The translations under genes and the position numbers were made by a program. From Bacteroidales bacterium (GTDB taxonomy: Bacteria > Bacteroidota > Bacteroidia > Bacteroidales > UBA1715), in contig JAGCOW010000054.1 of the NCBI GenBank assembly GCA_017642535.1, positions 1 to 59,700 of the forward strand: a stretch of DNA of 59,700 bases, in the 5' to 3' direction. Every line of letters starts with the position of its first letter. The stretch's first letter is position 1. Below are positions 1 to 59,700 of the stretch, piece by piece. Under the pieces are notes generated by a model, which saw only the letters and a program-made list of their open reading frames with translations, did not search any database and had not been told where the DNA came from.

Positions 1-157
1 TAGAATAACCAACCATAACAAAATTCTCATAATCTCCATTAAATTTGAATAACAAATATTCAGAACATTCACCATATGCCGATACAGGTTCCTCTTTTTC
101 GCACGAGAAAAAAAAGACTCCAAACATAATTGTTAAAAACAAAAAATACTTTTTCAT
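1..157 (-). CDS. Lipoprotein, N-terminal part (runs off left edge)
   Basis: The first 52 codons of a minus-strand gene begin with ATG at 155-157 and stay open to the window edge. The protein starts MKKYFLFLTIMFG and has a lipobox-like FFFSC, so Cys19 would be the lipidated residue, followed by an acidic EKEE stretch as in outer-membrane lipoproteins of Bacteroidetes. The mature part visible here (SEYLLFKFNGDYENFVMVGYS) is too short to assign to a family. Upstream is a gene-free stretch of about 500 bases. The plus-strand reading frame covering the same bases has no such features and is a shadow. Function is unknown. Confidence 0.7.
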   Translation of the reverse strand, partial: MKKYFLFLTIMFGVFFFSCEKEEPVSAYGECSEYLLFKFNGDYENFVMVGYS

Positions 158-440
158 ACCTTTATTTTTTTATAAATGTTTTACAATAAATACTCGACTT
201 GTTCTTTACATTAATAACATACTGCCCAATCGGAAAACCTGAAACATCAACTTTTATAGTTGGTTTAACGGTGGTTTTCTCATACATTTGTAATCCAACT
301 GAATTGTAAATTTGTACAAAAGATAATAATAAAATGTTAAATTCGTTTTGCAAGATAAAAACTTTTTCAAAAAAGCAAAACGAAAATGCATTTCTTTAGA
401 TTTCTCGCTATCGCTCGAAAACGGGGTAGGGAAATAAAAC

Positions 441-468
441 GTAGAGACGATGTGCACATCGTCTCTAC
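441..468. repeat. Perfect 28-bp palindrome (REP-like)
   Basis: GTAGAGACGATGTG is followed directly by its exact reverse complement. It shares the GTAGAGACG/CGTCTCTAC arms with the repeat at 46545-46573. It is intergenic and probably a member of a dispersed REP-like family. Confidence 0.8.
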
Positions 469-492
469 TATAACATCACAGAATTAATTTTC

Positions 493-517
493 GGACGCCA
501 CAATGTGACGTCCCTAC
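493..517. repeat. REP-like imperfect palindrome
   Basis: The segment has the form GGACGCCACA-ATGTGACGTCC followed by CTAC. The core CACAATGTG is the reverse complement of the CACATTGTG core in the repeats at 38015, 39027 and 46545, so these belong to one family. Confidence 0.7.
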
Positions 518-649
518 TGAACCACACGAAAAAATATTGTTTTACAAATTCCGAATGGAGCAATGCGAAATGAGGAATCTTTTATGAAATAACCGTGCGT
601 TTTAATTCTTAATTTTTAACTCGTAATTCTTAAATCTTCATTTTTATCG

Positions 650-657
650 TATTTTTG
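650..657 (+). promoter_or_regulatory. Bacteroidetes -7 element for sufC
   Basis: TATTTTTG matches the TAnnTTTG consensus and lies 19 bases before the sufC ATG. No clear -33 TTTG was seen. Confidence 0.6.
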
Positions 658-676
658 CCACGTAAGAAATACGATT

Positions 677-1438
677 ATGCTGACAATAAAAAATTTACAT
701 GCGTCTGTTGATGGCAAGGAGATTCTCAAAGGTATCAATCTAACCGTGAATCCAGGGGAAATCCACGCTATAATGGGGCCGAACGGTTCGGGAAAAAGTA
801 CGCTTTCGAGTGTGCTTGCGGGACGCGACATATATGAAGTTACCGAAGGTGAAGTTACGTTTAACGGAAAAGATTTGCTGAAACTTTCTGCCGACCAGCG
901 TGCGTGTGAGGGATTGTTTCTCGCATTCCAATATCCAGTGGAGATTCCGGGCATTTCGATGACGAATTTTATGAAAGCTGCGATAGATGCAAAATGTGCA
1001 TATTTAGGTGTTGAACCGCCGTCGCCAACGGAATTTCTTAAAATGATGAAGAAAAATAGCGAACTCGTGGGTTTGCCTAACAAACTTTCGGGTCGTTCGG
1101 TAAATGAAGGTTTTTCGGGAGGTGAGAAAAAGAAAAACGACATATTCCAGATGGCAATGTTGGAACCGAAACTTGCAATTCTCGACGAAACCGACAGCGG
1201 ACTTGACATAGATGCCTTGCGAATCGTGTCGGAAGGCGTGAACAAACTGAAAACGCCCGACAATGCATACATTGTCATTACTCACTATCAGCGATTGTTG
1301 GATTACATTGTTCCCGACGTGGTGCATATTCTGTACGACGGCCGGATTATCAAGACGGGCGACAAATCGCTTGCGTTGGAGTTGGAGGAAAAGGGCTACG
1401 AATGGATTACCAAAAACAGTGCTGAATGGGAAAAGTAA
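677..1438 (+). CDS. sufC: Fe-S cluster assembly ATPase SufC
   Basis: This is the cytosolic ABC-type ATPase of the SUF system, which drives Fe-S cluster assembly on the SufB-SufD scaffold. At 253 residues it has the normal length. The Walker A motif GPNGSGKST lies at residues 34-42, the signature FSGGEKKKND around 147-156, and the Walker B/D-loop is seen as LAILDETDSGLDID. The FSGGEKKKNDI variant is typical of SufC and separates it from transport ATPases. The ATG is preceded by a TAnnTTTG box. The stop overlaps the sufD start by 13 bases, implying translational coupling. A sufBCD order would be usual in this phylum, but sufB is not in the window. Confidence 0.97.
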   Translation: MLTIKNLHASVDGKEILKGINLTVNPGEIHAIMGPNGSGKSTLSSVLAGRDIYEVTEGEVTFNGKDLLKLSADQRACEGLFLAFQYPVEIPGISMTNFMKAAIDAKCAYLGVEPPSPTEFLKMMKKNSELVGLPNKLSGRSVNEGFSGGEKKKNDIFQMAMLEPKLAILDETDSGLDIDALRIVSEGVNKLKTPDNAYIVITHYQRLLDYIVPDVVHILYDGRIIKTGDKSLALELEEKGYEWITKNSAEWEK

Positions 1439-2313
1439 CAGAGTCACACGTTCTGAGTCAGTCGTTTCCTGATATTTCGTTCGACGAGGTGTATGTGCTC
1501 TCAAACGGCACGGTGAATGGCGAACGCGCAGACTCGTTCCCGTTGCAAGGCGAGAAACTGACGATTGGCGTTTGCTTTTGCGACACGCAATCATTCAGTT
1601 ACACGCTGACGATAGCCGAAGATTCCCATATCAATTTGTATGTGTGTGGAGAAGAAGATTCGTGTGGAGAGTTACAGATTTTGTGTGGCGAACGTTCAGA
1701 ATGTAATCAAATCGTAATACAACAAAATACAACGCAACAAACATATACTATCAATCAACAAAAAGATTCATTTTTCAAAGCCGGATTTTTTCAGTTGAAT
1801 GGCAAGAAAAATGTTGTCAATTTAGTTGTGAATAAAGAATCCGAACAGGCAAACACCGATTTGTACGGCGTGTTTATGCCTATGCAAGATGAGATACACG
1901 AGATTATTACTCGGGTAAACCATGATGCGCCTGAATGCGAGACGAACGAATTATTCCGTGGCATTGCCGACGACAACGGTGAAGGAACGTTTTCGGGACT
2001 GATTTATGTTGCAAAAGATTCGCAGAAAACGAGTGCCAAGCAACAAAACAGAAACATTTTGTTGTCGAAAGAGGCACGAATTCACAGCGAACCACAGTTG
2101 GAAATTTATGCCGACGATGTGGTGTGCAACCACGGAAGCAGCACGGGGCAAATCGACGCCGAAGCGTTGTGGTATATGCAGGCTCGGGGAATTGACAAAG
2201 TTACCGCGACTAAATTATTAGTCGGTGGTTTTGCGAACGATGTGCTGGAGAAAATCTCCGACGAAAAAATACGGATGTTCATCAGCAAACACATAAGCGA
2301 AAAATTAGCGTGA
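1426..2313 (+). CDS. sufD: Fe-S cluster assembly scaffold protein SufD, short form
   Basis: SufD is the SufB partner in the SufBC2D scaffold. The C-terminal part is clear: DDVVCNHGSSTG followed by IDAEALWYMQARGI matches the conserved SufB/SufD core around the interface histidine, and a helical tail follows. The protein has 295 residues, whereas SufD proteins are usually about 400-450. The N-terminal helical domain is essentially absent, and the first about 40 residues pass straight into the beta-helix. The ATG lies inside the 3' end of sufC, so there is no room for a longer start in this frame without extending across sufC. I read it as a genuine short SufD rather than a sequencing artefact, but a deletion in this lineage cannot be excluded. 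Confidence 0.88.
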   Translation: MGKVTESHVLSQSFPDISFDEVYVLSNGTVNGERADSFPLQGEKLTIGVCFCDTQSFSYTLTIAEDSHINLYVCGEEDSCGELQILCGERSECNQIVIQQNTTQQTYTINQQKDSFFKAGFFQLNGKKNVVNLVVNKESEQANTDLYGVFMPMQDEIHEIITRVNHDAPECETNELFRGIADDNGEGTFSGLIYVAKDSQKTSAKQQNRNILLSKEARIHSEPQLEIYADDVVCNHGSSTGQIDAEALWYMQARGIDKVTATKLLVGGFANDVLEKISDEKIRMFISKHISEKLA

Positions 2314-2323
2314 GAGTTAATCG

Positions 2324-2331
2324 TATTTTTG
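2324..2331 (+). promoter_or_regulatory. -7 element for the DUF2079 gene
   Basis: TATTTTTG matches TAnnTTTG. It overlaps the TTG at 2329, which is therefore unlikely to be the start codon. The ATG at 2350 lies 18 bases downstream, the same spacing as at other genes here. Confidence 0.6.
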
Positions 2332-2349
2332 ACACGAGTTTTCAAAGCT

Positions 2350-3774
2350 ATGTTCAACGGCTACTACAATATATCGGCAAAAACAGCAAATAAGATTTTT
2401 ATTGCAATTCTGGTTTTTGCCGCTATTGTGTATGTAGATGTTTCCTTTGTAAATCATTATCTTTTTAAAACATATAGTCTTGACCTGGGAGCATATACAA
2501 AATGTTTGTACGATTTTATGCATGGTGTTGTCAACGACAGTTTGGTATATCGGAGTGAGCCTGTGAATTGCTTTGCCAGTCATTTTGACTTGTATTTGGT
2601 TTTGTTTGCACCGTTTGTGTATGTGTTCGGCACCTATACTCTGTTGGTGATTCAAATTGTTTCAGTACTCGTTGGTGCATGGGGAATTTTTAAGTTGATA
2701 GGGTTATATACAGAAAACCGAATCGTTCCGTTGTTTGCGGTGGCAACATTCCTTTCGTTCTTCGGCGTGTATCATGCGTTCACGTTCGATTACCATTCCA
2801 ATGTGGTTGCAACGATGTTGGTTCCGTGGTTCTTTTATTTTTTCAAGAAGCAGCGCTATATCTGCTCCTCTTTGTTTTTGTTGCTTATAATTATCGCAAA
2901 GGAAAATCTTTCCCTTTTTATGGCATTTGTCTGTTTGGGATTGATATGGGATTATCGGAAAGATAAAAGAGCCATTTATCTATTGTTGATTTATATTGTT
3001 TTATCATTACTTTATTTTTTCTTGATAAACTCGGTTGTTATGCCATATTTAAATGATGAAGGACAGTCTCGAGGTTTTGTGCGATATAGGCAGTGGGGTG
3101 ATAGTTATTTCGAGGTTCTACTCTATTTTATTACTAATCCAACAGAAATCTTTGCGGTTTTGTTTGGGCATCCTAAAAAAATAGATTTTTTTGTTTGTCT
3201 TTTCTTTTCGGGAGGGATAGCATTATTGTTAAAACCGAATTATTTGATAATGATAATTCCTCTGGTTGTTCAAAAAATGCTTGCAAAGTATTCTCTTCTT
3301 TGGTCTATTTATCTCCAATATAATGTTGAATTTGCTCCAATTGTTGTAGTCGCAGTATGTATTTGCATTTTAAAAATCAAAAAAGAAAAACTTATGGATA
3401 TTATTATTTGTGGAATATTTTTGTCAACTATAACGACATTGATTTATACAATAGAATATGGAAGTTATAGACAGAATAAACAAAGAACTCAGATATTTCG
3501 TGCCCAACATTATAAACAACCAAAATTTGATGTAACTGAGGCATATTCATATCTAAAACAAATACCAGATACAGCATCGGTTTGTGCTTCGGGGAAATTT
3601 GTCCCACATTTGTGTTTACGGAAAGAAATATATACGTTTCCTAATAAGAAAGAGTTCGACACGGAATGGATGTTGTTGTACGAAGAGAAAAAACACATAG
3701 ATTTTTTGTTGAATAATTATATGGTTGTTAGCACTAAAGACAATTTGTGGTTATTACGCAAGAAAAAAAAATAA
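2350..3774 (+). CDS. DUF2079-family polytopic membrane protein
   Basis: This predicted inner-membrane protein of 474 residues has about ten hydrophobic segments. The early motif SLDLGAYTKCLYDF and the later ASHFDLYLVLFAPFVYVF resemble DUF2079, a family with a GT-C-like layout (compare the F-DLG-Y motif and conserved acidic residues in the first extracytoplasmic loop). GT-C enzymes use polyprenyl-linked sugars, but activity has not been established for DUF2079, so any glycosyltransferase role is inference. An in-frame TTG at 2329 is rejected because it lies in the -7 box. The gene opens the plus-strand glycan decoration arm and is followed after a few bases by an LtaS-like gene, suggesting one transcript. 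Confidence 0.75.
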   Translation: MFNGYYNISAKTANKIFIAILVFAAIVYVDVSFVNHYLFKTYSLDLGAYTKCLYDFMHGVVNDSLVYRSEPVNCFASHFDLYLVLFAPFVYVFGTYTLLVIQIVSVLVGAWGIFKLIGLYTENRIVPLFAVATFLSFFGVYHAFTFDYHSNVVATMLVPWFFYFFKKQRYICSSLFLLLIIIAKENLSLFMAFVCLGLIWDYRKDKRAIYLLLIYIVLSLLYFFLINSVVMPYLNDEGQSRGFVRYRQWGDSYFEVLLYFITNPTEIFAVLFGHPKKIDFFVCLFFSGGIALLLKPNYLIMIIPLVVQKMLAKYSLLWSIYLQYNVEFAPIVVVAVCICILKIKKEKLMDIIICGIFLSTITTLIYTIEYGSYRQNKQRTQIFRAQHYKQPKFDVTEAYSYLKQIPDTASVCASGKFVPHLCLRKEIYTFPNKKEFDTEWMLLYEEKKHIDFLLNNYMVVSTKDNLWLLRKKKK

Positions 3775-3818
3775 CATAATTTGTGGGGGAAAAAAGGATA
3801 TTGGCTATAAAAGATTTT

Positions 3819-6110
3819 ATGAAACAATACGTAGAAATGTTGTTTCGAGTAATTCTTATAACGTGTATCATACGTTTATTTGAGGTCTTGGTGTGTTGGA
3901 TACCAACAGGCGATATACTTTCCCGTTTTGTAAATAATTGTATTGGATTTTGTCAAGATACAACTATTGTTTTTTGTGTTGTGCTTGTAATGAGTCCGTT
4001 GGGATTGTTATTATTTGTAGCCAAAAGAAATCTGTTGGTATCATTTTTTCGGGCAATCGTGATTGTTATGTCAATAATTTCGATTTGTCTTGTTGAGGTG
4101 TATTCACAAGCAAGTTTTCCTTTAGATGGGGTGATGTTTCAATATTCGTTGTCGGAAATAGTTGAAATCATCCAAAATTCAATGGGAAATGTCTTTATAT
4201 CGCTTGTCGCATGTATTCTAACTTTTGCAATTTGTTTATTGATACTATTTGTAAGAAATCCCATGCCAGACAAATGGCAGCTCGTATTTTTGTTGGTCGT
4301 TGTTTCAGTAAGTTGTTGTGTTACGGTTATTTACAATGACAGTCCATTAAAAAACAACTACAATGAACGGACAAATAAGGTGGTTTATTTTCTTAGAAAT
4401 CTAAGGAAAACAAGAGCAAATGGTTTGGAGATTCCAAGCAAAATACATGTGAAAAAATTTCAATCCAATTTTCCCAATCAAAAATTTATTAGTGTACAAA
4501 GTCCGTTTCTCCATACTGCACAATATTCGAATTCATTGGCACCATTTTTTGAATTACGAAATGATATGCCCAATATCGTATTTATATGTGTAGAAGGATT
4601 ATGCCGAGAGAATTGTGGGCCGGGAAGTAAATACCAGTCTGCGACTCCGTGGTTGGATTCGTTGATAGAGGAGTCATTGTTTTGGCCGAATTGTTTCTCC
4701 ACTTCTCAAAAAACCTGTGGAGCCCTTCCTGCCATATTAGGAGCGTTGCCTATAGGTGTATCTGGTTTCATGTCATATCGAGGGAATGCTCCGAACTATT
4801 ATTCTACACCAAAAATTTTAGAGAAAAATGGATATACATTTTCTTTTTTGTATGGTGGGAATCCAAGTTTTGACGATATGGATGGTTTTATTGAGCAAAA
4901 TCATGGGAAACAGAATTTTTATGGAGCATTTAGTGATAAAGTTCCGATGACAACGTGGGGAATCTGCGATAAGTTTTTGTTTTCCGAATCGTTTTCATTT
5001 GTGCCTCAGAATGCGGAAAAACGAATAGATTTTTATTTGACATTGACAAGTCACCATCCTTGGGATTATCCTCAAAAGCAGCACTATATAGAAACGTATA
5101 AGGCATTGGCGAAACAGAATAAAAAAGAGATGAATCCAAATGTTGAGGCTGCTGCTTCGTATGTGTATGTAGATGAAGCTTTACAAGAATTCTTTTCAGA
5201 ATATAAAAAGCAGAAAGAGTTCGAAAACACTATATTCGTAATCACAGGCGATCATAATTTTAATTCAGATGCGCCATTAATATCTCGATACTCTGTTCCA
5301 TTGATTATATGGTCACCGTTGTTGAAGAATCCGCAAAAAATGAACGCATTGGTGTCGCATAGAGATATTACACCTGCAATCATAGGTCTTTTACAACATC
5401 GTTATAGTATAGAATCTCCCAATGAAGTGGCGTGGATAAACAGCGGATTGGATACTTCGAAGAATTATCGCGGTCAAACATTCTCTCCATTGATTGATCC
5501 AGCAAGAAATATCATCGGGATCTTGTATCATGATTACTTTATTCAAAAAAATGAAGTGTATCAAATAGATAGTACGTTGAATTTGAGGAAAGAGAATAAT
5601 GTGTCTGTGAATAAAAAACTACAGGAATTATACTCTTTGTATAAAGAATTGGATGTGTATGTGTGTTCTCAAAATGCCTTGATTGAAAATGGCTTGTCGG
5701 ATATAGAGCAAACTGTAATTATTGATACGACATTCTTTGTTGATAGTCTTAATCCATCAAAAGAGTTTGTTGCGGTTTTTCGGACGCCATTAGCTTTACA
5801 AAAGAAAAATGTATATATAGACTTTAGTGCTGAAATTTGTAATCGAACGGCAAACGAGGCGGAACGAAACTTATATTTTGTGTATGGTGTTCGCGATAAA
5901 GAAGCCGGAACGTTAGTATATAAATCGAATAAGATACGTTTTAACCAAGATGATCCTCAAAGCGAGATAGTGTTCCAATATAAAGGCAGGGATTTGGACT
6001 TGGCCCCATTTGCGAATCAGGGAAATGAATTGTTTATGTATATATGGAATCGATGTGGATTGAACTTTAATTATAAAGATGTCCAACTCAAATTGTATGA
6101 TTGTGAATAA
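3819..6110 (+). CDS. LtaS/OpgB-like sulfatase-fold transferase with extra C-terminal domain
   Basis: This is an inner-membrane enzyme of the alkaline-phosphatase superfamily. The N-terminus carries about five membrane segments, followed by a sulfatase domain facing the periplasm. Visible active-site elements are the metal-ligand motif NIVFICVEG, the putative threonine nucleophile in STSQKTCGALPAIL, a conserved TSHHPW, and TGDHN. Relatives transfer phosphoglycerol (LtaS, OpgB) or phosphoethanolamine. A Gram-negative Bacteroidetes cell has no lipoteichoic acid, so the acceptor here is unknown. After the sulfatase domain there are about 180 extra residues, beta-rich, ending GNELFMYIWN and KDVQLKLYD, which resemble the C-terminus of the acyltransferase at 14863-16428. 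A GTG at 3783 would add 12 residues and remains possible. The gene overlaps the following paralogue. Confidence 0.85.
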   Translation: MKQYVEMLFRVILITCIIRLFEVLVCWIPTGDILSRFVNNCIGFCQDTTIVFCVVLVMSPLGLLLFVAKRNLLVSFFRAIVIVMSIISICLVEVYSQASFPLDGVMFQYSLSEIVEIIQNSMGNVFISLVACILTFAICLLILFVRNPMPDKWQLVFLLVVVSVSCCVTVIYNDSPLKNNYNERTNKVVYFLRNLRKTRANGLEIPSKIHVKKFQSNFPNQKFISVQSPFLHTAQYSNSLAPFFELRNDMPNIVFICVEGLCRENCGPGSKYQSATPWLDSLIEESLFWPNCFSTSQKTCGALPAILGALPIGVSGFMSYRGNAPNYYSTPKILEKNGYTFSFLYGGNPSFDDMDGFIEQNHGKQNFYGAFSDKVPMTTWGICDKFLFSESFSFVPQNAEKRIDFYLTLTSHHPWDYPQKQHYIETYKALAKQNKKEMNPNVEAAASYVYVDEALQEFFSEYKKQKEFENTIFVITGDHNFNSDAPLISRYSVPLIIWSPLLKNPQKMNALVSHRDITPAIIGLLQHRYSIESPNEVAWINSGLDTSKNYRGQTFSPLIDPARNIIGILYHDYFIQKNEVYQIDSTLNLRKENNVSVNKKLQELYSLYKELDVYVCSQNALIENGLSDIEQTVIIDTTFFVDSLNPSKEFVAVFRTPLALQKKNVYIDFSAEICNRTANEAERNLYFVYGVRDKEAGTLVYKSNKIRFNQDDPQSEIVFQYKGRDLDLAPFANQGNELFMYIWNRCGLNFNYKDVQLKLYDCE

Positions 6111-8097
6111 ATTAAAAGCAGATATTGTTCAATTATTGACTCAATGGGGAAAATCTTTATTTCAGGCGATACTGCTGCTTTTCTTGTTGCGTTTGGTTTT
6201 CTTTTGTGAACTTTTTATTAGACTGCACATTGAATTTGAAAAAATACTAATGGTAATTAGTGGTTTTTTCTATTATGATCTGTTGTTGCTTGCATCTGTA
6301 TTTGTAATCATAGCCATTCCATATTGTATTATACAACACATTCTTCCGAAGTTCAACGAACTTTTAGTGCAAGGATTGTTTGTGTTGTATTCCTTGCTGA
6401 CTGCATTGCTGGCGGAATATTATTGTGAGGTATTTCGGCCGTTGGATCAGGTCGTATTCGCCTATACGCCGCAGGAGTTGCTCGATACTGTAGCTGCATC
6501 TACCAATGTATCAGCCGTATCAATCCTTTTTCTGACATTGTATGTGGTTGTGTGGTATGTGACATTCAGATTTCGTAATGCATTGAAGCCGTCATTACAA
6601 ATAGCAGGGATATTCTTTTTATTGTCATGCATTGCGTTTTCTCTGTTCCGATATAAATCTATAATAAGAAGTGAAAAAGGATACGTGTTACATTCCGACT
6701 TTTTCCTTGCGGTAAATCAAGTTTCATACTCGTATATTAAAATATCGGATTATGTAAGAAATGACGGAGAAAAAGTGTCTTTGGCAAGTATTCGTGATGC
6801 CACAATGTGGTGGTGGAGCCAGAATAATTCGAAGGCGTATTGTGATGTGCAATATCCGTTTCTTCGAAAAAATACTGACGAAGATGTGTTAGGTTCTTTT
6901 CTTAATAAAACGAGTAATGAAGAGCCGCCAAATATTGTGATAATAATCATGGAAGGATTTGGACGAAAATTGACGGTGGATTCTCCACAGTATTCGTTCA
7001 CACCGTTTCTTGACAGCTTGGCACACGAAGGATTATTTTGGCCGAATTGCCTATCTACCACGGAACGCACGTTCGGCGTGTTACCAGCAATGTTGGCGTC
7101 GGTTCCGCAAGGCGCCCATGGATTTGCCAACCGACGATTTCCCATGGCGGAGCATAATTCTTTGTTGAAGGATTTGAAAAATAATGGCTATCTTGCATCT
7201 TTCTTTTATGGAGGAAGTGCTTCTTTTTCTGGTCAAAAGAATTTCTTACGGGAAAATGATATTTCGTACATAATGGAAGTCGATATAGATGAGTCAAATA
7301 AGAACTTTGATTTACTCAGTAAAGAACATCGTTGGGGACTTGACGACATGGATATGGTTGATTCGGCAATCGTCCACAAAAAAAGTGACAAGGGGATCAA
7401 GCCTTTTCTGGATATTTATTTGACATTGACTACTCACGAACCATTTGTTTTCGAAGAAATTGCCGAGTATGAGAAACAAGTGATGGAAAAATGTGGCACT
7501 GATACGAGTAGAGAAGCGGACATAATTAGAACACATAAAAATATTTATGCATCGTTTTTGTATAGCGACAATGCATTAAGGAGGTTATTCTGTTATTATA
7601 AATCACGTGAGGATTTTCAGAATACTATTTTTGTAATAACAGGTGACCACCGTATGGCACAGGTGAATGATGGGAAAAATAGTTTGCGCAAATACAATGT
7701 TCCGTTGATTATATATTCTCCTTTATTGAAAACGGCAAAACAAATGGAAGCTGTTGTGTCACATTATGATATAACTCCATCGTTGTCTGTTTATTTAGCA
7801 AAAAACTATCATTGTAATTTCCCTGAGAACACACATTATATGGGAGAGCCGTTGGACACAACATCGAGATTTGTTTCCAGAAAGAAACAGGATTTTATGT
7901 TAAATAGTCGTTCAGTGGAGGAATGGATCCACGATTCTTTATATTTATATAATGAGGAATTATATTTGGTACGCTCAAATCTTGATGTGCAGAGATACGA
8001 AAATGAACGGGAAAAGGAAAGAATGAAAGATGAACGAGCAATGTTCCAGTCATTGAGTGTATATACTGTGGATAATAATTATTTGAAAAAACCGTAA
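6097..8097 (+). CDS. LtaS/OpgB-like sulfatase-fold transferase, second copy
   Basis: This is a paralogue of the preceding gene with the same plan of about five N-terminal membrane helices followed by a periplasmic sulfatase domain. The active-site series is intact: NIVIIIMEG, a threonine in STTERTFGVLPAML, LTTHEPF, and TGDHRM. It lacks the C-terminal beta-rich domain of its neighbour and ends in a charged helix. The reading frame overlaps the upstream stop. ATG codons at 6079 and 6097 are both possible, and I chose 6097, which leaves a 14-base overlap typical of translational coupling. The likely role is transfer of a phospho-substituent to a cell-envelope glycan. The substrate is unknown. 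Confidence 0.83.
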   Translation: MIVNKLKADIVQLLTQWGKSLFQAILLLFLLRLVFFCELFIRLHIEFEKILMVISGFFYYDLLLLASVFVIIAIPYCIIQHILPKFNELLVQGLFVLYSLLTALLAEYYCEVFRPLDQVVFAYTPQELLDTVAASTNVSAVSILFLTLYVVVWYVTFRFRNALKPSLQIAGIFFLLSCIAFSLFRYKSIIRSEKGYVLHSDFFLAVNQVSYSYIKISDYVRNDGEKVSLASIRDATMWWWSQNNSKAYCDVQYPFLRKNTDEDVLGSFLNKTSNEEPPNIVIIIMEGFGRKLTVDSPQYSFTPFLDSLAHEGLFWPNCLSTTERTFGVLPAMLASVPQGAHGFANRRFPMAEHNSLLKDLKNNGYLASFFYGGSASFSGQKNFLRENDISYIMEVDIDESNKNFDLLSKEHRWGLDDMDMVDSAIVHKKSDKGIKPFLDIYLTLTTHEPFVFEEIAEYEKQVMEKCGTDTSREADIIRTHKNIYASFLYSDNALRRLFCYYKSREDFQNTIFVITGDHRMAQVNDGKNSLRKYNVPLIIYSPLLKTAKQMEAVVSHYDITPSLSVYLAKNYHCNFPENTHYMGEPLDTTSRFVSRKKQDFMLNSRSVEEWIHDSLYLYNEELYLVRSNLDVQRYENEREKERMKDERAMFQSLSVYTVDNNYLKKP

Positions 8098-8125
8098 GTA
8101 CAGAAAGAAAAACTATTATAATTCC

Positions 8126-8133
8126 TATTTTTG
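8126..8133 (+). promoter_or_regulatory. -7 element for the GH16-like lipoprotein
   Basis: TATTTTTG matches TAnnTTTG and overlaps the TTG at 8131. The ATG at 8152 follows after 18 bases. Confidence 0.6.
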
Positions 8134-8151
8134 CCGAATAACAGTTTAGAT

Positions 8152-10119
8152 ATGCGTCTCATTGGTAATTTGATACTTGGATTATTTGTCGTGGGCATTG
8201 TAAGTTCTTGCTCTCATACTTCTGTGTATAAGTTCAACCCAATGGAAAATATGCCGCAAGGCGACACTGTTTCTCTCGATATGGATTTGAAAAACGCTGT
8301 GTTGGAAGGAATTGTGATTCCGTCGAAGAATCAAACGACATCAGGTTTTTTTACGTTTTCATATAAAGCAGAAGCGGGAAAACAGCTGTATTACAAGATA
8401 TACTATCAAAACGAAACATATAAGTTCAACAATTCTGATTCGTTGAATTACGAGAATTTTTATGGCAGTTGGGAAGATGTTTCCATTGGATTCAAGCCAG
8501 TTTCTGCAAGTGGAGAAATTGTAGATTCGTTTCGAATTGTGGGAAATCCCCGTGATGAACAAAAATACTATGGTGCCGATGTGTCGAAATACGATGCAAG
8601 TATAGACGCAATCAAAACACGTGTTCAGAAAATAAAAAACGATACGGCATGGTATCGTTCGATAGTGAAAAAGGCCGCAAGCAACGGTTATTCTGTTGAA
8701 AAACAGTTGTTTTTAGATGCTCAATGGACAATTGCCGACGATCGTCATAAAACGGGTGAGATAAATCATCGCTGGAAACGGAATCCTCGCACGGGCTGCT
8801 ATTCGTTTCTTTTGGTTGTGTGTGACGAGAATGGATTGAATTCCTTGCCTTCGTATGTGAAAAACATAGGTGAAACAAATGAAAATGGTCAGTTTGTGAA
8901 TCCTATCGCATGGTTGGAGACAAATTCTAGTAAAGGCGTTCAGTTGATATATGGCTCTAAAGTTCTGAAAACTCGTGCGGTGTTTACGCCAAAACAAGGC
9001 ATTTTTGTTGATGAGGTGAATATCCGCACTCCTGATTATTCTTTGCAAAATATTGATTCAGTGTGTGGTACAAATGCCGACTTGTATGAAAATGCGTTGT
9101 ACCAGCAGTTTTTCCCCGCTGTAAGTCAGCAATATACGTTGCGAAACATTCCGTTGGTTCGCGATGTGGTTGCATTGGACGGATATTATTCAAGAAACGA
9201 ATACGAACAAAATCGTTCCCGTTTTGACTCGTCACAGCTTAAATACGATTACCCTGCAATAACGGAATGCCCTTGTTCCACGGTAAAAGTTTCTGATGAC
9301 GGAGAATATATTTCCATTATTAATCCAGGAAATGAAGATGCTAAAAACCTGAAAAAAGAATCAACGGGAATCAAGTCACGTGTGGGACTTACGTATGGAA
9401 AATATCGGGGGAAAATAAAATTCCCGGTTATGCTCAATCAGGAACATGTGTGGAATGGCTTGACATACGCTTTCTGGCTGATTTATCAGGATAATCATTC
9501 GTGGAACAATCGTCGTGGTTGCCATAATGTAGGGTATATTGATAAAGGCGATGATTCGCCAACGCCCGAACGTATGTTCGAGAATAAATACTCCGAGATT
9601 GACATAGAAATTGTCAAGGCATCGAAATTTTGGCCGTCGCAGTATTATAAGGATTTCGGAAATCATTCGGAAGATGCGTCGCTGAATAACGAGGTGATGT
9701 ATAGTTGCACGAATTGGGACTTGGCTTGTCAGCAACCGACGAAATTTAGTTCAGGCATATCCAAAATACCTTACAATGGCGAAAAATATGAGGCCATGCG
9801 TTGGAATGACTTATATAAGGCATTGACCATTAAAACACCGATTTCAAACGATGTTTTCAAGGAAGAATACTACTATTACGAAATAGAATGGAAACCCACG
9901 GAAATTATATGGAGAATCGGCAGCACACCTGAAACGATGCAAGTCGTAGGGTATATGAATGACGAATACACGTCGATTCCCAACAATCAAATGTTGTGCA
10001 TTGTTACGCAGGAATACCACTATTCAGAGTGGTGGCCACCTATCGTATTTGAACAAGGATTGATTCCGTATAACAAATCGGATATTGAAGGAAGAATTTA
10101 TGAAATTGTTATTGAGTAG
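8152..10119 (+). CDS. GH16-like lipoprotein
   Basis: This is a predicted outer-membrane or periplasmic lipoprotein of 655 residues, with signal MRLIGNLILGLFVVGIVSSC and lipidated Cys20. The C-terminal third looks like a laminarinase-type (GH16) jelly roll. It has YGKYRGKIKFP near residue 415, the catalytic-type motif SEIDIEI with Glu482, Asp484 and Glu486 in the E-x-D-x-E spacing, and YYEIEWKPTEIIWRIG around 570-585, which matches the usual H/Y-x-Y-x-[IV]-x-W strand. The N-terminal about 400 residues are unassigned and beta-rich. Many GH16 enzymes cleave beta-1,3 or beta-1,4 glucans and galactans, and some are encoded in exopolysaccharide operons, where they trim or release polymer. A stop-to-start gap of 2 bases to the MBOAT gene argues for shared function. 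Confidence 0.72.
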   Translation: MRLIGNLILGLFVVGIVSSCSHTSVYKFNPMENMPQGDTVSLDMDLKNAVLEGIVIPSKNQTTSGFFTFSYKAEAGKQLYYKIYYQNETYKFNNSDSLNYENFYGSWEDVSIGFKPVSASGEIVDSFRIVGNPRDEQKYYGADVSKYDASIDAIKTRVQKIKNDTAWYRSIVKKAASNGYSVEKQLFLDAQWTIADDRHKTGEINHRWKRNPRTGCYSFLLVVCDENGLNSLPSYVKNIGETNENGQFVNPIAWLETNSSKGVQLIYGSKVLKTRAVFTPKQGIFVDEVNIRTPDYSLQNIDSVCGTNADLYENALYQQFFPAVSQQYTLRNIPLVRDVVALDGYYSRNEYEQNRSRFDSSQLKYDYPAITECPCSTVKVSDDGEYISIINPGNEDAKNLKKESTGIKSRVGLTYGKYRGKIKFPVMLNQEHVWNGLTYAFWLIYQDNHSWNNRRGCHNVGYIDKGDDSPTPERMFENKYSEIDIEIVKASKFWPSQYYKDFGNHSEDASLNNEVMYSCTNWDLACQQPTKFSSGISKIPYNGEKYEAMRWNDLYKALTIKTPISNDVFKEEYYYYEIEWKPTEIIWRIGSTPETMQVVGYMNDEYTSIPNNQMLCIVTQEYHYSEWWPPIVFEQGLIPYNKSDIEGRIYEIVIE

Positions 10120-10121
10120 TT

Positions 10122-11537
10122 ATGGTATTTAGTAGTAATATATTTTTATTGTTTTTTTTACCTGTTTTTTTCCTTTGTTACTTTATTACACCTGTAAGAT
10201 ATAGGAATTATCCCCTATTATTGTTTTCTATTATTTTTTATTCCTATGGAGCGCCCGATTTTGTGCTTATATTGCTTTTAGCAACAGTGCTGAATTTTTA
10301 CATTGTGAAAGCAATGCTGAAGGCGACAACAGAGAAAAAAAAGAAACTATTTTGTGCGTTGTCTGTGGTTGTGTCACTCAGTTTGTTGCTCTATTACAAA
10401 TATGCAAATTTCTTTGTGGAAAACATAAATGCGTTTTTGCACGTGTGTAATCACTCATCAATATCGTGGAGACCTGTTCTTTTACCAATAGGCATATCAT
10501 TTTTCACATTCCAGTCCATTACCTATACCATAGATATGTATAGAGCGACGGCAAAGCCAAACGAAAAACTTACCGATTATGTTTTATACATCATAATGTT
10601 CCCTCAACTTATTGCAGGGCCTATTGTTCGTTATAATACCGTTGCCGAGGAATTGGTTTCGAGGAAATATGTCACCACGCAACAATTGGCAGGTGCATAT
10701 CGTTTTATAATTGGTTTGTCGAAAAAAGTTCTGATTTCCAATACGTTGGCGAAAATTGCCGACGAAGCATTTACGATGAATGTATCTGAATTGTCAACTC
10801 CTACCGCTTGGATAGGAATGTTGGCATATACGTTACAAATCTATTTTGATTTTTCTGGCTATTCCGATATGGCGATTGGTTTAGGAAGGATTATGGGATT
10901 TCATTTCCCCGAAAACTTCGACAACCCTTACACCAGCAAGAGTATCAGTGAATTTTGGCGCCGTTGGCATATAACGTTAGGTGCGTTTATGAGAGAATAT
11001 CTTTATATTCCGTTGGGTGGAAATAGAGTTTCAAAACGGAGAACATATCTGAATCTTTGGATAGTTTTTCTTCTTTCTGGTTTTTGGCACGGGGCATCAT
11101 ATAACTTTATTTTGTGGGGTGCATTCCATGGTTTTTTCCTTGTGCTGGATAGGTTATTTATGCTCGATTTTCTAAAAAGAATCGGTAAAATTCCCGCAGT
11201 TATACTTACATTTTTCGTGGTAAATCTTGGCTGGGTGCTTTTTAGAGCCGATGGTTTGTCAAATGCATTGGGATTTTACCAAGCGTTGTTCCACTTCTCA
11301 GGCGCGTTACAAATCAGTTTGGATGGAGAATCTATTTGTACGTTGATAGTTGCTTTGATTTTATCATTTATCACGCTGGCAAAATTCGGAGAAAAAATGT
11401 GCAACACTTTGTATGCCGAGGTTTATACGACAAAACAATCTATCATGTTGTTCATTTTCATTGTGTTACTGCTTGTATTGTCAGTAGGTTCATTGAGCGT
11501 TTCAGATTTTAACCCATTTATTTATTTTCGATTCTGA
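10122..11537 (+). CDS. MBOAT-family O-acetyltransferase (AlgI/DltB-like), copy 1
   Basis: This polytopic inner-membrane protein of 471 residues passes acetyl groups across the membrane for O-acetylation of an exported polymer. MBOAT hallmarks include PIGISFFTFQSITYTID, the block MGFHFPENFDNPY, WRRWHITLGAFMREYLYIPLGGNR, and SGFWHGASYNFILWGAFHG, whose His323 is the presumed catalytic residue. Length and motifs are those of AlgI-type proteins. The stop overlaps the ATG of the AlgJ/AlgX-like gene by one base (TGATG), so the pair is translationally coupled. The acceptor polymer is not identified by the sequence. Confidence 0.93.
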   Translation: MVFSSNIFLLFFLPVFFLCYFITPVRYRNYPLLLFSIIFYSYGAPDFVLILLLATVLNFYIVKAMLKATTEKKKKLFCALSVVVSLSLLLYYKYANFFVENINAFLHVCNHSSISWRPVLLPIGISFFTFQSITYTIDMYRATAKPNEKLTDYVLYIIMFPQLIAGPIVRYNTVAEELVSRKYVTTQQLAGAYRFIIGLSKKVLISNTLAKIADEAFTMNVSELSTPTAWIGMLAYTLQIYFDFSGYSDMAIGLGRIMGFHFPENFDNPYTSKSISEFWRRWHITLGAFMREYLYIPLGGNRVSKRRTYLNLWIVFLLSGFWHGASYNFILWGAFHGFFLVLDRLFMLDFLKRIGKIPAVILTFFVVNLGWVLFRADGLSNALGFYQALFHFSGALQISLDGESICTLIVALILSFITLAKFGEKMCNTLYAEVYTTKQSIMLFIFIVLLLVLSVGSLSVSDFNPFIYFRF

Positions 11538-13075
11538 TGAAGTGGAGAGATAACATATTGGAAAAAATCTTACTGACCATATTGGTGGTAATTCTCGTGA
11601 TACCAATCACCAATGTCGTACCTTTCCGCTCATTACATGGTGTTGTTTCGGAACGAGAAAAACCTATGTTCACACTATCAGGATTTAAGGATGGTTCGTA
11701 TCAAAAAGATCTTGAGAAATACATCAACATGACCTACAATGGCCGTGAAGCGGCTGTGAGAATATATAACCAATTTATATGGACTTTTTTTCACAAAACG
11801 AATGTGGAAAATATCGTGATAGGGAAGGAAAATTGGTTGTTTGAACCACAACATGTTGAGGATTATTACCAAAGTCGTATGTATAAATATACTGACGATT
11901 TTGTGGCAATGAAAAAGAAATTGACCACAAATGCCAAACGTTTGTTTTTTGTTCAGGAAATCCTCAAAGAATATGGAAAAACAATTTTTGTGATGATTGA
12001 ACCTGGGAAGGAACGATTTTATTCACAATATCTGCCTGAGAACACCTACACAAAAGAGAAAGGAGTTGTCGCTTCTGATTATTATGCCTATTTGTTTGAT
12101 AGTTTGCACGTTAATTGTTTTAATACGCTTCGCTGGTTTGAACAAATACAGGATAGCGTGTCGTTTCCCTTGTTTCCACAAACGGGAACACATTGGTCCA
12201 ACATTGCAGCCACATACGTGTTGGATTCTCTTATCCGATACATGGAATTTGTGGGAAACGTGAATATGCAAAATGTTGTTATTGATTCTATTTACACTGC
12301 AAAAATAAAAGAACCCGATGCTGATTTGGAAGAGTTGCTTAATATAGAATTTCCAATAGCGTCAACAAAAATGAAATATGCAAATTTACGTTTGCTTCCC
12401 GATAGCGCGGCAGAGCGTCCGCGACTTATAACAATTGGTGATTCATATTTTTGGAATCTTTCGTACCAAATACCTTTGAAAAATATCTTTAGTGGGTATC
12501 CCTATTGGTATTACAATAAGACAATATATTTTGACAAGGATTATAACTCAACCGACGATATAAATCTTGTAGAACAGATAATGAATAGCGATTTTATTAT
12601 GCTTTCATATTGCACGGCACAAATATATGATTTGGGAAACAGTTTCATTTCTCGTGCATTGGTAAATCTCTGCTATGACGACGAATATGTGGCTTCGATT
12701 ATTGAAAAAATACAAAAATCAATGCTTACGGATTCTTCGTGGAAAGCGTCGTTACAGAAAAAAGCCGAGGCACAAAACGTTCCTTTGGAACAAATTCTAA
12801 GAACTGATGCGGAATATGTGTTATATAACGACTTGGATAAGTATTTCCCCGAAATAGCTAGCGATACGGTCCCGAAACTACGTAACAAGCGAATAAATGA
12901 GATTTTGGAGATTCAAGAAAACTATAAAGATGTTCCCAAACTTGCAAGTATAATTCATTCCATCTATTTGTTTCCCAGCTGGTTACAATCAATAAAAGAA
13001 AAGGCGGACACGTCTGCATTGACGTTTGAGGATTTTGTAAGAAGGGAAGCATTATGGGTGTATGAAAACAGATAA
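11537..13075 (+). CDS. AlgJ/AlgX/DltD-like O-acetylation partner, copy 1
   Basis: This 512-residue protein has one N-terminal membrane anchor (LLTILVVILVIPITNVVPF) and a periplasmic SGNH-type domain. It starts with GKENWLFEPQHVEDYY, as in AlgX/AlgJ. TGTHWSNIAA (His219) corresponds to the DTHW-type catalytic element, and IGDSYFWN (Asp302-Ser303) to the nucleophile block. At the position of the usual catalytic Asp before T-H-W the residue is Gly217. The distal paralogue shows the same change. Its expected job is to accept acetyl from the neighbouring MBOAT protein and transfer it to the glycan. The C-terminal about 120 residues are a charged helical extension that I cannot assign. Confidence 0.82.
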   Translation: MKWRDNILEKILLTILVVILVIPITNVVPFRSLHGVVSEREKPMFTLSGFKDGSYQKDLEKYINMTYNGREAAVRIYNQFIWTFFHKTNVENIVIGKENWLFEPQHVEDYYQSRMYKYTDDFVAMKKKLTTNAKRLFFVQEILKEYGKTIFVMIEPGKERFYSQYLPENTYTKEKGVVASDYYAYLFDSLHVNCFNTLRWFEQIQDSVSFPLFPQTGTHWSNIAATYVLDSLIRYMEFVGNVNMQNVVIDSIYTAKIKEPDADLEELLNIEFPIASTKMKYANLRLLPDSAAERPRLITIGDSYFWNLSYQIPLKNIFSGYPYWYYNKTIYFDKDYNSTDDINLVEQIMNSDFIMLSYCTAQIYDLGNSFISRALVNLCYDDEYVASIIEKIQKSMLTDSSWKASLQKKAEAQNVPLEQILRTDAEYVLYNDLDKYFPEIASDTVPKLRNKRINEILEIQENYKDVPKLASIIHSIYLFPSWLQSIKEKADTSALTFEDFVRREALWVYENR

Positions 13076-13086
13076 CAAAAGAAACA

Positions 13087-14859
13087 ATGAAATTAAGAAA
13101 ATATGAAATATCGCGAATACTATTGTTTACTGTTTTTGCCGTAACAATCTTAGTCAAGTGTATATTGTTTCACTTGTTTTGTTTTGGTTCTCTGACAAAC
13201 GATAGGTTATTGGATGATTTCCAAGACTTTTTTTCATTTTTCATAGCCAAGTTGTTGCCTGCAGTTTCTATCGCAAGTTTTGTGTTTGTGTTCAAACGGA
13301 AATGGTGGATTGTCGTCATCTCTGTTCTCATTGATATTTGGTTGATGGCAAATCTTATTTACTATCGGGCGAACGATTTGTTTCTGGATGTGGAAACTAT
13401 AATGATTGCTGACAATCTAAATGGATTTGGCAGTGCTATATCAACGTATGTGAATTGGAAAACGCCGACATTTCTTATTATAACGATTTTGTTGTCTGTT
13501 TTCCTTGTTTTTACAACAGGAAAAAATAAGAGGTCATGGAAAGGTTTCGTAATTGCGACAGTCGTTTCGGTTGCCTTATTCTGTGGCGACTATTTTGTCG
13601 GCTATTCAACATACAAGCAGACTCCCGGTGCAGAGCCATGGATGTATTCTTCTTTCAAAACGGTGTATGAAATGTCGTCGGGAAGATTCTATTACAGCAA
13701 TTGGATTCGAAAACAATGGATGGAAGGGCAAACGCCGTTACATTTCGCTCCTGCGTTGTTGTACAAGAACTTTTGTGATGCATATTACAAAAAAACTGAT
13801 TTGAAAATTGACGATAAGGACAAAGAGGTCATAAATTCCTTTATAGATTTTTCGGCAAAGGATACTGATACGGTACGCCAAAACCTTATCATAATCTTGG
13901 GCGAAAGTTTTGAGAGTTGGGCATTACAAATGCAAGAAGACGGATTTGAAGTTACACCCAATATGAATGCATTGAGACGAAGGGAACACTCCTTGTATGT
14001 AGATAAAATCCGTTCACAAGTGCTTCGTGGCACTTCAGGAGACGGACAAATGATTATTAACACAGGATTATTACCGATTAGAGCTGGTGCGGCATGTATG
14101 TTGTTTGGTGAAAACGTATATCCTAATTATGCTCATAAATTTGAATCTTCAGTAATTGTAAATCCTATTCCGACGATTTGGAATCAACCTGTTGTTACAT
14201 TTTCGTATGGCTACAAGAATCTCGACAATTATCAATTCCATGGCGTAAAGCGTGCCTGTGACGCCGATCTAATGGAAATGGCGATAAAGCAGTGCCTGAC
14301 AATGCAAGAACCGTTTGCAATAATGATTATAACATTATCGACACATTCACCATTCTGGGATTATCCCCATTCTAAAGAAAAAAATCATTTTAAGGAATTT
14401 CCGAAATTATTCCAAGATTATTTGTACAGTATGCACTATGCTGATAGTTGCATCGGAGTATTCTTACAAGAGTTGGAACAAAAGTCTTTGTTGGATAACT
14501 CAACAGTGGTACTTACTGGCGACCACACAATTTTTCGGAGCAGTCTTCTTGCCGAAATGCAACCAATTGCACAAAAATACAATCTTCCAATCCCCCAAGA
14601 AGAGTCATTCTGTCCGCTTATCATTTGTTCTCCGACTATTGAAAAGCACACGGAAATAGATACTGTTTGTTATCAGATGGATATATATCCGACCATCTTG
14701 CATTGTCTTGGAATCAGTGATTATTATTGGAAAGGATTTGGTGCAAATCTCTTGGACAGTGCTTCTCCACAAAATCGGAAAATATCAGTCGATGATGCAT
14801 TTCGGCTTTCAAATCTGATGATTAGAAGCAATTATTTCAATGAGAATCGAAATGATTGA
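13087..14859 (+). CDS. LtaS-like sulfatase-fold transferase, third copy
   Basis: This 590-residue inner-membrane protein has about five N-terminal helices and a periplasmic sulfatase domain. The active-site series is LIIILGESFESW (metal ligand Glu), LRGTSGDGQ with the putative threonine nucleophile, LSTHSPFWDYP, and LTGDHTIF. It is more distant from the two tandem copies at 3819 and 6097 than those are from each other, and the RGTSGDGQ block resembles the LtaS sub-branch common in Bacteroidetes. It follows the AlgJ-like gene after 11 bases. Its stop lies 3 bases from the stop of the convergent acyltransferase gene, with no obvious terminator hairpin between them. The transferred group and acceptor are unknown. 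Confidence 0.83.
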   Translation: MKLRKYEISRILLFTVFAVTILVKCILFHLFCFGSLTNDRLLDDFQDFFSFFIAKLLPAVSIASFVFVFKRKWWIVVISVLIDIWLMANLIYYRANDLFLDVETIMIADNLNGFGSAISTYVNWKTPTFLIITILLSVFLVFTTGKNKRSWKGFVIATVVSVALFCGDYFVGYSTYKQTPGAEPWMYSSFKTVYEMSSGRFYYSNWIRKQWMEGQTPLHFAPALLYKNFCDAYYKKTDLKIDDKDKEVINSFIDFSAKDTDTVRQNLIIILGESFESWALQMQEDGFEVTPNMNALRRREHSLYVDKIRSQVLRGTSGDGQMIINTGLLPIRAGAACMLFGENVYPNYAHKFESSVIVNPIPTIWNQPVVTFSYGYKNLDNYQFHGVKRACDADLMEMAIKQCLTMQEPFAIMIITLSTHSPFWDYPHSKEKNHFKEFPKLFQDYLYSMHYADSCIGVFLQELEQKSLLDNSTVVLTGDHTIFRSSLLAEMQPIAQKYNLPIPQEESFCPLIICSPTIEKHTEIDTVCYQMDIYPTILHCLGISDYYWKGFGANLLDSASPQNRKISVDDAFRLSNLMIRSNYFNENRND

Positions 14860-14862
14860 TTC

Positions 14863-16428
14863 CTACTTCTCATTATAAACAGTAACAGAGGTGTTTTTTA
14901 TTTCACCAACAGAATGATTATAGTTCCATAAGTAAATGGAAAGTTCTAAACTATTCCCCCATTGAATGAATGGCCGAATATATCTGTAATGAATGGTATA
15001 ATGATATGAACCATCTTGATTTTTTACACCTTTTTCCAGAAAATATTTTTGCCATACGCGACCAGGAATTGAAAAGACAAGAATAGGTTTGTTGTCAGTC
15101 TCGTTAACATAGTCAAATTCTATATCTGTGCAGGTTTTATATGGCTTATCAGTAATAGTATATTTTGCAATACTCGTGTATGCTTCTTTTTCGGTAACGA
15201 AATTTTGCTGAAAACTATATTGTGGTTCAATTATTTCTTTATGATTGGAAAATTTAACCATCATGTAATAAAACATTATGTAGCAGAAAAATATGACAAC
15301 GAAAAGTAATATTGTGTTTTCAAGAAAACGGGATTGTTTCTTGAAGGTGATTTTGTTGAACAGAAAAGATAGATTGTCATATATTTTTTTCGAAGTTAAG
15401 GCAATGCCGATAATTGTTACAAAAAATAACACCCCTGCCAACAAGGAGATTCCCGCATTGTGGTAAGATGAAAACGTATCAATGAATGGGGGACGGAATA
15501 TGGTGTGTACCACAAAAATAATCATAGACAGATTCCCCAGGAAAAGGAAAAATGACTGAAGATAGTTTTGTTTCCAGCAGATAAGTTTTTTTAAATAAGG
15601 ATATGCGAAAAGAAAAATGATTGTTACGGATATAAAAGTAAATGGGAAACATACTTGAAAAAAATTTCCTAAAACAAATAACGCTATTGAGATAAAAAGC
15701 CATAGAATAGGAATTTTTTTATCTCTGTTTTGAGCAAACCAAATCCCAAAACAAAATTCTGGCAAATGTCCGGGAGCATTTTGCATTAAGGAGATATCCC
15801 TTAACTCGTGAAAGTAGGTGTGAGATATAAAAAAACATCCATACGAGATAATACAAAGTGCTATGAGGGCTCTCCAATTATATTTTTCTATAAACTTGTA
15901 CAAAAAAGAGAACAGTAGGTATAATTGCATTATCAGTCCGAAGAACCACCATGGCCCAACAACTTTCAGTCCGCTATTGGGAAGTAACGTATGAAGAAAT
16001 AACATCTTATATGTTAATTCATGCCATTCCAATTTCGTAACCAACGATTTGGTTGTAAGAATGGTTGATATAAAAAAGACAATGATACCCGTCAAAAGCA
16101 AAGGATACAGTTTCTTTAACCTATAACCCATAAAATTCCCCCACGATCGTTCGTTCTTTTTCATAGAGTATGTTAGTCCTACTCCACTGATAAAGATGAA
16201 TATTTGAACGCCGTAGTGACCAAGATAACTGAAAAGAATGTTGATTATCTCGCTTGGTTTAGACGTTAAAAGAGAAAAAAAGTTCTGAATAAGTCGTTCA
16301 TCAAAAAGAAATTCATTTTCCCCTGGTGACGGAGGCATCCAGTGGAAAAAGTTATGCATTACAATGCAAAATATGGCAAGACCTTTGATGAGGGTTGTGT
16401 CTTCTTTTGATATGGAATATGTTTGCAT
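14863..16428 (-). CDS. Acyltransferase family 3 (OafA/OpgC-like) with C-terminal extracytoplasmic domain
   Basis: This 521-residue membrane protein has about ten hydrophobic segments. It opens with KEDTTLIKGLAIFCIVMHNFFHW, and LGHYGVQIFIFISGVGLTYS follows; both are characteristic of acyltransferase-3 proteins, and the first includes the conserved His of the active site. Family members add acetyl or succinyl groups to surface glycans (OafA, OpgC). Beyond the last helix about 120 residues face the periplasm and end GNSLELSIYLWN and KNTSVTVYN. This resembles the tail of the LtaS-like protein at 3819-6110, an unusual sharing between unrelated membrane enzymes. It is the last gene of the minus-strand arm, 18 bases after the AlgJ-like gene. 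Confidence 0.83.
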   Translation of the reverse strand: MQTYSISKEDTTLIKGLAIFCIVMHNFFHWMPPSPGENEFLFDERLIQNFFSLLTSKPSEIINILFSYLGHYGVQIFIFISGVGLTYSMKKNERSWGNFMGYRLKKLYPLLLTGIIVFFISTILTTKSLVTKLEWHELTYKMLFLHTLLPNSGLKVVGPWWFFGLIMQLYLLFSFLYKFIEKYNWRALIALCIISYGCFFISHTYFHELRDISLMQNAPGHLPEFCFGIWFAQNRDKKIPILWLFISIALFVLGNFFQVCFPFTFISVTIIFLFAYPYLKKLICWKQNYLQSFFLFLGNLSMIIFVVHTIFRPPFIDTFSSYHNAGISLLAGVLFFVTIIGIALTSKKIYDNLSFLFNKITFKKQSRFLENTILLFVVIFFCYIMFYYMMVKFSNHKEIIEPQYSFQQNFVTEKEAYTSIAKYTITDKPYKTCTDIEFDYVNETDNKPILVFSIPGRVWQKYFLEKGVKNQDGSYHYTIHYRYIRPFIQWGNSLELSIYLWNYNHSVGEIKNTSVTVYNEK

Positions 16429-16446
16429 TGGTTCTGTCCGTTTTTA

Positions 16447-18177
16447 TTATTCCAAAAATTCGGGAATAATAATGTTTTTTTGTTTTATCTTATTATCCAA
16501 AATCCAGTCTGCATCGTCATAGATAGCTTGTTCCATGGTTTTATCATATTTTTTTGCCTTTTCTTTGATAGATTTCATTTGTTTTGGGTCAGACTGCATG
16601 TCTTTTATGATTTGTTCCCGATGAATATTGAGGAAATTATCTCGTGTAACAAACTCTTTGTTATCACGAAGCAATGGTTTTTGCAATAGCACATTTGTTA
16701 TTTCCTCTTGCAACAATTCATCGTATGATTTCCCTAAATGACTTGTTTGACAAAATATGGCAGTCTTCCATTCTATATCTCTGTTTATTTTGCGAAGAGT
16801 AAGATAACGGTCAAGGTTAGGGTTAACAACTTGTAAGACAGAGTCTTTTAACAATTCTGGGAACGCAACTGCAACGTTTCTTAATAATTCATCGGTTTTT
16901 TTCTTCAGTTTATATTCAAATTGTTTTTTATTGTTATTGCAAAAAACAGTGTCACGTCGCAAACTATCTGAAATTTCCTTTCGTCTTTGCTTTTGCCGAT
17001 CCTGGCTCACACAAAGACTAATGAGAGCGTCCTCTATAAAATTGTAGGAACACTTATATATTTGAGCCGCATTGGAAAGCCAAACAACATAGTCGGAACA
17101 AAGCACTTTCTCGGCATAGTCTATTTCTGAAATAGGTCGTTGTTTTTTATCATGTCCAATATACGCCTCCCTGTTGTAATACAAGAAAGTAAAATCCTCG
17201 AAAATCTCGCGTGAAGGAACGTAGTCCAAAATCTGCCATACAAAAGAATTTCCGACGAACAACGCATTGGGTTTGGAAACCGAAGAATCTCTAAGAAATG
17301 TAACGTCAGCCTCCTGACTTGTGTATATGCCTTTTAGATTCACGTCACGGACAAGGTTCAAAGCATTTTCTATATCTCTATCTCGCTCTTCGGAAAATTT
17401 GCAACTTTTGTGAAAGTTGGAATATATAATTTGAGGAAGACGAATGTTTTTTTGCTGCTCCATATAGCGAAGAATGCTATCAGCTCCATAGATGGCTGAA
17501 AAGTTCCAATGATGCCCGGTAGGAGGGAAAAGCAAGAAAGAGGAGGTATCCTTTATTTGAAGATAATATGGATTCATGTCAATATAATCCAATTTAATAC
17601 TATCGAATTTCTCGGTAAAGTATTTTCTGCCGTTGATACTTGTTGTGTCAAAAGTATCATCTGGTAGGTATTCAGAATAGATGATGGGTTTGTCGGGCAC
17701 GATTATCCATAAGAATTCAATGTCATATTGTTTTAGTAGGTTCCTAAACTTATTGACAAGATTTATTTCATTGTTAAACGCAGTTACGGCTGTTTCATTA
17801 TCCTTTTGCCAGCGAAACATTTCTTTTCCATAATAGTCGTCAACCGTGTGTTTGTAGAACATCCATTTCCCTTTCCCAAACGAAACGAAATCGACAGGTG
17901 TTTTTTGGTAAAAATCAAATAGATATTGGCTGTATAAACGAATCATTGGCTCTCTAAATCCATAATTCTCTGAAGTATATGATTCTAAGGTTTTCTGCCA
18001 AAGCCCGCTTCGGTAATCGTTTATTGAAAATTTTGAGAACTTCGTTTTCTCTTTCACAGATTCTCCCACTAACGATTTGAATCTAAATACCTTACAATGC
18101 TCTTGGAACATAGGTAAAAAGAAAAGCACCATGAGAATGGAGAACAATATCGTGGAATATGTAATTTTCTTTTTCAT
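16447..18177 (-). CDS. AlgJ/AlgX/DltD-like O-acetylation partner, copy 2
   Basis: This 576-residue protein has an N-terminal membrane anchor and a periplasmic SGNH-like domain, and is paralogous to the plus-strand copy. Shared landmarks are GKGKWMFYKHTVDDYY near residue 100, PTGHHWNFSA around residue 219 with the catalytic-type His, and VGNSFVWQ as nucleophile block. Here Gly again stands where AlgX has Asp, and GDS has become GNS. The C-terminus is a long charged, probably helical region (about 180 residues) with many Lys and Glu, longer than in copy 1. It begins at the stop of the MBOAT gene (TAATG overlap), the same coupling as in the plus arm. The acceptor is unknown. Confidence 0.8.
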   Translation of the reverse strand: MKKKITYSTILFSILMVLFFLPMFQEHCKVFRFKSLVGESVKEKTKFSKFSINDYRSGLWQKTLESYTSENYGFREPMIRLYSQYLFDFYQKTPVDFVSFGKGKWMFYKHTVDDYYGKEMFRWQKDNETAVTAFNNEINLVNKFRNLLKQYDIEFLWIIVPDKPIIYSEYLPDDTFDTTSINGRKYFTEKFDSIKLDYIDMNPYYLQIKDTSSFLLFPPTGHHWNFSAIYGADSILRYMEQQKNIRLPQIIYSNFHKSCKFSEERDRDIENALNLVRDVNLKGIYTSQEADVTFLRDSSVSKPNALFVGNSFVWQILDYVPSREIFEDFTFLYYNREAYIGHDKKQRPISEIDYAEKVLCSDYVVWLSNAAQIYKCSYNFIEDALISLCVSQDRQKQRRKEISDSLRRDTVFCNNNKKQFEYKLKKKTDELLRNVAVAFPELLKDSVLQVVNPNLDRYLTLRKINRDIEWKTAIFCQTSHLGKSYDELLQEEITNVLLQKPLLRDNKEFVTRDNFLNIHREQIIKDMQSDPKQMKSIKEKAKKYDKTMEQAIYDDADWILDNKIKQKNIIIPEFLE

Positions 18178-19643
18178 TAGAATCTAAAGTAAATAAATGG
18201 ACTGAAACCTGTTGTGTTCAATGCCGCGATGCAAATTGCAAAGGCAAGCACGGCAGCAATGAATACACATATATGTTGTTTTTTGTTGTAGTCGGTGAAA
18301 TATACCCAGTTCTGTAAACGAAGTCCCCACGGCGTTAGTGTGATGAATGAGAAAATTGTTGCAATAATCATTGTAACGTACACATGTGGATTGTCGCTAA
18401 AGTGGAACGGGGTAAAGTCAAACGAGAACAAGCGTTTTAGGTACATCCACGACAAATCAATTTGTTCTATTCGGAAGAAACAGCGGGTAAGAACGATGAT
18501 GAGGAACGTGAAGATATGTGCCGCCCAGTTCCCTACTTTTTCCCAGAATTTCACCAAGAATAATTTGTCGGCACAAATGAATATACCTTGCAATGCCCCA
18601 TATACCACAAAGTTCCACGATGCGCCGTGCCATAATCCGGAACAAAGAAAACAGAACCACAAGTTGAAATATTTTCTTCCTTCGGGTACGCGGCTACCGC
18701 CTAACGGGAAATACAAATAATGTTTGATAAACACACTTAACGTTTGGTGCCATCGTCTCCAAAATTCCGAAATGGAAATTGCCACATAAGGGTTGTCGAA
18801 GTTTTCGGGGAATTTGAACCCGAGCATTCTTCCCAAACCAATCGCCATATCGGAGTAGCCGGAGAAGTCGAAATAGATTTGGAACGTAAATGCGAAGATG
18901 GTAACCCAAGCCGTTGTACAGTCAATTGTCGCGATTCGTTCGGCAATGTCGGCAAGTTGCTCCGATGTGAGCACGTCGTAGTTCGACGGACCGAGAACGG
19001 AATCAACATAAAAACCAATTACGTCGGCAATCAGTATTTTCTTGCAAAGTCCGAGGGTGAAACGGTAAAAACCTTGCAGCCTGTCGGTCATAAGATATTG
19101 CCGTTCACGGATTTGGTCGGCAATGTCGCAGTATCGGATGATTGGACCGGCGATGAGCTGCGGAAACATTGTAATGTACAGCGCATAATCGGCAATGTTT
19201 TTCATCGGCTGGTTCACGTTTCTATATGTGTCGAGCGTATAAGTGACGCTTTGAAACGAGAAGAATGAAATACCAATCGGCAAAAGTATTTTTGTCCATT
19301 CCAGTTGAGCCAATTCAGTGAAACTGAGTAGGAAATTCACATTGTTCATCGTGAAGTTTCCATATTTGAAATAGAACAAAAGTCCCAAACTGATTGTGAT
19401 GGAAATGGCGCAATATATTTTTTTCAATACAGGATTTTCAGTCTTGCACATCCAATTTACAAGAAAGAAATTCGCAATGATTGAAAGTATAAATTGAATT
19501 ATGAATTCGGGAGCCCCGTACGCATAGAAAAAGACTGACGCAGTAAGCAACGTGTAATTACGAAACTTGTACGGAGTTAGAAAATAAAGAGCCAGAAATA
19601 TTGGCAGAAAATACAATAAAAAGACGTTACTACTGAAAACCAT
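18177..19643 (-). CDS. MBOAT-family O-acetyltransferase (AlgI/DltB-like), copy 2
   Basis: This 488-residue polytopic membrane protein has the full MBOAT signature set: PIGISFFSFQSVTYTLD, LGFKFPENFDNPY, WRRWHQTLSVFIKHYLYFPLGGSR, and CSGLWHGASWNFVVYGALQG with His339 as presumed catalytic residue. It opens with MVFSSNVFLLYFLPIF, nearly the same as the plus-strand copy (MVFSSNIFLLFFLPVF), and ends with the same FSPFIYFRF-type tail, so the two cassettes arose by duplication and then diverged. It is the first gene of the minus arm, with a good -7 element at 19672-19679, and is coupled to the AlgJ-like gene by a one-base overlap. Confidence 0.93.
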   Translation of the reverse strand: MVFSSNVFLLYFLPIFLALYFLTPYKFRNYTLLTASVFFYAYGAPEFIIQFILSIIANFFLVNWMCKTENPVLKKIYCAISITISLGLLFYFKYGNFTMNNVNFLLSFTELAQLEWTKILLPIGISFFSFQSVTYTLDTYRNVNQPMKNIADYALYITMFPQLIAGPIIRYCDIADQIRERQYLMTDRLQGFYRFTLGLCKKILIADVIGFYVDSVLGPSNYDVLTSEQLADIAERIATIDCTTAWVTIFAFTFQIYFDFSGYSDMAIGLGRMLGFKFPENFDNPYVAISISEFWRRWHQTLSVFIKHYLYFPLGGSRVPEGRKYFNLWFCFLCSGLWHGASWNFVVYGALQGIFICADKLFLVKFWEKVGNWAAHIFTFLIIVLTRCFFRIEQIDLSWMYLKRLFSFDFTPFHFSDNPHVYVTMIIATIFSFITLTPWGLRLQNWVYFTDYNKKQHICVFIAAVLAFAICIAALNTTGFSPFIYFRF

Positions 19644-19671
19644 ATTGGTAACTCAAATCCTTTTTACGATG

Positions 19672-19679
19672 CAAAAGTA
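19672..19679 (-). promoter_or_regulatory. -7 element for the minus-strand acetylation operon
   Basis: On the minus strand the sequence reads TACTTTTG, a perfect TAnnTTTG. It lies 28 bases before the MBOAT ATG. Confidence 0.65.
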
Positions 19680-19716
19680 ACCAATTTCTTAGATAAAACC
19701 TTTTTTCTACAGAATT

Positions 19717-20850
19717 TTAGCGTATAATTATAGGAAATGTTTCTTTCACCCCATCATAGGTTACAGATAGAATATATAATCTAGGTTGTAGATCCGAAAA
19801 GTCGAATGTGATTTTTTGAGCTAATAATTCCTTTGTTTCAAAAACTTTTCTTCCAGTCGTGTCAAATAATTGTATGTGAGTGTAAACTGCCGCCCCTGAG
19901 AAATTGCGGTTTTGTAAGGTGACGATCCCGTCGGAAAGACTGGGGGAAACTATTAATTGTGGCTCACTATATTGCAATGTATCTGTATTCATTATTGAAT
20001 GAAAATCATTTACGGCTCCGATTGCACATGATTTTCCAAAATATAATTCTTTGGAAAGAAAGGACCCTGAGAATCTATTCTCATAGATAGAAATTCCATA
20101 AACAGGAGTGAATAAACTTTCAAAGAGAGTGCAAGCAATAATGTAGCGCCCTATACCTTCGTCCATATGATAACCATCACGAGTGAGTGATTTTTCAGTA
20201 TTGAGTTCTGTGGAACGAGCGTTTTGTATTGCTGTTCCCGACGGAATAATGATGTCAATACCATATTTCTCTATCATTTGGTCAACCGTGGAAACTATGT
20301 TTGACCAGCCTTCCAATTCTTGCAATCCCAAGACTTTATGTCCTTCCCAGCACGACCATGTGAGATGCCAGCAAATTGCAACTTGTTTATTTAAACAATC
20401 TTGGTTAATGTATGAAAGCAAATCATCTAAAAAAGGAGAAAAAGTATTGATTTTGTATGAATTAACTGAAACTTGTTGTAGCGAAATTACATCCCAATGT
20501 TGACGAAGAATGTCTTGTAATGTTCCTTGGGTAATATCCATTGTTAAAAGTCCGGCTTTTTTCTCCAACTGTACTTGGTCGTTGTTCTTGTATTTGTCTC
20601 GCCACGTTTGCAATGACGAACCATCTTGCGTTACTCTATATAGGCAACACGTTTTTTCGTCTATGCCTGAATTACGGACGATATCACCAATATATTCGGT
20701 TACATCAACGGTGAAACTGTTTCCAATCATCAGGATACGTAATGTATCGCTTGGCAATGGGTTGTTTTTAATTGGAAGTGTTAATGAATTTTGAGCAAAA
20801 CCTGTTGTGTTCCAGAGTAATAGCCATATAAAGACAACATATTTTTTCAT
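19717..20850 (-). CDS. Secreted DUF4886/SGNH-type hydrolase with T9SS tail
   Basis: This is a secreted protein of 378 residues from the ATG at 20848-20850. A longer frame adds 14 residues, but MKKYVVFIWLLLWNTTGFAQ is a proper signal peptide on its own. The catalytic domain shows ILMIGNSFTVDVTEYI (nucleophile Ser in GNSF) and DGYHMDEGIGRYI, whose D-x-x-H places Asp and His of an SGNH triad; both are hallmarks of DUF4886. The last about 75 residues (LIVSPSLSDGIVTLQN... to PIIIR) form a T9SS-type sorting tail. It is probably surface-exposed or released, acting as an esterase on a glycan. It lies 73 bases upstream of the MBOAT operon, so de-acetylation of the same polymer is a reasonable but untested idea. 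Confidence 0.75.
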   Translation of the reverse strand: MKKYVVFIWLLLWNTTGFAQNSLTLPIKNNPLPSDTLRILMIGNSFTVDVTEYIGDIVRNSGIDEKTCCLYRVTQDGSSLQTWRDKYKNNDQVQLEKKAGLLTMDITQGTLQDILRQHWDVISLQQVSVNSYKINTFSPFLDDLLSYINQDCLNKQVAICWHLTWSCWEGHKVLGLQELEGWSNIVSTVDQMIEKYGIDIIIPSGTAIQNARSTELNTEKSLTRDGYHMDEGIGRYIIACTLFESLFTPVYGISIYENRFSGSFLSKELYFGKSCAIGAVNDFHSIMNTDTLQYSEPQLIVSPSLSDGIVTLQNRNFSGAAVYTHIQLFDTTGRKVFETKELLAQKITFDFSDLQPRLYILSVTYDGVKETFPIIIR

Positions 20851-20906
20851 CAGAAATGAATCGAGTGTAAATGTAAAGAAAAACTTTTTCAAGAGAGTTT
20901 TGGAAA

Positions 20907-23174
20907 TTAGTTGATAAACAAAATTTTTTTTACGGTTGTGTATGTTGCCGTTTCATCGGAAATATAGATTAGATAAACTCCTGTCTGCACTCGTTCTCCG
21001 TATGAGTTCCGACCGTCCCATACAGCTGTGCCACCGTTTGCAGTGACAGTCCGTACCAGATTTCCCGAAACATCGGTGATTTTTAGGATGGCATCGGTTA
21101 CAAGTCCAGAAATATAAATATCTCCATCATAATTCTCCCGAATAGGGTTAGGGTAGATTTTTACATTGGACATAGCTTGATCGCCAGCGGTTGCATCACC
21201 AACGTAAGAAACCAAACCATTGTCGGTGCCGATATAGATTTCTCCTGTTTCATGATTTATGGAAATAGAGGTTATTGTATTTGTGGGAAGGGGACTATTG
21301 TTTTTGGTGAAATTCAATAGTTGTTCGGTTCCATTTTCAGAAATCAAGAAAACACCTGAATTTTCCGTGCCTACCCATTTTCTGTTTGCTCCGTCAACAG
21401 CTATGCATGTAATGTATTCAGAACTAAGTAGATAGCCAACCTCTCCATCAATTTCGATTTTTATTCTTGAAATAGTCTGTCTATCCTTAAATACACGTGA
21501 AGGTGACGAATGAACGGCAATTCCTTGATTCGTCCCAATCCAAATATCTCCGTCCAAACCTTCGGCAAGACAAGTGGTTTTTGCAGCAATAACACCTTCG
21601 TTATCAGTGAGAGGAATAAGAGCGCATAGGTCGTCACTGCTATTGTCAAGTGTCGTATTTTCGTAATATGCAACCAATTTCGACTCACCTACCAACCATT
21701 TTATTCCTCGTGAATCTATCAAAAAGTGTTCAAATGACATTCTTCCTAGTGTAGGAATAGAATAACTGTACCACTTGTTTTCTGGAGTTATTGCTATGAG
21801 AGGATGAGAGGTATATTCGTTTACAATCCACAAATTGTTCTTTGTGTCAATTGCGATATCGCTTATAACGTCAACCTTTGCGGTATAATAATTATATTGT
21901 TGAATAAGCGAATTTGTGTGGTTGTAGATTGTATCGGCTTCCCACCATTGAAAAAATCTAGTGGAAACCAAACCTCCAAAAGAACCATAATAGAAGGAGT
22001 TAGAGTTTTTAGGAACAAACACACAACGTGCATTTTGAGTAACCCAATTTTTGTGCGAATACCAATTCCCCGTGTAGTCCATATAATCGACCATCGAACC
22101 GTCCCAGTTGATGACCATTCCTGCTGATATCAATAGTTTTCCTTCGTGGTACAAAACATCAGAAATTGCGTTTGATTGAGGACATTGGGGATAAATGTAC
22201 TTCTCTGTTTCTGCGTTGAGTATCCCGTATTTTGTGTTTGCTATAAATGCGTTGGAGAAAGCCCCCATATATACGACGTCGGTGAATTTCTCAAGACCTT
22301 GTCCTTTGTCAATATTGTTTTTTAAAATCTCATTTTCATTGTATGCTTTTATCATTGTTGATGATACGATAATTAAGTGATTATCGTATGTTTTCAATCG
22401 TTTTACGCCCTCTATCTGTGTTTTAAACGCTTCCGCTGTTCCGTTGGTTATCTTAAAAACCGAATCTTTGCTTGCGTCGTTGGTGTTTTTATGGGCATAG
22501 TAAATTGTGCCGTTGAGTGCGGTGATGTGGCTGATGGTATCGTTTTCATAAGGGATTCCTGTTAGTTTGTGCCACGAAGAGAAATTCGATAGGTTTGCAT
22601 TTTGGATTGAGGCGGAAAAAATTCCTTTTGTCGTTGCCGCATATATTGTCTTGTTGCCAACAGTGACAGACTTTGTGGGAACATAGCTTCCGTCGTTGCT
22701 GAGAATTGTTGTGGAAATGAATTTTTGTGAACTCATTGAGAAGGTGAGCACGCCAAATTCTGTGGCAATAATGGCGGTATCGCTGTGCATCACAATGGTG
22801 TTGATTCTTTTGGAACCATAGAGCGATTTGTTAGCAATGGTGGAAATTGCTTTCACTTTGAGCGACGGATAATCCAATATGTCGAGTGTGCCATCGTTGT
22901 AACCTATGAGAAACGATGAGGTTGAATCGCAGAATGCCATACACGTCAGTCCCACCGTGCTAAGTCCGTTCAGTTTCGTTATTTTTTGAATTTCTTGCGA
23001 TGAGGTGTTGTAAATGAAAATGCCATTTTCCGACAAAGCAAACACGTTGTCGTCAACGCTTTCGAGTTGCTGCACATTGCGGAACGAAAAATACTCGTTC
23101 CACGTTCCTGGCACTTGTGCGAACGCCAACGAACACAAAAGGGAAACAGCGATATAGGTAATGAGTTTTCTCAT
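20907..23174 (-). CDS. porZ: Type IX secretion system protein PorZ
   Basis: PorZ belongs to the cell-surface attachment complex of the T9SS. It binds anionic lipopolysaccharide and supplies it to the sortase-like PorU for anchoring cargo. The protein has 755 residues from the ATG at 23174. A 21-residue upstream extension is rejected because MRKLITYIAVSLLCSLAFAQ is itself a signal peptide. The opening VPGTWNEYFSFRNVQQLESVDDNVFALSENGIFIYN is the typical PorZ start. Two seven-bladed-type propeller regions follow, with repeated GTDNG/GTNQG turns (NQGIAVHSS, GTDNGLVSYVG). The C-terminal about 85 residues (VKIYPNPIRENYDG... WDGRNSYGERVQTGVYLIYIS) form a CTD-like domain, as in known PorZ. It is divergent from the cargo gene at 23351. 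Confidence 0.88.
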   Translation of the reverse strand: MRKLITYIAVSLLCSLAFAQVPGTWNEYFSFRNVQQLESVDDNVFALSENGIFIYNTSSQEIQKITKLNGLSTVGLTCMAFCDSTSSFLIGYNDGTLDILDYPSLKVKAISTIANKSLYGSKRINTIVMHSDTAIIATEFGVLTFSMSSQKFISTTILSNDGSYVPTKSVTVGNKTIYAATTKGIFSASIQNANLSNFSSWHKLTGIPYENDTISHITALNGTIYYAHKNTNDASKDSVFKITNGTAEAFKTQIEGVKRLKTYDNHLIIVSSTMIKAYNENEILKNNIDKGQGLEKFTDVVYMGAFSNAFIANTKYGILNAETEKYIYPQCPQSNAISDVLYHEGKLLISAGMVINWDGSMVDYMDYTGNWYSHKNWVTQNARCVFVPKNSNSFYYGSFGGLVSTRFFQWWEADTIYNHTNSLIQQYNYYTAKVDVISDIAIDTKNNLWIVNEYTSHPLIAITPENKWYSYSIPTLGRMSFEHFLIDSRGIKWLVGESKLVAYYENTTLDNSSDDLCALIPLTDNEGVIAAKTTCLAEGLDGDIWIGTNQGIAVHSSPSRVFKDRQTISRIKIEIDGEVGYLLSSEYITCIAVDGANRKWVGTENSGVFLISENGTEQLLNFTKNNSPLPTNTITSISINHETGEIYIGTDNGLVSYVGDATAGDQAMSNVKIYPNPIRENYDGDIYISGLVTDAILKITDVSGNLVRTVTANGGTAVWDGRNSYGERVQTGVYLIYISDETATYTTVKKILFIN

Positions 23175-23259
23175 CTTGTTCTTATCCGTCCGTAAAAGTA
23201 GAGAAAAAATAATAAGCTTACTTTCGATAGGACACAAAAAATAAAATTTACGACTTTCT

Positions 23260-23278
23260 AAGTGTATTTTTTACACTT
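23260..23278. promoter_or_regulatory. Small inverted repeat in the porZ/cargo divergent region
   Basis: AAGTGTA, five T, then TACACTT: a 7-bp perfect inverted repeat about 27 bases upstream of the -7 box at 23305. It could be an operator or a chance AT-rich hairpin. Confidence 0.3.
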
Positions 23279-23304
23279 TCCTTGTTTTTCAATAAAAAAA
23301 AGAA

Positions 23305-23312
23305 TATGTTTG
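23305..23312 (+). promoter_or_regulatory. -7 element for the gene at 23351
   Basis: TATGTTTG is a perfect TAnnTTTG. A TTGTTTTT at 23283 lies at about the distance expected of a -33 element. Confidence 0.65.
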
Positions 23313-23350
23313 TAGAACGAATTAATTTAAGAATGTTTAACTAAATTTAT

Positions 23351-24817
23351 ATGAGTATGAGAAAGATTTTATTATGTCTTGGATTGTGCATCTTTGCATT
23401 AATTGCAGGGGCACAAACAATTGTATCTCTAACATCTAATAGTTGGGGAGATGAAGGTTCTAAACAGTACAATATTCAAGGTATGCATAAAGTTTCTGCT
23501 GGAGAGTGGAAAACCAACGATGTTATTTCTGTAGAACTTGTGGGAGTAACTGAAACTGCTGTTTCTGGATTAGGGTTTACTTTAGTTGACAATTCTTCGG
23601 CAGCTAATTATTGGTTACCATTATCTGAAACTATCAGTTTAGGAGAATCCCTTGATGCAAATGGCGAAATTTCTTATAAAGGAGAAGTTACCTTGATAGC
23701 AGATGTTGTTACATCATCTTCAGTACAAATCGTATTTGGAACAGCAAGTTCAAACGAAGAGGTTACGGAAAACGGAACCTTGACTTTTTCAACATTTAAG
23801 GTAGAAAAACCTGGCGATGTCGTTAATCCACACGATAATCTTTCTCTTGCGGATTTATCAGCAGGTTGGAACTCATCGTATGATGCTACGACGAGTACAA
23901 TCACATTTGATGCAGGATGGGTTGGTCGTGGTTGGTGGCTTGGAGGAACTGACCTTTCGGAATACTCCAGTGTAACTGTTGAATTTGAGGCAGCACCATT
24001 TGAAGGAAAACTTGTTGTTCAGCGTGCCGATGAGTCAATGATGGAAGCAACATTTAGTGCAGGAGCAACTTCTGTAAAATGCATGTTGACTGATGAAATA
24101 TCAAATATCAATCAAATCTACATTCAAAATTCGGAAGCTGGAGATTTGGTTTTGACCGCAGCTTATTACACTAAGAAAGGATTTGAAGAAGGCGGTGAAC
24201 AAGGAGGTGAAGAAGGCGGTAATGATCCTATCGAACCAGCTTTTACATTTGAAGTGCCAACAACAACTTTTGAAGCAGAATACAAGGATGATGAGATTTC
24301 TGGTTATACAGCAAAAATTGAATTGGGTGTAAATGATTTAATGTTAAAAAAAGATGATGTTGTGTCTTTAGTTTTTAATGGATCATTTAATGCTGACGTG
24401 TTGGGTATTTCCCCTGCTGTCATTGATCAATGGGAAGGGAAAGGATATTGGTATGAATTATCAGGTTGGGACTGGACACAATTTGACTCAAAAGCAAACC
24501 AAAAAATAAATATAACTGCAAATGTTACATTAACTACGGATGCAGAAACAACTGCAATTCTTGTATGTATCCCTGTACAAGGTGGAAACGGAGAGACTGA
24601 AATTGTATTTACATCAGTAAAAACTCCAATAGAAGAGATTGATTCAAATTCTTTCTCAATTGAAAATGGCATGGTGTATTCAGCAGGTGAGATTACAGTA
24701 TATAATGTTGCTGGCAAGTTGATTGCAACTGCTTCACAAGTTTTCGATGTTAATTCTTTGCAAGCAGGTGTATATTTCATCGTTGCACAAGAAGGTACAA
24801 TTAAGTTCGTGAAATAA
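23351..24817 (+). CDS. Secreted beta-rich T9SS cargo protein
   Basis: This is a 488-residue secreted protein with signal MRKILLCLGLCIFALIAGAQ (an ATG two codons upstream, at 23351, is the longest start; 23357 is equally plausible). Two beta-sandwich-like regions, about residues 22-150 and 300-420, are separated by a middle module around 160-280 (DLSAGWNSSYDATTSTITFDAGWVGRGWW) that has the look of a carbohydrate-binding module. The acidic Gly/Glu linker EEGGEQGGEEGGNDP joins it to the last part. The final about 65 residues (SFSIENGMVYSAGEITVYNVAGKLI... GVYFIVAQEGTIKFVK) are a T9SS type A tail. No catalytic motif is visible. It neighbours the giant hemicellulase, so a role in binding plant polysaccharide is plausible. 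Confidence 0.72.
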   Translation: MSMRKILLCLGLCIFALIAGAQTIVSLTSNSWGDEGSKQYNIQGMHKVSAGEWKTNDVISVELVGVTETAVSGLGFTLVDNSSAANYWLPLSETISLGESLDANGEISYKGEVTLIADVVTSSSVQIVFGTASSNEEVTENGTLTFSTFKVEKPGDVVNPHDNLSLADLSAGWNSSYDATTSTITFDAGWVGRGWWLGGTDLSEYSSVTVEFEAAPFEGKLVVQRADESMMEATFSAGATSVKCMLTDEISNINQIYIQNSEAGDLVLTAAYYTKKGFEEGGEQGGEEGGNDPIEPAFTFEVPTTTFEAEYKDDEISGYTAKIELGVNDLMLKKDDVVSLVFNGSFNADVLGISPAVIDQWEGKGYWYELSGWDWTQFDSKANQKINITANVTLTTDAETTAILVCIPVQGGNGETEIVFTSVKTPIEEIDSNSFSIENGMVYSAGEITVYNVAGKLIATASQVFDVNSLQAGVYFIVAQEGTIKFVK

Positions 24818-24846
24818 TAAATTCTCATAACTATATTTTTTTTTAG

Positions 24847-24877
24847 GAGAGAGGTGCATTCGTGCACCTCTTTTTTT
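24847..24877 (+). terminator. Rho-independent terminator after the cargo gene
   Basis: GAGGTGCA (24851-24858), loop TTCG, TGCACCTC (24863-24870), then seven T. It lies 30 bases after the stop. Confidence 0.88.
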
Positions 24878-24958
24878 ATGCAGTCTCAAAAGGTTGAAAG
24901 TGTCATATAAACACTTACAAATCAGTAAATTATAATTTGACATTTATTTTTTTTTGTC

Positions 24959-24966
24959 TATTTTTG
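24959..24966 (+). promoter_or_regulatory. -7 element (with -33) for the giant CAZyme gene
   Basis: TATTTTTG fits TAnnTTTG. A TTTG at 24936-24939 lies 19 bases upstream, as expected for a -33 element. The ATG is at 25008. Confidence 0.7.
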
Positions 24967-25007
24967 TATGCTCATAAAATGGATTTTTAGAATTAAAAAT
25001 AAAAGGT

Positions 25008-28000
25008 ATGAAATTAAAAAGATTTATCCTTCTCGTATGTTCAATGGCTTTGGTGGCAGTACAAGCAATGTCACAGTCAATTGCAAATGGTTACACGGTA
25101 GGAACATGGTCGGGCTTCCGTACGGCGGCGGCTTCGTTCACGTTCGACGACAACGCTCCAAGCCATATTTCGGTGGTCGCTCCCGAATTTAAGCAGCGTG
25201 GTTACACGGCAACATTCAATGTCGTTATCGACTGGATGGACCAGTCGGGTCAATGGAACGCGTTCAAGAATTTGGTGAAAGACGGCCACGAGATAGCAAG
25301 TCACACCGTCACTCACTCGCAAAACACTCCGTCGAGCGAGTTAAGCAGTTCAAGAAGTACCATCAACCAGCATATAACGGGACAGGATTGTAATACAATC
25401 GCATATCCATATTGTAATGTGCCAAGCGACGGTACTGCATTGGCTCAGAACTATATCGGCGGCCGTATCTGCGACGGTCAGGTGATGGGAAAAACGCCAA
25501 GCGATTATTTCAGAATTTCGGCAATCACTACTGGTAGCGATGCAAATTACACGTCAACGTCGGATTTTACAGGTTCAATGCAATCAGCTATAAACAAAGG
25601 CGGCTGGGTTGTATTCTTAACGCATGGCATTCAAGGCGAAACAAACGGGAACGCAACATATTCTCCAACGCCGATTAGTGCAATTACTGGTGCTCTTGAC
25701 TGGGCAAAACAAAATGATTCCAAAATTTGGGTGACAACGTTCCGCAATGCTATTCTCTATGCAAAAGAACGTGACGCTCTTTCGTTGAGCGAAACCACGG
25801 AATCTTCAAAACTGAAGTTGACGGCAAGCGTGAACATTACAAGTTCTGTTGTCGATTACACCTATCCTATCACTGTCCGTCGTCAAATGCCAAATGGCTG
25901 GACAAACTTTGCCGCTGCTACGAACAATACCGACATTGAAGTAAAGATTATCACCGTTGGTTCTACAAAATACGCACAATTTGATGTGATTCCAGGTAAA
26001 ACCTATTATTTGGAAGACCGCGAGAGCGAATATACGGCAAGTGGAGGCGAAGAGGAAGAAGTTACTTTTGAAGAACTTATATCAAACGGTGAATTTGACG
26101 AAGGTACCAGTGGTTGGCAGACGCAGACTGGTGGAAATGCACAGTTGACGATGACTGCAACAACGTCGGCGGGATTGTCGGGTACAAATGCCGTTTCGTT
26201 GTGTCCAAACGGCAATTCTGGCTCGGAGAACTGGCATATTCAAATGTTCCAAAATGTTACTTTGGAACCGAATGTTGACTATACGTTGAAGTTTATGGCA
26301 AAAGGTGCTACTTCACGTAAATTGTACGTAATGGTTCAGAAAATTGCTGCCGATTATGATACATATTTTTATAAAGAATACGATTTGACAACGAGTGCTC
26401 AAGAATATGAGGAATCAATAACTACACCAACTGATGTTGCGGCAGATTCAAAGGTTACGTTCTGTATTGGTGGCGCCGATGGTTGTATCTATCTTGACAA
26501 AGTGTCGTTTGGCTACGAGAAAAGCAATGGCGGAGGCGGTGGCGGAGGCGATAATCCGCATTACGATGTAGATATTACAGGTGATATTTCAAAATATTTT
26601 ATTGACAAGGCATATGTTGGTCCGAGTTGCGATGCGCTTGAAGGCGAGGAAGTTACTAACGGTGCGTATTTTACTGGCGTATATCCCAACTTGTTCGTGA
26701 AATATTTGGGCAAGACGCAAGCCCAAGTTGACCAAAAAATGCAAAGTTTATGGAATCATTTCTTCACGGTAAATGGTCAAAATACCGTGTATTATGAGGT
26801 CGGAAACGATATGGCATATATATACGATACTGGTAATCAGGATGTTCGTACCGAAGGTATGTCGTATGGCTTGATGATATGTTTGCAAATGGGCGACCGT
26901 GAGAAGTTCGACAAAATTTGGCGTTGGGCAAAAAAATATATGCAATATAAAAAAGGCGACCAACGTGAGGGATTGTTTGCTTGGCAGTGCGAAACAAATG
27001 GAAATATAAAAGGAGCTTCGTGTGCTCCCGATGGTGAAATGTATTTCCTAACAGCGTTGTGGTTTGCTTCACATCGTTGGGGTAATGATGGTGCAATCAA
27101 TTATGAGGAAGAGGCTCAGTATTTGGCAAAAATGATTTTGGAAAAACCTAACAGACAAGCGGGAGCTGTTAGTCCAATTTTCAATTATACAAATCACATT
27201 GTGACCTTTGGTGAAACATCATATGGCTTTTCCGACCCGTCGTACAACTTGCCGGGATTCTTGGAATTGTGGGCTCGTTGGTCTGATACTCATCGGGACT
27301 TTTGGGTGCAGACTCCAGCCGCTGCACGTGGTTTGTTGCAGAATTCCTGCCATTCACGAACGGGCTTGTTCCCTGATTATTGTCAATTTGATGGAACTCC
27401 GTATAGACCTGATTGGGCAGGATATAATACTGCTCGTTACCAATACGATGCCAGCCGTTCTGCTATGAATGTGGGTATGGACTACAACTGGTTCGCTTCG
27501 GATGCTCAACAGCCAGCAATGATGGAACGTTTGTTGAAATTCTTCCAAAGTGATAATTTCCAACATGGATATTTTGACTGGGACGGTAGCAATGCATCTG
27601 ATGGATACAACCAGGCAATGCACGGCTCAAATGGTGTGGCAGTGTTTGCATTGCAAAACAACGATAATTTGGCAAAAACATACGTACAGCGTTTGTGGGA
27701 TGCCCAAGTTCCTACAGGACAGTGGCGTTATTATAATGGTATGGTGTATTTCTTGTCGATGCTCCACGCTTCGGGTTATTTCAAGATTTACAAACCATGT
27801 CCTGAAGTTATCGAAGAAAACCTTTCTGGACCAGCTCCGATAGAATTTAACGGCGAGGAATATTCAAAAGATACCACGTTCAAGACGTTGATTGATTGTA
27901 AAATTTACGATGTGACAATTACAATCGAAGCAAGTTCAAATTACACGGTGACATTTGTTGATTACAATGACGAAGTTCTTAAAACAGAAGAAGTTGCGGC

Positions 28001-31000
28001 AGGAGAATCGGCAACGGCACCAACCGAACCAACTCGCGAAGGTTATGATTTCGCTGGCTGGGACACCGATTTCAGCAATGTGACCTCGAATTTGACAGTG
28101 AAAGCTACCTATACTGAAAAAGAGAAAGCCGACTACACGGCGTTGAATGCCGCAATAGCACAGGCCGAGGCTTTGACCGAAGACAATTATACTGCGGCAA
28201 CATGGTCGGCATTGCAAACGGCATTGACGGCGGCAAAAGCCGTTGATGCAGACTTGTATGTGGAAGACCAAGCTATTGTTGATGCGGCGACGTCGGCTCT
28301 AACGTCGGCAATAGCAGCATTGCAGGAAATTACGTTCACAGTAACATTTGTTGACTGGGACGATACACCTATCGGCAACGCTCAAATAATTAAGAAAGGT
28401 GGTGCTGCTCAAGCTCCTGCAAATCCGACTCGTGAAGGTTATACGTTTGTGGGTTGGGATACGGAATTTACAAACGTGACTTCAGACTTGACGGTAAAAG
28501 CAACCTATAATAAGAAAGATGCTGGCTCGAAATACGAAGCTGAAAATGCACAAAATAATAATACACAGACCGTTACCAATGCGAATGCTTCGGGTGGCAA
28601 GTATGTAAAAATGGGCGAAGGTTCGCTTACATTTACGGTAAATGTTGCGTCTGCTGGTATGTACACCGCAAAATTCGCATATTCATTGACCGAAGATTAT
28701 AAAGCACAATATTTGTCGGTGAACGGTTCGCAAGTCGGCACGGTCGGATTCAATAAATCTGGTTCAAGTGACCCGACTTTTGCAACGGTTGAGGCATACG
28801 TAATGCTTAACGAAGGTTCCAATACCATTGCACTAACTAAGTCATGGGGCTATGTTGCTATTGATTATTTGGAAATATCATCGTACGAAAGAACACAATT
28901 CAACATTGACGAAGCTCTTGTTACGCCAAATCCACAGCCAGCAACGGTTGAAGTATATGAGTTCTTGAAAGATAATTTCGGCAAGAAAACTATCAGTGGC
29001 GTGATGACGCTCGACCTTCTTAATGGTAGCAATACATTGCCGTTGGCAAGTCAGTCAGAAGTCTCATATATTAATAGTAAGAGTGGTAAAACTCCTGCTC
29101 TTGTTGGGTTTGACTTTATGCACAGCACAGGAAAAAATTCTACGAATGATTGGCAACAATCTTATACGCAGGCAGCTATTGCAATGGCTGAAGAGTTGTG
29201 GAATGCAGGTGGCATTCCAACCTTCTCTTGGCACTGGAGAGACCCGAACCAAAATAATGATAGTTTCAACACGAGCGAAACGTCATTTGACCTGACAAAG
29301 GCATTCGCAAATACATCTTATACTGCGTGGAACACAAATTCTACCGAGTATAAGAATATGATAAAGGATATCGACATCATTGCCGGATATTTGGAAGAAT
29401 TGCAATGTGCTGGCGTAACAATCTTGTGGCGTCCAATTCACGAAGCAAGCGGGAAATGGTTTTGGTGGGGTGCCAAGGGTGCTGAGCCATACAAACAATT
29501 GTATAAATTGTTGTTCGACCGTTTGGTTAACTACCATCAAATACACAACTTGATTTGGGTTTGGAACTCCGACGGAGCCGATGCAGATTGGTATCCTGGC
29601 GATGAATATGTTGACGTTGTTGGACGTGACTTCTATTATTCCGAGGGTTCAACGTACAATCATTCATCATTAGTCTGTGATTTTGAAGCACTTGCAAAGC
29701 AAACGAATGGAAAGAAATTGGTTACGTTGGCAGAAAATGGAGCGGTTCCTTATCCAGAAAATATGGATAATGACGACGCTATGTGGTCATGGTTTATGCC
29801 GTGGTATGGCGATTATGTAACATCAAGCAATCATAATACAGCATCGGATTGGAATACAATAATGAACGATTCCCGCGTAATTACTCTGAGCGATATGGGT
29901 GGATGGGATAATCGCACGAAGATATATGACACGACAACGGTTGGTACATTGTACGCAAAGAATGGATTCTCGGTAACTCCGTCTAAGGAAGGCAATTCGG
30001 AACATGAGATAACTGTTACTTCGTCGCACAACTGCGATAGCGTAGTGGTATTGTACTTACACGCAGACGCTGCTGTAATTGTAAATCACACAGTGTCGTT
30101 CGTTGATTATGATGATTCTCCAATAACATCGGTTGAGGTGGTTGAAGGAGAATCGGCTACTGCGCCTGAAGACCCGACGCGCGAAGGCTACGACTTTGCT
30201 GGTTGGGACACAGATTTCAGCAACGTAACAGCTGATTTGACGGTGAAGGCCACATATACAATTAAGACATTCACTGTTTCATTCGTTGATTGGGACAATA
30301 GTCCAATTGGCGAGGCACAGACTGTCGATTATGGTACGGCGGCTGTCGCTCCAACGGCACCTACGAGAGAACATTATACGTTCAAGGAATGGGATACAGA
30401 CTTCTCAAATGTGAAAGCAAATTTGACAGTGAAAGCAGTATATGAAGAAAATGCGAAAGCAGACTACACGGCCTTGAACGCTGCAATCGCACAGGCAGAA
30501 GCATTGACTGAAGATGATTACACGGCACAGTCGTGGTCGGCACTGCAAACTGCGTTGACAAGTGCGAAGGCAGTTGACAAGAACTTGTATGTTGAAGACC
30601 AAGCAACGGTAGATGCAGCAACAGAAGCGTTGACATCGGCAATCAATGCTCTTGCAGAACAGACGTACACGGTAACATTCGTTGGCAAGGATGGAAATAC
30701 CTTGAAAGAACAAACCGTTAAGAAAGGCGAGGCGGCAACGGCTCCTGAAGCACCAGAAATTGAAGGATTTACATTCTCTGGTTGGCTTGGTTCGTTCGAA
30801 AATGTCACTGCAGATGTGACGATTACTGCTCAATATACGGAAAAAGGCAAAGCCGACTATACTGCTTTGAACACTGCAATCGCACAAGCAGAAGCATTAA
30901 ATGAAGACGATTACACTGCAGCAACATGGTCATCATTGCAAACAGCTTTGACATCGGCAAAGGCAGTCGATAAAGATTTGTATGCTGAAAGTCAATCGGT

Positions 31001-33929
31001 TGTCGATGCGGCAACGGAAGTATTGACATCTGCAATCAGTGCATTGGTAGAACAGACGTTCACGGTAACATTCGTCGGCAAGGATGGAAATACCTTGAAA
31101 GAACAAACCGTTAAGAAAGGCGAATCGGCAACGGCACCTGAAGCACCGGAAATTGAAGGATTCACATTCTCTGGCTGGAGCGGTTCGTTCGAAAATGTTA
31201 CAGCAGATGTGACGATTACTGCTCAATATACGGAAAAAGGCAAAGCCGACTATACTGCTTTGAACGCTGCAATCGCTCAGGCAGAAACTTTGAACGAAGA
31301 TGATTACACGGCACAATCGTGGTCGTCTCTACAAACGGCATTGACAAATGCAAAGGCAGTCGATAAAGATTTGTATGCTGAAAGTCAGTCGGTTGTCGAT
31401 GCAGCAACGGAAGCATTGACATCAGCAATCAGTGCATTGGTAGAACAAACATTCACGGTAACATTCGTCGGCAAGGATGGAAATACCTTGAAAGAACAAA
31501 TCGTTAAGAAAGGCGAGTCGGCAACGGCTCCTGAAGCACCAGAAATTGAAGGATTCACTTTCTCTGGTTGGAGTGGCTTGTTCGAAAACGTTACGGCTAA
31601 TGTAACTATTACTGCTGTTTATACAGAAAATGGCAAGGCCGTATATACAGAACTTGATAATGCGATACTTGCGGCAGAAGCATTGACGCAAGCTGAATAC
31701 ACAGAATCTACGTGGAGTACGGTTGCATCGGCGTTGATGGCAGCCAAGGCAGTAGATAGAAATTTGTATGTGGTAAATCAAAGTATTGTAGATGCAGCTG
31801 CCTCGGCATTGACATCGGCTATCAGCGCTCTTGTAGTGAAAACATTCACAGTGACATTCGTTGCTGATGGCGAAGAAGTTGATTCTCAAACAATTGAATA
31901 TGGTAAAAATGCAACTGCTCCAGCTAATCCGACAAAAGATGGCTATGATTTTGTCGCTTGGAACGGCAATTACACAAATGTTACTGCTGATGTAACGATT
32001 ACGGCTGAATTCAAGATAAAGACATTTACCATTAAGTTTGTTGACTGGAACGGAACAGAATTGAGTGTTCAAACAATTGAATATGGTAGCAATGCCGTTC
32101 CTCCAACTGCTCCTACACGTGAAGGATATGTGTTCCAAGAATGGGTCGGAACATATCAGAATGTAACTGCCGATGCTATTGTGGTTGCAAATTATAACGA
32201 ATTGAGCAAGGCAAATTATACTGCTCTTGACCAAGCAATTGCTATTGCAAAAGCAAAATCTCAGTCTGATTACACAAGCGATAGTTGGACGGTATTGCAA
32301 ACAGCATTGGCTTCGGCTGAAGCAGTTGACCGGAATTTGCTTGCCGAAAGTCAATCAGAAGTTGATCAGGAAACTACAGCTTTGAATGCCGCAATAGGGG
32401 CATTAGTATTGCAAACATATACTGTAGAATTTGTGGTTGATGGTGAAGTTGTTTCTACACAGGAAGTCGCTCCAAATGCGTCGGCTATCGCGCCAAGCAC
32501 CCCAGTAAAACTCGGCTTTAATTTCGACCATTGGGATAAAGATTTCTCATCGGTAACAGCAGATATGACAATTACGGCTGTATTTGTTGTGAAGACATTT
32601 ACGGTACGATTTGTTGATTGGGACAATACTCTGTTATCAAGTCAGACGGTAGAATACGGCGCATCTGCCACGACTCCCGCTAATCCTACCCGCGAGGGCT
32701 ATATTTTTGACGGCTGGAACGGCTCGTATGAAAATGTTGTTTCCGAAGTTACGATTACAGCTATTTATACTGAAAAAGGCAAGGCATCTTACACCGAACT
32801 TGACAGAACAATTGCTTCGGTTGCTAATTTGCGTGAAGCTGATTATGCAGTAAATACGTGGATTGCTTTACAACAAGCATTGACACAAGCGAATGCAGTT
32901 GACCGAAATCTATTTGCCGAAGATCAACAAATTGTGGATAATGCAAATACGGCGTTGGAAAATGCCATAAATGCTCTTGAAAGACTTGACAGAACAACGT
33001 TGGCGTCAACTATTTCTACTGCTAACTCATTGTATTTAGGTGCAGTTGAAGGACAAAATAAAGGTCAATATCCTTCTGGATCGAAAACTGTGTTGCTGAA
33101 TGCGATAAATGAGGCAAAAGCGACGTATGAGACTGTGGCAATGACGCAAGTTGAGTTGAACGTGGCTGTTGAAAGACTTCAGGAAGCAATTGATTTGTTT
33201 AGATCATTGGTAATAACGGCTGACAAGTCCGTATTGATTATGACAATAGCAAAGGCGAACTCAACAATGGCTCGTGCAAATGGAAATATGGGCGATGGCT
33301 CGGGTCAATATCCTATTGTTGCTGTTGCAACATTCCAATCTGCTATTAACGATGCTCAACAAACGTATGAAACGGCAACAATACAAGACGTTGTAGATAA
33401 TCAAGTGATTATTTTGACGAGTGCTATCGAGGCATTCTTGGCATCTGCTAATCCAATTACGGTTGACAAATCAAAATTGGAAGAAATTATCGCTGTTGCT
33501 ACGAATTTGTTGAACACGACAAGTCCGGGTGATAAGCCTGGTCAATATCCGTATTTGGAATATATGGATTTGTTCTCAGCACGTATTTCGGCAAACAATA
33601 TCTTGGCAAAAGATAATCCTCGTCAAGAAGATGTTGATATTCAGGTCGTTGTATTGCGAAATGCGATAGATGCGTATATCAATTCGAAGATTCCTGACAA
33701 TGTTTCTGTTGATGATGTTGCAGAAAGTCAGGTGATTATTTATACAAAATCTCATATAGTCGTAGTTGAGAATGCCGATATTCACGATGTTCAGATATTC
33801 GACATCAGTGGGCGTTGCATTAGCAAAGACGGAATGAATGCCGTGTCGGAAAATGAGATTTTTGTTGAACGTACAGGACTTTATATAGTGAAAGTTGCTA
33901 ATATTGCACAACGTGTAGTGATACGATAA
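25008..33929 (+). CDS. Giant secreted CE4-CBM-GH8-CBM35-GH26 hemicellulase with InlB_B/FIVAR repeats and T9SS tail
   Basis: This is a 2973-residue secreted enzyme with a signal peptide ending AMSQ. Modules in order: NodB/CE4 deacetylase at about 30-260 (Asp47-Asp48 in TFDDN, His99 and His103 in HTVTH); a CBM4/9-like module at about 350-510; GH8 at about 530-930 (Glu616 in RTEGMSYG, Asp675 in APDGEMY); two InlB_B repeats flanking one FIVAR-like repeat (about 979-1170); a CBM35-like module at about 1173-1295; GH26 at about 1300-1650 (acid/base Glu1479 in WRPIHEASG, nucleophile Glu1576 in LAENGAVP); nine InlB_B and six FIVAR-like repeats (about 1694-2660); three divergent helical repeats; and a T9SS type A tail (about 2905-2973). 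GH26 members are mostly beta-mannanases, and this GH8 type resembles xylan-active exo-oligoxylanases. Activity on acetylated xylan and mannan is therefore inferred. It would be surface-attached or released through the T9SS. Confidence 0.92.
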   Translation: MKLKRFILLVCSMALVAVQAMSQSIANGYTVGTWSGFRTAAASFTFDDNAPSHISVVAPEFKQRGYTATFNVVIDWMDQSGQWNAFKNLVKDGHEIASHTVTHSQNTPSSELSSSRSTINQHITGQDCNTIAYPYCNVPSDGTALAQNYIGGRICDGQVMGKTPSDYFRISAITTGSDANYTSTSDFTGSMQSAINKGGWVVFLTHGIQGETNGNATYSPTPISAITGALDWAKQNDSKIWVTTFRNAILYAKERDALSLSETTESSKLKLTASVNITSSVVDYTYPITVRRQMPNGWTNFAAATNNTDIEVKIITVGSTKYAQFDVIPGKTYYLEDRESEYTASGGEEEEVTFEELISNGEFDEGTSGWQTQTGGNAQLTMTATTSAGLSGTNAVSLCPNGNSGSENWHIQMFQNVTLEPNVDYTLKFMAKGATSRKLYVMVQKIAADYDTYFYKEYDLTTSAQEYEESITTPTDVAADSKVTFCIGGADGCIYLDKVSFGYEKSNGGGGGGGDNPHYDVDITGDISKYFIDKAYVGPSCDALEGEEVTNGAYFTGVYPNLFVKYLGKTQAQVDQKMQSLWNHFFTVNGQNTVYYEVGNDMAYIYDTGNQDVRTEGMSYGLMICLQMGDREKFDKIWRWAKKYMQYKKGDQREGLFAWQCETNGNIKGASCAPDGEMYFLTALWFASHRWGNDGAINYEEEAQYLAKMILEKPNRQAGAVSPIFNYTNHIVTFGETSYGFSDPSYNLPGFLELWARWSDTHRDFWVQTPAAARGLLQNSCHSRTGLFPDYCQFDGTPYRPDWAGYNTARYQYDASRSAMNVGMDYNWFASDAQQPAMMERLLKFFQSDNFQHGYFDWDGSNASDGYNQAMHGSNGVAVFALQNNDNLAKTYVQRLWDAQVPTGQWRYYNGMVYFLSMLHASGYFKIYKPCPEVIEENLSGPAPIEFNGEEYSKDTTFKTLIDCKIYDVTITIEASSNYTVTFVDYNDEVLKTEEVAAGESATAPTEPTREGYDFAGWDTDFSNVTSNLTVKATYTEKEKADYTALNAAIAQAEALTEDNYTAATWSALQTALTAAKAVDADLYVEDQAIVDAATSALTSAIAALQEITFTVTFVDWDDTPIGNAQIIKKGGAAQAPANPTREGYTFVGWDTEFTNVTSDLTVKATYNKKDAGSKYEAENAQNNNTQTVTNANASGGKYVKMGEGSLTFTVNVASAGMYTAKFAYSLTEDYKAQYLSVNGSQVGTVGFNKSGSSDPTFATVEAYVMLNEGSNTIALTKSWGYVAIDYLEISSYERTQFNIDEALVTPNPQPATVEVYEFLKDNFGKKTISGVMTLDLLNGSNTLPLASQSEVSYINSKSGKTPALVGFDFMHSTGKNSTNDWQQSYTQAAIAMAEELWNAGGIPTFSWHWRDPNQNNDSFNTSETSFDLTKAFANTSYTAWNTNSTEYKNMIKDIDIIAGYLEELQCAGVTILWRPIHEASGKWFWWGAKGAEPYKQLYKLLFDRLVNYHQIHNLIWVWNSDGADADWYPGDEYVDVVGRDFYYSEGSTYNHSSLVCDFEALAKQTNGKKLVTLAENGAVPYPENMDNDDAMWSWFMPWYGDYVTSSNHNTASDWNTIMNDSRVITLSDMGGWDNRTKIYDTTTVGTLYAKNGFSVTPSKEGNSEHEITVTSSHNCDSVVVLYLHADAAVIVNHTVSFVDYDDSPITSVEVVEGESATAPEDPTREGYDFAGWDTDFSNVTADLTVKATYTIKTFTVSFVDWDNSPIGEAQTVDYGTAAVAPTAPTREHYTFKEWDTDFSNVKANLTVKAVYEENAKADYTALNAAIAQAEALTEDDYTAQSWSALQTALTSAKAVDKNLYVEDQATVDAATEALTSAINALAEQTYTVTFVGKDGNTLKEQTVKKGEAATAPEAPEIEGFTFSGWLGSFENVTADVTITAQYTEKGKADYTALNTAIAQAEALNEDDYTAATWSSLQTALTSAKAVDKDLYAESQSVVDAATEVLTSAISALVEQTFTVTFVGKDGNTLKEQTVKKGESATAPEAPEIEGFTFSGWSGSFENVTADVTITAQYTEKGKADYTALNAAIAQAETLNEDDYTAQSWSSLQTALTNAKAVDKDLYAESQSVVDAATEALTSAISALVEQTFTVTFVGKDGNTLKEQIVKKGESATAPEAPEIEGFTFSGWSGLFENVTANVTITAVYTENGKAVYTELDNAILAAEALTQAEYTESTWSTVASALMAAKAVDRNLYVVNQSIVDAAASALTSAISALVVKTFTVTFVADGEEVDSQTIEYGKNATAPANPTKDGYDFVAWNGNYTNVTADVTITAEFKIKTFTIKFVDWNGTELSVQTIEYGSNAVPPTAPTREGYVFQEWVGTYQNVTADAIVVANYNELSKANYTALDQAIAIAKAKSQSDYTSDSWTVLQTALASAEAVDRNLLAESQSEVDQETTALNAAIGALVLQTYTVEFVVDGEVVSTQEVAPNASAIAPSTPVKLGFNFDHWDKDFSSVTADMTITAVFVVKTFTVRFVDWDNTLLSSQTVEYGASATTPANPTREGYIFDGWNGSYENVVSEVTITAIYTEKGKASYTELDRTIASVANLREADYAVNTWIALQQALTQANAVDRNLFAEDQQIVDNANTALENAINALERLDRTTLASTISTANSLYLGAVEGQNKGQYPSGSKTVLLNAINEAKATYETVAMTQVELNVAVERLQEAIDLFRSLVITADKSVLIMTIAKANSTMARANGNMGDGSGQYPIVAVATFQSAINDAQQTYETATIQDVVDNQVIILTSAIEAFLASANPITVDKSKLEEIIAVATNLLNTTSPGDKPGQYPYLEYMDLFSARISANNILAKDNPRQEDVDIQVVVLRNAIDAYINSKIPDNVSVDDVAESQVIIYTKSHIVVVENADIHDVQIFDISGRCISKDGMNAVSENEIFVERTGLYIVKVANIAQRVVIR
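30663..31841 (+). repeat. Three tandem 393-bp repeats inside the giant CAZyme gene
   Basis: The segment encoding one InlB_B plus one FIVAR-like unit (131 residues) recurs with an exact 393-base period. For example, the run ACGGTAACATTCG begins at 30669, 31062 and 31455. The three copies are nearly identical over most of the InlB_B part, indicating recent duplication or gene conversion, while the flanking units are diverged. Confidence 0.85.
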
Positions 33930-33933
33930 CGAA

Positions 33934-34851
33934 ATGAATTTGACATATGCCGTTGTAGGTACGGGTGGCATAGGCGGATATTATGGAGGGTGTTTGGCAA
34001 AAGCCGGACACCCAGTCCATTTTTTACTGCATTCCGATTATGAATATGTATTACAGAATGGGTTGAAAATTGATTCCGTACGGGGTGATTTTCATTTGAA
34101 AACGGTGTCGGCATACAAGGATTCACACGATATGCCGAAGTGCGACGTTGTTCTGGTGTGTATGAAAACAACCAACAACGCTATGCTTAAAGACATTTTG
34201 CCACCCATATTGCACGAGAATTCTGTTGTCGTTCTTGTACAGAACGGGTTGAACATAGAATACGAACTTTCGCAGGCATTGCCCGACACGACAATAGCAG
34301 GTGCCACGGCATTTATCTGTACCACGAAAGTCGGACCCGGACATATTCACCATGCCGAATATGGAGCATTGACCATTGCCCCGTATTGTGGTGACAGTGG
34401 CAAGGTATTGAAGCAAGTCGCCGAGGATTTTATCTCTGCCGGGGTGTCGGTTACGTATGCAGATGATTTGAATTCGGTCCGTTGGAAAAAACTTGTGTGG
34501 AATATCCCTTACAATGGTCTGACGGTTGTTTTGAACGCTGCCACAAATGAATTGACGTTTAATCCTTCGACACGGAAACTCGTCATTGACATAATGAACG
34601 AAGTGGTTACGGCTGGAAGAGTGTGCGGAGCATCCATATCGGACACGTTCGTGGATAAAATGATTGCAATGACCGAGAAAATGACACCATATTCACCAAG
34701 TATGAAACTGGACTACGATGCCCGTCGGCCTATGGAGATTCGCACCATGTATTCCAACCCGATACAAGTTGCCCGGGCAGCAGGATTCGAAATGAAAAAG
34801 ACCGAAGTCATTGAGCAACAACTATTGTTTCTTGCGGAACATAAAGTCTAA
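33934..34851 (+). CDS. panE: 2-dehydropantoate 2-reductase (ketopantoate reductase) family
   Basis: This enzyme reduces 2-dehydropantoate to pantoate with NADPH in coenzyme A synthesis. It is a 305-residue cytosolic protein of normal length. The N-terminal Rossmann motif is VGTGGIGGYYGG (residues 8-19). LVQNGLNIE and the later KKLVWNIPYNGLTVVLNA supply the conserved Lys and Asn of the ApbA/PanE active site. It begins 4 bases after the giant CAZyme stop. panC and panD are 14 kb away at 47.6-48.8 kb, and panB was not seen. Some family members act on other 2-oxo acids, so the exact substrate is inferred. Confidence 0.85.
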   Translation: MNLTYAVVGTGGIGGYYGGCLAKAGHPVHFLLHSDYEYVLQNGLKIDSVRGDFHLKTVSAYKDSHDMPKCDVVLVCMKTTNNAMLKDILPPILHENSVVVLVQNGLNIEYELSQALPDTTIAGATAFICTTKVGPGHIHHAEYGALTIAPYCGDSGKVLKQVAEDFISAGVSVTYADDLNSVRWKKLVWNIPYNGLTVVLNAATNELTFNPSTRKLVIDIMNEVVTAGRVCGASISDTFVDKMIAMTEKMTPYSPSMKLDYDARRPMEIRTMYSNPIQVARAAGFEMKKTEVIEQQLLFLAEHKV

Positions 34852-34924
34852 TAATCTTTTCGTCACACGTATTTTATCACAAAAGAAGATGTGAATTTTC
34901 TTGCCATTTTTTGTTTGGTTTCCG

Positions 34925-34932
34925 TACATTTG
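34925..34932 (+). promoter_or_regulatory. -7 element for the HsdR-N gene
   Basis: TACATTTG is a perfect TAnnTTTG. It lies 15 bases before the ATG at 34948 and argues against the upstream GTG at 34891 as the start. Confidence 0.65.
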
Positions 34933-34947
34933 CTAAAAACAAAGAAA

Positions 34948-35403
34948 ATGTACGAGTTGAATTTCCCATCGTTTGATGTCCGTGTTCAAAAAGGAAAGGA
35001 GTTTGTCACCATTTACGATGTGATTCGTAAGAAATGGGTGAAACTGACTCCCGAAGAATGGGTGCGTCAACATGCCGTGCATTTTTTGTTGGAAACAAAA
35101 CAATTCCCTACTTCGTTGATGGCCGTTGAAGTCGGAATGGAAATCCAGACTATGAAAAGACGTGCAGACATTGTGTGTTACGATTCGCAGGGAAACGTGC
35201 TGTTGGTGGTTGAATGCAAGGCCCCCGAAGTGAAAATCACGCAGGCGGTGTTTGACCAAATCGCACAATATAATATCTTGCTGAAAGCGCAGTATTTATT
35301 AGTGACAAATGGTTTGGAACATTATATTTGTAAAATAGATTCTGAACACAAGACGTATGTGTTCTTGGAAGATATGCCAGATTATAAATCGTTGAAACAG
35401 TGA
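34948..35403 (+). CDS. Stand-alone HsdR N-terminal (PD-(D/E)XK nuclease-fold) protein
   Basis: This 151-residue protein corresponds to the N-terminal domain of type I restriction R subunits (HSDR_N_2). The sequence RRADIVCYDSQGNVLLVVECKAP gives the Asp and Glu-Cys-Lys of a PD-(D/E)XK nuclease core, so the catalytic residues are retained. No helicase domain, HsdS or HsdM gene is nearby. Such stand-alone proteins are common in Bacteroidetes and their function is not known to me. A longer frame from GTG 34891 is rejected because it would include the promoter box. The stop overlaps the GTG of tilS (GTGA), so the two may be co-translated. Confidence 0.8.
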   Translation: MYELNFPSFDVRVQKGKEFVTIYDVIRKKWVKLTPEEWVRQHAVHFLLETKQFPTSLMAVEVGMEIQTMKRRADIVCYDSQGNVLLVVECKAPEVKITQAVFDQIAQYNILLKAQYLLVTNGLEHYICKIDSEHKTYVFLEDMPDYKSLKQ

Positions 35404-36740
35404 CAAATACGGATTTTATACAAAAGATACAATCAACAATTGAAACGAATCGTCTCTTCACAAAAGATGATACGATTTTGGTTGGCGTGAGTGGCGGAAT
35501 TGATTCAATGACGCTGATTCAAAGTTTGTACGAATTGGGTTATTCCGTTGCTATTGCGCACTGTAATTTCAACTTGCGGGGTGACGAATCCGATGGCGAT
35601 CAGGATTTTGTGGTTGCCTACGCCAATGCGAAAAAAATTCCTATTCACGTGTGTTCGTTCGATACGAAAAAAACGGCGTCGGAAAGAAAGATTTCAATTG
35701 AAATGGCGGCTCGCGACTTGCGATACGAATGGTTTGAAACCGTGTGTCGCCTAAATGGATACACTAAAGTTGCAATAGCTCATAACCAAAACGACAGCGT
35801 GGAAACATTTTTCATAAATCTTCTCCGCTCTGCAGGGTTGAAGGGTTTGACAGGGATTCCTATGACTCACGGAAATGTGGTTCGCCCGATGCTTGATGTT
35901 TCTCGTGCCGAAATTGAAACTTTTGCCAAACTTCGACAGTTGCGCTATCGTGTTGATTCCACGAATTTGAGCAACAATTATATGCGAAACAAGATTCGTA
36001 ATCTCATTTTGCCCGAAATTCAAAAAATTGCTCCGAATTGTATGGAAGCAATTTCAACAAGCATGTCGCATTTGCAGCAGGCTCACGCTGTGTATTCACA
36101 AGCGATGGAAGGGAAAAAATCATTGTGTTGCACCTCGAATGCTCGTGGATTTGCGGTCGATGAATTGAAACTGCTTCAACAAGATAATTCCCAAACTTTG
36201 TTGTATGAAATTCTATACCCTTGTGGTTTCAATACGGATGTAATTTCTCAGATTTATCAATCTATCGGAAATCAGTCGGGTAAGAAATTCGAGACGGAAC
36301 ATTATGTCGTTGTTCACGATAGAAATACCTTGTTTGTCGAGCCAAGACAAGCAGAGGAAACACCTCAGAATTTGTTTATTTCGGAACAAGCCCATACCTA
36401 TAGATTTGGTGATTGCGAATTACAGTTTGAACGAGTTTCTATAAAAGATTTCACTCTTGAAAAAAGTAGCGATGTTGCATCGTTGGATGCGGCAAAACTG
36501 CGTTTCCCCCTTACGTTGCGCGTGTGGCAGAAAGGCGATAGTTTTGTGCCGTTTGGAATGAAGGGGCGAAAGAAACTGAGTGATTTCTTGATTGATGTGA
36601 AGGTTCCGCTTTTGCAGAAACAAAAAGTGCTTGTGCTGGAATCTGCCGGCGAAATAGTGTGGGTTGTAGGGTATAGGATTAGTCATGAATTTGCTGTAAC
36701 GGAACAGACAAACGAAGTGGTTGTTTTTAGGAAAAAGTGA
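35400..36740 (+). CDS. tilS: tRNA(Ile)-lysidine synthase TilS
   Basis: TilS converts cytidine 34 of the CAU-anticodon tRNA(Ile) to lysidine using ATP and lysine, switching codon specificity from AUG to AUA. It is an essential cytosolic enzyme. At 446 residues it has the typical length. The N-terminal PP-loop VSGGIDSM lies at residues 30-37. IAHCNFNLRGDESDGDQDFV, AIAHNQNDSVETFFINLLRSAGLKGLTGI and MRNKIRNLILPEI match the N-type ATP-binding domain, and the C-terminal TilS domain includes LRVWQKGDSFVPFGMKGRKKLSDFLID. The start is a GTG overlapping the previous stop. No nearer ATG gives an intact PP-loop domain. Confidence 0.95.
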   Translation: MTNTDFIQKIQSTIETNRLFTKDDTILVGVSGGIDSMTLIQSLYELGYSVAIAHCNFNLRGDESDGDQDFVVAYANAKKIPIHVCSFDTKKTASERKISIEMAARDLRYEWFETVCRLNGYTKVAIAHNQNDSVETFFINLLRSAGLKGLTGIPMTHGNVVRPMLDVSRAEIETFAKLRQLRYRVDSTNLSNNYMRNKIRNLILPEIQKIAPNCMEAISTSMSHLQQAHAVYSQAMEGKKSLCCTSNARGFAVDELKLLQQDNSQTLLYEILYPCGFNTDVISQIYQSIGNQSGKKFETEHYVVVHDRNTLFVEPRQAEETPQNLFISEQAHTYRFGDCELQFERVSIKDFTLEKSSDVASLDAAKLRFPLTLRVWQKGDSFVPFGMKGRKKLSDFLIDVKVPLLQKQKVLVLESAGEIVWVVGYRISHEFAVTEQTNEVVVFRKK

Positions 36741-36746
36741 GTGAGA

Positions 36747-37778
36747 ATGGAAGAAAAATTCGACATAGAAGAACAGGAATTATTTGAGCATTATCGTTAT
36801 GTTGCCGACAAGGGACAGTCGTTGTTGCGCGTTGATAAGTTCTTGAACGATAGGATAGAAGGCATTTCTCGGACAAAAATTCAGGAAGCTGCCGATGGAG
36901 GATTTTTGTTTGCAAACGGCAACCCGATTAAGGCAAATTACAAGGTAAAACCCAACGATGTCATTACCGTTGAATTTGAAGCCCCCAAACAACAATTACA
37001 AATAATTCCCGAGGACATTCCCCTTGATATTGTGTATGAAGATGACCAACTGATGGTGATTAACAAAAAGCCCGGAATGGTCGTTCATCCAGGTTGTGGA
37101 AATTATACGGGGACGATGGTGAATGCGATTGCGTGGCATTTGCGGGGAAATATCCAGTTTGAGGCAAACGACCCACGGCCGGGATTAGTTCACCGAATTG
37201 ACAAGGACACCTCTGGTTTGCTTGTGGTGGCAAAAAACGAGCAGGCAAAATGTTTTCTTGCAGATCAATTTTTTCATAAAACGACACAGCGAACCTATGT
37301 CGCCGTAGCGTGGGGTGTGCCGAAAGAGCCAGAAGGGACCATTTCTGGCTATATTGGCAGAAGTCTGAAAGATAGGAAAGTAATGGCGTTGTTTCCCGAC
37401 GACACGCACGGAAAATGGTCGGTTACGCATTACAAGGTTTTGGAGGATTTAGGATACGTGTCGGTTGTGCAATGCAATCTGGAAACGGGGCGTACGCATC
37501 AGATACGATGTCATTTCAAGTCTATCGGACTGCCGTTGTTTAATGACGAAACGTATGGCGGAAACCAGATAATTCGTGGCACGACGTTCACTAAGTACAA
37601 GCAGTTCGTGGAAAATTGCTTCGCCGTGTGTCCGCGTCAGGCGTTGCACGCAAAGACGTTGGGCTTTGTTCATCCTACAACGGGAGAATTTATGCAGTTC
37701 GATTCCGAGTTGCCAAGTGATATGACTGGCTTGATAGAAAAGTGGCGAAATTATGGAGCTGGAAACGGTTCTTTCTGA
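36747..37778 (+). CDS. rluD: RluA/RluD-type 23S rRNA pseudouridine synthase
   Basis: This enzyme isomerises uridines to pseudouridine in large-subunit rRNA. The protein has 343 residues. An N-terminal S4 RNA-binding domain occupies about residues 25-85 (LRVDKFLNDRIEGISRTKIQ). The catalytic domain contains RPGLVHRIDKDTSGLLVVAK, whose Asp is the nucleophile, and ETGRTHQIRCHFKSIGLPL. A GTG six bases upstream is in frame, but I prefer the ATG. It lies 6 bases after tilS, in the same operon. Paralogues RluA, RluC and RluD share these motifs. Assignment to RluD rests on the S4 domain and typical Bacteroidetes annotation, so target positions are uncertain. Confidence 0.87.
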   Translation: MEEKFDIEEQELFEHYRYVADKGQSLLRVDKFLNDRIEGISRTKIQEAADGGFLFANGNPIKANYKVKPNDVITVEFEAPKQQLQIIPEDIPLDIVYEDDQLMVINKKPGMVVHPGCGNYTGTMVNAIAWHLRGNIQFEANDPRPGLVHRIDKDTSGLLVVAKNEQAKCFLADQFFHKTTQRTYVAVAWGVPKEPEGTISGYIGRSLKDRKVMALFPDDTHGKWSVTHYKVLEDLGYVSVVQCNLETGRTHQIRCHFKSIGLPLFNDETYGGNQIIRGTTFTKYKQFVENCFAVCPRQALHAKTLGFVHPTTGEFMQFDSELPSDMTGLIEKWRNYGAGNGSF

Positions 37779-37824
37779 TAGGTCGCTATTTATTCGAAAA
37801 AGACCTTGATTGTAAGAAATAAAT

Positions 37825-37985
37825 GTGCCGTTAGGCACAAAATATTGGTAGAAACAAAATCTCCTTATTTTTTCTAGTGCCGTTAGGTACGAATTATTTT
37901 ATAACCTATTACAAAAACGTACCTTACGGCACGTTTAATAAGAGGGGAAAATCGTTTTCTACCGATATGAAGTGCCTAACGGCAC
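37825..37985. repeat. 161-bp nested inverted repeat (MITE-like)
   Basis: Both ends are the sequence GTGCCGTTAGGCAC or its complement (37825 and 37972). The two arms of about 80 bases are imperfect inverted copies that each contain GGTAGAAA and an inner GTGCCGT-AGGTACG palindrome (37877 and about 37919). The whole could fold into one long hairpin with smaller hairpins nested in it. There is no open frame. Whether it is mobile is inference. Confidence 0.75.
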
Positions 37986-38014
37986 AACCTCTTTGCTTGG
38001 CAGCCATTATAAAT

Positions 38015-38044
38015 GTAGGGCTGCTACATTGTGACAGTCCCTAC
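38015..38044. repeat. REP-like palindrome
   Basis: GTAGGGCTGCTACATTG followed by TGACAGTCCCTAC: an imperfect inverted repeat of 30 bases, sharing the ACATTGTGACAG core and trailing AATCAAA with the copy at 39027. Confidence 0.75.
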
Positions 38045-38109
38045 AATCAAAAATTTTCTCAATCTTTGGGGCAAGATAGTGGCAAATGGCTGGGCTATAA
38101 AAAATAACA

Positions 38110-38142
38110 CCTGATAGTTTGACGAGGTCAGGGACTATCAGG
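38110..38142. repeat. Inverted repeat with 9-bp arms
   Basis: CCTGATAGT and ACTATCAGG separated by 15 bases. It lies 66 bases from the 3' end of the Abi-like gene and could also act as a weak transcription barrier, but there is no T-run. Confidence 0.6.
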
Positions 38143-38207
38143 AATTAACATTGCAAATATAGTATATTGATTTAGTTTTTGCAAATAAAATATGTTTTTT
38201 GAAAATG

Positions 38208-38897
38208 TCATATGTCAGATAATTGGTCGCAGACCTTGTGTACGTGGTCTAATCCATATAATAAATCTTGTGCATCAATGTCCATCCATTGGAAGAGAGT
38301 TTTCATGTGATTATAATGTGTTAATGCGTATGTGGTATCAATTATGATAGGATTTCCAAAACAAATTGGCTCATGGTGAGCAATGCGGTTACGAATATTA
38401 TTAATAAAATTAAGCTCATGAAAAATGAAATTATGATCGTATTGAGTCTGTACGGAAGACCTTGGCTTTTTCGGGAATGTTTGCAATAACACGCGTCCTG
38501 TCAGACGATAGTGAGCATTGGAGAATAAATATTTCCACACACCAAATTCCATTGTAGACAATAATTTGGAATGAGAATAGTTGCCGCTACTTAAAAGTTC
38601 GTTGTATGCATTGACAATAATTTTCTTGGTTTTTTCTACACTTCTGTCATTATAGAATCTGCCTCCCGATACGACCAAATCTCTTAACCAATCGTTCCCA
38701 TAATGTTGTCGCATAACCTTGTCAATCTTATTTCGTAAGATGACTTCAAAGCAACTTATTACCGTAAACATCTCTTGCGAAAGTTTCAAATTAAGACGAT
38801 AAAGCTTCATCGCTTTGCGAGTATCGTTTTCACAAGCGGTGAGATATTTTCGCATACGGTCGGAAGAAATCAATTCTTCAAATTCGGCATATTTCAT
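38208..38897 (-). CDS. Abi-like (AbiD/AbiF type) HEPN-domain protein
   Basis: This 229-residue cytosolic protein starts from the ATG at 38895-38897. A start at 38921 is rejected because it lies in the -7 box. It resembles the Abi_2/AbiD-AbiF family of phage abortive-infection proteins. The N-terminal motif ISCFEVILRNKIDKVMRQHYG is followed by a helical domain, and the C-terminal half contains NNIRNRIAHHEPI, which fits the R-x4-6-H signature of HEPN ribonucleases (Arg and His separated by four residues in RNRIAH). HEPN proteins cleave RNA to halt growth on infection. It is alone, with its own promoter and no antitoxin gene in sight, and is bracketed by palindromic repeats. Confidence 0.78.
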   Translation of the reverse strand: MKYAEFEELISSDRMRKYLTACENDTRKAMKLYRLNLKLSQEMFTVISCFEVILRNKIDKVMRQHYGNDWLRDLVVSGGRFYNDRSVEKTKKIIVNAYNELLSSGNYSHSKLLSTMEFGVWKYLFSNAHYRLTGRVLLQTFPKKPRSSVQTQYDHNFIFHELNFINNIRNRIAHHEPICFGNPIIIDTTYALTHYNHMKTLFQWMDIDAQDLLYGLDHVHKVCDQLSDI

Positions 38898-38918
38898 TGT
38901 TGTGTGTTTTATACGGCA

Positions 38919-38926
38919 CAAATGTA
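38919..38926 (-). promoter_or_regulatory. -7 element for the Abi-like gene
   Basis: The minus strand reads TACATTTG, a perfect TAnnTTTG, with a TTG 20 bases further upstream as a possible -33. The ATG is 21 bases downstream. Confidence 0.65.
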
Positions 38927-39026
38927 TATCAATTGTCGGTAAATCGCAAATGCAAACCTTAAATCGGCGTGTTTTGTGGTAGCAAATGGCGAAACGGTAG
39001 TCGTTTCAGTACGATAATTCTGTGGT

Positions 39027-39045
39027 GCTGTCACATTGTGACAGC
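39027..39045. repeat. REP-like perfect palindrome
   Basis: GCTGTCACA, T, TGTGACAGC. It is the closest relative of the repeat at 38015 and lies on the other side of the Abi-like gene. Confidence 0.75.
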
Positions 39046-39117
39046 CCTGCAATCAAATGTAAATAAATGCTTTTGATAAAATTTCCTTTTTTTTCTGTCT
39101 GTTATAAATCTTTTTGG

Positions 39118-39125
39118 TAACTTTG
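39118..39125 (+). promoter_or_regulatory. -7 element for the TPR gene
   Basis: TAACTTTG matches TAnnTTTG. The ATG at 39160 follows after 34 bases. Confidence 0.55.
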
Positions 39126-39159
39126 GACGTTTTTAGTACTAAACATAAATCGTTATATA

Positions 39160-40212
39160 ATGAAAAGAACATTTGTGATTTTTGGGCTACTGCTCTCGTC
39201 AGCAATGTTCGCTTTGGCACAAGAAGACACAATCAACACACTTGTGGTTGAGGCGAATCAAGAGGCAGAATTGGCCTACAATAAGGGTATTTCCCTTATG
39301 GAACAAAAAAATTATCAGGATGCGGTTGCTCAATTCGAGGAAGCAATCAAGTACAACGCTTCGTTTCGTCAGGCCTATGTGAATTTGGGTAGTGCGAAAT
39401 CGGCTATGAAAGATTACGATGGTGCTATCGCAACGTTTGACAAAGCGTTGGATTTGGATTCTACACAAAGTCAGGTGTGGTTTTCAAGAGGTATGGCAAA
39501 TTATAACAAAAATTCATATAGCGCGTCGTATCAAGATTTCTTGATGGCAATGCAATATGGGTTCAAGACTGCCGAAGTATATTATTATGCTGGCGTGGAT
39601 TTGTTCTTCCTAAAAGAATATGAGAAAGCGATTTCTTCATATACCGAAGCAATAAAGGTTGACGGTTCGTATGCGTTTGCTTACAATGACCGTGGAAGTT
39701 GCTATCGTATGTTGGAAAAATACGATGAGGCCATTAAAGATTACGAACAAGCTATTACGTATGATCCGCAGTTAGCTAATTCATACGATAATCTTGGTTC
39801 TGCATTGTCGAAAAAAGGTGATTTGCAAGCGGCAATCAAAAACTTTAACTTGGCTATTGCGAAGAAACCAGATTTCTATGCAGCTTACAACAATCGTGGC
39901 GAGGCATATTTTCAACAAGGAGACGTGAAAGCTGCTTACAACGATTTCAAAAAAGCGGTGGAACTTAACAAGCAATATGCGTTGGCATACAATAATATGG
40001 GTATCGTGTTGGCAAATCAGAAACGATACGAAGATGCTTTGAAAATGTTTGACAATGCGATAAAAATAAATCCACAGTTTGGTATGGCATACTATCATCG
40101 TGCTGCCGCACAAGAAATGCTTCGTCAATTTGAAGAATCTTGTATGTCGCTTGTGAAAGCACGAGAATATGGCGTGAATGTGCCTGCTTCATACACGGCT
40201 GGTTGTAATTAA
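39160..40212 (+). CDS. Secreted/periplasmic TPR-repeat protein
   Basis: This 350-residue protein has signal peptide MKRTFVIFGLLLSSAMFALAQ. The remainder is about eight tetratricopeptide repeats with the usual A-Y-N-x-x-G and A-I-x-x-[FY]-x-x-A-[IL] pattern (for example NKGISLMEQKNYQDAVAQFEEAI, YDNLGSALSKKGDLQAAIKNF, and YNNMGIVLANQKRYEDALKMF). TPR arrays mediate protein contacts, and no enzymatic domain is present. It precedes the PorE-like gene by 26 bases with no terminator between, so the two are probably co-transcribed and may act in the same envelope complex. The specific partner is unknown. Confidence 0.85.
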   Translation: MKRTFVIFGLLLSSAMFALAQEDTINTLVVEANQEAELAYNKGISLMEQKNYQDAVAQFEEAIKYNASFRQAYVNLGSAKSAMKDYDGAIATFDKALDLDSTQSQVWFSRGMANYNKNSYSASYQDFLMAMQYGFKTAEVYYYAGVDLFFLKEYEKAISSYTEAIKVDGSYAFAYNDRGSCYRMLEKYDEAIKDYEQAITYDPQLANSYDNLGSALSKKGDLQAAIKNFNLAIAKKPDFYAAYNNRGEAYFQQGDVKAAYNDFKKAVELNKQYALAYNNMGIVLANQKRYEDALKMFDNAIKINPQFGMAYYHRAAAQEMLRQFEESCMSLVKAREYGVNVPASYTAGCN

Positions 40213-40238
40213 TTGATTGTTTAAATTAGAATTTTTCA

Positions 40239-42314
40239 ATGATGAGACAGATAATGAAATATATAGTAAGCGTTATAACCTTAGCAATGGTTGTAAGCTT
40301 AACATTCGGACAATCAAAAAGTGTTGAATTTGCAGGAAAGAACTTCGATGATAGAAAAGGGTTGAAAGAGGCCTTGAAGAATATCGACGAAGGCGATGCA
40401 TATTATGAAATTGGCGATTTGAAGAAAGCCGTGTCGTTGTATTTGAAGGCACAAGCATTCAATTCGCAAAATGCCGACTTGAATTATAAAATCGGAACGT
40501 GTTATTTGCTTGATGATGATCCTGCTGAAGCAATCCCTTATTTTCTTCACGCATTGGAATTGGATCCTATTGGTGCTGGATCTGCATATTCAGCATTAGG
40601 ATCTTGTTATCAGGCAACGTATCAGTTTGATGATGCCATCAATGCTTATCAGATGGCAAAAGCCCGTCTGACACCCGAAGAAGCACGTACCAAAGGAAAT
40701 GATTTGGCTAAGGCAATTGATGAATGTAACAATGGTAAGGAATTTTTAGCTGATTCTGTTCGTGCGTTTATCGATAATATGGGTCCGGCAATCAACTCGA
40801 AATATCGCGATTATGCTCCGATTATTTCTGCTGACCAGTCAATGTTGGTGTTCACTTCTACTCGTGAGAATCCATACACAAACAAAGCACAAGAAGATGG
40901 CGAATACGACGAGAACCTTTGGGTTTCATACAGAAAAGGTGCAAAGTGGTCAAATGCCGTTGAAATGGGTGAACCATTGAACACAAAAGAAAATGATGCT
41001 ACAATCGGTTTGTCGCCTGATGGTTCAAAAATCTTTACGTACTACGGAAAGAAAGGTGGCGATATAAAAATTTCGGAAAAGAAAGGTGACAAATGGACGA
41101 TTCCTTCAATGTTCTCTGCCATCAATTCTCCAAAACACGAATGTGCCGCAAGTTTCTCTTATGATGGAAAAACGGTGTATTTCTGTAGCGACAACGACGA
41201 ACGTGTTACAAACTACGGAGAACATGATATCTTTATGTGTAAAATGGATGCCAAAGGGAAATGGGGCAAACCTATTAACTTAGGTCCAGTGGTAAATACA
41301 AAACACGATGAAATCGGTGTATTTATGCACCCTGACGGCAGAACATTGTATTTCGCTTCCGACGGTCATAAGACAATGGGTGGCTACGATATTTTTAAGA
41401 CTGAATTGCAAGACGACGGTTCTTGGTCGGAACCTGAAAATATCGGTTATCCAATCAATACTCCAGGCGATGATATGTATTTCGTAATGGCTGGTAGTGG
41501 TACTCAAGCATATTACGCTTCGTCTCGTAAAGGCGGTCTTGGAGGTCTTGACGTATATATGATTACGTTCCTCGGTCCTGAAAAGAAGATGACAATGACG
41601 ACGGAAAACAATTTGATTGCGGTAAAGGCAAATCCAATTCAACAAGAGGTTGTTATGGAAAAATCGGTTGCAATCAAGACTTCTCGTTTGACAGTGGTGA
41701 AAGGTATTGTATCTGATGCCGATGATCCTACAAAATTCTTGGATGCTTTAATCGAAATTACCGATAATGCTACGGGACAAATCTTGTTTACAAATAATGC
41801 GAACTCGGTAACTGGTAAGTTCTTGATTCCTCTTCCATCAGGTAAAAACTACGGTATCGCTGTGAAGAAAGATGGATATTTGTTCCATTCGGAAAACTTC
41901 GATGTGCCACAAACGTCTGATTATCAAGAAATCAATCTGGATATCAAGTTGATGCCAATCAAGGAAAATGCTAAGATCGTTTTGCGTAACGTATTCTTTG
42001 AAACAGCAAAAGCAACATTGAATTCTATGTCTTACACCGAGTTGGATAACTTGGTTAAGATTATGAACGATAATCCGAAAATTAAGATTGAAATTGGTGG
42101 TCACACCGATAATGTCGGTTCAAAAGCATACAACCAAAAGTTGTCACAAGATCGTGCAGAATCTGTCGTAAACTATTTGTTGTCGAAGAAAATAGCTTCC
42201 AGTCGTATGACGTTTAAAGGTTACGCATTTGACGAGCCAATCGACACGAACGACACTCCAGAAGGACGTGCTCAGAACCGTCGTGTAGAGTTCAAGATTT
42301 TGAGTAACGAATAG
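40239..42314 (+). CDS. PorE-like TPR / PD40 propeller / CRD / OmpA protein
   Basis: This 691-residue envelope protein has a signal peptide (MKYIVSVITLAMVVSLTFGQ; three closely spaced ATGs make the exact start uncertain). Order of domains: TPR at about 45-160; WD40-like PD40 propeller at about 190-430 (PIISADQSMLVFTS, ECAASFSYDGKTVYFCSD, EIGVFMHPDGRTLYFASDG); carboxypeptidase regulatory-like domain at about 485-575; and OmpA peptidoglycan-binding domain at about 580-690 (IEIGGHTDNVGSKAYNQKLSQDRAESV). This is the architecture of PorE, the T9SS part thought to anchor the machinery to peptidoglycan. Other Bacteroidetes OmpA/PD40 proteins share it, and there is no lipobox, so I withhold the symbol. 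A terminator follows. Confidence 0.78.
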   Translation: MMRQIMKYIVSVITLAMVVSLTFGQSKSVEFAGKNFDDRKGLKEALKNIDEGDAYYEIGDLKKAVSLYLKAQAFNSQNADLNYKIGTCYLLDDDPAEAIPYFLHALELDPIGAGSAYSALGSCYQATYQFDDAINAYQMAKARLTPEEARTKGNDLAKAIDECNNGKEFLADSVRAFIDNMGPAINSKYRDYAPIISADQSMLVFTSTRENPYTNKAQEDGEYDENLWVSYRKGAKWSNAVEMGEPLNTKENDATIGLSPDGSKIFTYYGKKGGDIKISEKKGDKWTIPSMFSAINSPKHECAASFSYDGKTVYFCSDNDERVTNYGEHDIFMCKMDAKGKWGKPINLGPVVNTKHDEIGVFMHPDGRTLYFASDGHKTMGGYDIFKTELQDDGSWSEPENIGYPINTPGDDMYFVMAGSGTQAYYASSRKGGLGGLDVYMITFLGPEKKMTMTTENNLIAVKANPIQQEVVMEKSVAIKTSRLTVVKGIVSDADDPTKFLDALIEITDNATGQILFTNNANSVTGKFLIPLPSGKNYGIAVKKDGYLFHSENFDVPQTSDYQEINLDIKLMPIKENAKIVLRNVFFETAKATLNSMSYTELDNLVKIMNDNPKIKIEIGGHTDNVGSKAYNQKLSQDRAESVVNYLLSKKIASSRMTFKGYAFDEPIDTNDTPEGRAQNRRVEFKILSNE

Positions 42315-42335
42315 TTTTTTAATTAGAACAATATG

Positions 42336-42371
42336 AAAAAGAGATTGTCCGAAACGGCAGTCTCTTTTTTT
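42336..42371 (+). terminator. Rho-independent terminator after the PorE-like gene
   Basis: AAAAAGAGATTG pairs with CAGTCTCTTTTT (one G-T pair) around a short loop, followed by a T-run. It lies 22 bases after the stop. Confidence 0.8.
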
Positions 42372-42409
42372 GTTTCGTATAGAAAAATATGTATTCTCCT
42401 ATAATTTGT

Positions 42410-42417
42410 TACTTTTG
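42410..42417 (+). promoter_or_regulatory. -7 element for metH
   Basis: TACTTTTG is a perfect TAnnTTTG, 17 bases before the ATG. Only about 63 bases separate the preceding terminator from the start codon, so there is no room for a cobalamin riboswitch. Confidence 0.65.
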
Positions 42418-42434
42418 CACCAAAATATCGGTAA

Positions 42435-45400
42435 ATGACGAAACAAGAGTTTTTGGACATACTCGCTAAAAAAATCCTTGTACTTGACGGCGCGACGGGA
42501 ACAATGATTCAGCGATATAATCTTACGGAAGAAGATTATCGTGGAACACGTTTTGCCAATTCCACCGTCTTGTTGAAAGGCAACAATGATATGTTGAGTT
42601 TGACCAAACCCGAGGTTATTCGTGAAATTCATACAAAATACCTTGAGGCAGGTGCCGATATTATTGAAACTGACACGTTTAACGCAAACAGAATCTCACA
42701 AGCCGACTATGGAATGCAAGATTTGGTCACGGAAATCAATACGGCTTCTGTTTCCATTGCCCGTCAAGTTGCCGACGAATTCACAAAAAAAAATCCTGAC
42801 AAACCTCGCTATGTTTGTGCTTCGATAGGTCCTACGAACAAAACGGCTTCAATGTCGCCCGACGTGAATAATCCTGCATATAGGGTTGTAACATTCGATG
42901 ATTTGGTGGACACCTATGAAGAGCAAGTATCTGCTATGATTAAGGCAGGTGCTGATATCTTGATGGTGGAAACTTCGTTCGACACATTGAACGTAAAAGC
43001 GTGTCTTTTTGCAATTGAAAAGGTGCAAGCCGCCTTAGGCACAGATTTGCCCGTAATGGTTTCGTTTACCATTGCCGATGCAAGTGGACGTATTTTGTCG
43101 GGACAAACACTCGAAGCGTGTATTCGCTCTATTTCGCATGCGAACATTGTCAGCATTGGTTTGAACTGCTCTCTTGGTGCAAAGGAAATGATTCCTTTTG
43201 TGAAGGAATTGTCGGAAAAATCGCCTGTGTGCGTGAGTGCCCACCCCAATGCCGGTTTGCCAAATCAGTTTGGAAAATATGACCAGACGCCCGAAATGAT
43301 GCAACATCACATTCGTGCGTTTCTTGAATACTCGTACGTAAACATTGTTGGTGGTTGTTGTGGTACAAACGACGAGCATATTCGGAAAATCGCCGACATT
43401 GTTGGCAGATATTCTCCACGACCTATTCCTCAAGCCGACCATAAAATGTATCTCAGTGGTCTTGAGCCGCTTACGGTTGAAAAAGACAGAAATTTCGTCA
43501 ACATAGGCGAACGGACAAATGTGGCAGGTTCGGCAAAGTTTGCTCGTCTGATTCGTGAGAAAAATTATGAAGAGGCATTGTCAATTGCTCGTACCCAGGT
43601 TGAAAATGGTGCTCAAATCATTGATGTCAACCTTGACGACGCAATGCTTGATTCAAAGGCGGAAATGATTCATTTCTTGAATCTTTTGGCCTCGGAACCC
43701 GAAATTTCCCGTGTGCCGATAATGATTGACTCGTCAAAATGGGAAGTGCTTGAGGCTGGCTTGAAATGCGTACAAGGCAAATGTTTGGTTAATTCGTTGA
43801 GCTTAAAGGAGGGAGAAGAAACCTTTTTGAAAAAAGCAAAAATGGTACATAAGTATGGTGCGGCACTTGTTGTGATGGCATTTGACGAACAGGGACAGGC
43901 CGATATCTACGAGCGTAAAATATCCGTGTGCGAACGTGCCTATAAATTACTGCTTTCAATCGGGTTTCCCCCGCAAGATATAGTGTTCGATACCAATGTG
44001 TTGACCATTGCTACGGGTATTTCCGAACACGACAATTATGCAAAGGATTTCATTGAAGCGGTTCGATGGGTAAAACAAAATCTTCCTTACGCAAAGACAA
44101 GCGGTGGTATCAGCAACGTATCGTTTTCGTTTCGAGGAAATAATACCGTTCGTGAGGCAATGCACTCCGTATTCTTGTATCACGCAATCAATGCGGGACT
44201 TGATATGGGAATCGTAAATCCTGGAATGTTGCAGGTGTATGACGAGATTCCGTTAGAGTTACGCCAAAAGATTGAAAATGTGGTGCTTAATACGTCTGCC
44301 ACAGCTTCGGAAGAATTGGTTGAATATGCAAGCACATTAAAGCAAAATGAGACGACGGCTGCCGTCAAACACGACGATTGGCGTGATACTCCCGTTGAAC
44401 GGCGATTGGCGTATGCCTTAATGAAAGGTTTACCCGATTATTTGGAGGTGGATTTGGCGGAAGCTCGTGAAAAATATCCGTCGTCGTTGGCTATAATCGA
44501 AGGTCCGCTTATGGGAGGAATGGGCGAAGTGGGAACATTATTCGGTCAGGGAAAAATGTTTTTGCCGCAGGTGGTGAAAACAGCACGAACGATGAAAAAG
44601 GCCGTGTCGATTCTCGAGCCATTCATTGCAGAAGAAAAACAACAATCGCAGGCGACTTCGGCAGGAAAAATCCTGCTTGCCACGGTTAAAGGCGACGTGC
44701 ACGATATCGGTAAAAACATTGTGGGCGTGGTGCTTGCCTGCAACAATTTCGAGGTGATTGACTTGGGCGTGATGTGTCCCGCTGAACAAATTGTTGATGC
44801 GGCAGTTGAGAATAACGTTGATTTCATAGGTTTGAGCGGCTTAATCACTCCGTCGCTTGAAGAGATGATGAACGTGGCTCGTGAATTGGAAAAACGACAC
44901 TTGAAAATTCCTGTTTTGATAGGTGGTGCAACGACTTCGAAAGTTCACACTGCCATAAAAATGGCACCACTGTATTCTGCTCCCATTGTTCACGTGAGTG
45001 ACGCTTCGAAAGATGCGGGAATTTGCTCGGCATTGTTGTCAAGTACACGACAAGTGTTTATTGATAATTTGAACGCAGAATATGAGCTTATTAGAAAACT
45101 CTATCTTAATCGTAAGGTGAATGATATGTTGCCTTTGGAAGATGCTCGGGCGAATAAGTTCAAGTTCGATGTAACGGCGGCAAACATTGTGAAACCGCAA
45201 TTTATTGGAAATAAGCAAATTAAGCATATTCACATAAAGAAACTTCTTCCCTATATCGATTGGTCGTTTTTCTTTCATGCTTGGGGTTTGAAGGGCATTG
45301 GTTATCCTGCAATTTTACACGATGCGGAGAAAGGTGAAGAGGCACAAAAACTATTCGCCGACGCACAACAAATGTTGCAGAAAATTATTGATGAAAAATT

Positions 45401-46034
45401 GCTCACTCCGCAAGCCGTTGGCGGATTTTATCCAGCGCAGTCGGTTGATGAAGATATTCTTGTGTACGAAAACGAATCGTTGCAAAACGTGATAGCAACC
45501 TTCCATAACTATCGCCAACAAACATTGCAACAAAATGGTAATCCAAATCTTTGTCTATCCGATTACATTGCACCAAAATCATCGAATACAATAGATTATT
45601 TGGGCTTCTTTGCAATAACTGCCGGTCTTGAGGTTGATTCCCTCGCAGAATCGTATAAACAGCAAGGCGACGATTATTCCGCAATGCTGGTTCGTTTGCT
45701 TGCCGACAGAATTGCCGAAGCGTTTGCCGAAAAACTGCATTTTGAGGTACGTAAACGCTATTGGGCATATTCGCCAAATGAGGAGGAAGATGTTGAGCAA
45801 ATTCTGAAAACGGCATATCGTGGTCGCAGAATGGCAATTGGCTATGCTGCTTGTCCGAATCACAAACAAAAAGAGAGTATTTTTAAGATATTGAATGCTA
45901 CGGAAGAAATTGGCGTTACCCTTACCGAAACGTGTATGATGAAACCTGTTTCTTCAATTTGTGGAATGTTCTTCGCTCACCCTGAACTGCAATATTTTGG
46001 TGTTGGTGAAATAGGGGAGGAACAGAAAGAATAA
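42435..46034 (+). CDS. metH: Cobalamin-dependent methionine synthase MetH
   Basis: MetH transfers a methyl group from methyltetrahydrofolate to homocysteine through methylcobalamin in the cytosol. At 1199 residues it is full length. The homocysteine domain (about 5-325) has GLNCSLG and GGCCGT, which provide the zinc-binding cysteines. The pterin-binding domain (about 350-620) contains [18 protein letters not shown]. The cobalamin cap and binding domains (about 650-890) contain [21 protein letters not shown], with the axial-ligand His. The SAM-dependent activation domain (about 900-1195) ends with [27 protein letters not shown]. All four modules appear intact. It converges with rfaE2, 1 base apart. 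Confidence 0.98.
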   Translation: [1199 protein letters not shown]

Positions 46035-46035
46035 C

Positions 46036-46524
46036 TTATCCTTTCAACTTTTTGAAATAATTCGTCGAAGAAAAACCTTCTACAAAGTCAATCGTTTTGA
46101 CTTCTCCGCCGTTGGCAAGAACTTCTTTTGCACCAACTATGTTGGCAATTTCGTAGTCGCTTCCTTTTACCAACACATTGGGCAACAGCGTGGAGATGAG
46201 TTTCAACGGCGTGTCTTCGCCAAACGGAATCACCAAATCTATATATTCAAAACTTGCCAGCGTAAGAGCACGTGACTCAAGTTCTTTTACTGGTCTGTCG
46301 GGACCTTTTAAGCGAGCAATCGATTCATCAGTATTTAGTCCTACAATCAATTTTGTTCCTAACTCACGTGCTTTTGATAAATAATACACGTGCCCTTTGT
46401 GAATAATGTCGAAACAGCCATTGGTGAACACAACCTTTTCGCCTTCCGATTTCCATTTTGACACAATGGTACACGCATCGTCGAACGATACGATTTTTTG
46501 TAGGATTGATTCTAAATGCTTCAT
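46036..46524 (-). CDS. rfaE2: D-glycero-beta-D-manno-heptose 1-phosphate adenylyltransferase RfaE2
   Basis: This enzyme adenylates D-glycero-beta-D-manno-heptose 1-phosphate to ADP-heptose for lipopolysaccharide core synthesis. It is a 162-residue stand-alone nucleotidyltransferase, the C-terminal half of bifunctional HldE. VFTNGCFDIIHKGHVYYL carries the H-x-G-H motif, LIVGLNTDESIARLKG follows, and VKGSDYEIANIVGA and EGFSSTNYF complete the family signature. A second ATG six bases upstream (46530) is possible. It is the last gene of the pan cluster and is separated from the membrane-protein gene by a REP-like palindrome, so whether it belongs to the operon is uncertain. Confidence 0.93.
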   Translation of the reverse strand: MKHLESILQKIVSFDDACTIVSKWKSEGEKVVFTNGCFDIIHKGHVYYLSKARELGTKLIVGLNTDESIARLKGPDRPVKELESRALTLASFEYIDLVIPFGEDTPLKLISTLLPNVLVKGSDYEIANIVGAKEVLANGGEVKTIDFVEGFSSTNYFKKLKG

Positions 46525-46544
46525 AATCAATTGTTTTCTTTATT

Positions 46545-46573
46545 GTAGAAACGTCACATTGTGGCGTCTCTAC
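46545..46573. repeat. REP-like palindrome
   Basis: GTAGAAACGTCACATTG followed by TGGCGTCTCTAC: 29 bases, imperfect inverted repeat between rfaE2 and the membrane-protein gene. It is related to the elements at 441, 493, 38015 and 39027. Confidence 0.75.
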
Positions 46574-46578
46574 ATAAA

Positions 46579-47577
46579 TTATTCATCTCGGTTTTCTACC
46601 TTGCGAAATACAAAAAATAACGATGCTATACCTAATACTATTTCCACAATCAATTGTGATTCGTGGCTAATCGTTGCGTATAGTAACCCGTCGCTGTCGA
46701 AATCAAGACCATAAATGGTTAGTGCCAGAGCAACAATATAATGAAATGCTCCAATACCACCTTGCACTGGGACTGCCATGCCTATGCTTCCAACGACCAA
46801 CAAAAATAATCCGTCGGCCATACCTAATTGTGCCGTTTGGGGAATGGAGAAACACACCACCCACGTCATAAGCCAATAGCAAAACCACAACAAAAATGTG
46901 TAGCCCAAAAATTGCCAACGTTTTTCTAATTTGTACACACATTTTACGCCGTCAATCATTCCTTTTACGAATGAGGAGATTTTATCCGTCACCACATTTT
47001 TTTTCGTCCGTAATACGTAGAACGCCAACAAAATCAACACAGCTATTCCCAATAAAATCAGTATTGTGACAATGCTAAACGATGAAAAACGTGACGTTGT
47101 GGGTGTAAGGATTTTGTCAACGATAAACGAGCCGAAGAAGTCAAATTGTATAAAAAAAACGGCAATCATCAGCACAAGCATTATGAGTACGTCGAATGCC
47201 CGTTCTACTATGACAGTGCCCAAAATAGTGTCGAACGGCAGTTTCTCGGTACGAGCAAGTGCACCGCAACGAGTAATTTCGCCTACACGAGGGAAGGCAA
47301 GGTTTGCAAAGTAGCCGAACATTTCCGACCAAAATGCATTACGGAGCGTTGGTTTATGGTCACACGTGGATTCTATGAGCAGGTTCCAACGAGCGGCACG
47401 GCAAACGTATGCTATCATTGCGATAAAAAGAGCCAATGCAATCCAACGAAAGTCGGCACGCGTGATGTCGTCCCACATTGATTGTAAATCAACGTCTTTG
47501 AAAACAAGTATGAGCAATCCCACAGCGATAGCTGCAAAAACAATTGAAGTGATTGTTTTTGAGACGTTGCTGTTCAT
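46579..47577 (-). CDS. YbhN/lysylphosphatidylglycerol-synthase-TM family membrane protein
   Basis: This 332-residue polytopic inner-membrane protein has about eight helices. CRAARWNLLIES, FGYFANLAFPRVGEITRCGALARTEKLPFDTILGTVIVERAFDVLIMLVLM and the glycine-rich VGSIGMAVPVQGGIGAFHYIVALAL match the LPG_synthase_TM/UPF0104 family, which includes the flippase half of MprF and the YbhN proteins. No synthase domain is attached, so lipid lysylation is not expected; lipid or isoprenoid-linked substrate flipping is a common hypothesis. It starts 1 base after the panD stop on the same strand, consistent with an operon. Confidence 0.85.
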   Translation of the reverse strand: MNSNVSKTITSIVFAAIAVGLLILVFKDVDLQSMWDDITRADFRWIALALFIAMIAYVCRAARWNLLIESTCDHKPTLRNAFWSEMFGYFANLAFPRVGEITRCGALARTEKLPFDTILGTVIVERAFDVLIMLVLMIAVFFIQFDFFGSFIVDKILTPTTSRFSSFSIVTILILLGIAVLILLAFYVLRTKKNVVTDKISSFVKGMIDGVKCVYKLEKRWQFLGYTFLLWFCYWLMTWVVCFSIPQTAQLGMADGLFLLVVGSIGMAVPVQGGIGAFHYIVALALTIYGLDFDSDGLLYATISHESQLIVEIVLGIASLFFVFRKVENRDE

Positions 47578-47578
47578 G

Positions 47579-47929
47579 CTATACTAATTTGTTTGTTGTG
47601 GTATCGGGAAAAATAACTGTTGGCACAAACGATTTTGCTTCTTCAAAATCCATCTGTGCGTATGAAATAATGATAGCAATATCTCCCACATTGAATTTAT
47701 GTGCCGCAGGGCCATTCAAGCAAACCACACCGCTATCACGTTCTCCTTTAATCGCATAGGTTTCGATACGTTCGCCCGAATTAAGATTCAAAACCTGTAC
47801 TTTCTCATTTTGAATAATATTAGCAGCTTCCATCAATGTCTCATCCAAAGTAATGCTCCCGATGTAGTTGAGATTTGCTTCGGTGACCGTTACTCGGTGA
47901 ATTTTTGATTTCATTACTTCTATCATCAT
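47579..47929 (-). CDS. panD: Aspartate 1-decarboxylase PanD
   Basis: PanD makes beta-alanine from aspartate for pantothenate synthesis. It is a pyruvoyl enzyme that self-cleaves. The protein has 116 residues, beginning [29 protein letters not shown]. Gly24-Ser25 is the cleavage site, in its standard position, which supports the first ATG. The catalytic-site Arg and Tyr region follows ([20 protein letters not shown]), and [19 protein letters not shown] completes the fold. It lies 5 bases downstream of panC. Confidence 0.96.
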
Positions 47930-47934
47930 CTCGG

Positions 47935-48789
47935 TTATTTTTTTAAGGTGATATTGTCAATTAGGCGAACGTCGCCAACATTTACCGTAATGCAGCCCAC
48001 AACCCAGTCCGTTTCGTCCCACGAAGTGACTGGTTGCATTGTGTGAGCATTTACTATTGAAAAATATTCTACTGAAAGCAGCGGCACGCTATTTACCGTT
48101 GTTTCCACAAAAGTCTGCACTTCGGCAACCGATGCTGTTTTGGCAAGTTCTTGTGCCTTAAACAATGTTTGAGATATTTGCACCGCTTGTTTCCGTTGCT
48201 CTTCGCTCAAACGTATATTTCGCGAGCTGAGAGCCATACCGTCCTCTTCGCGGACAATAGGGCAAGGAATAATCTCGATATGAATGTCGCGTTGGCGCAC
48301 CATTTCTTTGATTATGGCAATTTGCTGGAAATCTTTCATTCCGAAATATGCTCTGTCGGCGGGAACAAGTTCAAAAAGACGATGAACCACAATACCCACA
48401 CCATTGAAGTGTCCCGGACGGGCAATGCCTTCCATCACCTGACCAATAGGACCAAAATCATATGATTCCGTAACGTTCTCCAATCCTTCTGGATACATCA
48501 CGTCAACTGTCGGAATAAAGGCAATATCGGCACCAACGCTTTCGAGCAGGGCAATATCGGCGTCAATCGTGCGAGGATATGTTTTCAAGTCGTTTTGATT
48601 GTTGAACTGCGTAGGATTTACGAAAATACTCACAGCAGTACAATCATTTTCCTCAATGGATTTTTTTACCAACGAAATATGTCCTTGGTGGAGTGCTCCC
48701 ATAGTGGGGATAAATCCCAAAGAACGTCCTTGCTTACGGATGTTTGCCACCGCAGCCGAAATTTCTTTCCTTGTTTTGCAGATTATCAT
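47935..48789 (-). CDS. panC: Pantothenate synthetase PanC
   Basis: PanC joins pantoate and beta-alanine with ATP to give pantothenate. It is cytosolic, 284 residues, full length. The nucleotidyltransferase motif [16 protein letters not shown] holds the H-x-G-H signature. [53 protein letters not shown] and [16 protein letters not shown] match the substrate-binding blocks. It is the first gene of the minus-strand panC-panD cluster with a good -7 element. Only panE is also seen in the window, and panB must lie elsewhere. Confidence 0.97.
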
Positions 48790-48809
48790 CTCTTCGCTAA
48801 ATATTTAAG

Positions 48810-48817
48810 CAAAAGTA
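48810..48817 (-). promoter_or_regulatory. -7 element for panC
   Basis: The minus strand reads TACTTTTG, a perfect TAnnTTTG, with the ATG 20 bases downstream. Confidence 0.65.
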
Positions 48818-48838
48818 AGAGTTTTTTTACAAATATGG

Positions 48839-49306
48839 CTATTTCTTCCAAAACTTGCTTGTAATGTCGGTCATTTCGCCCGAAGAAGCAATGGAATAAA
48901 GTCGTTGATTTGTCGTGGGTTTGTTGAGCGGACCTTTTGACGCGTCGTATCCGCCCAATTTGATGTAATCAAACAAATGAATGTTGAAGTTTTCCGGCAA
49001 TTTTGATTTTCCAGAGTACCACGCCGTTTTTAGTTTTGGGTACGTGGCTTTTACGTGCAAAGCCAAATCTTGCACGCTCTGAGGTTCCAAATCGCCACCC
49101 ATAAGGCACACACACGTAATGTCGTGCACATATTTGTCTATTAAGCCAGAAAGTTCCTCAGTAGTAAGATTTTCGCCTATGTCTTGTTGCAAATGAGGAC
49201 TATGACAACCAACACAACGATTTGGACAATTCGTTATGTTGATAGCCAAAGTTACCTCTTCTGGAATTTCTGCGAAAACAATATCGAAATTGTAATACCT
49301 AAGCAT
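48839..49306 (-). CDS. nrdG: Anaerobic ribonucleotide reductase activating protein NrdG
   Basis: NrdG is the radical-SAM activase that forms the glycyl radical on NrdD. It has 155 residues. NCPNRCVGCHSPHLQ contains the CX3CX2C cluster motif (Cys27, Cys31, Cys34), CVCLMGGDLEP follows as the SAM-binding GGD region, and KTAWYSGKSKLP and FDYIKLGGYD match the NrdG family. Its ATG overlaps the nrdD stop by one base, so it is translationally coupled to nrdD. Confidence 0.95.
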   Translation of the reverse strand: MLRYYNFDIVFAEIPEEVTLAINITNCPNRCVGCHSPHLQQDIGENLTTEELSGLIDKYVHDITCVCLMGGDLEPQSVQDLALHVKATYPKLKTAWYSGKSKLPENFNIHLFDYIKLGGYDASKGPLNKPTTNQRLYSIASSGEMTDITSKFWKK

Positions 49307-51417
49307 TACAAGTCAAGCACAAATTGTTTTTCGTTTGCGTAATAACGTCTTTTTGCTTCTTCCTGACGAGCAGCAGAGAAGTTAGAAACACGTTTCATAT
49401 AACCGATTATACGAGTCAAATAGTCAACGTTTGTGCTATGGCAATGAGGACATTCTTTCAAATATCTCTTGTCGATTTTACCACAATCGTTACAAATTGT
49501 GTTTGGAATATTGAACGTGAAATAGTTACATCCTTCATGAGTTGCCACACGAAGCAATTGACGATATTGTTCTTTTGTCAAGTGGTTTTCCAAGTTTGCG
49601 TGTAATGCGGAACCACCTGTCAAGTGTTCAATATATTTACGTCCGTGCAGACGGAATTTGTCAACGATATTCAAAGATTCGTCTTCAACAATATAGAAAT
49701 ATGAGTTGTAGCAGTCGCGTGGAACAACGTAACCGTCTTCTTTATCCCATTTTGCATGTTTTACACCTACGTTTTCAGCTGGAATCATTTCACAGTTGAA
49801 CATCATATCTTTTGTACGATATTTCTTGTTGTATTTTTCAACCAAGCCAAGAACGTTTTGTACAAATTCAACGTATTGTGGATTGTCGTTGATTTCAATT
49901 CCTAAGAATTCAGCTGCTTCAACCAAACCGTTCACACCTACAGTCAGGTACTGACGATTGATGTTGATGAAACCAGCATCGAACAATGGCAACATTCCTT
50001 GTTCTTTCAATGCCTTCAAGTTTTCGTTGTAACCGATTTGAACTTTGTGAACCAAGTCAACGACAGTTTCCAAGAAACTCAAATAATGCATATTGTTCTT
50101 TACTGCATATTGAATACAACGGTTCAAGTTGATTGTCAATACGCTCTTAGAACCTGTAGAAACGCCACCGGCACCAAGTGTGTAGCTAAATCCGTTGTCT
50201 TGAATCTCGTTACGCAAACGACAGCATGAAGCCAATGAATCGGCGTTGTCGCTCATATATGTGAAGAACGAGTGACCTTCGGCATACATTTCGGCAGTGA
50301 AGTTGCCCCATTCTTCGTCCATTACGTCGCCATCTTTTGTAAGCAACGCCATAGTTTCAACTGGGAATGTCAAAACGGCTTTCGTACGTTCTTGGTTGAA
50401 CCATTTCATAAAACGTTTCTGCAACCAAGAAAGTGATTCCCAATGTGGTTGTGTACCATCAGGGAAATAAAATTCACCGAAAATGCTTTGGAAGTAGTAT
50501 TTGTCGTAGTATGAGATGTTCCAGAACACAGCTTGGAAGTTACGAGCTCCCGTAGGTTGGTTGATAGAATATACCACTTGTTCGAAACAGTCATCAATAA
50601 TTTTTGCGATAGAACGACGTTTTGAAGACAAATCAACCACTTCATCAGCACGAAGATAGTAATCTTCACCATATTCCTTTTCAATGAAATAGTTCATATA
50701 CATAAGGAACTCAGGAGTAGCACAGGCACCGCTCAACATACTTGACACGATGAACACCATGTTGATGAATCCACCACAGAATGCCTTCAAATTTGTTGGA
50801 GCTTTTGAGTTGCCACCCACCTCCATAGTGCCTTTCAACAACCAAGGATACATAGTGATTGAAGCACAATAGTTTGCCATTGAGGTTTCATCGTTTTTGT
50901 AGATGAAGTGATTCGTAAGCATATAAATATACTTGTCGGCAAATTCCTTACCATACAATTCTTTGAGACGGTCGGTCAACAAACGACGATTCAAACGGAT
51001 GAAGTTTGATTTTGGAAGTTCTCCAATCAACGTTGCAATGTTTTTCTTTTCAACATTTGCATTTGCATCGTATTTTGAACCAGTCGCAGCATTCTTTGCG
51101 TTGCAATAACTTACCAAGAAACTCAATTTCTCGCGGTCTTCACGGTCTTCAGTGTGTTTCTGGCGATACAACATATAACTTTTGGCAACAGAATAATATC
51201 GTTCAGCCATAAGTGCCACTTCCACCTGATTTTGAATTTCTTCAACACTCATTCCGTCTGCAACGTGAACTCGGCTCAATACGCCAGCCAAGTCGTCATC
51301 TGTGGCATAACTACCAACCGAAAGAAATGCTTTGCTTACTGCATATTTAATCTTGTCGATTGAAAACGGTTCTTTTGAACCATCTCGCTTTACGATTTTA
51401 ATTTCTGATACTCCCAT
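49306..51417 (-). CDS. nrdD: Anaerobic (class III) ribonucleoside-triphosphate reductase NrdD
   Basis: NrdD reduces NTPs to dNTPs without oxygen using a glycyl radical. It has 703 residues. An ATP-cone occupies about 1-95 (EIKIVKRDGSKEPFSIDKIKYAVSKAF). The catalytic barrel follows. The C-terminal zinc site is CNDCGK ... CPHCHS, and the glycyl radical lies in RIIGYMKRV. The presence of this oxygen-sensitive enzyme fits an anaerobic lifestyle. A -7 element is found about 110 bases upstream, giving a longer leader than most genes in the window. I saw no clear NrdR box. Confidence 0.96.
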   Translation of the reverse strand: MGVSEIKIVKRDGSKEPFSIDKIKYAVSKAFLSVGSYATDDDLAGVLSRVHVADGMSVEEIQNQVEVALMAERYYSVAKSYMLYRQKHTEDREDREKLSFLVSYCNAKNAATGSKYDANANVEKKNIATLIGELPKSNFIRLNRRLLTDRLKELYGKEFADKYIYMLTNHFIYKNDETSMANYCASITMYPWLLKGTMEVGGNSKAPTNLKAFCGGFINMVFIVSSMLSGACATPEFLMYMNYFIEKEYGEDYYLRADEVVDLSSKRRSIAKIIDDCFEQVVYSINQPTGARNFQAVFWNISYYDKYYFQSIFGEFYFPDGTQPHWESLSWLQKRFMKWFNQERTKAVLTFPVETMALLTKDGDVMDEEWGNFTAEMYAEGHSFFTYMSDNADSLASCCRLRNEIQDNGFSYTLGAGGVSTGSKSVLTINLNRCIQYAVKNNMHYLSFLETVVDLVHKVQIGYNENLKALKEQGMLPLFDAGFININRQYLTVGVNGLVEAAEFLGIEINDNPQYVEFVQNVLGLVEKYNKKYRTKDMMFNCEMIPAENVGVKHAKWDKEDGYVVPRDCYNSYFYIVEDESLNIVDKFRLHGRKYIEHLTGGSALHANLENHLTKEQYRQLLRVATHEGCNYFTFNIPNTICNDCGKIDKRYLKECPHCHSTNVDYLTRIIGYMKRVSNFSAARQEEAKRRYYANEKQFVLDL

Positions 51418-51529
51418 TTTTTATAAATTTATATCATTGAACTACTCTAATTTTATACATTTTTATTGGCTTATGCCTAATTTTACTGCGTTTCCACCAA
51501 AGAAAATTTATCGTTTTCTTTAAGTGAAA

Positions 51530-51537
51530 CAAAATTA
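51530..51537 (-). promoter_or_regulatory. -7 element for nrdD
   Basis: The minus strand reads TAATTTTG, matching TAnnTTTG. The leader to the nrdD ATG would be about 105 bases. Confidence 0.5.
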
Positions 51538-51676
51538 TAACTTATACAAAAGAGTGCCGTAAAAAAGATACAAAAGTTATTAGCATAGTGCCAATCGGGA
51601 GGATTGTATCTTGTTCATTTTCTTTGAATTAATCAGTTAATAACCGAAAAATTTTAAATTTTTTCTTCGGAATTTG

Positions 51677-52540
51677 TTACTGATTTTTTCTCCACACGAT
51701 ATACGTCTCATTGGGGTAAATGGTGCGTTTCAACGGCTCGTTGAAATCAATGGTTGTGTTGTTGCTTACATACCAGCCGAAAGAAAATTTCCCTCCGTCG
51801 AGTGCAATGGCATTTTCAACACCCAAATCCACCAACGCGAGTGAAAAATCGTGCATTGATTCGTCGTTGGCCGAGGTTGCGATGAATGTTTCGCCACAAC
51901 GTTGGCATAAGGCCTTTCGTAATGCTTTGTTTTTTAGGTTGTTCTCAACCAATCGGCAAGAATCTACCAAGGCATATTGACGGAAAAAGTATCCTTGCTT
52001 CTCAGTAGCCATTTCAAATAATGGTGAATTTTCTGAACGACCTACGATGACTGTATCATTGATGATGGCGCAATAACCATGTTTTGACAGCCCCCACGCA
52101 ATTGGTTTCCCCTTGAGGACAAATGCTCCAACAATTTTTTTGTTGTCGGCTCGAATGTCGGCTGCCTGAGCACACATCATCAAGGAAGAATCTTGTTTCG
52201 ACGGTTGCCCGACACATAAGCTTGGAATCAGGTTGTGTGGAATAAAAATTGAGAGGGATACGTCGTTTATGATAGTGTCAAGCTTTTCTATAAATGACTC
52301 ATTCCCAGTGTATTTGCTGAATTTATGCTGAGCTTTCGGAGTGCAAATCTCATCTTGTGGCTCGAATATGGTCGGCTCTTCGGTGGAAATTTGTTCCGAC
52401 GTGCCGTTAGGTTTCACCAACATTACGACAAGAATAATTATGCCGATAGCGACGGCACAAAGCAACGGCAGTAACCATTTCTTGCTTTGTGGAGAATCAC
52501 TTCCAATAACTCGTATTTCGTTTTCTTCAATTTCTCTCAT
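51677..52540 (-). CDS. Membrane-anchored phosphodiester glycosidase (NAGPA)-like protein
   Basis: This 287-residue protein has a short cytoplasmic N-terminus, one transmembrane helix (WLLPLLCAVAIGIIILVVMLV, about residues 22-42) and an extracytoplasmic domain. The second half (CAQAADIRADNKKIVGAFVLKGKPIAWG, YCAIINDTVIVGR and especially DFSLALVDLGVENAIALDGGKFSFGWYV) resembles the phosphodiester glycosidase/NAGPA fold, where an LDGG segment is conserved. Members remove sugar phosphodiester caps or act on related linkages, and no substrate can be named here. It lies 6 bases after the LytTR gene, so the two form an operon and the regulator probably controls it. Confidence 0.55.
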   Translation of the reverse strand: MREIEENEIRVIGSDSPQSKKWLLPLLCAVAIGIIILVVMLVKPNGTSEQISTEEPTIFEPQDEICTPKAQHKFSKYTGNESFIEKLDTIINDVSLSIFIPHNLIPSLCVGQPSKQDSSLMMCAQAADIRADNKKIVGAFVLKGKPIAWGLSKHGYCAIINDTVIVGRSENSPLFEMATEKQGYFFRQYALVDSCRLVENNLKNKALRKALCQRCGETFIATSANDESMHDFSLALVDLGVENAIALDGGKFSFGWYVSNNTTIDFNEPLKRTIYPNETYIVWRKNQ

Positions 52541-52546
52541 ACTTCA

Positions 52547-52906
52547 TTATTTTATGGTTGATTCAATGTAATCCTTCAAACTTTTCAGTGCCTCGCGTGA
52601 TGCTTCGAGCGTGTATGACACGCCGCTACAATCCGATAAGACCAGTTTTTGTTTGGCAACGTCAATCAAATAAATGTAATCTCTGTTGATAATCAAGCTT
52701 TTACCTATTCGAATCAGTTTGTTGCCGTTCGCTCCTAATTGCTTGTTCATTTCCTGCTCGACTTTGCCAAGTTGAATGCAAAATAGGTGTTCCACTTTAT
52801 CTTTCGTCACAAACAACGAATAATTACCGTCCGCCTTCACGTAAAGCAGATTTTCTACTGGCAGACACAGTAATTCCGTACTATTTGAAACGATAAAATT
52901 TCCCAT
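52547..52906 (-). CDS. Stand-alone LytTR DNA-binding protein
   Basis: This protein has 119 residues from ATG 52906 (a frame from 52927 covers the -7 box and is rejected). The whole protein is a LytTR domain: LLCLPVENLLYVKADGNYSLFVTKD, KLIRIGKSLIINRDYIYLIDVAKQKLVLSD and the C-terminal helix. It lacks the receiver domain of LytR/AgrA-type response regulators, so it is not a conventional two-component output protein. LytTR proteins bind paired direct repeats near promoters. It is co-transcribed with the NAGPA-like gene. Confidence 0.85.
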   Translation of the reverse strand: MGNFIVSNSTELLCLPVENLLYVKADGNYSLFVTKDKVEHLFCIQLGKVEQEMNKQLGANGNKLIRIGKSLIINRDYIYLIDVAKQKLVLSDCSGVSYTLEASREALKSLKDYIESTIK

Positions 52907-52916
52907 CTTTCTTTTG

Positions 52917-52924
52917 CAAATATA
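52917..52924 (-). promoter_or_regulatory. -7 element for the LytTR gene
   Basis: The minus strand reads TATATTTG, a perfect TAnnTTTG. Only 10 bases separate it from the ATG, so the transcript would be nearly leaderless. Confidence 0.55.
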
Positions 52925-52938
52925 CAATTCATACTGAA

Positions 52939-55041
52939 TTATTTTACTACATGGTCAGATCTTGTATCGCAATGCAACCGCATATAATCGGCAATTTGCG
53001 TGTCGTTGTAGTATTGGCGAATCAGGTTGAGTTGCTCCAACTCGTATAGGTGGTTAGCAGCCAATTCTTTGTTGGTAAACGTTTTCACGGCTTGCTGAAG
53101 GATGTTTTTTGCTTCAGCATTGTCATACCAGTAGCCACTAAAGCCTTGCATTTTATATCCTGTCAGTGCCCAGCAGTGGGTGTGGGAATTTCCTACGCCG
53201 ACAGCATATTTGAGCAAAAGCAGTCCTTTTTTATCTGGATTCTTCTCTGTTTTTATCTTCTGTTGTAAATCGTACATTTTCTGGGCAAATGTCAGTTTAT
53301 AATTAGAATTCTCGAACAATTTCCGAAATCCTTTATATGAAAAATAATCTCGATACATATATTCATAAGTGTTTAGATATTGCTGATATTCGGCGGGAAT
53401 CTTCGAAAGATATGTAATCGCTTTCTTATAGTTGTGTTCCCGTAGATAGCGTGTTCCTATATATTCATTGAAAAAATTCTTGTCGGTGATAAAACATTGT
53501 TTTCTCAGATAGCGCTCCGTGTCGTTTTGAGGTGATGCAATACTGTTTGCGTACGCTATGACGGTTTGTATCGGCATGGCCTCCAACGATTTGAACATTG
53601 CTGTCTGGTATGCGTGGTTATAGCAGTAGTCTTCTCTTATTTTTTCATAGTATTTTGTCCCATTATTTGTGCCGATTTGGTATGCTCTGTCTAATATGTT
53701 CAATGAGAGCAGCGCATGGAGCGTGTCGCCCGAATAGAACTTGTTCACGGAATGGGAAAGCATCAGATGTTGCATTTCGGAATAGGTGACAAAGTCAACC
53801 TTGTTAAAATATTTTAAGACAGAACATATATAGTCATCGCTTGTGGTTCTACTACTATTGATATTCAAGGTATAGCGGAATATCTGAATAGATTCTTTTA
53901 TGTAGTTGGTCCCTTGTGCCTGCTCCGCTTTTGACAGCAAGTTTGAGATTTTTGAAAAGTTGCGGTTCAAACGCTTACTGAAATTTTTCCATTGGGGAAA
54001 ACTCTCTGGCGGAAGAGAAAAATATCCGTAAAATGTTTCGTATGGATAGTCTTTTAGATTTTTATAGAACTCCATCATTGCCATGGTGTAATACCACATA
54101 GCTGGATTTTTGCAATCGTTTCGGGAAACCATTCGACTGGCAATTTGTTGAAGATTCGTACACGTTTGCGTAAGAATGGCGTATTCTGCGACAATTTGCA
54201 ATACAGTTGCCGTGACGTCCTCATTTAGATTTTCCTTGCAGAACAATTCAAATGCGACGAAAGGAGCCGTGTTGTCGGGTATCAGGCTTTTGGAGCAGTT
54301 GAGCAAAGAACGGAAATCGCCAATTTTTGCATATCCGTAAAGAATTTCCTTTGACGGATTTGTCTTGAATTTTGCACCAAGATAGAATCCATAACATTGT
54401 TTCCTTAAAAAATCGTTAGTGATTTTTTTCTGCTCTTGTTCCCATACCTGCTGGCATGCATTGTATTTTCGTTGCAGAAATAACATTTTTATTTCTTGCA
54501 ATACACATCGTTCGTAAAGTTTTGCATCTCTGCATTCCCGTATTTCTGTCAGTAAGTTGTCGAATGGCAGAATCTCGTCTTTGCTGTGAGGATAATACCA
54601 CGGGTCTCGAAAAAGTTGTAGTGAAAGTTCCGCTTTTTTTAGTATCGTGATATAGGAGATGTAATTCTGGTTGCCTTTTGTCTTCAGAAATTTTATGAAT
54701 GTATTCTTGTTGTCGGTTTGCAACATTCTCAAGAAAGCATCCAGTGGAGTCTTATAGAGAATGGTTTCTATATCTTGTAGCGATACCGACTTGCTTGTTT
54801 GCTGTTTCCACGACTCACAGTTTTTCTGTTTCCTCACACTGTCGGTGTATGAACCAATATATGTATTGATTGCGTCGTTGGACGAATAAATCGGCGTCAG
54901 CACCGGGCGTTTTATGGCACAGGTGCGGAAATAAAATGGTGCATAATCGTAGTAAAAAAAATCTACGTCACAACATGCAAATGTATTGTAGTTGGCAGCA
55001 ATCAATAATAAACTGCTAAAAAATTTCCTCAATGTTTTCAT
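52939..55041 (-). CDS. Unassigned secreted helical-repeat protein
   Basis: This 700-residue protein has an N-terminal hydrophobic signal (FFSSLLLIAANYNTFACC), probably cleaved or lipidated at a cysteine. The body is rich in paired helices with aromatic and Lys residues (for example YNHAYQTAMFKSLEAMPIQTVIAYANS and REHNYKKAITYLSKIPAEYQQYL), which suggests a TPR- or SEL1-like superhelix without a clean consensus. No catalytic motif was seen. It overlaps the upstream lipoprotein by 26 bases and is translated after it, so the two are likely partners. I do not recognise the family. Confidence 0.65.
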   Translation of the reverse strand: MKTLRKFFSSLLLIAANYNTFACCDVDFFYYDYAPFYFRTCAIKRPVLTPIYSSNDAINTYIGSYTDSVRKQKNCESWKQQTSKSVSLQDIETILYKTPLDAFLRMLQTDNKNTFIKFLKTKGNQNYISYITILKKAELSLQLFRDPWYYPHSKDEILPFDNLLTEIRECRDAKLYERCVLQEIKMLFLQRKYNACQQVWEQEQKKITNDFLRKQCYGFYLGAKFKTNPSKEILYGYAKIGDFRSLLNCSKSLIPDNTAPFVAFELFCKENLNEDVTATVLQIVAEYAILTQTCTNLQQIASRMVSRNDCKNPAMWYYTMAMMEFYKNLKDYPYETFYGYFSLPPESFPQWKNFSKRLNRNFSKISNLLSKAEQAQGTNYIKESIQIFRYTLNINSSRTTSDDYICSVLKYFNKVDFVTYSEMQHLMLSHSVNKFYSGDTLHALLSLNILDRAYQIGTNNGTKYYEKIREDYCYNHAYQTAMFKSLEAMPIQTVIAYANSIASPQNDTERYLRKQCFITDKNFFNEYIGTRYLREHNYKKAITYLSKIPAEYQQYLNTYEYMYRDYFSYKGFRKLFENSNYKLTFAQKMYDLQQKIKTEKNPDKKGLLLLKYAVGVGNSHTHCWALTGYKMQGFSGYWYDNAEAKNILQQAVKTFTNKELAANHLYELEQLNLIRQYYNDTQIADYMRLHCDTRSDHVVK

Positions 55042-56014
55042 AACTATATTTTGTTAAATGAACGGAATCTAAATGATAGAGAATAGTTGTGCTATTTGAT
55101 GTGTTAAACGTTGTATTTATCAAGGATTTGACTTTTTGTATTGTTTGAAAATCAGGTTGTTCCGTGCGAATTTCATCGCCTAAGAATAGTTTTGCCTCCA
55201 GCGTCTCGTGAGTTTTTTCAACCTGATACCAATGTTCGTCTATTTTTTTGTAGCAACTCGAATCAAAATCAGTTGTATGTAGTATTCCTTTGAAATCTTC
55301 GTTCCTAAATAGTACTGACCATCCAAACGTGGGATAAGCAAAGTCAAGTGGCAAACTATATGATTTGATGTAATTTTTGACATCGTTCAATTTCAATATG
55401 GAGTTTTCTTCGTTGTAATTCCGTAAACCTCCTGTGTTGTAGAGCATTAACACACCTTTGTCAACGGGTGGCTTTTTTTGTGATAGTTGATGAAGTCGTA
55501 TCGTGGAGCATAGTTTTTGCGTTTTGTAAAGGCGAGTTTTTGTTTCTTTGCATAATTCAAAAAAGTCATTTTGGGTAGTTTTCGTCCAGTCGCAGTCATA
55601 TTGTAGTTCTTGGAATATTGTTCCAAGGTTGTTGTAGGAAAACATTGCATACACTCTATCTATAATTTTTTCTGCGTAGAGGGATTTATGCTCCATATTT
55701 GCCACTGCGTTTGTTGTGAGATAAACAACAGGGATTATTTCAATCCCGGAAGGAATGCTGTCAATAAAGCGAATGGTGGCAATAGGAATAGGAACATTGT
55801 TTTCGTCAACGTCAACATCAAACATTCTGACATATAATTTGTTGATTTTGTGCTTCCTAAGGAAATCCCTCTCATAGTCGTTCAAGACAAACGTTGTTTT
55901 CCAATAATACATTGCACGCTGATCTTTATTGTTGTACAGAGAGCTTTCGGTACTCTTATTCTGACAACTCCAGAACGATAGTAAACAAAATACAATACAC
56001 GCAATTTTTTTCAT
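55016..56014 (-). CDS. Lipoprotein with possible TIM-barrel domain (DUF3142-like)
   Basis: This 332-residue lipoprotein has signal MKKIACIVFCLLSFWSC with a lipobox Cys17. The mature part begins with MYYWKTTFVLNDYERDFLRKHKINKLYVRMFDVDVDE and has IPIATIRFI, EIIPVVYLTTNA and ELQYDCDWTKTTQNDFF, a strand-helix alternation that recalls a TIM barrel, with acidic residues at strand ends. DUF3142 proteins look similar, but I am not certain of the assignment. It is the first gene of a minus-strand group with the 700-residue protein (overlap 26 bases). A near-consensus -7 (TATATTTT on the minus strand) lies 20 bases upstream. Confidence 0.6.
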   Translation of the reverse strand: MKKIACIVFCLLSFWSCQNKSTESSLYNNKDQRAMYYWKTTFVLNDYERDFLRKHKINKLYVRMFDVDVDENNVPIPIATIRFIDSIPSGIEIIPVVYLTTNAVANMEHKSLYAEKIIDRVYAMFSYNNLGTIFQELQYDCDWTKTTQNDFFELCKETKTRLYKTQKLCSTIRLHQLSQKKPPVDKGVLMLYNTGGLRNYNEENSILKLNDVKNYIKSYSLPLDFAYPTFGWSVLFRNEDFKGILHTTDFDSSCYKKIDEHWYQVEKTHETLEAKLFLGDEIRTEQPDFQTIQKVKSLINTTFNTSNSTTILYHLDSVHLTKYSYENIEEIF

Positions 56015-56414
56015 CTCGTCATTTTTTTTCTACGAAAATATAACGTGATATGCGTGTAACAAAGTGATTTTTATTCGGTTGTATGAAATGAGAAAATAGT
56101 GTATGAAATGATAGGAACGAGCACAATATCATTCTCCGTACACTCTGGGTACGGTGTTGTTGCTTTTTCTGTCATAATGTACATTATTTACACCGTCTGT
56201 TCCACGTTCCACACGAACGCCCGAATGCCGACGTCGGTGTTTCTCTTGTCAAGTACTTTTGTTCAATTTGATAAAAGATTTTTAGATATTTTTCCGTTCC
56301 ATTCAATTATTTTTCTAATTTTACACCAATCAATGAATTGTAGAATTTAAACAAATAATTATGTAGCAGAAAATACGTATATAGTGACATATAGAAGCGT
56401 TTAACGTTTTTTTA
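56015..56414. other. Gene-free interval
   Basis: These 400 AT-rich bases lie between the lipoprotein start and the structured element. An 83-codon open frame at 56099-56350 has no signal, motif or plausible composition and is not called. I see no repeat from the families described above. Confidence 0.6.
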
Positions 56415-56532
56415 CGATTCAGAAATCTCGACAATTTCTAAATTTTAAATCACCCAAATAGAAAGCGGAACGCTCACGAGAAATCGTGGGCTTTCTTGTT
56501 TGGGTGATAGGTAGTCGAGAACCTCTGAATCG
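56415..56532 (+). ncRNA. Candidate structured RNA, 6S-like
   Basis: A long nested hairpin covers 118 bases. Outer stem: CGATTCAGA (56415-56423) with TCTGAATCG (56524-56532). After a small internal loop, TCTCGAC (56426-56432) pairs with GTCGAGA (56514-56520). An asymmetric AT-rich bubble of 18 and 7 bases follows. Then CACCCAAA (56451-56458) pairs with TTTGGGTG (56499-56506), GAAAGC (56461-56466) with GCTTTC (56490-56495), and CACGA-GAAA-TCGTG (56475-56488) caps it. A run of seven T lies at 56551-56557. A closing stem, a large bubble and an apical stem is the layout of 6S RNA, and a Bacteroidetes form of about this length (6S-Flavo) is known. The strand is not certain because the stems read on both strands; the T-run favours plus. 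Confidence 0.55.
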
Positions 56533-56608
56533 AACAAATGAAGTTCACGATTTTTTTATGTCCTATACTGAAGGTTGAAATAGAGTGTTTAATTTAATAT
56601 GTATAGTT

Positions 56609-58258
56609 ATGAAACAATTATCTAAATGGTTATGTGTTGTGGCAATAGTGTTTATTGCTGTGGTTTCGTGTTCAACGAAATCGGATGAAATGAAGTTGAT
56701 ACCTGTAAAATCAGGCGACAAATGGGGATATATAAATCCGAAAGGTGAATATGTTATTAATCCTCAATTTGACGATGCTTATCCGTTTACTGATGGTGTA
56801 GCACTAATAGAAATGGATGGTAAAGTTGGGTACATTAACGAGGATGGATCGTATTTACTTTCTGCCCAATATAAAAATGGTACACCTTTTAGAGATGGAT
56901 TTGCTGTTGTGGTATTGGAAGGTTCTGTACCGACTTGTATAGATAAAAAAGGAAATGTAATATTTACGTTGGATGATGCGAAACAACTATCGTTGTTTAG
57001 GGAAGGGATGGCTATTTATTACAATAATGATAAAAAATGCGGATATGTAGATAATACTGGAAAAATAATCGTTACACCTCAATTTACGTGGGGGGGAATT
57101 TTTACCGAAGATTTTGCTCTTGTAAAAAACGAAAATCAACAATATGGATTTATTGATAAAGAAGGAAAAATTGTAATAAATCCTCAATTTGAGAATGCAT
57201 TTCATTTTAGAGAGGGGCTTGCTGCATTTTATAATGGGAAGCAATGGGGATTTATTGATACTAAAGGTGCGTATGTTATAAATCCTCAGTTTGATGAAGT
57301 AGGAAGTTTTGTAAATGGTTTAGCTTCTGTAAAAATAGGAAAAACATATGGATATGTAGATAAGACTGGAAAACTTGTTATTAATCCTCAATTTGAGTCT
57401 GTAGGAACATTCTCAGACAATGGTTTGGCGGCAATAAAACAAAATGGACGTTGGGGATTTATAGATACTGATGGGAAAATAGTTATAAATCCTCAGTTTG
57501 ATGATGTGTCATATTTTATGGGCAAATATGCACTTGTTTTAAGTGCTGGCAAATGGGGGTTAATTGATAAAACTGGGAAATATATAGTAAATCCTCAATT
57601 TGAAGATATGCATAGCTATTTTGCATTAGACTATGGAACACATCAAGCAGTACTTTCTGATTATTATGACGCTTCTGCATTTGTTACAGCGTTTATGAAA
57701 AAAGCGGAGAATGATTTATTTGACGGTTTGGATACATCAGCTACGCTGCAAAAAGTGACTGACCATCCTTTTTATGGCGATTGTATAAATTCGTCTGATA
57801 AATATACTGCATATTGTAATGAACATCAAAAGATGGATGATAATATCACCATATATAGAACGAATTTCTTCTTCACAGATAAAATATATTCTATGGTACC
57901 TAAATATGAATATTTCTATGGATATCAATACAAAACAGGAGAGAAAAAACAATATAATTTCTCTGCTCGTCTTGATAAAATACAATACAGACTTACATTA
58001 AGTGGTGATGCATTCTCACATGGTGGTGCTATTGCTACAGCTCTGAAAAACGAGTTGGAGAAAAAATATGAAATAACAATGAGTGAAACAAAAAGTGATG
58101 AGTTGCCAGAATATGCAACATCACAATACATTTCAGAGAAAGGGAAATATACTTTTGTTATAGAAGTATATGATTCTTCCCTTGAAATATATGTGGGCAT
58201 GGGTAAAAAATCTGTCAATGCAGATACTGAGACAACCGAAGAAGATTACTACAATTAA
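56609..58258 (+). CDS. WG-repeat lipoprotein
   Basis: This 549-residue lipoprotein starts from the ATG at 56609 (an upstream GTG would only add eight residues before the signal). The signal WLCVVAIVFIAVVSC gives a lipidated Cys. About nine WG repeats follow over residues 25-350 in the form W/Y-G-[YF]-I-D-x-x-G-K-x-V-I-N-P-Q-F-x-x-x-x-x-F (seen as KWGYINPKGEYVINPQF and QWGFIDTKGAYVINPQF), building a beta-propeller-like or solenoid surface domain. The remaining about 180 residues are unassigned. WG repeats occur in many Bacteroidetes surface proteins of unknown function. Confidence 0.85.
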   Translation: MKQLSKWLCVVAIVFIAVVSCSTKSDEMKLIPVKSGDKWGYINPKGEYVINPQFDDAYPFTDGVALIEMDGKVGYINEDGSYLLSAQYKNGTPFRDGFAVVVLEGSVPTCIDKKGNVIFTLDDAKQLSLFREGMAIYYNNDKKCGYVDNTGKIIVTPQFTWGGIFTEDFALVKNENQQYGFIDKEGKIVINPQFENAFHFREGLAAFYNGKQWGFIDTKGAYVINPQFDEVGSFVNGLASVKIGKTYGYVDKTGKLVINPQFESVGTFSDNGLAAIKQNGRWGFIDTDGKIVINPQFDDVSYFMGKYALVLSAGKWGLIDKTGKYIVNPQFEDMHSYFALDYGTHQAVLSDYYDASAFVTAFMKKAENDLFDGLDTSATLQKVTDHPFYGDCINSSDKYTAYCNEHQKMDDNITIYRTNFFFTDKIYSMVPKYEYFYGYQYKTGEKKQYNFSARLDKIQYRLTLSGDAFSHGGAIATALKNELEKKYEITMSETKSDELPEYATSQYISEKGKYTFVIEVYDSSLEIYVGMGKKSVNADTETTEEDYYN

Positions 58259-58329
58259 ACTATTGTTGATTTGTATGGCATTTATAGTTTTAAAAATGCC
58301 ATACAATTTTATTACAATCAATAATCATA

Positions 58330-58998
58330 ATGAAGAAAAGGGTACTACTTCTTTTGTTTTTTTTCTGGATTACCTTGTTTGTTAAGGCACAGACAATCAA
58401 GGAACAATCTCTGTTTTTTGAAGATTCATGGCAACCATCAGATGAAATGTATGATATATCACCTGATTTTGGCTATGGATTGCTGAATTTTAGGGATTTA
58501 ATAGTATTGGTTCATATACAAGATTTGGATTCTATTGATACGTTTTTAGATAAAAAGGGATGGAAATTAGAGGGAACAAGTGAAGACAGAACAACTGTTA
58601 CGTGGTCATTTGAAAAAAACTTTTATAATCCAAAATTAGCTATGGGTTGGTTTTTTGTAACGAAAAGAGTTGGGCATGATAATTATATTGCATATAGATG
58701 TGCAAGTAAGGAAAATAAATATAGTATTCTGGATGATTTGCTGATAAATACGAAAATAAAAAAATATTATCCTACCGATATAATTGAACGTGGCTTGGAT
58801 AGAGCTTTCCGAGATGATAAATATGAATTTGATTTTATTAAACAAGTAAAACGAGAGGATGAAGATGGTGCCAATATCCAATTCCAAATAGATATTTATA
58901 ATTACGTACAAGAAGAAGGAAATATCATAGAGGATGAAGAAAACAATAATTCTAAGAATGTAAAAGGCGACGATATCAATTGGTATATTCGAAAATAA
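58330..58998 (+). CDS. Secreted protein of unknown function, paralogue of the next gene
   Basis: This 222-residue protein has signal peptide MKKRVLLLLFFFWITLFVKAQ. The region around residues 50-110 (FRDLIVLVHIQDLDSIDTFLDKKGWKLEGTSE ... TVTWSFEKNFY) matches the corresponding part of the following protein (DLMTLVNIQDPDSINTYLTKKGWKF ... YNWSFGKEAY), so both carry the same uncharacterised domain. The C-terminus is acidic and low complexity (EGNIIEDEENNNSKN). No enzyme motif is seen. It follows the WG-repeat lipoprotein by 71 bases and may be in the same transcript. Confidence 0.72.
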   Translation: MKKRVLLLLFFFWITLFVKAQTIKEQSLFFEDSWQPSDEMYDISPDFGYGLLNFRDLIVLVHIQDLDSIDTFLDKKGWKLEGTSEDRTTVTWSFEKNFYNPKLAMGWFFVTKRVGHDNYIAYRCASKENKYSILDDLLINTKIKKYYPTDIIERGLDRAFRDDKYEFDFIKQVKREDEDGANIQFQIDIYNYVQEEGNIIEDEENNNSKNVKGDDINWYIRK

Positions 58999-59023
58999 AT
59001 AAAAACCTTCTATAAGAAATAAT

Positions 59024-59700
59024 ATGGCAAGAAACATTATCACAACGATTTTATTGAGTTTTATTCTGTTTGGGACGGTACAAGCACAAGGAATCAAGCA
59101 ACAGCAAACAATGCAGAGACAACAGCAAGAACGCAAGGCAAAAGAAGAAAAAGAACGAAAAGAAAGAGAGGCACAAGAACGTGCCAAGAAGGAAAAAGGT
59201 AAACTGAAATACAATGATTTAATGACGCTTGTAAACATACAAGACCCTGATTCCATAAATACATACTTGACAAAAAAAGGATGGAAATTTAATACTGCTG
59301 GTAGTGATTACTACAATTGGTCGTTTGGGAAGGAAGCATATGGAGAAAGAGCAAATGCTTTTTTTACCGTTTGGCTTCGAAAAGGTATTAAAAACCGTAT
59401 TGTATATCAAGTAAATAATCATGACCTAGAACTGAAGGAATCTATACGTAAAGATTTTTTGTCTCACGGTTTCAAAAAAGAAAATTCCTCTGTGCTTGTA
59501 AGTAGTGTTGATTTTGAATCGGTATATCGAGATGAAAAATATGAACTACGTTTTGTTAAAGACTATGATGATGTTTATTTTGTTTTTCTTGAAAATTTCA
59601 AAGAGATCATGGCATTGAAAAATAAAATGTATGAATGCCTTTTACAAGCAGATGGTGAGGAAGTGGCAAAAAATTATCAGGAAGCAATAAAATGGTATGA
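59024..59700 (+). CDS. Secreted protein with coiled coil and Sel1-type repeat, cut by right edge
   Basis: The first 225 codons of a gene run off the window. The signal peptide MARNIITTILLSFILFGTVQAQ is followed by a charged Gln/Glu/Lys coiled-coil stretch (residues 23-62), then the domain shared with the preceding gene (about 65-210), and finally NYQEAIKWY at the very edge, which looks like the start of a Sel1/TPR repeat. The reading frame is open to base 59700. Its role is unknown. The tandem arrangement of related domains suggests local gene duplication. Confidence 0.75.
   Translation, partial: MARNIITTILLSFILFGTVQAQGIKQQQTMQRQQQERKAKEEKERKEREAQERAKKEKGKLKYNDLMTLVNIQDPDSINTYLTKKGWKFNTAGSDYYNWSFGKEAYGERANAFFTVWLRKGIKNRIVYQVNNHDLELKESIRKDFLSHGFKKENSSVLVSSVDFESVYRDEKYELRFVKDYDDVYFVFLENFKEIMALKNKMYECLLQADGEEVAKNYQEAIKWY

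Follow-up and report, generated by a model that had tools for sequence, protein, structure and literature searches.

A probable exchanged cassette of glycan-tailoring enzymes beside porZ in a Bacteroidales bacterium

Several bacterial systems that place substituents on exported glycans have been described. The osmoregulated periplasmic glucans (OPGs) of E. coli bear phosphoglycerol, phosphoethanolamine and succinyl groups, and in their decoration by OpgB, OpgC and OpgE a single periplasmic glycan is the target of both phosphoglycerol-type and acyltransferase-3 (AT3) acyl enzymes (PMC3818809). In P. gingivalis, the O-glycan carries glycerol phosphate with 0-2 acetyl groups, a substituent that requires a phosphoglycerol transferase and one or more acetyltransferases, which were not identified (PMC8729774). 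Whether such glycan modifications are introduced before or after assembly is left open in a review (PMC12871550). In addition, PatAB, AlgI/J/X, WssH/I and DltBD combine an MBOAT, which has a WHG motif and a terminal FXYXXF, with a neighboring SGNH/ALGX protein carrying Ser and His motifs, and the acyl-shuttle mechanism of FXYXXF has been described (PMC12148441). Gtr-type O-antigen glucosylation/acetylation loci (GtrA-GtrB-GT-C, AT3) are further known examples. In P. gingivalis, the phosphorylated mannan of A-LPS is a ligand of PorZ, a T9SS component (PMC8545088).

Here, a locus is described from a window (the whole stretch of DNA analyzed) of 59,700 nt, contig JAGCOW010000054.1 of assembly GCA_017642535.1, from a gut Bacteroidales bacterium (UBA1715). 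The locus is probably a horizontally exchanged cassette of enzymes that tailor glycans at the periplasmic face, rather than one for polymer synthesis. Its genes are as follows.

2350..3774, plus strand: A, DUF2079 polytopic membrane protein, GT-C-like (Pfam E 6e-48)
3783..6110, plus strand: B, LtaS/OpgB-type membrane phosphotransferase with a C-terminal CTDX domain (PF00884 E 2e-25)
6079..8097, plus strand: C, LtaS/OpgB-type membrane phosphotransferase without CTDX (PF00884 E 8e-30)
8131..10119, plus strand: D, GH16-fold lipoprotein (EIDIE at residues 489-493, about 9595-9609)
10122..11537, plus strand: E, MBOAT, DltB/AlgI/PatA-like (Pfam E 2e-31; C-terminal FIYFRF at 11517-11534)
11537..13075, plus strand: F, ALGX-type SGNH protein, partner of E (Pfam 26.9 bits against a cut-off of 26.5; GDS, TGTHW)
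13087..14859, plus strand: G, LtaS-like phosphotransferase (LtaS structure 4uoo E 5e-22; PF00884 E 9e-23)
14863..16428, minus strand: H, acyltransferase-3 with CTDX (Pfam Acyl_transf_3 E 2e-32)
16447..18177, minus strand: I, ALGX-type SGNH protein, partner of J (Pfam 37.1 bits, cut-off 26.5; GNS, TGHHW)
18177..19643, minus strand: J, MBOAT (Pfam E 1e-25; FIYFRF at 18180-18197)
19717..20892, minus strand: K, DUF4886 (SGNH-like) protein with a probable T9SS C-terminal signal (Pfam E 8e-42)
20907..23237, minus strand: porZ, for a T9SS component, opening the minus-strand run (PF21544 E 5e-30)

The first-pass annotation of positions 2350-20850 had listed three LtaS/OpgB-type proteins, two MBOAT plus ALGX pairs, one acyltransferase-3 and a DUF2079 protein, all of which are present according to Pfam, on two converging strands whose stops (14859 and 14863) are indeed separated by 3 bases. 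The gene it overlooked is porZ, which lies directly upstream on the minus strand, just beyond that range. On both strands, the genes almost abut one another in an operon-like manner. The 2.78-Mb genome holds six PF00884 loci and three MBOAT loci, of which three and two, respectively, fall inside the decoration locus, that is, within about 16.5 kb or 0.6% of the genome, and the co-location of these genes therefore exceeds chance. Genes for acceptor synthesis linked to the locus were not found in the window.

B, C and G share N-terminal membrane helices and an alkaline-phosphatase-superfamily domain (Sulfatase, PF00884, above the Pfam cut-off) with LtaS and OpgB (MdoB), and the metal-ligand and binding motifs (E, H, GDH) are retained in all three. 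B matches VP1736 (3lxq) as well as LtaS chains; its residue at the nucleophile position is Thr, and its motifs are VEG, TSHHPW and TGDH. C matches 3lxq, also with a Thr aligned to the nucleophile. G, the nearest of the three to Gram-positive LtaS, has Thr/Ser at this position and the motifs ES, STHSPF and TGDH. They differ from the described enzymes in staying far under the NCBIfam equivalog cut-offs, with at best 141 bits against 970 for LtaS and 47.5 bits against 572 for phosphoglycerol transferase I (OpgB); C reaches E 1e-12 with the latter model, yet far under its cut-off. The additional CTDX on B and the grouping of three distinct copies in a Gram-negative bacterium are further differences. 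The LtaS fold also covers phosphoethanolamine transferases and hydrolases. The probable role of B, C and G is to move a phospholipid head group, phosphoglycerol or one like it, from the membrane onto an exported glycan.

The second chemistry is acyl transfer. Both E and J are MBOATs above the Pfam cut-off with the invariant catalytic His (WHG), and the acyl-shuttle hexapeptide FXYXXF ends all 57 complete MBOATs in the set, E and J (FIYFRF) included. As in PatAB, AlgI/J/X, WssH/I and DltBD, each is encoded beside an SGNH/ALGX-type protein that keeps the Ser and His motifs. Unlike in those systems, two pairs are present at one locus, a synthase is not linked, and F and I have a Gly at the Asp position of D-x-H, as do many homologs, so that acyl transfer could be impaired. 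E with F and J with I may form two relays, in which the FXYXXF Tyr would receive the acyl group from acyl-CoA and hand it to the SGNH Ser, from where it would reach the glycan. H is a candidate third acyl transferase of the AT3 type. K had been called a T9SS-secreted SGNH protein; the SGNH-like assignment stands, whereas secretion by the T9SS is probable only, as the T9SS tail scores 21.9 bits against a cut-off of 27. The LtaS-type motifs in B, C and G, together with FXYXXF in both MBOATs, support the earlier proposal of a module that places several kinds of substituent.

D is a GH16 member that is divergent by sequence. It scores 15.6 bits against Pfam GH16 (PF00722, cut-off 22), and a PDB sequence search with D alone matched nothing. 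The AlphaFold model (mean pLDDT 86) has GH16 structures as its top Foldseek matches (E 1e-9, 4bq1), and the catalytic ExDxE motif of GH16 is present as EIDIE in D and in every homolog. The structure match and the motif thus bear out the GH16-like lipoprotein of the first-pass annotation, although it lies below the Pfam cut-off. D may act as an outer-membrane-directed endo-glycanase or transglycosylase that cuts or transfers glycan. Homologous loci were found 52 times in Bacteroidales. Outside the genus, an MBOAT lies beside D in 33 of the 39 loci with a D identity of at least 53%, compared with 2/40 PorZ loci and 0/20 control loci, and D with MBOAT and ALGX forms a sub-module that recurs across many genomic contexts.

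The invariant EIDIE and this recurrent partnership would fit a beta-glucan-like polymer, either periplasmic or secreted, as the acceptor, with the locus resembling OPG or acetylated-cellulose/alginate tailoring and D serving as backbone hydrolase or transglycosylase, and the substituents of the E. coli OPGs point the same way. Nevertheless, this acceptor is rather unlikely. Many beta-glycans are substrates of GH16 members, and EIDIE therefore does not single out one polymer; an MBOAT is nearby in 0/11 of the distant D homologs (<50% identity). In addition, the cassette is without a cellulose-synthase-like or OpgG/OpgH-type gene (Pfam, locus only). The comparison with OPG decoration is likewise mixed: phosphoglycerol-type and AT3 acyl enzymes occur in both, but the locus lacks OpgG/OpgH, has a GH16 and not a GH186, and holds MBOAT-SGNH pairs in addition. 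A tie between D and an O-antigen ABC exporter was also considered and rejected; the neighboring protein pairs two ABC domains with ABC_tran_Xtn, an ABC-F make-up, and the remaining neighbors are housekeeping genes.

The first-pass annotation described the locus as being without glycosyltransferases, which is doubtful because the DUF2079 protein A aligns to PMT_2-type GT-C proteins (hhalign 94.7%, E 6e-8; at most 0.4% for the membrane parts of MBOAT, AT3 and LtaS) and because sister genomes hold GtrA, GT2 and DUF6056 genes at the matching site. A starts at ATG 2350, with a TTG in frame at 2329, and an Asp in its first loop is conserved (D52 in 481-aa numbering). A PDB sequence search with the DUF2079 protein alone matched nothing, and the AlphaFold model made from five sequences has a pLDDT of 54, too low for a fold search. 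On these alignments, A is a putative lipid-linked-sugar glycosyltransferase, which would probably add a sugar from a lipid-linked donor. The locus of G006 has GtrA and GT2 and that of G007 has GtrA, and with DUF6056 and AT3 also present at the site in sisters, these versions resemble Gtr-type O-antigen loci, including in their differences among relatives. The window version, in contrast, is without GtrA or GtrB; a GtrA, GtrB and GT-C cluster was not found in the window locus, and the one GtrA that this genome yielded lies on contig C54.

The C-terminal parts of B and H hold a previously undescribed domain of about 130 residues, here called CTDX.

5700..6107, plus strand: CTDX in B, residues 640-775 (hhalign against the H C-terminus)
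14866..15255, minus strand: CTDX in H, residues 392-521 (hhalign against the B C-terminus)

The two copies align at hhalign 97.6% (E 4e-12), and no more than 0.7% was reached by the remaining profile comparisons or by 20 column shuffles. CTDX is absent from Pfam, its profile has no match among PDB sequences, and within the locus it occurs only in B and H, not in C, G, F, I or A. A copy suspected by eye in a 681-aa membrane protein (L020) was rejected (hhalign 0.1%). Among the samples searched, CTDX is confined to Bacteroidales, where 70 of 198 genomes carry it, fused to LtaS-type, AT3 and PMT_2 GT-C proteins as well as to products of genes that immediately follow an MBOAT gene. Single chains that combine an AT3, an LtaS-type domain and CTDX (1206 and 1207 aa) occur in two genera. 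These fusions, and the sharing of CTDX by B and H, support several substituents on one acceptor and give independent weight to the "one polymer" of the first-pass annotation. In B and H, CTDX may bind an acceptor common to both or serve as a dock between the enzymes, by which phosphate and acyl groups would be placed on one glycan. It is tentatively suggested, as a possibility that falls short of an even chance, that CTDX is an acceptor-recognition or docking domain that recruits unrelated tailoring enzymes to one class of envelope glycan, with the LtaS-AT3 set as the missing acylated-phosphoglycerol machinery. If so, this set, which is one polypeptide in some genera, would make acylated phosphoglycerol on Bacteroidota glycans. 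CTDX also offers a handle for collecting glycan-tailoring enzymes throughout Bacteroidales, and the AT3-LtaS-CTDX fusion is one directly testable protein.

The acceptor could then be the general protein O-glycan of Bacteroidota, on which the LtaS-type enzymes and acyltransferases would make acetyl-glycerol-phosphate as in P. gingivalis. The enzymes required there (PMC8729774), the timing left open (PMC12871550) and the AT3-LtaS-CTDX fusions all count in favor of this proposal. It is unlikely, given that it is hard to see what a GH16 endo-glycanase would do on a heptasaccharide and that no LFG-type O-glycan gene was found in the locus. Both kinds of substituent occur on one glycan in P. gingivalis; there the glycan itself is described, whereas the present locus offers candidate enzymes. 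The locus and its relatives provide concrete candidates for phosphoglycerol and acetyl addition in Bacteroidota, which would act on the periplasmic face once export has taken place.

Within the genus, porZ is the positional anchor of a variable locus (synteny). A decoration cassette adjoins porZ in G006, G007, G009 and G010 as well as in the window genome; in G008 it is interrupted by contig ends and is compatible with a site beside porZ. The content beside porZ differs between these sister genomes, and the exact gene set is not a conserved unit but a mosaic, one among several forms that this variable locus takes. The refuting outcome named in the first-pass annotation, genes that are not co-inherited, applies to the set as a whole but not to its sub-modules, of which D together with MBOAT and ALGX is an example that recurs widely.

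An A-LPS-like anionic O-polysaccharide, passed by PorZ to the T9SS sortase and tailored by the cassette, would account for the proximity of porZ and of K with its T9SS tail; porZ is the first gene of the minus-strand run, a decoration cassette adjoins it in the five genomes named, and the mannan binding of P. gingivalis PorZ (PMC8545088) agrees with such an acceptor. The wider survey makes it improbable, however. Of 40 porZ loci from beyond the genus, almost every one from a different family, only 3 have a decoration gene (controls 0/20), and other genera of the same family (L023-L026) have none; CTDX-carrying GT-C genes near porZ are few and not clearly above expectation; and the cassette of G005 is situated elsewhere. 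A general functional link to porZ was rejected on the same counts, and the linkage holds at the genus level only.

Two stretches of the cassette are shared with another species, G008.

3807..10119, unstranded: most of B, C and D, 97.6% DNA identity to contig C144 of G008/RGIG7965
18096..19690, unstranded: J segment, 97.6% DNA identity to contig C144 of G008/RGIG7965

Elsewhere, the window genome and G008 are far less alike (porZ 77%, SufD 58% aa). Judging from these identities, the B, C, D and J segments (6.3 kb and 1.6 kb) were recently exchanged between species. A misbinned contig is an unlikely source of the match, since the next gene on the G008 contig is just 65-70% identical to the window genome. 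The demonstrated exchange at a variable site, the two opposed strands and the unrelated chemistries could also mean that the enzymes act on separate polymers and owe their proximity solely to a site beside porZ that gathers exchanged genes. This is distinctly unlikely in view of the single functional theme across all genes, the CTDX common to unrelated enzymes, the AT3-LtaS fusions and the recurrence of D with MBOAT/ALGX in many genomic contexts. With a tailoring cassette that is variable in the genus and swapped by recombination, the likely effect is that surface or envelope glycan chemistry changes between close relatives, for example in relation to phages or host immunity. Exchange at the porZ site would then mean that envelope-glycan chemistry is traded as cassettes among gut bacteria. 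An invertible promoter or site-specific inversion was rejected; the edges are without long near-identical inverted repeats, and only E and J are alike, at 72-81% over 130-330 bases.

The genome that carries the window (G000) is a 2.78-Mb Bacteroidales genome; among its close relatives, the named ones are uncultured genomes from the guts of ruminants and one horse. The families named in the first-pass annotation (LtaS-fold proteins, MBOAT plus ALGX pairs, acyltransferase-3 (AT3), DUF2079, GH16 and a T9SS-tailed SGNH protein) were all found in the window, and the two converging strands, with 3 bases between the stops of G and H, were seen as described. That annotation did not include porZ, a T9SS component gene that heads the minus-strand run. 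Same-strand intergenic gaps range from small overlaps up to 73 bases. The locus is composed of the following genes:

2350-3774, plus strand: A, DUF2079 protein
3783-6110, plus strand: B, LtaS-type protein
6079-8097, plus strand: C, LtaS-type protein
8131-10119, plus strand: D, GH16 lipoprotein
10122-11537, plus strand: E, MBOAT
11537-13075, plus strand: F, ALGX
13087-14859, plus strand: G, LtaS-type protein
16428-14863, minus strand: H, AT3
18177-16447, minus strand: I, ALGX
19643-18177, minus strand: J, MBOAT
20892-19717, minus strand: K, DUF4886 protein, probable T9SS tail
23237-20907, minus strand: PorZ

Three of the six PF00884 loci of G000 lie within this 0.6% of the genome, as do two of the three MBOAT loci, and the clustering is therefore not due to chance. 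The MBOAT genes E and J also form an inverted repeat (10803-11145 and 18571-18914; 72-81% over 130-330 bases) that brackets F to I and could permit inversion, though it is rather diverged.

The LtaS-type proteins B, C and G align to structures of LtaS or VP1736 and retain the E(S/G), (T/S)xHxP(F/W) and GDH motifs; in the alignments to structure chains, the nucleophile corresponds to Thr in B and C and to Thr/Ser in G. None of them reached the curated LtaS and OpgB cut-offs, so they are classed only as LtaS/OpgB-type proteins, putative phosphoglycerol transferases. Both MBOATs end in PFIYFRF, and an FXYXXF hexapeptide terminates all 57 complete MBOATs in the comparison set; in PatA, the Tyr of this hexapeptide ferries the acyl group to the SGNH partner (PMC12148441). 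In the ALGX proteins F and I the Ser and His motifs are intact, and Gly occupies the Asp position of the SGNH D-x-H; most of the Bacteroidales ALGX proteins encoded close to D (L034-L083) likewise have Gly (or Ser/Ala) there, with a minority keeping Asp. D is modelled as a GH16-fold protein (AlphaFold pLDDT 86; Foldseek E 1e-9 to GH16) and shares the EIDIE motif with all its homologues.

The locus had been described as lacking glycosyltransferases, which is probably wrong. The DUF2079 profile matches PMT_2-type GT-C proteins (probability 94.7%, E 6e-8), versus at most 0.4% for MBOAT, AT3 and the membrane part of LtaS; the AlphaFold model obtained for A was of too low quality for use. At the equivalent site, sister genomes carry GtrA, GT2, DUF6056 and additional AT3 genes, and in G007 a relative of G (43% identity) belongs to a classical glycan cluster that also contains GT1, GT2, AT3, MBOAT and epimerase genes (L031).

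The cassette most likely acts at the periplasmic face, adding phosphoglycerol, acyl groups and possibly sugar to an exported glycan. B, C and G would transfer phosphoglycerol, the E-F and J-I pairs and H would attach acyl groups, A might attach sugar, and D would trim or transfer the glycan. Three candidate acceptors each fit a different feature: a beta-glucan-like polymer, as in OPGs or acetylated cellulose, suits D; an A-LPS-like O-polysaccharide suits the position next to porZ, because PorZ of P. gingivalis binds A-LPS phosphomannan (PMC8545088); and a protein O-glycan suits the chemistry, as in the P. gingivalis O-glycan, whose glycerol phosphate bears 0-2 acetyl groups (PMC8729774). Whether groups of this kind are attached before or after assembly is not known, according to a 2025 review (PMC12871550).

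The best evidence for one acceptor of acyl and phospho transfer is a shared C-terminal domain, here named CTDX, together with its fusions. B and H share a homologous C-terminal stretch of ~130 residues (hhalign 97.6%, E 4e-12), while other locus domains and 20 column-shuffled controls all gave at most 0.7%. CTDX has no match in Pfam or among PDB sequences. Searched with a 16-sequence profile, 70 of the 198 genomes of the order carry it (E 1e-4); a scan of 295 other genomes drawn from across the phylum, run at the different cut-off of E 1e-6, gave no hit. It is carried by LtaS-type, AT3, PMT_2 and other GT-C-like proteins (8-14 membrane helices), five of the GT-C-like ones exceeding the PMT_2 cut-off. 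In two genera of one family, AT3, LtaS-type and CTDX domains form one chain of 1206-1207 residues (L180:1767-5387 and L218:3280-6903), with both catalytic domains over Pfam cut-offs. CTDX may serve in acceptor binding or docking. It also occurs on a single-helix protein of ~499 residues whose gene directly follows an MBOAT gene at all three loci seen (L176:3621-5117, L230:5269-6768, L231:3473-4972); this protein has no Pfam match over cut-off and no alignment to the ALGX profile, and its GESS and TEHY motifs are suggestive of a so far unrecognised candidate SGNH-type MBOAT partner. Tandem double CTDX was observed in L187:4314-6524 (736 residues, one helix) and L221:1876-4671 (931 residues, seven helices). 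The earlier proposal of a module placing several substituents on one polymer thus gains from CTDX, but the exact gene set is one mosaic version of a variable locus.

Decoration genes adjoin porZ in G000 and in its sister genomes G006, G007, G009 and G010, and their content differs from one genome of the genus to the next. G008 is split over contigs in an arrangement compatible with the same place, and in G005 porZ stands without the cassette and a cassette lies elsewhere. Window segments 3807-10119 (B, C, D) and 18096-19690 (J) are each 97.6% identical in DNA to contig C144 of G008, another species, versus 77% identity for porZ and 58% protein identity for SufD. Misbinning of DNA from the window's species does not account for C144, because the neighbouring gene on it is only 65-70% identical to G000. 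Both segments are a case of recent exchange between species. In the G008 version E to I are absent, and D lies directly convergent with an ALGX gene. Its B (L016:7704-10097) is 97% identical in DNA to B of the window but contains an in-frame TAA stop; either B is dispensable in G008, or the stop is an assembly error.

Conservation in other Bacteroidales did not extend to the whole set, whose content differs each time, but it did to sub-modules. Homologues of D were found at 52 named loci. Of these, 39 lie outside the genus and encode a D of at least 53% identity; an MBOAT lies within 10 kb in 33 of them and an ALGX gene in 34, in several distinct housekeeping contexts, versus none of 11 more distant homologues with either gene within 10 kb. 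For comparison, MBOAT genes occur at 2/40 porZ loci and 0/20 control loci. Long rows of two to three MBOATs, accompanied by several ALGX genes, lie beside D at five loci (L056, L060, L066, L053, L063; around positions 11.9-21.9 kb) and suggest that acyl-transfer pairs were duplicated serially. The linkage of porZ and cassette is not general, with a decoration gene at only 3 of 40 porZ loci of other families. Genes for CTDX-bearing GT-C-like proteins adjoin porZ in three other families (L190, G112:C23; L095, G103:C128; L105, G097:C11), not clearly over expectation.

Each enzyme family is already known, as is multi-substituent decoration, OPGs likewise carrying several kinds of substituent on one glycan. 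The open-licence papers searched contained neither CTDX nor the AT3-LtaS fusion nor such a combination of families in a single exchanged Bacteroidales cassette, and all three appear to be undescribed. Elsewhere in the window, 51677-52540 resembles phosphodiester glycosidase (NAGPA) only weakly, under the cut-off, and near it lie two large proteins (52939-56014) with no hit in Pfam; 25008-33929 is one open frame of 2973 residues beside a T9SS-tailed protein (23351-24817).
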